From positions 1 through 22,013 of IMG/VR virus record IMGVR_UViG_3300023104_000128: a DNA stretch of 22,013 nucleotides. One strand, given 5' to 3'. Positions 1 to 22,013 of the stretch are shown piece after piece. The notes under the pieces were generated by a model, which was not told where the DNA came from, searched no databases, and saw only the letters and a program-made list of their open reading frames with translations. Within the stretch, counting starts at the first letter, position 1. The number at the start of each line of letters is the position of its first letter. This DNA is from a virus. Made by a program: the position numbers and the translations under genes.

Positions 1-135
1 TCAACTGAATCAACTGAATCAACTGAATCAACTGAATCAACTGAATCAACTGAATCAACTGAATCAACTGAATCAACTGAATCAACTGAATCAACTGAAT
101 CAACTGAATCAACTGAATCAACTGAATCAACTGAA
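1..135 (+). repeat. Perfect 9-nt tandem repeat, 15 copies of TCAACTGAA
   Basis: Fifteen uninterrupted identical copies of TCAACTGAA run from the first base of the window to 135. They are in frame with the coding sequence and encode Ser-Thr-Glu each time. Because the unit is a multiple of three, gain or loss of copies changes protein length without shifting the frame. The array may continue to the left of the window. The absence of any silent change between copies suggests recent expansion or homogenisation. Confidence 0.98.
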
Positions 136-312
136 TTAGTAGAAGCAAAAGAATCATACGCTTTTCAAGGAAAAAATTACGGTTTTAGTAATCGTATGCC
201 GGACAAGTTGAAAGTATATGGAGTTTTATACTCAAAGGAAGAATTGTTGAACAATGATGATGCTATGACCTCTTTAATTGTAGGGAATAGTCCATTCGTA
301 AAAAAACTTTAA
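1..312 (+). CDS. 3' end of a repeat-containing phage structural-region protein, (Ser-Thr-Glu)15 tail
   Basis: The reading frame is open from the window edge and stops with TAA at 310-312, so the start lies outside. The visible part is fifteen consecutive Ser-Thr-Glu triplets, then about 58 residues of ordinary sequence (LVEAKESYAFQGKNYGF through IVGNSPFVKKL). The C-terminal piece looks like a small folded domain, with YAFQGKNYGF, LKVYGVLYSKEEL and a final SPFVKKL. The STE stretch is probably a disordered acidic linker. The stop is followed after one base by the ATG of the tail-tube-like gene, so the two are likely co-translated. By position it probably belongs to head or head-tail morphogenesis, with the capsid gene upstream. 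That is inference; I do not recognise the family with certainty. Confidence 0.75.
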   Translation, partial: STESTESTESTESTESTESTESTESTESTESTESTESTESTESTELVEAKESYAFQGKNYGFSNRMPDKLKVYGVLYSKEELLNNDDAMTSLIVGNSPFVKKL

Positions 313-313
313 A

Positions 314-877
314 ATGGCATTAGCATTAGAAGATATCGGAGGCGAAACTTGTGAACCAGTTGCAGGATTAGCAAATGGAATATATTATGCACCGCATAAG
401 GATTTTGAAACAATTATTGATCCTAAAAAATTATGTGATCCAACGCCTGCTAATGTTGCTGCAACTTTTGCAGAATTGGCAGAAATTCCGACTGCACATA
501 CTTTTAAAACTGGAAAATGTTTCTTTAAAAATGAAATTGTTACTGAGACAGGATCTATTAAAGCAACTCAAATTGGTGAAATTGGAAGAGGATTGTTTGG
601 GAATGAATTAGTAGTGCAAATTGCTGGTTCTGAAGCAACAGTTTTAGGTTATTGCCGTTGGTTGAAAAACGCAAAATTAATTGTGTTGTCAGAAGAATTT
701 GGAAGCGGAAACGTTCGTCAATTGGGTTCATCAAGATTGCCTTGTACTGTAAAAGTTGAGCATAATCTTGAAGCAACGATTGAAGGAAACAATTCAGCTA
801 CAATCACTTTTAGTGATAAGAATTTTGGTCCCGCTCCAATTTATAAAGGTGCTATTCAATTAGTGCCTGAAGCTTAG
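314..877 (+). CDS. Major tail tube-like structural protein
   Basis: This is a 187-residue protein starting MALALEDIGG, with the ATG one base after the previous stop. It has no signal peptide or membrane segment. The composition suggests a beta-rich structural protein: GSIKATQIGEIGRGL, then NELVVQIAGSEATVLGYCRWL, then a terminal strand APIYKGAIQLVPEA. Size and style fit the major tail tube proteins of Bacteroidota siphophages. A head decoration or other abundant virion protein is the main alternative. A strong intrinsic terminator at 904-935 ends its transcript, which fits a highly expressed structural gene at the end of an operon. No catalytic motif is visible. Confidence 0.45.
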   Translation: MALALEDIGGETCEPVAGLANGIYYAPHKDFETIIDPKKLCDPTPANVAATFAELAEIPTAHTFKTGKCFFKNEIVTETGSIKATQIGEIGRGLFGNELVVQIAGSEATVLGYCRWLKNAKLIVLSEEFGSGNVRQLGSSRLPCTVKVEHNLEATIEGNNSATITFSDKNFGPAPIYKGAIQLVPEA

Positions 878-903
878 ATTTAAATGGTTTTTGGATAGTT
901 AGT

Positions 904-935
904 AAAAAGCGTTCTGATTTGGAACGCTTTTTTTT
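904..935 (+). terminator. Strong intrinsic terminator after the tail-tube-like gene
   Basis: A perfect 9-bp stem, AAAGCGTTC (906-914) with GAACGCTTT (922-930), encloses a 7-base loop. It is followed by an unbroken T-run to 935. A-T pairs extend the stem further at its base. It closes the operon containing the STE-repeat and tail-tube-like genes. Confidence 0.9.
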
Positions 936-956
936 GATTAATATAAATTGATTACG

Positions 957-1283
957 ATGCTTGACTACATTGCTACAATCACCGAATTTTTAAAGGAAAA
1001 TTTCAATCCGAGTAATCCGGAAAGCGCAAACGTGAAATTAAATACTGATCAGTTACTGGATTTCCTTTTCAGGACCTTTCCGGATGGTTGTATTTCTGAT
1101 TATGATTTGAATGAGATTTTGATTTCGTTAGAGTATAAACGGCAAACTTATGTTTTAGAAAGCTATTGTGAAATAGAAAAGGGTGAAAGTACTATTTATG
1201 AAATTCGGAAAACATTAGCAATTGGATGGTGTTTAAAATCTCCTTTTGATTTACGGCCACGTGAAGTTGAAAAAATTGAATAG
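957..1283 (+). CDS. Hypothetical small phage protein between two terminators
   Basis: This is a 108-residue soluble protein beginning MLDYIATITEFLKENFNPSN. The ATG at 957 is preferred over an in-frame TTG at 948, which would add only three residues. The sequence looks mainly helical and acidic, with LNTDQLLDFLFRTF and YDLNEILISLEYKR; the latter could be a small winged-helix-like fold. The C-terminus reads CLKSPFDLRPREVEKIE. No known family is recognised. The gene sits alone between the terminator at 904-935 and the terminator at 1284-1306. I see no clear promoter in the 21 bases upstream, so it may depend on read-through. Confidence 0.7.
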   Translation: MLDYIATITEFLKENFNPSNPESANVKLNTDQLLDFLFRTFPDGCISDYDLNEILISLEYKRQTYVLESYCEIEKGESTIYEIRKTLAIGWCLKSPFDLRPREVEKIE

Positions 1284-1306
1284 CCACTCAATCGAGTGGT
1301 TTTTTT
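1284..1306 (+). terminator. Intrinsic terminator fused to late promoter P1
   Basis: The stem CCACTC (1284-1289) and GAGTGG (1294-1299) has the four-base loop AATC and is followed by seven Ts (1300-1306). The stem begins immediately after the stop codon of the preceding gene. One base after the T-run comes the TGTCCTATT promoter box, so termination and re-initiation are packed into about 65 bp. Confidence 0.85.
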
Positions 1307-1307
1307 A

Positions 1308-1348
1308 TGTCCTATTGTAACGATTTCACACTTTCCATATTTGTGCTA
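1308..1348 (+). promoter_or_regulatory. Predicted phage late promoter P1
   Basis: The box TGTCCTATT (1308-1316) is followed by 19 bp, a -7-like element CATATTTG (1336-1343), four bases and the predicted +1 A at 1348. It is one of six sites with the same box, the same spacing and the same +1 A. It would transcribe the packaging operon starting at 1364, with a 16-base leader. Confidence 0.75.
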
Positions 1349-1363
1349 TAAAAAAATATAGTC

Positions 1364-1585
1364 ATGAAAGATAAATTGAAATTATTCGCGCTGTTCTTTA
1401 TTACTTCTTTTTGGGTTTTTGGATCAATTGAACTTTACTGTTGGTGTTTTGATATTGCCTTTGGAGTTAATGGTTTTATCGAATCATTTATTTTCTTTTT
1501 GTATCTCACAATTTCATTTGCTGTTCTGTTTTTCATTTTTGCCTTTATCCTTGGAATTTATGACTATTATAGAAAAATGGTTTAA
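1364..1585 (+). CDS. Small two-helix membrane protein
   Basis: This 73-residue protein has two hydrophobic segments, roughly residues 5-30 (KLFALFFITSFWVFGSIELY) and 40-66 (ESFIFFLYLTISFAVLFFIF). A lysine-rich N-terminus and a basic C-terminus (YYRKMV) suggest that both ends face the cytoplasm. It is the first gene after promoter P1 and overlaps the next gene by 26 bases, so it is part of the packaging operon. No family is recognised. Its size would suit an accessory holin, an antiholin or a membrane-acting exclusion protein. The recognisable holin is far away at 9731, so none of these is more than a possibility. Confidence 0.6.
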   Translation: MKDKLKLFALFFITSFWVFGSIELYCWCFDIAFGVNGFIESFIFFLYLTISFAVLFFIFAFILGIYDYYRKMV

Positions 1586-2291
1586 TGACGGCTGTGAATA
1601 TGCTTCGGGTGTTCTTATTTATAAAGAACTGCCAAAGCATAATCCTACGCTTTTACGGAATTTTCAAAAGAAACAAAATTCATTCAATGCCGAAAAGCTG
1701 AAATATGAATTAAAGAAGTTTCTGGAAAAATATAGTCAAACGGTTTTTGTTTCAGAAATTAAAAAAGAAGTTGCTGCAGTTGTAAATCTGGTACCGGAAA
1801 AAGTTTCTTCAACTGAGCAAAAAAACGCAGTTTTATTTCATCAACTGCCTGAAGCATTGCGACCTGTATTGCTTGAAGCAAATCAATTGTTTAAAGAAAA
1901 TTGTCTACTAAAAGTCAATCTAAATGAACAGCCAGTACATGCGGAAAAGGCTTGTTTAGCTTTACAAATAAAAATTGATAATAATATAAAAAAGAATGCA
2001 TTGTGTTGGCAAAAGATTGATTTGTATTTAGAAAAACGAATCATTCCGGAATCGCCTGTATCTGAATTCGATGGTTTAACACCAGAAGGAAAATTGCGCA
2101 CTCAGCAATTGCTTTATGCTTCGATATCCAAATTAAACACCAGGTTAAAAGCAAACCGAGAAAAACTGAAAACCTGTGAATTGGTTTCGGTTAAATCTAA
2201 AATTGAGCGTGAAATTTCAAAGCAGGAACAAAACCTTTTGCAGAAAAATGAACAATTAATCCTTATAAGCAATTTGATTGATGGGAACTAA
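1560..2291 (+). CDS. Hypothetical protein upstream of terminase, C-terminal coiled coil
   Basis: This is a 243-residue soluble protein. I place the start at the ATG at 1560 (MTIIEKWFNDGCEYASGVLIY). The frame is open further upstream to 1419, but that extension runs through the membrane protein coded in another frame and is hydrophobic by frame-shadowing. The last third, from about residue 165, is rich in Lys, Glu, Gln and Leu and should form helices or a coiled coil (RLKANREKLKTCELV, then EREISKQEQNLLQKNEQL). Its tail overlaps the small terminase gene by 11 bases. Its position suggests a packaging or head-assembly accessory role. No motif allows a firmer call. Confidence 0.7.
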   Translation: MTIIEKWFNDGCEYASGVLIYKELPKHNPTLLRNFQKKQNSFNAEKLKYELKKFLEKYSQTVFVSEIKKEVAAVVNLVPEKVSSTEQKNAVLFHQLPEALRPVLLEANQLFKENCLLKVNLNEQPVHAEKACLALQIKIDNNIKKNALCWQKIDLYLEKRIIPESPVSEFDGLTPEGKLRTQQLLYASISKLNTRLKANREKLKTCELVSVKSKIEREISKQEQNLLQKNEQLILISNLIDGN

Positions 2292-2868
2292 GAAAAGGGA
2301 AATGATGATTAAACGAGGTGACACCACGTTTGATAAGATTTTGGCTCATTATATCAATCCTGAGCATTTTCCGTTAAGTGAAACGAATCAGGCTATTTTA
2401 TTGCGTTTGAATGAAGTTTTCGCACTTCGTTTGAATCATTTTTCTACACAACAGATCCTGAACAAATTTGAAAAGGAAAAAGGACTATCTCACGCTCAGA
2501 TTTATTTGGATATCCGAAATTCTGAAAAGCTTTTTGGCAATGTAATGAAAGCTGATACAGAAGGCGCGCGTGCTGTCTGGTTAGAATATACTCGGGATTT
2601 CCTGAAACGTTGTAAGCAAAAAGGCGATTTAAATAATGAAGCTAAAGCCTTGAAAATGCTTGCTGATTATGGTGGTTTAGCAAATGAAGATAATCCGAAT
2701 TTCAATCCGGAAAAATTCGAAAACATGGAAATTCATGTTAATGTCGATAAACAAGTCCAGGCAAGACTTTTGGAAATGCTTTCAGGCGGTTCTGTCGATT
2801 TGAATAATTTAAATGTTACCGATATCGACTTTGAAGAATTAAAAACCGACGAAGACGATGATCAGTAA
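2281..2868 (+). CDS. terS: Probable terminase small subunit
   Basis: This is a 195-residue protein starting MGTKKREMMIKRGDTTFDK. The ATG at 2281 is preferred over the adjacent TTG at 2278. It is largely helical, with a central region resembling the DNA-binding part of small terminases (RLNHFSTQQILNKFEKEKGL, helix-turn-helix-like). The C-terminus is very acidic (FEELKTDEDDDQ), as is common where small and large subunits contact. Its 3' end overlaps the start of the large subunit by 11 bases, which is typical translational coupling. In the family the small subunit recognises the packaging site and regulates the ATPase. The call rests mainly on position, size and fold style, since this subunit is poorly conserved. 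Confidence 0.7.
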   Translation: MGTKKREMMIKRGDTTFDKILAHYINPEHFPLSETNQAILLRLNEVFALRLNHFSTQQILNKFEKEKGLSHAQIYLDIRNSEKLFGNVMKADTEGARAVWLEYTRDFLKRCKQKGDLNNEAKALKMLADYGGLANEDNPNFNPEKFENMEIHVNVDKQVQARLLEMLSGGSVDLNNLNVTDIDFEELKTDEDDDQ

Positions 2869-4354
2869 AAAAAAGTTTGTTAGTCTTACTATTCCACAAC
2901 TTGCTTGTGTTTTGGCTCCACAAAAACACAAGGATATTGAAATGGGAAGGGGTGCCGGTAAATCGACAATTATTGGTTATCATAAGCGCGAACTGGTTCG
3001 TCAAATGCCGAAAGCATCGTTTGCTTTGGTTGGTGCAACTTATTCACAAATTCTTAGTAGAACCTTACCGTCTACAATTGAAGGATTGGCAATGTTTAAT
3101 CTATTTCAGGATGTTGATTTTGTTGTTGGTAGATCTGGCAAAAAGATGGGTTTCGAAATGCCTTATCAACCGCCTAACCAATGGGATAATGTAATACATT
3201 TTGCTAATGGATCTATATTTCAATTAGTTTCATTAGATAATCCAAATTCTGGGCGTGGTTTGAATTCTTATGCTGAAGTTGGTGATGAAGCCGCCTTATT
3301 GGATCCTGAAAAATTATTCACTAATGTTAAGACTACCAACAGAGCGCAAAAGGAGATCTTTAAAAATTGTCAGCTTTTAGGATCTGAGTTTTATGTTTCT
3401 TCAACTCCAATCAATAAAAAAGGGAAATGGTTTACTGATCGTGAAAAATTAGCAATTGCCAATCCGAAAGAATATGCATTTATAAAGGCTTCAGCATTAT
3501 CTAATCCTTATCTTAATCCTGCATGGTTTAAGAAAATGAAAGATGCAGCAATATCTGAATTGCTGTATAATGCTGAGATATTAAATATTAGGCCACAGGA
3601 AATTGTTGATGGCTTTTACGGTAATCTTATACCTGCCAAACATTACTACACAGATTATAACAATAGCTATCTGGAAACTATCGGAGTATTGGCAAAAGCT
3701 GAGCATTTCAATTGCAGTCAGGATAATGATGTACGAGCCAATGAACCGCTGATCATGTCTGTTGACTTTGGTGTCTTCAATTGTTGTGTAGTGTCTCAAT
3801 TACAGGATGATGTATACAAGGTGCTAAAGTCTTTTCACGTTAAATCACCTAAGTTATTGGATGATTTGTTTATTGAACAGGTTATACCGTACTATCGCCC
3901 ACATCAGGAAAAGTTTGTTTATTTATATGGCGGGCATGATGGTAACAATCGCTTGCCTAATAGTCCAGATAGTTACTTTCAACAGATTACGAATGTACTT
4001 ATTGCGCATGGCTGGACCGTATACATAATGACCAAAGGAGCGGCGCCGGCACACACCGATAAATATCTTCTTGTCAATGCTATGCTTAAAGAACATCAAA
4101 CCCGATTACCTAAGATTCGTATCAATGAACACAACAATCCGGATCTGATCATTGCGCTCGAAAGAACCGAGGCGCGTGAGTCATTGAATGGTGGTGTCGA
4201 AAAGGTAAAGAAGGATGAACGTAACCCGTTGTTCCCGCAACAACACGCACCACACCTTACCGATGCGCTCGATGTGCCTATTGTAACCATGTTCAATGAC
4301 ATCTTCAAAGGGTTCAATCAACTACTGTCCGAAAGCCGTATTCAGACCTCATAA
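2858..4354 (+). CDS. terL: Terminase large subunit (packaging ATPase and nuclease)
   Basis: This 498-residue motor pumps DNA into the prohead and cuts the concatemer. The ATPase half carries a clear Walker A motif, GRGAGKST, near residues 30-37. A Walker B-like segment ends in Asp-Glu near residues 143-144 (SYAEVGDEAALL), and an SSTP coupling motif lies near 181-184. The C-terminal RNase H-like nuclease half shows the expected spaced acidic residues: Asp near 303 in MSVDFG, Asp near 361 in GGHDG, and Asp near 469 in HLTDALDV. Length and domain order are normal for the family. It is the last gene of the P1 operon and follows terS with an 11-base overlap. Confidence 0.96.
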   Translation: MISKKKFVSLTIPQLACVLAPQKHKDIEMGRGAGKSTIIGYHKRELVRQMPKASFALVGATYSQILSRTLPSTIEGLAMFNLFQDVDFVVGRSGKKMGFEMPYQPPNQWDNVIHFANGSIFQLVSLDNPNSGRGLNSYAEVGDEAALLDPEKLFTNVKTTNRAQKEIFKNCQLLGSEFYVSSTPINKKGKWFTDREKLAIANPKEYAFIKASALSNPYLNPAWFKKMKDAAISELLYNAEILNIRPQEIVDGFYGNLIPAKHYYTDYNNSYLETIGVLAKAEHFNCSQDNDVRANEPLIMSVDFGVFNCCVVSQLQDDVYKVLKSFHVKSPKLLDDLFIEQVIPYYRPHQEKFVYLYGGHDGNNRLPNSPDSYFQQITNVLIAHGWTVYIMTKGAAPAHTDKYLLVNAMLKEHQTRLPKIRINEHNNPDLIIALERTEARESLNGGVEKVKKDERNPLFPQQHAPHLTDALDVPIVTMFNDIFKGFNQLLSESRIQTS

Positions 4355-4548
4355 TCTATGCATTTTCATATATCCTGATTTTTCAGGTTTGGAAAGTGTA
4401 AAAATTTATAGGGACAGGCGTGCTTTTCTGTCAGATTTTATAAAAAATAAATACTTTTTTTAGGTCAAAAAATTGATAATCAATTAAATAAACTTTTAAA
4501 TATTAGAATACATACCCTAAAACATATCAATTAGATAAACAAAAATGC
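4355..4548 (+). other. Intergenic region between packaging and portal operons
   Basis: This is one of the longest non-coding stretches in the window, AT-rich and with no convincing open frame. It holds two weak hairpins. The first is CCTGA/TCAGG with a TTTT loop (4374-4387), followed by only three Ts, and may be a poor terminator for the packaging operon. The second is GACAG/CTGTC (4413-4432) with a 10-base loop, followed by AGATTTTATA. The remainder leads into promoter P2. A short RNA or an operator could lie here, but nothing in the sequence proves it. Confidence 0.4.
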
Positions 4549-4589
4549 TGTCCTATTTTAAAAACGGTCAAAGAATGAATTTTGAACTA
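4549..4589 (+). promoter_or_regulatory. Predicted phage late promoter P2 (leaderless)
   Basis: The box TGTCCTATT (4549-4557), a 19-bp spacer, GAATTTTG (4577-4584) and four bases lead to a predicted +1 A at 4589. That A is the first base of the ATG of the next gene, so the transcript should have no 5' leader. The architecture is identical in spacing to the other five sites. Confidence 0.75.
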
Positions 4590-4933
4590 TGCAAACGGAC
4601 AAAATCTCATTAAAAGAAGGTTTGGAAATTCTAAATCAAAAAGAATCAAAAGGAACTCTTATTCCTTTTGATTTGACTTATAGAACTTTTAATGCTACAT
4701 CCAAAAAAGGCGGGAAACTAAAAACCTATTCCGGAGCCAGACTTCTTTTAGAAAAAAATCCTAATGCCATTCACCGCGATACAATCGAAAACATTTTAGT
4801 TCCAATCAAAAAAACTAAAAATGCAAATCATTTTGATAACAGAACCCGAAACATTCAGCTTCCGGATTACAGTGTTGTTACAATTCGCATCGATTTTATA
4901 ATCAGTATTAATAATAAAGAAATCATTTACTAA
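4589..4933 (+). CDS. Hypothetical 114-residue protein before the portal
   Basis: This is a basic soluble protein, MQTDKISLKEGLEILNQKES onward, with Lys/Asn-rich stretches (KKTKNANHFDNRTRNIQL) and a terminal strand VVTIRIDFIISINNKEIIY. There is no signal peptide or membrane segment. Its stop overlaps the portal ATG by one base (TAATG), so the two are translationally coupled. It is the first gene of the operon driven by P2, and its ATG coincides with the predicted transcription start. A role in head or portal assembly is plausible from position. The family is not recognised. Confidence 0.7.
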   Translation: MQTDKISLKEGLEILNQKESKGTLIPFDLTYRTFNATSKKGGKLKTYSGARLLLEKNPNAIHRDTIENILVPIKKTKNANHFDNRTRNIQLPDYSVVTIRIDFIISINNKEIIY

Positions 4934-6300
4934 TGTCAGACAGCACATTCTTAGGTAATCATATCGCTATCACTCAACACAAAGGATCACCGGCAATGGT
5001 TTCGTTTAAAAACTCCATTGATAAAATGGACGGTACCGTTACAGCCGTAAAAGTTGATGTAAAAGACAAACAGGGTGAAATCGCTTCATGGGGAAAAGCA
5101 AACGATTATCCACAGCAGGTTTTAAAAGAAGTAAAGAAAAACAGCACTGCAGTTTCTGCTTTACGATTTCTAAGAAAAGCACATTACGGAAACGGTCTGG
5201 TTTTATTGAAAAATGAAGTTTCGGTTGATGGAAAGAAAGATCCAAAAGTTGTTGCGCTTAGTGAAGTTCCTGAAATCAATAATTTCTTTCGAACATCACA
5301 AATGAATCGCTTTTGGCAGGAAACAATTACTGATTTAGAATGGTTCGGAATTGGTTTTCCGGAATATATTCTTTCAAATAATTATGCCACAATCAACCGC
5401 GTGAAACGTCAAAAAACTGCATGGTGCCGTTTCGAAATGATGAACGAAGGAAGCGGTTTAGTAGAACACGTTTACATTTCTGAAAAGTTTGGTAAAGGCG
5501 GTTCAGTTGATGTCGCTTCTGAATTCGTAGAAAAAATTCCTTTAATAGATAGTTACTGGTCCGCTGATGAAGTCCGTGAATATTGCAAGGCAAACAAAAT
5601 CACAAAATTCATTCGACCAGTATTCTATCCTTTAATAGATGAAGCCTATTATCCTGAATCCGAATGGCATGCAGTATTAAAATCTGGGTGGTTAGATGTT
5701 GCCAATTCAGTTCCGGCACTTAAAAAAGCATTGTTCGCTAATCAAATGACAATTAAATTTTTGATTGAAATTGACGAACAATACTACACAAACATTTATG
5801 CTGAAGAATGGGCGAAAATGAAAGTCGAGGAGCGTAAAAAGATCAGACAGGATTTAGTTGATGCAATTAATGATGGACTAGTTGGAAACGAAAAAGCCGG
5901 AAAATCAATTCAGGCAATGAAGTACACCAATGCCAAAGGCGAACAGGTTTCTGCAATTACAATCACACCTATTGATGATAAATTAAAAGATGGTGTTTAT
6001 CTGGCTGAAGCAGCTTCTGCAAATTCTGAAACTCTTGTATCAATTGGTGTAGATGCCACTTTAATCGGTGGTGCAGGTATACCGGGCGGTGCTTTGGGTG
6101 CCGGTTCAGGTTCAGACAAGCGCGAAGCCTTTTTAATTCTGCAATCTCTGTACAAAACCAACAGAGAAACCACGCTCGAAATATTCAATTTCATTCAGGA
6201 TTACAACAAATGGGATCCATTAATTGTTGCCGGATTCGAAAACACTGTGTTAACCACACTGGATAAAAACCCAACGGGAATAAAAATCACAACAGCATGA
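4933..6300 (+). CDS. Phage portal protein
   Basis: This 455-residue protein would form the dodecameric ring at the capsid vertex through which DNA passes. Family-like features are the early motif WGKANDYPQQVL (about residues 53-64), the helix SALRFLRKAHYGNGL (about 75-89), and a late Gly-rich loop, GGAGIPGGALGAGSG, near residues 378-392. The loop is followed by a helix of the type seen near the portal wing (REAFLILQSLYKTNRE). The order terminase, small protein, portal supports the call. It overlaps the upstream gene by one base and the downstream gene by four (ATGA). Length is normal for Bacteroidota phage portals. Confidence 0.85.
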   Translation: MSDSTFLGNHIAITQHKGSPAMVSFKNSIDKMDGTVTAVKVDVKDKQGEIASWGKANDYPQQVLKEVKKNSTAVSALRFLRKAHYGNGLVLLKNEVSVDGKKDPKVVALSEVPEINNFFRTSQMNRFWQETITDLEWFGIGFPEYILSNNYATINRVKRQKTAWCRFEMMNEGSGLVEHVYISEKFGKGGSVDVASEFVEKIPLIDSYWSADEVREYCKANKITKFIRPVFYPLIDEAYYPESEWHAVLKSGWLDVANSVPALKKALFANQMTIKFLIEIDEQYYTNIYAEEWAKMKVEERKKIRQDLVDAINDGLVGNEKAGKSIQAMKYTNAKGEQVSAITITPIDDKLKDGVYLAEAASANSETLVSIGVDATLIGGAGIPGGALGAGSGSDKREAFLILQSLYKTNRETTLEIFNFIQDYNKWDPLIVAGFENTVLTTLDKNPTGIKITTA

Positions 6301-7262
6301 TCTTAGAAACCACAGCCGACTTAAAAAAACACGTTTCAGTTGCTCAGTCATTTGAGTTTTCTGATTTCGAGCCATACATTACAAAAGCAGTAAATACATT
6401 CACAAAAAAATATCTGGGTAACCTTCATGTTTTTTTAGCAGATGAATCAGGATCACCAGACATTGCATTCGAAGTAAAAAACGAAGCACGCGAACATTTG
6501 CGTAATGCAATCGCAAACTTCGGAATGTTCATTTATTTTCCGTTCATGTCTGTAATGCTCGACAGTTCCGGAGCAACCGAAGTAAAGAACGAACAACGCC
6601 AAAGAGTAAATTGGGGCACCGAAAAAGACATGCGTAGGGAACTTTTACGCTCCGGACACGAAGCAATGGATTACTTATTAGAGATATTAGAGAAAAACCC
6701 TGATGTATTCGTTGATTGGACAGCAGAATTTGGAACCATAAACAAAAAATTACTAGTCCACAACACTGCAACCTTCAACGAATACTATCATATATTCGAT
6801 TCGCGCCAAACATTTTTAGCCTTACAGCCGTCAATTCGCCAGGTTGAAGATCAGTATATCAAAACAATGCTTTGCCCGGAACTAATTACACATCTAAAAA
6901 CTGATGTTTCAGGCATATCACTTGAAGTAAAAGAGGAATTACAAAAAGCAATTATAGCTTTTACAGTGGCAAAAGTGGCAAACGTAGGTTTGTTTCTTTT
7001 GGATGATACAGGATTGAAAGTAAATTTTGATGTCATGCTTGATGGCCGAAAAGAAAATGTGAGTTACGGAAAAACAGCTGATCAGGTTTCAAAATTAGTC
7101 CAAGAACAATCAAATAACGGTTCGCAATATTTGGCTATGGCCAGACAGTTAATCGAAGATAATATAGCCGACTTCAATCAATGCGAATTACCGTTAAAAA
7201 AATCAAATACAACTGGTACCGGTTACACACCATACGATACACCGGGTATTTTGTCACTTTAA
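6297..7262 (+). CDS. Connector-like phage protein with two related halves
   Basis: This is a 321-residue soluble protein directly downstream of the portal (ATGA overlap). Two segments resemble each other. One is FSDFEPYITKAVNTFTKKYLG leading to NEAREHLRNAIANFGMFIYF and VMLDSSGATEV. The other is QVEDQYIKTMLCPELI leading to VKEELQKAIIAFTVAKVANVG and FLLDDTGLKV. This suggests an internal duplication of a helical domain. Many Bacteroidota phages carry an unnamed protein of this size beside the portal (possibly the DUF6712 group, recalled and not checked). A head-tail connector or head-completion role is inferred from position. Promoter P3 starts three bases after its stop codon. Confidence 0.7.
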   Translation: MILETTADLKKHVSVAQSFEFSDFEPYITKAVNTFTKKYLGNLHVFLADESGSPDIAFEVKNEAREHLRNAIANFGMFIYFPFMSVMLDSSGATEVKNEQRQRVNWGTEKDMRRELLRSGHEAMDYLLEILEKNPDVFVDWTAEFGTINKKLLVHNTATFNEYYHIFDSRQTFLALQPSIRQVEDQYIKTMLCPELITHLKTDVSGISLEVKEELQKAIIAFTVAKVANVGLFLLDDTGLKVNFDVMLDGRKENVSYGKTADQVSKLVQEQSNNGSQYLAMARQLIEDNIADFNQCELPLKKSNTTGTGYTPYDTPGILSL

Positions 7263-7265
7263 GAA

Positions 7266-7306
7266 TGTCCTATTTTAAAACCTCCCAAATCCAGAATTTA
7301 GTCCTA
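7266..7306 (+). promoter_or_regulatory. Predicted phage late promoter P3 (leaderless)
   Basis: The box TGTCCTATT (7266-7274) is followed by 19 bp, GAATTTAG (7294-7301) and four bases, then the predicted +1 A at 7306. As at P2, this is the A of the next ATG. The box begins three bases after the upstream stop codon, with no terminator between, so read-through from P2 is also likely. It would drive the host-recognition, lysis and first tail genes (7306-12669). Confidence 0.75.
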
Positions 7307-8118
7307 TGAGTATTAAAGCATCAAATAACCCGTTTCCGCATGATCCAGACGATAATTTTGCTGATAAATTAGACCGTGGCGGATATGTTGGGACCGCTCA
7401 GGATTTAAAAAATGAAATTGACACCTTCATATATCCGGATAAGATATTAGTAAAAGGAACGATTGTTAAAACAGAAAATAATATTGCTATACCAGCATTA
7501 TCATTTACGTGCAGAATAGATCAGGAAATTTACACAAATACAGAATCATATACCGCTTCAATCAGTTCGGCTACAATTGGTTACCAAAGAATGGATATTT
7601 TAGTTTTTACCAAATATTCTACTATAGTTAAGATACAAGGTCCGGAAGGATTAGAATCTGCACAAGAACCCGCCACGCCAGATGGGACAATTAAAATCGG
7701 CTTTTTTATTATTAACGGAATTAATATTTCAGAACCTGAAATACCTGAAAATGAATTATCTGAAAAAAGAGAATTATTTTTTGCGCTTTCCGATGAAACT
7801 TCAAATTTAACTCTCGGAAACCTTATTTCCTTTAGAATGCCCTTTGCAATGGTTTTAAGTGAGGTTAGAATAAGTGTTAATGAAGCTCCAACAGTCAGCA
7901 GTATTATTGTTGATATCAAAGAATCTGGTGTTTCAATATTTAGTACACGTGTAAGTATTGATGCAACAGAGTTGACAAGCGTAACAGCTGCAACACCGGC
8001 GGTTATTTCAGATCTTAATTTAGCTGATGATGCATTAATTACAATTAGCACAACTCAAATAGGAAGTGGTAATCCTGGTAAAGGGTTGAAAATATTATTT
8101 AAAGGTAGAAAATTATAA
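7306..8118 (+). CDS. Tail fibre or baseplate protein, probable host-recognition role
   Basis: This is a 270-residue protein. The N-terminal part (SNNPFPHDPDDNFADKLDRG) precedes a beta-rich middle of a type seen in phage baseplate and fibre proteins: YQRMDILVFTKYSTIVKIQG, then Gly-Thr-Ile after PATPDG. The C-terminal domain, from about residue 165, looks like an all-beta sandwich (LISFRMPFAMVLSEVRISV through GKGLKILFKG) and could bind a receptor or carbohydrate. It opens the block that includes the PKD/BspA-like protein at 8674. The call is by style and context; no catalytic residues are apparent. Its ATG coincides with the predicted start of transcription from P3. Confidence 0.6.
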   Translation: MSIKASNNPFPHDPDDNFADKLDRGGYVGTAQDLKNEIDTFIYPDKILVKGTIVKTENNIAIPALSFTCRIDQEIYTNTESYTASISSATIGYQRMDILVFTKYSTIVKIQGPEGLESAQEPATPDGTIKIGFFIINGINISEPEIPENELSEKRELFFALSDETSNLTLGNLISFRMPFAMVLSEVRISVNEAPTVSSIIVDIKESGVSIFSTRVSIDATELTSVTAATPAVISDLNLADDALITISTTQIGSGNPGKGLKILFKGRKL

Positions 8119-8137
8119 ATTTTTTAAAATTACATAT

Positions 8138-8689
8138 ATGGTACCAGCGGTTTTAGTTAGAAAAAGTACAAAAGAGATTGTAAAATTTGGAATTTATCCA
8201 AGACAGGATATGCTGCCAATTGAAGATATGGATCCGGATTATGAGTGGATAGTAGAACATATTCCATTTCCAGAACCTGTTTACGATCCAAGGATTTATA
8301 TAATGGTTACAAACTTACCTGATTTGCAGTTGCTGGATTCTTTTGAAGATCATCCTTTATATCCGGGATTGAAAGAATATAGAACAACATATTCACCTGA
8401 AAAAAGGAGCAATCCGGAAATTATTGCATCTATTGATAATGTGGAAAAAGATGCTAACGATTTAATATTAAGCGAATCAGATCGTAATTATAAAATGGTT
8501 TTTATGCTTACAAGTGTTTTGAAAGCATCGAAAGGATTGCAATTGACAGAAACTGAACAGGCTCATATAAATGAGTTAACTGACATTAATATGAAATTGT
8601 CTAAAAATTTAGACAACAGAAACTTATTGGTTGCTCAGGTAGAATCAAATCAAGTACCTAACATCGATTCAGGATGGGAGAGCGTGTAA
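8138..8689 (+). CDS. Hypothetical tail-region protein, possible fibre-assembly factor
   Basis: This is a 183-residue soluble, acidic protein. The N-terminal half has a short beta-type region and a Pro/Asp-rich segment, DYEWIVEHIPFPEPVYDPRIY. The C-terminal half is helical (IIASIDNVEKDANDLILSES, then LTETEQAHINELTDINMKL). It lies between two likely receptor-binding proteins and overlaps the second by 16 bases. Small proteins in that position often help fold or attach fibres, which is the basis for the suggestion. No family motif confirms it. Confidence 0.6.
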   Translation: MVPAVLVRKSTKEIVKFGIYPRQDMLPIEDMDPDYEWIVEHIPFPEPVYDPRIYIMVTNLPDLQLLDSFEDHPLYPGLKEYRTTYSPEKRSNPEIIASIDNVEKDANDLILSESDRNYKMVFMLTSVLKASKGLQLTETEQAHINELTDINMKLSKNLDNRNLLVAQVESNQVPNIDSGWESV

Positions 8690-9720
8690 TTAAATCGATT
8701 CATAATGTATTTAAACAATATAGAAAAGTGAACCTAGTAAACCCTTATTTGTTTTCAAAACCATTTGAAAGCACTTGGCGAACGTCAAACACTTCAACTG
8801 GTTCAAGCGCTTCAGCTCAAATTAAATTGCCTTTGGTTTCAGGTGGTTCTTATAATTTCCGCGTTGATTGGGGGGATGGAACTTCTGACAATATAACTGT
8901 TTGGAATCAAGCGCAAACAACACATACCTATTCAATTTCCGGAAATTATACGATTAAAATAACTGGAAGTATTGTTGGTTTTCAATTTAATAATACTGGC
9001 GATAGACTAAAAATATTATCTGTAAAAAGTTGGGGAGTTCTGAAAATGGCGAATGGTTTAAATATGGAGTTTTTTGGATGTGCAAATTTAAACCTTTCAG
9101 CAGTTGAGGACATATTGGATATTTCTTCAAAAACGTCTTTAAATTCAATGTTTAGAGATTGTACATCATTGACTTCAGTAAACAGGTTTAATGAATGGAA
9201 TTTTCTAGCAGTTAACTCAATGCCAAATACATTCTGGGGTGATGTGAATTTTAATCAGGAATTAAACTATAATGCACCCAATGTGACAATTTATTCAGGA
9301 TTTCTGCAAGGGTGTTCTAAGTTCAATTCTAATCTATCCTTCTCGACCTCAAAAACAAATGATTTTGAAAGAATGCTTGGGAACTGTTTCATATTTAACA
9401 AAGAATTAAGCGGTCTTGATATGTCGGAAGCTTTAAAAATCAATTTTATGCTTACAAACGCTACAGCGTTTGATAGAAATATAGGAATGTGGAATATTTC
9501 AAAAGTGACCAGTGCAGCTAGTTTTATGGCTGGAAAAACTGCATCTAATTTTTCAGCTGCTAACCTTGATGCAATTTATATCGGTTGGAGTTCCAGACCT
9601 GTTAAACCAAATGTTACAATTACGTTTGGAACGGCAAAACGGACATCTGCAAGTTCAGCAGCTAAAGCAATATTAACAGGTTCACCGAACAATTGGTCAA
9701 TAACCGACGGTGGTATTTAA
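8674..9720 (+). CDS. PKD plus BspA-like repeat protein, probable receptor-binding tail protein
   Basis: This is a 348-residue protein. Residues about 48-104 form a PKD-type immunoglobulin-like domain with the typical VDWGDGT and THTYSISGNYTIKI motifs. Residues about 131-293 hold a series of degenerate repeats of roughly 24-27 residues with the pattern MFxxCxxLN/F: MFRDCTSL, TFWGDVNFN, FLQGCSKFN, MLGNCFIFN, MLTNATAFD. Together with phrases such as GMWNISKVTS, these identify BspA-like leucine-rich (DUF285-type) repeats. In bacteria this repeat family occurs in adhesins and surface lipoproteins. Here there is no signal peptide and the gene sits among late genes, so a virion adhesin is the best reading. 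It overlaps its upstream neighbour by 16 bases and precedes the holin. Confidence 0.75.
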   Translation: MGERVIKSIHNVFKQYRKVNLVNPYLFSKPFESTWRTSNTSTGSSASAQIKLPLVSGGSYNFRVDWGDGTSDNITVWNQAQTTHTYSISGNYTIKITGSIVGFQFNNTGDRLKILSVKSWGVLKMANGLNMEFFGCANLNLSAVEDILDISSKTSLNSMFRDCTSLTSVNRFNEWNFLAVNSMPNTFWGDVNFNQELNYNAPNVTIYSGFLQGCSKFNSNLSFSTSKTNDFERMLGNCFIFNKELSGLDMSEALKINFMLTNATAFDRNIGMWNISKVTSAASFMAGKTASNFSAANLDAIYIGWSSRPVKPNVTITFGTAKRTSASSAAKAILTGSPNNWSITDGGI

Positions 9721-9730
9721 TTTACAAAAC

Positions 9731-10174
9731 ATGAAAACATTTCTTCTATACCTGCTAACAGCAACTTGTTTATTTTTCACGCCCATAGTTGGGTTATTGA
9801 TTGCTGTGGGTGCAGCAATAGCATTAGATACTGTTTTCGGTATTTACAGATCAGTAAAAGTAAGGGGTTGGAAATTCGTGACCAGTAGGCGCTTAAGCGA
9901 AATCATATCCAAAATGCTGTTATACGAATTCTGCATAGTTTTTTTATATGTAATTGATTTTTTTGTGTTGTCTGAGTTTTGCCAACATTGGTTCTCAGTT
10001 TCCTTTTTCGCTACTAAGGTTTGTGCGATCATCTTGATTTTTATAGAAGGGGTTTCAATTAAGGAAAATTACGAAAAAGCAACTGGTAAAGATGTGTGGG
10101 CATTGATTAAAAAAGCTTTAGGAAGGGCTAGCGAAATAAAAGACAGTATCACCGATTTAAAAAAAACAGACTAA
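9731..10174 (+). CDS. Phage holin
   Basis: This 147-residue membrane protein would form the lesion that releases the endolysin. The ATG at 9731 (MKTFLLYLLTATCLFF) is preferred over a GTG at 9710 inside the preceding gene. Hydrophobic segments lie at about residues 3-35, 52-76 and 84-105. The signature is of the phage holin 4 type: AAIALDTVFGIYRSVKVRGW followed by TSRRLSEIISKMLLY. The tail is charged and helical (KKALGRASEIKDSITDLKK). It is followed after one base by the lysozyme gene and then by a spanin-like gene, so this is a compact lysis cassette. Confidence 0.85.
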   Translation: MKTFLLYLLTATCLFFTPIVGLLIAVGAAIALDTVFGIYRSVKVRGWKFVTSRRLSEIISKMLLYEFCIVFLYVIDFFVLSEFCQHWFSVSFFATKVCAIILIFIEGVSIKENYEKATGKDVWALIKKALGRASEIKDSITDLKKTD

Positions 10175-10175
10175 T

Positions 10176-10682
10176 ATGAAAACTAAAATCACAACAGTTT
10201 CAGGATCACTTTTAAAATTCTTAGAAGGTTTCGAAGATTTCGAAAGCGAACCGTATTTATGTCCGGCCGGAGTTCCTACAATTGGTTTTGGAACAACATT
10301 TTATTTTGATACAAAAAAGTTTGTCACTTTAAAAGACAAGCCAATTACAATCGAAGAAGCAAGGCGTTTAAAACTCGGACACATCAATTCAATATTTGCA
10401 CCTCTGGCGGACAAGCTTTGTCGGGATGATATTAAACAAAATGAATTTGATGCAGTAGTCTCATTTCTTTACAATGCCGGAGCGACTTATAAAGACAAAA
10501 AAGGTGTAGTTCACTATTTCAATATATTCAGACATATAAATGATAAAATGGCCGCATCTGAATTTCGCAAATATTGGCAAACTTTAGCCATAACCGGAGG
10601 TGGTAAAAAACAACCAGGATTAATCAGAAGAAGAAAACGAGAATCCGAAATGTTTATTGATAACACATATAATTCCAATTAA
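10176..10682 (+). CDS. GH24 lysozyme-type endolysin (muramidase)
   Basis: This 168-residue enzyme would cleave the MurNAc-GlcNAc bond of peptidoglycan at the end of infection. The T4/lambdoid lysozyme motif is present: a catalytic Glu (residue 20, in FLEGFED), eight residues later Cys29 (YLCPAG), and five residues later Thr35 (TIGFGTT). This fits the E-8-D/C-5-T triad with Cys in the second place. Further family features are NEFDAVVSFLYNAG and the final KKQPGLIRRRKRESEMF. There is no signal peptide, so export depends on the holin just upstream. Length is normal for a single-domain endolysin. Confidence 0.92.
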   Translation: MKTKITTVSGSLLKFLEGFEDFESEPYLCPAGVPTIGFGTTFYFDTKKFVTLKDKPITIEEARRLKLGHINSIFAPLADKLCRDDIKQNEFDAVVSFLYNAGATYKDKKGVVHYFNIFRHINDKMAASEFRKYWQTLAITGGGKKQPGLIRRRKRESEMFIDNTYNSN

Positions 10683-10684
10683 TC

Positions 10685-11275
10685 ATGAGAAAATATTTAT
10701 TTCTATTTACGTTTATATTTATGTTCCCGACATTCGTGTCGGTAACATCCTGCTCCGCCAGAAAATCAGAAACCGATAAAAAAGAACAATCTACAAAAAC
10801 GGATTATTCAGGAATTTTCAGGAATTCCGGGAATGCTCAGGAATTCCTGAAAACCGATTTAAACATTCAGACAAACTATAAAAATTACTTATTTGATTTA
10901 AGTAAAATCAATTCTTACGAATTCTCATTTGAGCCGGATGACAAAACCAAGCCCGCCACTTATATTGACCCCAATGGACAAAAACATGTTGTTGAAAACG
11001 GAAAGTTGAATTCAAAAAAAACAACTGAAGAAAAAAACATAAAATCTGAAAATTCCGGGAATTCCCAACAAATCCTAAAATCAGAACTCGAAAAGAAATC
11101 AAATTATATAATCCAATTAGAAACATATATAAAAGAGATCAAACGATTGTCAGAAAAAAATAAAAAGACAGAAAAAGAGGGGTTTAGTTTCTGGAATTAC
11201 TTTTTGATATTAATCCCAATCGGTTTAATGATCATTGTCTGGCTTGTATATAAAAAATTAAAATCTGCATCATGA
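10685..11275 (+). CDS. Putative unimolecular spanin (outer-membrane lipoprotein with C-terminal TM helix)
   Basis: This is a 196-residue protein with a lipoprotein signal ending in the lipobox VTSC (Cys23). A polar, Lys-rich periplasmic stretch follows, then a single transmembrane helix near the C-terminus (about residues 169-190, FWNYFLILIPIGLMIIVWLV) and a short basic tail. A lipid anchor at one end and an inner-membrane helix at the other is the hallmark of u-spanins, which bridge and fuse the two membranes in the last step of lysis. Position directly after the holin and endolysin supports this. Residues after the Cys are not acidic, arguing against surface export. Two segments, NSGNAQEFLKTDL and NSGNSQQILKSEL, are internal repeats. 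Confidence 0.7.
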   Translation: MRKYLFLFTFIFMFPTFVSVTSCSARKSETDKKEQSTKTDYSGIFRNSGNAQEFLKTDLNIQTNYKNYLFDLSKINSYEFSFEPDDKTKPATYIDPNGQKHVVENGKLNSKKTTEEKNIKSENSGNSQQILKSELEKKSNYIIQLETYIKEIKRLSEKNKKTEKEGFSFWNYFLILIPIGLMIIVWLVYKKLKSAS

Positions 11276-11457
11276 CCAATAATGAAGAATTATTAAAATT
11301 AAAACTAAAAAAAGCAAATCAGTTTTTAGAAATTGAAATGCTTTCAAGTGTTAACGACTCTGTATATACCAGACTTGGTAAAACACAAGCTGAAATAATG
11401 AAACTTGAAAAAGAGTTACGTAGAGAAAACCAAAACGATCTGGATGAAAACGCTTAA
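11272..11457 (+). CDS. Small charged coiled-coil protein
   Basis: This is a 61-residue soluble protein, rich in Lys, Glu and Leu, that should form one or two long helices (EELLKLKLKKANQFLEIEML, then KTQAEIMKLEKELRRENQ). The start codon overlaps the stop of the spanin-like gene (ATGA). Its 3' end overlaps the next gene by 14 bases, so it is tightly packed and likely translated. It belongs to no family I recognise. It may be a last member of the lysis block or a small tail-assembly partner of the gene at 11444. Confidence 0.6.
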   Translation: MTNNEELLKLKLKKANQFLEIEMLSSVNDSVYTRLGKTQAEIMKLEKELRRENQNDLDENA

Positions 11458-12181
11458 ACTATTTATACCGAAATCGTGGGACGAAATGAACCAAAAGCAG
11501 TTTGAAAAAATTGCTTTTCATTTTAATACAGCAGAAGTTAATGTAAAATTCTACATCAAACTTTTCTTCCTGTTAACCAATGTAAAATGTTGGCAGTTAA
11601 GCAAAAAGGCAAAATTGCGAATTGCATTGCGAACCTGTCCGTTATCTGATCTGCATAAAAGCTATGAATATATTTTCAAGGACAATAACAGGACCATCTT
11701 TCCGGATAATATTAAAATTGGTAAAACCAGATATTTCCCGCCACAAAATAAGGTAGCAAACCTTACTGCAGATGAATTCGCAATTGTAGATGATTTGCAC
11801 ATAAAATGGCGTGAGACAAAAAACATAGAGTATCTGCAATACATGGCAGCGGTTTTGTATGCTGAATCTAAAAACAGAAAAACATTTGATAAAAATGAAT
11901 TGCACGAATTGGCAAAGCCGTTTTCGAAGTTATCTGTAAAAAAATTACTGGCAATTGAACTGGCTTATTTTGGATGCAAAAACAACCTGGTAAAACGCTT
12001 TCCAAAAGCATTCCCAAAACAAAAGCCGGGCGAAGCAAAACCAAAAAAGAAATACGGATTCTCAAAAGTAATCCTGACAATGGCAAAAGGCGACTTGTCA
12101 AAAGTGGACCTTATCAAAAAAGTTAACATCTACACCTTCTTAGAGCAATTCGAAGAAGATTTAACACCGCCAAAAAAATGA
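11444..12181 (+). CDS. Hypothetical protein, possible tail assembly chaperone
   Basis: This is a 245-residue soluble, basic protein. The ATG at 11444 (MKTLKLFIPKSWDEMNQKQF) is chosen over an in-frame TTG at 11405, which would lie well inside the preceding gene. It is mostly helical, with a Lys/Pro-rich linker late in the protein (FPKQKPGEAKPKKKYGF) and an acidic end (TFLEQFEEDLTPPKK). It lies upstream of the tape measure gene in the interval where tail chaperones usually sit. That position and the helical composition are the only support. It overlaps the next gene by four bases (ATGA). Confidence 0.55.
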   Translation: MKTLKLFIPKSWDEMNQKQFEKIAFHFNTAEVNVKFYIKLFFLLTNVKCWQLSKKAKLRIALRTCPLSDLHKSYEYIFKDNNRTIFPDNIKIGKTRYFPPQNKVANLTADEFAIVDDLHIKWRETKNIEYLQYMAAVLYAESKNRKTFDKNELHELAKPFSKLSVKKLLAIELAYFGCKNNLVKRFPKAFPKQKPGEAKPKKKYGFSKVILTMAKGDLSKVDLIKKVNIYTFLEQFEEDLTPPKK

Positions 12182-12669
12182 GACAAGTAACCCACAAACC
12201 AATTGTAGCGTTTCATCAGGAAATTGCAACCGCTCACAAAGAAATAAACGGATTCTATCGTTTTAATTGGAACGAAATTACAGGTCAGTTCCGTTCCGGG
12301 ATTCAAACCCCCGCTTTGCTTTTAGAAAGTCATTCAGCATCTTTAAACACAAATTCAAACAACACGTCTACTTTCAACGGAAGAAACATTTCTTTCATGC
12401 TTCTGGATTTTACCGGAAAAGCAGATTCGTACACCAAACAAGAAGAAGTTCTGGACAAACTCGAAAATGTCGCTTTAGATATTGGTGCATATTTAAAAAA
12501 GCTAAACGGTGATAAAACTTCCTGGCTTTACGGAAAGTTTGATCCTAACAATTTTAGTTACGAAAAAGTGGGGCCGATATTCGATAATATGTATGGATGG
12601 AACGTTTTGTACACACTCAAAAATCACGAGCCGCTTTGCTTCGAACCTGAAAAATGGGAGTTTTTATAA
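12178..12669 (+). CDS. Hypothetical tail protein, possible tail terminator or completion protein
   Basis: This is a 163-residue soluble protein with an alternating helix and strand pattern: an N-terminal helix (VAFHQEIATAHKEIN), central strands (NISFMLLDFTGK), a helix (EEVLDKLENVALDIGAYLKKL), and terminal strands (YGWNVLYTLKNHE). This arrangement and size resemble tail terminator or neck proteins of siphophages, but no diagnostic motif is present. Its ATG overlaps the previous stop by four bases. It ends the P3 operon, and the P4 box begins one base after its stop. Confidence 0.55.
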   Translation: MRQVTHKPIVAFHQEIATAHKEINGFYRFNWNEITGQFRSGIQTPALLLESHSASLNTNSNNTSTFNGRNISFMLLDFTGKADSYTKQEEVLDKLENVALDIGAYLKKLNGDKTSWLYGKFDPNNFSYEKVGPIFDNMYGWNVLYTLKNHEPLCFEPEKWEFL

Positions 12670-12670
12670 C

Positions 12671-12711
12671 TGTCCTATTTTCAGCTTATTGATATAGGTA
12701 GATTTGAATCA
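12671..12711 (+). promoter_or_regulatory. Predicted phage late promoter P4
   Basis: The box TGTCCTATT (12671-12679), a 19-bp spacer, TAGATTTG (12699-12706) and four bases lead to a predicted +1 A at 12711. TAGATTTG matches the Bacteroidota TAnnTTTG -7 consensus exactly, the best match of the six, and so anchors the interpretation of the others. It would give a 20-base leader before the ATG at 12731. Confidence 0.8.
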
Positions 12712-12730
12712 CATTAATTAAATAAAAATT

Positions 12731-13090
12731 ATGAAAAATTTATTTCTCGCAATCTTACTGATTGCTTTCGCACTCCCAACAATGGCAACGCCATTATCCT
12801 TTGTAAAACATACAAAGACAACTTTTCAAAACGAAAGTGTTGTTAAATCAACAATTGTTGGTTTAGAAGTTTTAGATTTTGTATTAGTAACAGCCGTTAT
12901 CAATCAACTTTCAGAAAATCATTCCCTGATGCCCAATTGTTCAGATACTGTAAATTGCGTTTCACTACCTGTACAAAAAGTAAATGATCAGTTTCATGAG
13001 AAAATTAATAATGATAAGAATCTGCAAAACAAAGATTCGGTTCAGGTAAATTTCAACCATGATAAAATAGATCCTTACAATATTATATAA
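12731..13090 (+). CDS. Secreted or membrane hypothetical protein in a single-gene unit
   Basis: This 119-residue protein has a clear signal peptide (MKNLFLAILLIAFALPTMA, with Thr-Met-Ala as a likely cleavage site near residue 19). A second hydrophobic stretch lies around residues 43-59 (VGLEVLDFVLVTAVIN), then a polar tail with two Cys (NCSDTVNC) that could pair in the periplasm. It has its own promoter (P4) and its own terminator (13113-13139) and interrupts the tail genes. This looks like a moron: an accessory gene that may alter the host envelope or block superinfection. That role is inferred; the family is unknown. Confidence 0.6.
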   Translation: MKNLFLAILLIAFALPTMATPLSFVKHTKTTFQNESVVKSTIVGLEVLDFVLVTAVINQLSENHSLMPNCSDTVNCVSLPVQKVNDQFHEKINNDKNLQNKDSVQVNFNHDKIDPYNII

Positions 13091-13112
13091 ACTCGTAAGA
13101 TACAAACCTAAA

Positions 13113-13139
13113 AACCTCTCAATCCTGGGAGGTTTTTTT
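13113..13139 (+). terminator. Intrinsic terminator fused to late promoter P5
   Basis: The stem AACCTCTC (13113-13120) with GGGAGGTT (13127-13134) includes one G-T pair and has the loop AATCCT. Its T-run reaches 13139. The promoter box starts one base later. Stem, loop and T-run are nearly identical to the terminator at 17219-17245. Confidence 0.88.
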
Positions 13140-13140
13140 A

Positions 13141-13181
13141 TGTCCTATTATAACGCATTCAGTACCGATAATTTAGCTAAA
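13141..13181 (+). promoter_or_regulatory. Predicted phage late promoter P5
   Basis: The box TGTCCTATT (13141-13149) is followed by 19 bp, TAATTTAG (13169-13176), four bases and a predicted +1 A at 13181. That gives an 11-base leader before the ATG at 13192. It would drive the tape measure operon. Confidence 0.75.
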
Positions 13182-13191
13182 AAATAAGGCT

Positions 13192-13569
13192 ATGGCAGGT
13201 ACAATTGATGTATTAAATAAAGAAAAGCAAATTTCGGCAATTGCTGTAAAGAAACTTCGTTCAGCGGTTCGCGAACAAATTTCAAAAACTTCTGATGTTA
13301 AGACAGGGCAGGCTGTCCGTGTCGGAGGTGCCGGAAGTCGTTTTAAAAACGGCAGATTACAACGTATTACTATTACTGCACCTCATTATATTTTTAAACA
13401 GAATTACGGTTTTGAGGGCAAAAAATCAAACGGGGTAAACCAAAGATTAAAAGCAACCGATGTCTTTTCAAAAGCAATTGATTCATCTAATATTCTGGAA
13501 AATCTTGCTGATGATATTTCAGAATTACGAATGGAACAAGTAATTGCCTTAACTCAATTTAACCGATAA
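13192..13569 (+). CDS. Small tail-completion-like protein upstream of tape measure
   Basis: This is a 125-residue basic soluble protein. The middle has Gly-rich and strand-forming sequence (QAVRVGGAGSRFKNGRLQRI, then TAPHYIFKQNYGFEG), flanked by helices at both ends. The motif APHYIFKQNYGFEG recalls neck or tail-completion proteins of Bacteroidota phages, but I cannot name the family. The stop codon overlaps the tape measure ATG by one base (TAATG), so the two are coupled. It is the first gene after promoter P5. Confidence 0.6.
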   Translation: MAGTIDVLNKEKQISAIAVKKLRSAVREQISKTSDVKTGQAVRVGGAGSRFKNGRLQRITITAPHYIFKQNYGFEGKKSNGVNQRLKATDVFSKAIDSSNILENLADDISELRMEQVIALTQFNR

Positions 13570-16538
13570 TGGCCAGAAGAGAAATCCCCAGAGAATTATC
13601 AATTTACATAAATGATAAACAAGTAATAAATTCGTTTGCAGGTATTTCACGTGCTATCACTCAAACGAGGGGCGAAATGAATAACCTGAATCGAAATTCA
13701 GCCACTTATAATGAAGACATGGCCAGATTAGGCGGTGAACTTCAGCAATTGACAGAAAGGCAAACTGCTTTTAGAACTGAAATCCGGGAAACGTCCGGGG
13801 CAATGGATGAATCAGCCGGAAGTTTTAAAAAGTTAAGAGATGGTTTATTGTCAGGGGATTTTGTAAGTGCGCGTGAGGGTTTAATGGGTTTAAGGTCAGA
13901 ACTTACTAATCTTATTAAAACTTCTTTAGCTTTTATTGCTACTCCTTTGGGTATGGCAGTTGTCGCTTTGGGAGGGATTGTCGTTGGTACAAAAGCGTTA
14001 TTCGATTTCAATAAAGAATTAGAAATTTCAAACAAATCATTACGATCGTTTGGTGTAGCTGCCGAAGAACTTACAAAAGTACGTTCGGCAATTATGGCAA
14101 CGGCCGAAACCTACGAAAAAGAGTTTGACGAAATTACCGAAAAGGCAAATTCGCTGGCACAATCTTACGGAATTTCAATGCTCGAAGCAAACGAAATTAT
14201 TGCAAAAGGTCTGGCAGAAGGTGGCGCGCAAAACAAAGAATTCTTAGATAGCATTGGCGAATATGATGAGTTTTTTGCAAAAGCAGGATATTCAGCACAG
14301 GAATTTATTGATATTATTAATAGCGGTTCCAGCTTAGGTATTTATGCAGACAAACTGCCAGATGCGCTAAAAGAAGCCGATTTATCCCTGAAAGAACAAA
14401 CTAAAGCAACTCGTGATGCTTTAGAAAATGCCTTCGGTGGTGCTTTTTCAGACCAGTTATTGGCAAAAGTGGCTTCGGGTACAATTACCACCAAAGAAGC
14501 TTTACAGGAAATAGCAAAAGAATCAGCAAAAACACAATTATCCCAACAACAACAGGCACAACTTACGGCTGATATTTTTAAAGGAGCGGGTGAAGATGCC
14601 GGTGGTGCATTAAAGATATTACAGGCTGTTGGCGGAACGGTTAAAACCGAAATGACCGCAGCTGCAAAAGCATCTGATGATTTGCGTGTCGCAAACGAAA
14701 AACTAAACAAAGCACAGGCAGAACTTTTCGAAATAGAAGGGTTTGGCGGAATGTGGGATGCAATAAAGGCACAGGCTACATCTGCTTTCGCTGATATTTT
14801 GACCTACATCAGTGATGTAAAAAAAGACATGGGACCATTAATTGATTTAGTGGGATTTGTGTTTGCTAATGCCTGGCGATTACTGGTAATAGTGATTAAA
14901 CCATTCTTTGAAGGTGTAAAATTAGGAATAAAAGGAATTTCATTCCTTATTGATAGTATTGGTAAGAGTTTCAATTTTTTAAGAGATACACTAATTTCAG
15001 GACTTCAGGCAATCGTTTCCAAAACTTCACCAATTCTAAAAGCGTTGGGTGTTGATGTTGATCAATTACAAAAAAAATTAGAAGCTTTAAAATCAAAAGA
15101 TGTTGTTGTAAAAACCAAAACTACCGAGGAAACGACCACCAAACCTAAAAAAACCGCTGAAGAATTAGCTGAAGAACAGCGACTTTTAAAAGAAGCTTTA
15201 GACAAACAAAAGGCTTTACGTGATGCAGCCAGACAAAAGGAATTAGATGCAGCCCAAAAAGCGCGTGACAAAAAACGTGCTGAAGAAGAAAAGGCTGCAA
15301 AGTTAGAATTAGACAGAATGCTCGCTTTGGCAAAAGCTAAAGCAGATCTGGCCAAAGCCGAATTGAACTTTTTTATTGCCAATGAGCGAAGCAAATTAGA
15401 TTCAACTAAGCAATTAACACCACAAATTATTGCTGAAGAAACAAGCCGTTTAGAAAGAATACTTGATAAACAGCTTACAGCAATGGCTAATGAGCGTTTG
15501 GCACAAGTTGAAAAAGCGGAAGCCGATGCAAAATCAGCTGAGGAATTGGCAATTGTAAAATACACAATTGATTTAGAATATGAAACGCAACGACAAAATT
15601 TACAGTTAGAGTTTCAGCAAACTACAGATGCCTTAAAAAAGGAATATGAAGCTGAGCAAAAAGTTTTAGCTGCTGAACAATTACAAGCGGATAATGAATT
15701 GGCTTTGATGGAAGCGGATAATTCTTTCGAAGCCGGTAAAATAAAACAACAACAAGATTATCAGTCACAATTAGCAGGATATAAAAAGCTTCTGGATGAC
15801 AAAAAAATAACCGAAAGTGAATATATTAGATTTAAAGATGCTGCTGAAAAGCAACAGGCTGAAATTGACAGACAAAGAGAAATAAATAAAGTTAATGCAA
15901 GTTTAAATGCTTTCGGACAATTAGCAGGTGCATTAGGTGAATTATTTGGACAATCTAAAGAATTAGCAATTACACAGGCAGGGATAAACGGAGCATTAGC
16001 AATCACTTCTATATTATCTGCACCTTCAATGGGAAATCCTATTTTGGATGCAGCTGTAAAAGCTGTTCAAATCGCTGCAACTGTAGTTTCAGTCGCTGCT
16101 CAGGTAAAACAGATAACAAAAGCAAAAGCACCTAAAAAACCAAAGTTCTATGATGGTGGTTTCACAGGTGATAATGCAATTGGTTATGATCAATACGGTA
16201 AAATTGTAGGTGATGTTCATGATAATGAATATGTGATACCAAAAGCCATGACTCAAAGCCCTCGTTATGCAAATACAATTGCATGGCTTGAAGCAGAAAG
16301 AACAGGTAAATCTTCAAGGAAATTCGCTGAAGGTGGTGCATCATCTTCAAATATGATTCCTGAATTAGTTATGAACGAAAATGATGCAGAAATGAAAGGA
16401 TTACTGCGTGCATTGCTTTATAGGTTAGATAATCCAATTACTCCAAATCTTATTTTTGGCTATGATCAGGCAAAAGCGGTTGAAGATTTGAATAGTGAAC
16501 GTGTAGCGTCTGAACAAAATGCAACGGTTAATGAATAA
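13569..16538 (+). CDS. Tail tape measure protein
   Basis: This 989-residue protein would set tail length and be ejected with the DNA. It has the classical layout. The N-terminal helical region has heptad character. A hydrophobic segment lies at about residues 116-147 (LAFIATPLGMAVVALGGIVV), and another hydrophobic region at about 420-470 (PLIDLVGFVFANAWRLLVIV). A long Lys/Glu/Ala coiled coil runs over about residues 510-780. A C-terminal module follows, with YDGGFTGDN then GDVHDNEYVIPK near residues 860-895, which is common at the end of tape measure proteins. Being the longest gene, upstream of the distal tail genes, agrees with this. Expected tail length by the usual rule is roughly 140-150 nm. 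Confidence 0.95.
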   Translation: MARREIPRELSIYINDKQVINSFAGISRAITQTRGEMNNLNRNSATYNEDMARLGGELQQLTERQTAFRTEIRETSGAMDESAGSFKKLRDGLLSGDFVSAREGLMGLRSELTNLIKTSLAFIATPLGMAVVALGGIVVGTKALFDFNKELEISNKSLRSFGVAAEELTKVRSAIMATAETYEKEFDEITEKANSLAQSYGISMLEANEIIAKGLAEGGAQNKEFLDSIGEYDEFFAKAGYSAQEFIDIINSGSSLGIYADKLPDALKEADLSLKEQTKATRDALENAFGGAFSDQLLAKVASGTITTKEALQEIAKESAKTQLSQQQQAQLTADIFKGAGEDAGGALKILQAVGGTVKTEMTAAAKASDDLRVANEKLNKAQAELFEIEGFGGMWDAIKAQATSAFADILTYISDVKKDMGPLIDLVGFVFANAWRLLVIVIKPFFEGVKLGIKGISFLIDSIGKSFNFLRDTLISGLQAIVSKTSPILKALGVDVDQLQKKLEALKSKDVVVKTKTTEETTTKPKKTAEELAEEQRLLKEALDKQKALRDAARQKELDAAQKARDKKRAEEEKAAKLELDRMLALAKAKADLAKAELNFFIANERSKLDSTKQLTPQIIAEETSRLERILDKQLTAMANERLAQVEKAEADAKSAEELAIVKYTIDLEYETQRQNLQLEFQQTTDALKKEYEAEQKVLAAEQLQADNELALMEADNSFEAGKIKQQQDYQSQLAGYKKLLDDKKITESEYIRFKDAAEKQQAEIDRQREINKVNASLNAFGQLAGALGELFGQSKELAITQAGINGALAITSILSAPSMGNPILDAAVKAVQIAATVVSVAAQVKQITKAKAPKKPKFYDGGFTGDNAIGYDQYGKIVGDVHDNEYVIPKAMTQSPRYANTIAWLEAERTGKSSRKFAEGGASSSNMIPELVMNENDAEMKGLLRALLYRLDNPITPNLIFGYDQAKAVEDLNSERVASEQNATVNE

Positions 16539-16545
16539 TATTTTG

Positions 16546-16553
16546 TAGGTTTG
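16546..16553 (+). promoter_or_regulatory. Possible host-type -7 element before the second secreted protein
   Basis: TAGGTTTG is an exact match to the Bacteroidota TAnnTTTG element and lies 26 bases before the ATG at 16580. Unlike the six phage promoters, it has no TGTCCTATT box at the required distance, and I see no clear TTG-type -33 element either. It may give the following gene independent, host-driven expression. Confidence 0.3.
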
Positions 16554-16579
16554 ATACTATAACTTTAAAAATAAAAATC

Positions 16580-17179
16580 ATGAAAAAAATTATTTTGCTG
16601 ATCCTGTTGTTTTCTTCTATATTGACTTATTCACAGGAAAAATTTGACTCTTATAATAGTTCATATTTCAAAAAAGATTTTCCTATTTTAATTGCTGAGA
16701 AAAATGACAAAAGCATTCAGTTTTATATTGATGTAAATTCGATGGATAAATCAAGTAAAACAGCAATGCTTGTTTTAGATTCAAAAAGTATTGATGAATT
16801 TAAAACTATGGTGTTGAGTTTAAAAGATATATATATCAAGTGGAAAAAGACCGCAGTTGACAATAAAGTTACTGAGTTAGATAAAGCTGTAGAAGATAAA
16901 AGAATTTCTGTTACGTCAGCTTTTAATTATGGAAAATGGAATTTTGACTTTAGCACTCAATTAACGGCTAAATTTAAAATCATAAATAATATACCATTAA
17001 TGATTATCGAAAGCGATGGTTTAGAATCTTCCAGCAATAAATTTATTAAAAGTGACGGGTTTGTAATTGTATTTGCTTTAGATAATGAGTTTGATGCTTT
17101 GGTTTCTAAAATAGATTTAACCAAAGCAAATGATTATTTTGCTAAAAAAAGTGGTAAAGAAGATTTATTTAAAAATTAA
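16580..17179 (+). CDS. Secreted hypothetical protein, probable moron
   Basis: This 199-residue protein has a typical Bacteroidota signal peptide, MKKIILLILLFSSILTYSQ, with cleavage expected around residues 17-19 before EKFDSY. The mature part looks like a compact alpha/beta domain (IQFYIDVNSMDKSSKTAMLV, then FKIINNIPLMIIESDGLE, then GFVIVFALDNEFDALV) without a catalytic motif I recognise. It lies between the tape measure and the distal tail gene and is closed by its own terminator. No tail protein would need a signal peptide, so an accessory function in the lysogen or in infected-cell envelope change is inferred. Confidence 0.6.
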   Translation: MKKIILLILLFSSILTYSQEKFDSYNSSYFKKDFPILIAEKNDKSIQFYIDVNSMDKSSKTAMLVLDSKSIDEFKTMVLSLKDIYIKWKKTAVDNKVTELDKAVEDKRISVTSAFNYGKWNFDFSTQLTAKFKIINNIPLMIIESDGLESSSNKFIKSDGFVIVFALDNEFDALVSKIDLTKANDYFAKKSGKEDLFKN

Positions 17180-17218
17180 TAATTCAAACTTCCACCAAAT
17201 GGTGATATCTTAATTCAA

Positions 17219-17245
17219 AACCTCTCAATCCTGAGAGGTTTTTTT
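17219..17245 (+). terminator. Intrinsic terminator fused to late promoter P6
   Basis: A perfect 8-bp stem, AACCTCTC (17219-17226) with GAGAGGTT (17233-17240), has the loop AATCCT and a T-run through 17245. It is nearly identical to the terminator at 13113-13139, from which it differs by one base in the stem. The P6 box follows one base later. Confidence 0.92.
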
Positions 17246-17246
17246 A

Positions 17247-17287
17247 TGTCCTATTATTCACGATCCAACTCCAATAAATTCGTAGAA
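17247..17287 (+). promoter_or_regulatory. Predicted phage late promoter P6
   Basis: The box TGTCCTATT (17247-17255), 19 bp, TAAATTCG (17275-17282) and four bases lead to a predicted +1 A at 17287. That gives a 14-base leader before the ATG at 17301. It would drive the distal tail operon to 20837. Confidence 0.72.
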
Positions 17288-17300
17288 TAATAATCAACTT

Positions 17301-18419
17301 ATGATATCAATTATTAAGGCTCCTGCATTAAATCGTGTTTTGCTCGATGCAAATAATACAGTTGTGGTTTTGCAATCTACAAACGGCAACGGCTACTATT
17401 TCCGGGCTTTAATTTATGTAGATGATGTGCTGTTTGATGAACAGGGATGGTCCAGAAAAGACAGCTACACCGCCAGTAAGGATTTAGTGAAATTATACAA
17501 CGCCTACTTTGAAACCATTCAAACCATTTTTACTGAAAATGGAATCACAGAACAAACGCACCTCAAAAAGAAAATCACCATTGTTGTTCAGGAAAAATCA
17601 CTTTCAACTGATACAATTGTTGCCACGGTTACTTTGCCGGACTTTTATTTTATGTACAATGTTAATCCGGAATTGTTTGATGATAGTACCAAACTTCAGT
17701 TTTTAGGGTTGACACCTCCGGTTCTAAGAATACCGGATTCCGGTAAAATAATGATTCCTTTTTACGCCAAAGCAATCGATGAAACGGTTACGGTTGAATT
17801 AAAAGATAATTTCGGAACAATTATAAACACAGTTTCGGTTGAAGCTTTTACAGATAAAAAAGTATTTCTGTACGCTTTTAATCTGTCACCTTTAACACTG
17901 GTAAAAGACACGCTGTATTTTGAATTAAATATAAAATGTGGTCTTAAATCCATTACAAAACATTATCGCCTGATCAGGTTTCCAGATTATAATGTCAAGG
18001 AAATCTATTTCAAAAATAATTTTGGTTATTATTTACCTGCCTATTTTGATGGTGAACTTGAAATACAGGATTCTTTCAAAATTGATGATTACAAACAAAA
18101 AGACGGTACCAATGTCGTTTTCGAAGTAATCGAAGAAGCAACCTATACTATTAACACTGGTTCATTGCTTCAGGACGAACGTGCAATTGTGAATCAGGTG
18201 GCCACTTCACACGAAATCTTATTCATGGTCAACAATCAATGGAGAAAAATACAGACCAAAACCACAAAATCACTGGAATACCGGGATAAAAAGCATTTAT
18301 ACGCTCAGGATCTGAATTTTTCATTCGTCAAAAACGGCAAAGTCGAAAATTATTTCGAAACGGAAGCAGGTGCTGACTGGGATGATAATGACTTTTTGCC
18401 AAACGATTGGTTAACATAA
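17301..18419 (+). CDS. Distal tail protein, Bacteroidota-phage type
   Basis: This is a 372-residue beta-rich protein immediately downstream of the tape measure block, where distal tail (Dit-like) proteins usually lie. It begins MISIIKAPALNRVLLDANNT and has repeated strand-turn segments (GYYFRALIYVDDVLF, then HYRLIRFPDYNVKEIYFKN). A stretch NNFGYYLPAYFDGELEIQDS is of a type common in tail proteins of these phages. The acidic C-terminus ends DWDDNDFLPNDWLT. No enzyme motif is seen. The function is inferred from gene order and beta-sandwich character. Confidence 0.6.
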   Translation: MISIIKAPALNRVLLDANNTVVVLQSTNGNGYYFRALIYVDDVLFDEQGWSRKDSYTASKDLVKLYNAYFETIQTIFTENGITEQTHLKKKITIVVQEKSLSTDTIVATVTLPDFYFMYNVNPELFDDSTKLQFLGLTPPVLRIPDSGKIMIPFYAKAIDETVTVELKDNFGTIINTVSVEAFTDKKVFLYAFNLSPLTLVKDTLYFELNIKCGLKSITKHYRLIRFPDYNVKEIYFKNNFGYYLPAYFDGELEIQDSFKIDDYKQKDGTNVVFEVIEEATYTINTGSLLQDERAIVNQVATSHEILFMVNNQWRKIQTKTTKSLEYRDKKHLYAQDLNFSFVKNGKVENYFETEAGADWDDNDFLPNDWLT

Positions 18420-18429
18420 CACAAACGAT

Positions 18430-18927
18430 ATGAATTACGAAGGATTTGAAACGCTTATAGCCGCTATTGGTACTGGTGATAAAAATACAGCACTCGAAAT
18501 AAGAAATATTTTTACACAGGTAATCAAAAGTATTTTTATGCCAGGCTTTATAGTAATGGTTTACTGTACTGAAGAAGAAATAGCAACTTTATTTGATTCA
18601 ACTGGATTAGGTACAGGTAAATTTATAGGGTGGCGAATTTGTAATGGTTTACATGATACGCCTCCAATGGGAGGAAGGGTTCCTGTTGGTTACGGTGATA
18701 GTTACCCGGAAATTGGCGCAACTGGCGGTTCTAAAGATGCTGTTCTTGTGGATCATGATCATGATATTGATTTGCACAATATTGATACAACTGGAATAAA
18801 AGTGGCTGACGGTTCTGGAACAAAATCTGGAACTGGAAAAACTAGCCGAGCAGGTGAAAGTGGAATAGGTAAAAATATGCAGCCTTACACCGTTCTTTTG
18901 TATTTGATGAAAACTGAAGAAGAATGA
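18430..18927 (+). CDS. Phage tail-collar-domain fibre protein
   Basis: This is a 165-residue protein with a recognisable tail collar signature: GWRICNGLHDTPPMGGRVPV (about residues 67-86), then GYGDSYPEIGATGGS (about 87-101), a His-rich VDHDHDIDLH (about 107-116), and the terminal GIGKNMQPYTVLLYLMK. In the family these parts form a trimeric knob, and His-x-His residues can bind a metal ion. Here His109-Asp-His111 are candidates. The N-terminal helix probably attaches it to the baseplate. It starts 10 bases after the upstream stop and overlaps the next gene by four (ATGA). A short host-contact fibre is the likely role. Confidence 0.8.
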   Translation: MNYEGFETLIAAIGTGDKNTALEIRNIFTQVIKSIFMPGFIVMVYCTEEEIATLFDSTGLGTGKFIGWRICNGLHDTPPMGGRVPVGYGDSYPEIGATGGSKDAVLVDHDHDIDLHNIDTTGIKVADGSGTKSGTGKTSRAGESGIGKNMQPYTVLLYLMKTEEE

Positions 18928-20837
18928 GTTTATTAAAAATAATTGCTAACGATACTGAGATTGATTTTGTAAAAGAAACATTATCTATAAAAACCGAAAA
19001 TAACGCATTATCACGTGATTTTAAGGTTTCGGCTTCCAACTATCCATTTTTGATTATAGAAAATGACAATACTCGTAAAGCATTAGGCACACGGGATATT
19101 GCATCTATAAAGAAAAATAAGGTAATTGAAGTAATTGTTTTCGAGGGCGGCAAAAAATATTATGGTGAACTAAAAATACTATCCTATATAAACGGGTTCA
19201 GAAAATGTGATTTAAAATATTCATCGGTAATTTTATCAATCATGAATAAAAAAATTGCTGAATTCATGCCGGTAGTTTCTGTTATTCCGGATGAATTAAA
19301 CCCAATTCCATATTCTGAAAAATCGCCTGTACCGTTAGAAGGTTCGCAACATTGGAAAAATTACCCGGTTCCATTTCTGGATCATAATTTTCCAGAAGTA
19401 AAATGGCAGTTCCCAACTATGAAATGGCTAAATAAATTTGGAGTTGACCTCGAAGCTGATGATCCTTGGAAGGCATATCGTGATCACGTCAATTTATATG
19501 ATGAAAATGAATTGGTAGAAAATTATTTCACCATTGTTGGTGATGTTTGTAATGTATATAACCGAAATGTGCCATCACCACAGATTTTTATATTATCTCC
19601 GGCATTTTATGCACTGCAAAGTTTAGGGTTTACACTTTCCGGAAATTTTATAAATAACGAATTTATTAAAAGACTGCTACTTTATAGCAATAAAAATAAT
19701 TTGACGGAAACAAATGTTATTAAGGATACTACAGAAGAAATTTTACCAATGCTTTTTAGTGTGCCTGTTTATGATGATGAACATAATGTGATTGAAATTC
19801 TTTACTATCATGGTATAAAAAAATATGCTGCAGCTTTTGCTGGTTCGTATATTTTCGAGTATAATATTTTTGAGCCTTATTTTGAAAAAGCACCTGATAG
19901 CGATGGAAGGGTTGCTTTTAATTCATTTCGTATATATTTAGAGACAGATGAAGTAAAAGACCTGTATGTTCATTGGACAGGAGATCCTGAAAAAAATTAT
20001 AAAGGAACGGTAAGAATAGACATTTCATCTGAGCAAGTGGGATCAATGATTGTGATGGAATATTATTGTGCTTTTGAGGATTTACCTGTACATTCCATTT
20101 TTCTTTCTTCAAACTATGCTCAGATTTATAATCAAATGCACCCAACAATTGAACTTGGAAGATATTTACCGGATTGGACATTTGGAACTTACCTGAACGA
20201 ACTCCAGAACCTGTTTAATCTGGAAATTAATATTGATGATTTTGCAAAAAAAATTACGATAGATTTCAATGAAGACACAATTGAAAATTCCTCTACTTAT
20301 GTAGTCAATAAATCCCTTGAAATGACATCGTATGAACAAACGCCATATAATGCTTTTTTATTAAAGTTCGATAATGATGAAGATTCCGCAATTTGGATAA
20401 CCACAGAAGGAAATGCAGAATTCGGAAGTCAGACTTCAAACTTTTTAGAAACATTACGGTCAAAATTCAAGAACGTACCAACTACATACACCGCAAACCT
20501 CTCAGAAGCTTTAGATTCTAAATCCGGTACCGGAATAATGATTTATGATCCTTCAAAAAAACCTTATATATCGGCTGATTTTCTTGGGCAAACGCTCGCT
20601 ATGAATGGAAGTAAAGGAATCTATAATGTTTTTTGGAAAATATTTTTGAAATTTCTTTTAAATAGTTCTCCGGTTGAGTTAAATGGACCTTTTACCGAAA
20701 CTGAGAAAAACAAAATTATTCAGGAGAAAAGAATATTTGTAGATAATCAGGAATATATGATTGCATCCACTGAATGTAAAGAAACCCAGCAGGATAATTT
20801 TATTATCAAATTTGATTTGCGAAGTATTAATTTTTAA
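18924..20837 (+). CDS. Large baseplate hub or tail-tip protein
   Basis: This is a 637-residue soluble protein at the end of the tail operon. It starts MSLLKIIANDTEIDFVKETL and contains beta-rich sections plus a segment LPDWTFGTYLNELQNLFNLE followed by FAKKITIDFNEDT (about residues 412-450). That segment resembles hub or tail-associated proteins, where a helix pair precedes strands. The C-terminus ends in strands (EYMIASTECKETQQDNFIIKFDLRS). The last-gene position after the distal tail protein fits the tail-associated (Tal-like) protein that closes the tail tip. No lytic domain is seen. Its stop is followed by the hairpin at 20845-20867. Confidence 0.6.
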   Translation: MSLLKIIANDTEIDFVKETLSIKTENNALSRDFKVSASNYPFLIIENDNTRKALGTRDIASIKKNKVIEVIVFEGGKKYYGELKILSYINGFRKCDLKYSSVILSIMNKKIAEFMPVVSVIPDELNPIPYSEKSPVPLEGSQHWKNYPVPFLDHNFPEVKWQFPTMKWLNKFGVDLEADDPWKAYRDHVNLYDENELVENYFTIVGDVCNVYNRNVPSPQIFILSPAFYALQSLGFTLSGNFINNEFIKRLLLYSNKNNLTETNVIKDTTEEILPMLFSVPVYDDEHNVIEILYYHGIKKYAAAFAGSYIFEYNIFEPYFEKAPDSDGRVAFNSFRIYLETDEVKDLYVHWTGDPEKNYKGTVRIDISSEQVGSMIVMEYYCAFEDLPVHSIFLSSNYAQIYNQMHPTIELGRYLPDWTFGTYLNELQNLFNLEINIDDFAKKITIDFNEDTIENSSTYVVNKSLEMTSYEQTPYNAFLLKFDNDEDSAIWITTEGNAEFGSQTSNFLETLRSKFKNVPTTYTANLSEALDSKSGTGIMIYDPSKKPYISADFLGQTLAMNGSKGIYNVFWKIFLKFLLNSSPVELNGPFTETEKNKIIQEKRIFVDNQEYMIASTECKETQQDNFIIKFDLRSINF

Positions 20838-20844
20838 AATAAAA

Positions 20845-20867
20845 AAGCCTCTTTATTTAAGAGGCTT
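20845..20867. terminator. Bidirectional terminator between the late operon and integrase
   Basis: A perfect 9-bp stem, AAGCCTCTT (20845-20853) with AAGAGGCTT (20859-20867), has a 5-base loop. On the - strand the hairpin is followed by a run of Ts (complement of the A-run at 20839-20846), so it is a good terminator for the integrase. Its stop codon lies inside the hairpin. On the + strand the downstream T content is poor, so it should terminate the tail operon less efficiently. It separates two converging transcripts. Confidence 0.82.
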
Positions 20868-22013
20868 AAAAATTAGAATGTCGTCCATATTGTGTATCTG
20901 TTCATCTGTCACGCTTTCCACAATTTTTACATACACCATTGTGTCGGTAATTTTGCTATGGCCTAAAAGCTTTTGCAAAACTTCGACACGTCCGCCACAA
21001 ATTAAAAAGTTAGTAGCAAATGTATGTCTGGCAACGTGAAAGCTTACATTCTTTGTGATACCGCAAATCTTTGCTATAAATTTCAATTCACGGTTGATAT
21101 ATTCCGGTGTAAAATTGCCAGGAAACAATGTTTGTTTTTCAATAAAAAGTAAAGCACTTCTGTTTAATTGAATCCTTTGAAGTTTTTCAGATTTAACGCT
21201 CGAAAAAACAAGGATATCACCTATAATATTATCAGTAGTAATTTTTTGAATATCGGAAATACGTAATCCTGTAAAGCATGAAAAAAGAAATCTGGCTAAG
21301 ATTGCTTTATGTGTCGCATTGACAAACTCAGAATTGAAATAATTATGCATTTTTTGCAGTTCCTTAGTATCTAAAAAGGACCTATTGCCTAAAAACGATT
21401 TGTTTTTAATATCGGAATAGTCCAATTGGGTAACGATTCCTTTTTTATTGGCTATATGCAGGTACTTCTTAAATGATTTAATCAGGGATCCAATAGTTGA
21501 ATCAGCGTTTTTCTTCTTTTTAAAATGAGCTTTCATTTTATCGAAGAAATCTTCTGTTATTTCATAGAAGTAAATTGTATCCTGGTATCCTTTTACTTTA
21601 TTCATGATTGACATTTGTTGTCTGTAAGTATTCGGGTGCAGCTTTTCTTTTTGATTAATCATTTCCTGCTCCCAGAACTTCAAAAAATCAATTCGAGAGG
21701 TTGGATTATCAAATTCATTTAAAAGTGAAGCCATTGTCAAAGGAATCTGCGATAGGCGATAGGTGACTTCAACTTTATTGATGTCAGCCAGCATTTTCTC
21801 AATAAGTAAATTATAATCCTTGTAATACGGATTCTTAGAAGTTATACGCTGTTTGATACAATCGAATTCCACAGGCTTCACAGAAATGTTACAAGCAATC
21901 TTTTTCTTTTCCTTGTTTAAGAAAATCTGCAAATACAAAGCACAAGTGCCATCTGCGCGAACGTAATCTTTTTTCATTACTATTTTCGCTGTAAGCTTCC
22001 CACTAAAATTCAT
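20853..22013 (-). CDS. int: Tyrosine recombinase, phage integrase
   Basis: This 386-residue site-specific recombinase would integrate and excise the phage genome. The N-terminal part (about 1-90, with DYVRADGTCALYLQIFLNKE) is the arm-binding domain of Bacteroidota integrases. Residues about 105-200 form the SAM-like core-binding domain. The catalytic domain carries the full set: Arg251 (FTGLRISD), Lys274 (SSVKSEK), His326 and Arg329 (SFHVARH), His352 (LLGHSKI) and the nucleophile Tyr361 (MVYVKI). The ATG is the last codon of the window, so length looks complete, but its promoter and the likely attachment site lie outside. It is transcribed against the late genes and marks this as a temperate phage or related element. 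Confidence 0.93.
   Translation of the reverse strand: MNFSGKLTAKIVMKKDYVRADGTCALYLQIFLNKEKKKIACNISVKPVEFDCIKQRITSKNPYYKDYNLLIEKMLADINKVEVTYRLSQIPLTMASLLNEFDNPTSRIDFLKFWEQEMINQKEKLHPNTYRQQMSIMNKVKGYQDTIYFYEITEDFFDKMKAHFKKKKNADSTIGSLIKSFKKYLHIANKKGIVTQLDYSDIKNKSFLGNRSFLDTKELQKMHNYFNSEFVNATHKAILARFLFSCFTGLRISDIQKITTDNIIGDILVFSSVKSEKLQRIQLNRSALLFIEKQTLFPGNFTPEYINRELKFIAKICGITKNVSFHVARHTFATNFLICGGRVEVLQKLLGHSKITDTMVYVKIVESVTDEQIHNMDDILIFKPLK

Follow-up and report, generated by a model that had tools for sequence, protein, structure and literature searches.

Bacteroidota possess a divergent primary sigma factor and lack Shine-Dalgarno sequences, which makes the takeover of gene expression by their phages a question of interest. 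In the open-access literature searched, neither a late promoter of the type considered here nor any late activator was described for flavobacterial phages. The host promoter read by sigma-A (sigma-ABfr) consists of a -33 TTTG and a -7 TAnnTTTG element, the latter located at -12 to -5 and separated from the transcription start by approximately 4 nt (PMC6847099, PMC9723704). Among phage systems, the T4 middle promoters are activated by the small monomeric MotA protein, which reads a box replacing the -35 element (PMC2988021). In phage Mu, several late operons are under the control of one phage activator, C, the binding site of which overlaps the -35 element at mom (PMC4461284). Ltr of the S. aureus phage phi13 is described as a phage-encoded regulator of phage assembly genes (PMC13123087).

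The locus studied here is a virus record of 22,013 bases (the whole stretch that was analysed, referred to as the window), in which a 9-mer, TGTCCTATT, is repeated upstream of a -7-like element. A literature search for the 9-mer returned unrelated papers only. The phage sites match the Bacteroidota sigma-A promoter in the position of the -7 element and its distance to the start, but carry a strict, phage-specific 9-mer in place of the -33 half and a free first base of the -7 element. No such motif is among the six promoter classes mapped in F. psychrophilum, as described in the main text of that study (PMC9723704). The likeness to T4 middle promoters is one of architecture only, namely a host -10-type element combined with a short asymmetric box of the phage in the place of the -35 element; the MotA box is centred at -30, approximately 12 bp from the -10 element, whereas the centre of the phage box lies at approximately -36, with 19 bp to the -7 element, and the host sigma factor differs. 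No MotA or AsiA homologue was present among the PHROG/Pfam hits of the scanned proteins. The Mu late promoters are similar in that several late operons answer to one phage activator, but Mu C acts as a dimer and the phage box is a 9-mer without dyad symmetry; the family hits contained no Mor/C match. Since box position, spacing and protein families differ, we do not claim membership in the T4 middle or Mu C class. The likeness to Ltr is by analogy only, and the host phylum differs.

Six spaced repeats in the window

The record encodes TerL, portal, endolysin, tape measure and tail proteins, as well as a minus-strand tyrosine integrase, and represents part of a Flavobacterium siphovirus of the prophage type. 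Its left end lies inside the gene preceding 314-877. What lies upstream in relatives, namely the first late promoter, the genes on the capsid side and the entire early region, is thus missing from the window. When TerL was used as a query, relatives with 59-92% identity were found in F. urumqiense, F. sp. LC2016-23, F. erciyesense, a Flavobacterium MAG and IMG/VR contigs. The nearest isolated phage was Polaribacter phage Leef_1 of the Helgolandviridae (TerL identity 50%), in which approximately 20 gene families of the window's phage family were found again. The genes shared with Leef_1, among them TerL, portal, capsid and tail genes, indicate that the window's phage family is Helgolandviridae-like. 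At the very left end of the record (1-136), the gene preceding that of a 187-aa protein contains 15 perfect 9-bp tandem repeats (TCAACTGAA, encoding Ser-Thr-Glu), and members of the same family in relatives carry other low-complexity repeats (AEKAAADKAEA, QETQS).

The original prediction, made from the sequence of the window, described six intergenic copies of TGTCCTATT as parts of a dedicated late promoter. All six were recovered as exact matches on the plus strand (Table 1), and the minus strand of the window contained no exact copy. The described geometry was reproduced at every site: 19 bp follow the 9-mer, then an 8-mer with A at position 2, TT at positions 5-6 and G at position 8, then four bases and an A (the predicted +1). 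None of the six sites lies within a same-strand ORF, and the gene starts, expected 0-20 nt past +1, were measured at 16, 0, 0, 20, 11 and 14 nt for sites 1-6. A constant T two bases 3' of the box (TGTCCTATTnT), absent from the original prediction, was additionally seen at the window sites. In 300 dinucleotide shuffles, any one 9-mer at N19 before.A..TT.G reached at most three copies (three once), compared to the six observed, and exact TGTCCTATT never occurred more than twice. When spacer lengths from 10 to 31 were scanned, the -7 match appeared at 19 alone. A scan of the window for sigma-70-type promoters gave no excess over shuffles.

Table 1. Features of the window; transcription starts (+1) are predicted
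Feature	Position	Strand	Elements or evidence
Predicted late promoter 1	1308..1348	+	box 1308-1316; -7 CATATTTG 1336-1343; +1 A 1348
Predicted late promoter 2	4549..4589	+	box 4549-4557; -7 GAATTTTG 4577-4584; +1 = A of ATG 4589
Predicted late promoter 3	7266..7306	+	box 7266-7274; -7 GAATTTAG 7294-7301; +1 = A of ATG 7306
Predicted late promoter 4	12671..12711	+	box 12671-12679; -7 TAGATTTG 12699-12706; +1 A 12711
Predicted late promoter 5	13141..13181	+	box 13141-13149; -7 TAATTTAG 13169-13176; +1 A 13181
Predicted late promoter 6	17247..17287	+	box 17247-17255; -7 TAAATTCG 17275-17282; +1 A 17287
Intrinsic-terminator-like hairpin, T run abutting box 1	1282..1301	+	hairpin scan
Terminator-like hairpin (AAAACCTC...GAGGTTTT) abutting box 5	13111..13136	+	read from sequence; absent from hairpin scan list
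Terminator-like hairpin abutting box 6	17217..17242	+	hairpin scan
Large terminase (TerL)	2858..4354	+	PHROG terminase E 3.6e-13
Tail tape measure protein	13569..16538	+	
Tyrosine integrase, right end, prophage type	20853..22013	-	

The first site precedes a gene at 1364-1585, followed by an operon comprising a 243-aa gene (1560-2291), a TerS-like gene and TerL. Where relatives lack the small 73-aa ORF, the 243-aa gene has its ATG exactly at the +1 of this promoter. Sites 2 and 3 precede a 114-aa gene (before portal) and a gene of the tail-fibre region, respectively, and both transcripts are predicted to be leaderless. Downstream of sites 4, 5 and 6 lie a small secreted protein gene (12731-13090), a neck-like gene (13192) with the tape measure gene, and the tail genes (17301-20837). 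A plain host-type -7 element without a TGTCC box (TAGGTTTG, 16546-16553) was also found 5' of 16580-17179, which encodes a 199-aa secreted protein and looks like independently expressed cargo within the late region.

Geometry, phage restriction and orientation of the sites in relatives

Most relatives carry four to six units of TGTCCTATT-N19-NAnnTTnG each, situated at syntenic late-operon starts and having non-conserved spacers. A site set was assembled from 19 prophages or contigs, of which 14 contain TGTCCTATT, one is G136 and four are divergent, with TGTCCTTTT instead. A..TT was present at N19 in 101 of the 114 box copies, and these 101 sites, selected for A-11, T-8 and T-7, were described further. 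Relative to the +1 A, the box spans -40 to -32 and the -7 element -12 to -5, with a free first base (C, G, T or A), G-5 in 81 sites and T-6 in 55; A occupied +1 in 79. The extended box consensus was TGTCCTWTTTTAAAA. Between -40 and -26 the consensus reads TGTCCTATTTTAAAA and contains no TTTG, in agreement with the original proposal that the 9-mer stands in place of the usual -33 box. The -33 TTTG element is weak in F. johnsoniae as well, and the -7 element of this species occupies the same position, the start site following after 4-5 nt (PMC6847099). The position of the F. psychrophilum -7 element also agrees with -12 to -5 (PMC9723704).

None of the 101 sites was inside a same-strand ORF of at least 100 aa, and 98 were followed within 160 nt by an ATG-initiated ORF. 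At 39 sites the ATG fell exactly on the predicted +1. This placement was characteristic of three gene families, at all 18 sites of the 114-aa gene family, all six of the tail-fibre-region family and 10 of 12 in the third, and several late mRNAs are therefore predicted to be leaderless, in contrast to F. psychrophilum, in which leaderless mRNAs constitute 5.5% of those mapped (PMC9723704). At least seven T residues occurred in the 10 bases before the box at 39 of the 101 sites, versus 2% of window positions. The location of boxes directly after T runs, along with the three window boxes abutting terminator-like hairpins, suggests that transcription is stopped and started anew at individual operons.

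The motif search over host genomes suggested in the original prediction was carried out on four Flavobacterium genomes (3.4-5.4 Mb). The spaced unit was found in the prophage only, with 6, 6, 3 and 5 units per prophage and 0-1 for the reversed control pattern. Occurrence of the 9-mer across the host chromosome, named beforehand as contrary evidence, was likewise looked for; the bare 9-mer stood there at approximately control level and the spaced unit was confined to the prophage. This confinement makes a host regulon unlikely, and the protein reading the box should be phage-encoded.

Three relatives (G286, G298 and G113) have an inverted TerS/TerL module preceded by a minus-strand box, which stands back to back with the plus-strand box belonging to the next operon (AGGACA-N9-TGTCCT). 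G003 and G009 have an inverted tail module, likewise with a minus-strand box. Because the box inverts together with its module, a directional promoter explains its orientation, and a packaging or recombination mark does not. The phage-restricted distribution, the fixed geometry relative to a host-type -7 element, the intergenic placement, the location at late-operon starts and the behaviour of inverted modules, all obtained, like the conservation, by comparison, fit the dedicated late promoter originally proposed. We infer that the six sites very likely function as phage late promoters in vivo. As a separate observation, the predicted back-to-back promoters, AAAAGGACA-N9-TGTCCTTTT, form one 30-bp stretch (L192-L197; oriented position 14773-14783 in G298) that would serve both the inverted TerS/TerL module and the portal operon.

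Candidate readers of the box

A conserved phage regulator was sought in the motif-bearing genomes, as had been recommended, and two candidates emerged, F12 and the LuxR/GerE-type F22. F12 is an uncharacterised family of approximately 155 aa and, like F22, is among the families common to the complete relatives. Its gene lies outside the window, after the early operon; F17 separates it from the first late box, which follows approximately 550 bp further on. F12 usually has its own -7 element and no perfect box, and in several phages a -7-like element lies approximately 30 bp before the ATG. A perfect box is located 5' of F12 in G113 and a near-perfect one in G002, G007 and G009, and the F12-holding operon of G136 starts with a box; this would be expected for feedback or autoregulation. 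F17 (L152:4890-5360) is itself a conserved protein of approximately 156 aa found at this place in nearly all these phages. It was dropped as a candidate regulator, as it looks structural, was not found in G298 and sits between F12 and the first box.

Among 299 Flavobacteriaceae genomes, F12 was present in six, and box clusters with different spacers were found in exactly these six genomes, with TGTCCTATT in two and TGTCCTTTT in four. The latter box was obtained by de novo search and pattern scan and showed the same spacing and places as TGTCCTATT. F12-negative genomes with three hits contained no cluster with independent spacers. One of them, G254, had three spaced TGTCCTTTTTT hits within 11 kb and was rejected, since the spacers are nearly identical and the hits are thus copies of one repeat, not independent promoters. 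F12 accompanies the phage family as a whole, so that its co-occurrence is not by itself enough to identify it as the reader. A profile scan with F12 alone yielded 43 viral loci, in which TGTC was the top of the 256 4-mers at this spacing, both in the near set (12.2% versus 2.9% for the next 4-mer) and in the far set (5.2% versus 1.9%). In three high-GC loci (L213, L214 and L216), F12 was present and the TGTC box at this spacing was absent. The A/T letter of the box was strongly clustered on the F12 tree (5 changes versus 18.8 when shuffled, a difference to which near-copies contribute), and the box variants segregate with F12 clades. From these comparisons we infer that F12 is likely the protein that reads the box.

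Searches for F12 in Pfam, NCBIfam, PHROGs and PDB sequences gave nothing usable, including no significant match to a ribbon-helix-helix (RHH) family. A tblastn search of the phage collection with one F12 sequence found no match, and the profile later found gp39 of Leef_1. Two structure models (pLDDT 81.5 and 87.6) displayed beta-alpha-alpha twice in one chain, followed by two helices. Chains of TraY of the F plasmid ranked first in VIA for model 1 and in Foldseek for model 2, at weak scores (Z 4.1 over 88 residues and Z 4.0; Foldseek E 0.79). Other folds (DdmD, cullins) reached similar Z in VIA-align, which makes the resemblance to TraY only a lead; a TraY-like, single-chain RHH fold is weakly predicted for F12. 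In TraY, which is monomeric, a single chain holds the complete RHH dimer fold (PMC12117103). F12 resembles TraY in the predicted beta-alpha-alpha order occurring twice per chain and differs in an extra C-terminal helical part and in having no sequence similarity. If the weakly scored fold is right, a single-chain RHH protein would be well matched to a 9-mer that is non-palindromic and has a fixed direction.

F22, encoded early beside cro, is the main rival to F12 because it occurs in almost all F12-positive phages with the early region present; were it the reader, F12 would be a mere neighbour gene. It has a GerE domain (Pfam E 2e-15). GerE proteins are usually dimers on dyad sites, however, and the box is a single non-palindromic 9-mer; moreover, F22 is located approximately 11 kb from the late genes, in contrast to F12, which lies directly before them. 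Some records, possibly truncated on that side, have F12 and boxes with no F22 match. We consider it unlikely that F22 reads the box.

Still less probable is recognition by a phage-modified RNA polymerase or an alternative sigma factor, with no separate DNA-binding activator. The box is located where sigma region 4 would bind, and T4 appropriates sigma in this way with the help of AsiA (PMC2988021). Nevertheless, the -7 half is a sigma-A element, the protein scans recognised no full sigma-factor gene, and the bare box has no host regulon. The original prediction had left two options for a factor encoded outside the window: the phage activator has gained a candidate in F12, and altered sigma specificity is disfavoured by the ordinary sigma-A character of the -7 half. 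That the repeats are a non-promoter signal (terminator tail, packaging, recombination or repressor site) lying between operons by chance is very improbable, for although several copies abut terminator-like hairpins, many have no hairpin, and the fixed 19-bp gap to a host -7 element, the A at +1, the ATG at +1 in several families and the module-following strand all speak against it.

We consider it reasonably probable that the six sites represent one class of activator-dependent late promoter, in which host sigma-A reads the -7 element and F12 reads the box. Host RNA polymerase carrying the Bacteroidota primary sigma factor would recognise NAnnTTnG (-12 to -5) as usual, and the TGTCCTATT(nT) box, located at -40 to -32, would replace the -33 element and be bound by the phage protein. 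Early transcription would produce F12, which, on the box of each late promoter, would hold a sigma-A polymerase lacking its normal -33 contact, so that in a temperate flavobacterial siphovirus the operons for head, lysis and tail would be switched on together. As a single-chain RHH protein, F12 might attach to the non-palindromic box as a single monomer, with its C-terminal helices holding RNA polymerase, and part of the late mRNAs would begin exactly at AUG. This family of flavobacterial phages has one short DNA signal before each virion-building operon and probably a single small phage protein that switches all of them on with the host polymerase. A box and one small gene would constitute a directly testable switch and an example of phage transcription takeover in Bacteroidota, with a candidate function for the orphan family F12. 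The box could also serve as a marker for finding such phages and late operons in metagenomes and, possibly, as an inducible expression part for Bacteroidota.

Box variants in named phages

The isolated phage Leef_1 carries TGTCCTTTT sites, its F12 being gp39. Ingeline_1 and 6H had no recurrent box above shuffles. In the Duneviridae, laban6-1 (L201) contains five copies of TGTCACAA, all on the late strand and N19 from the -7 element, and 23T (L202) contains four copies of TGTCTTAA at a spacing of 18. In both phages the first box directly follows a distant F12 homologue (profile comparison probability 95%). We tentatively suggest, as a possibility that falls somewhat short of being probable, that at least two families of temperate Bacteroidota phages share an ancient late-gene switch, in which a monomeric single-chain RHH activator at the -33 region would appropriate sigma-A, the boxes (TGTCCTATT, TGTCCTTTT, TGTCACAA and TGTCTTAA) would co-evolve with it, and key head and tail mRNAs would be leaderless. 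Downstream of F12 in two of the high-GC loci (L214 and L216), a doubled GTCCTTTCC is common to both at syntenic spacing and is possibly a further box variant. The Duneviridae boxes TGTCACAA and TGTCTTAA represent a recurrent late box of their own, with the same architecture as in the window's family.
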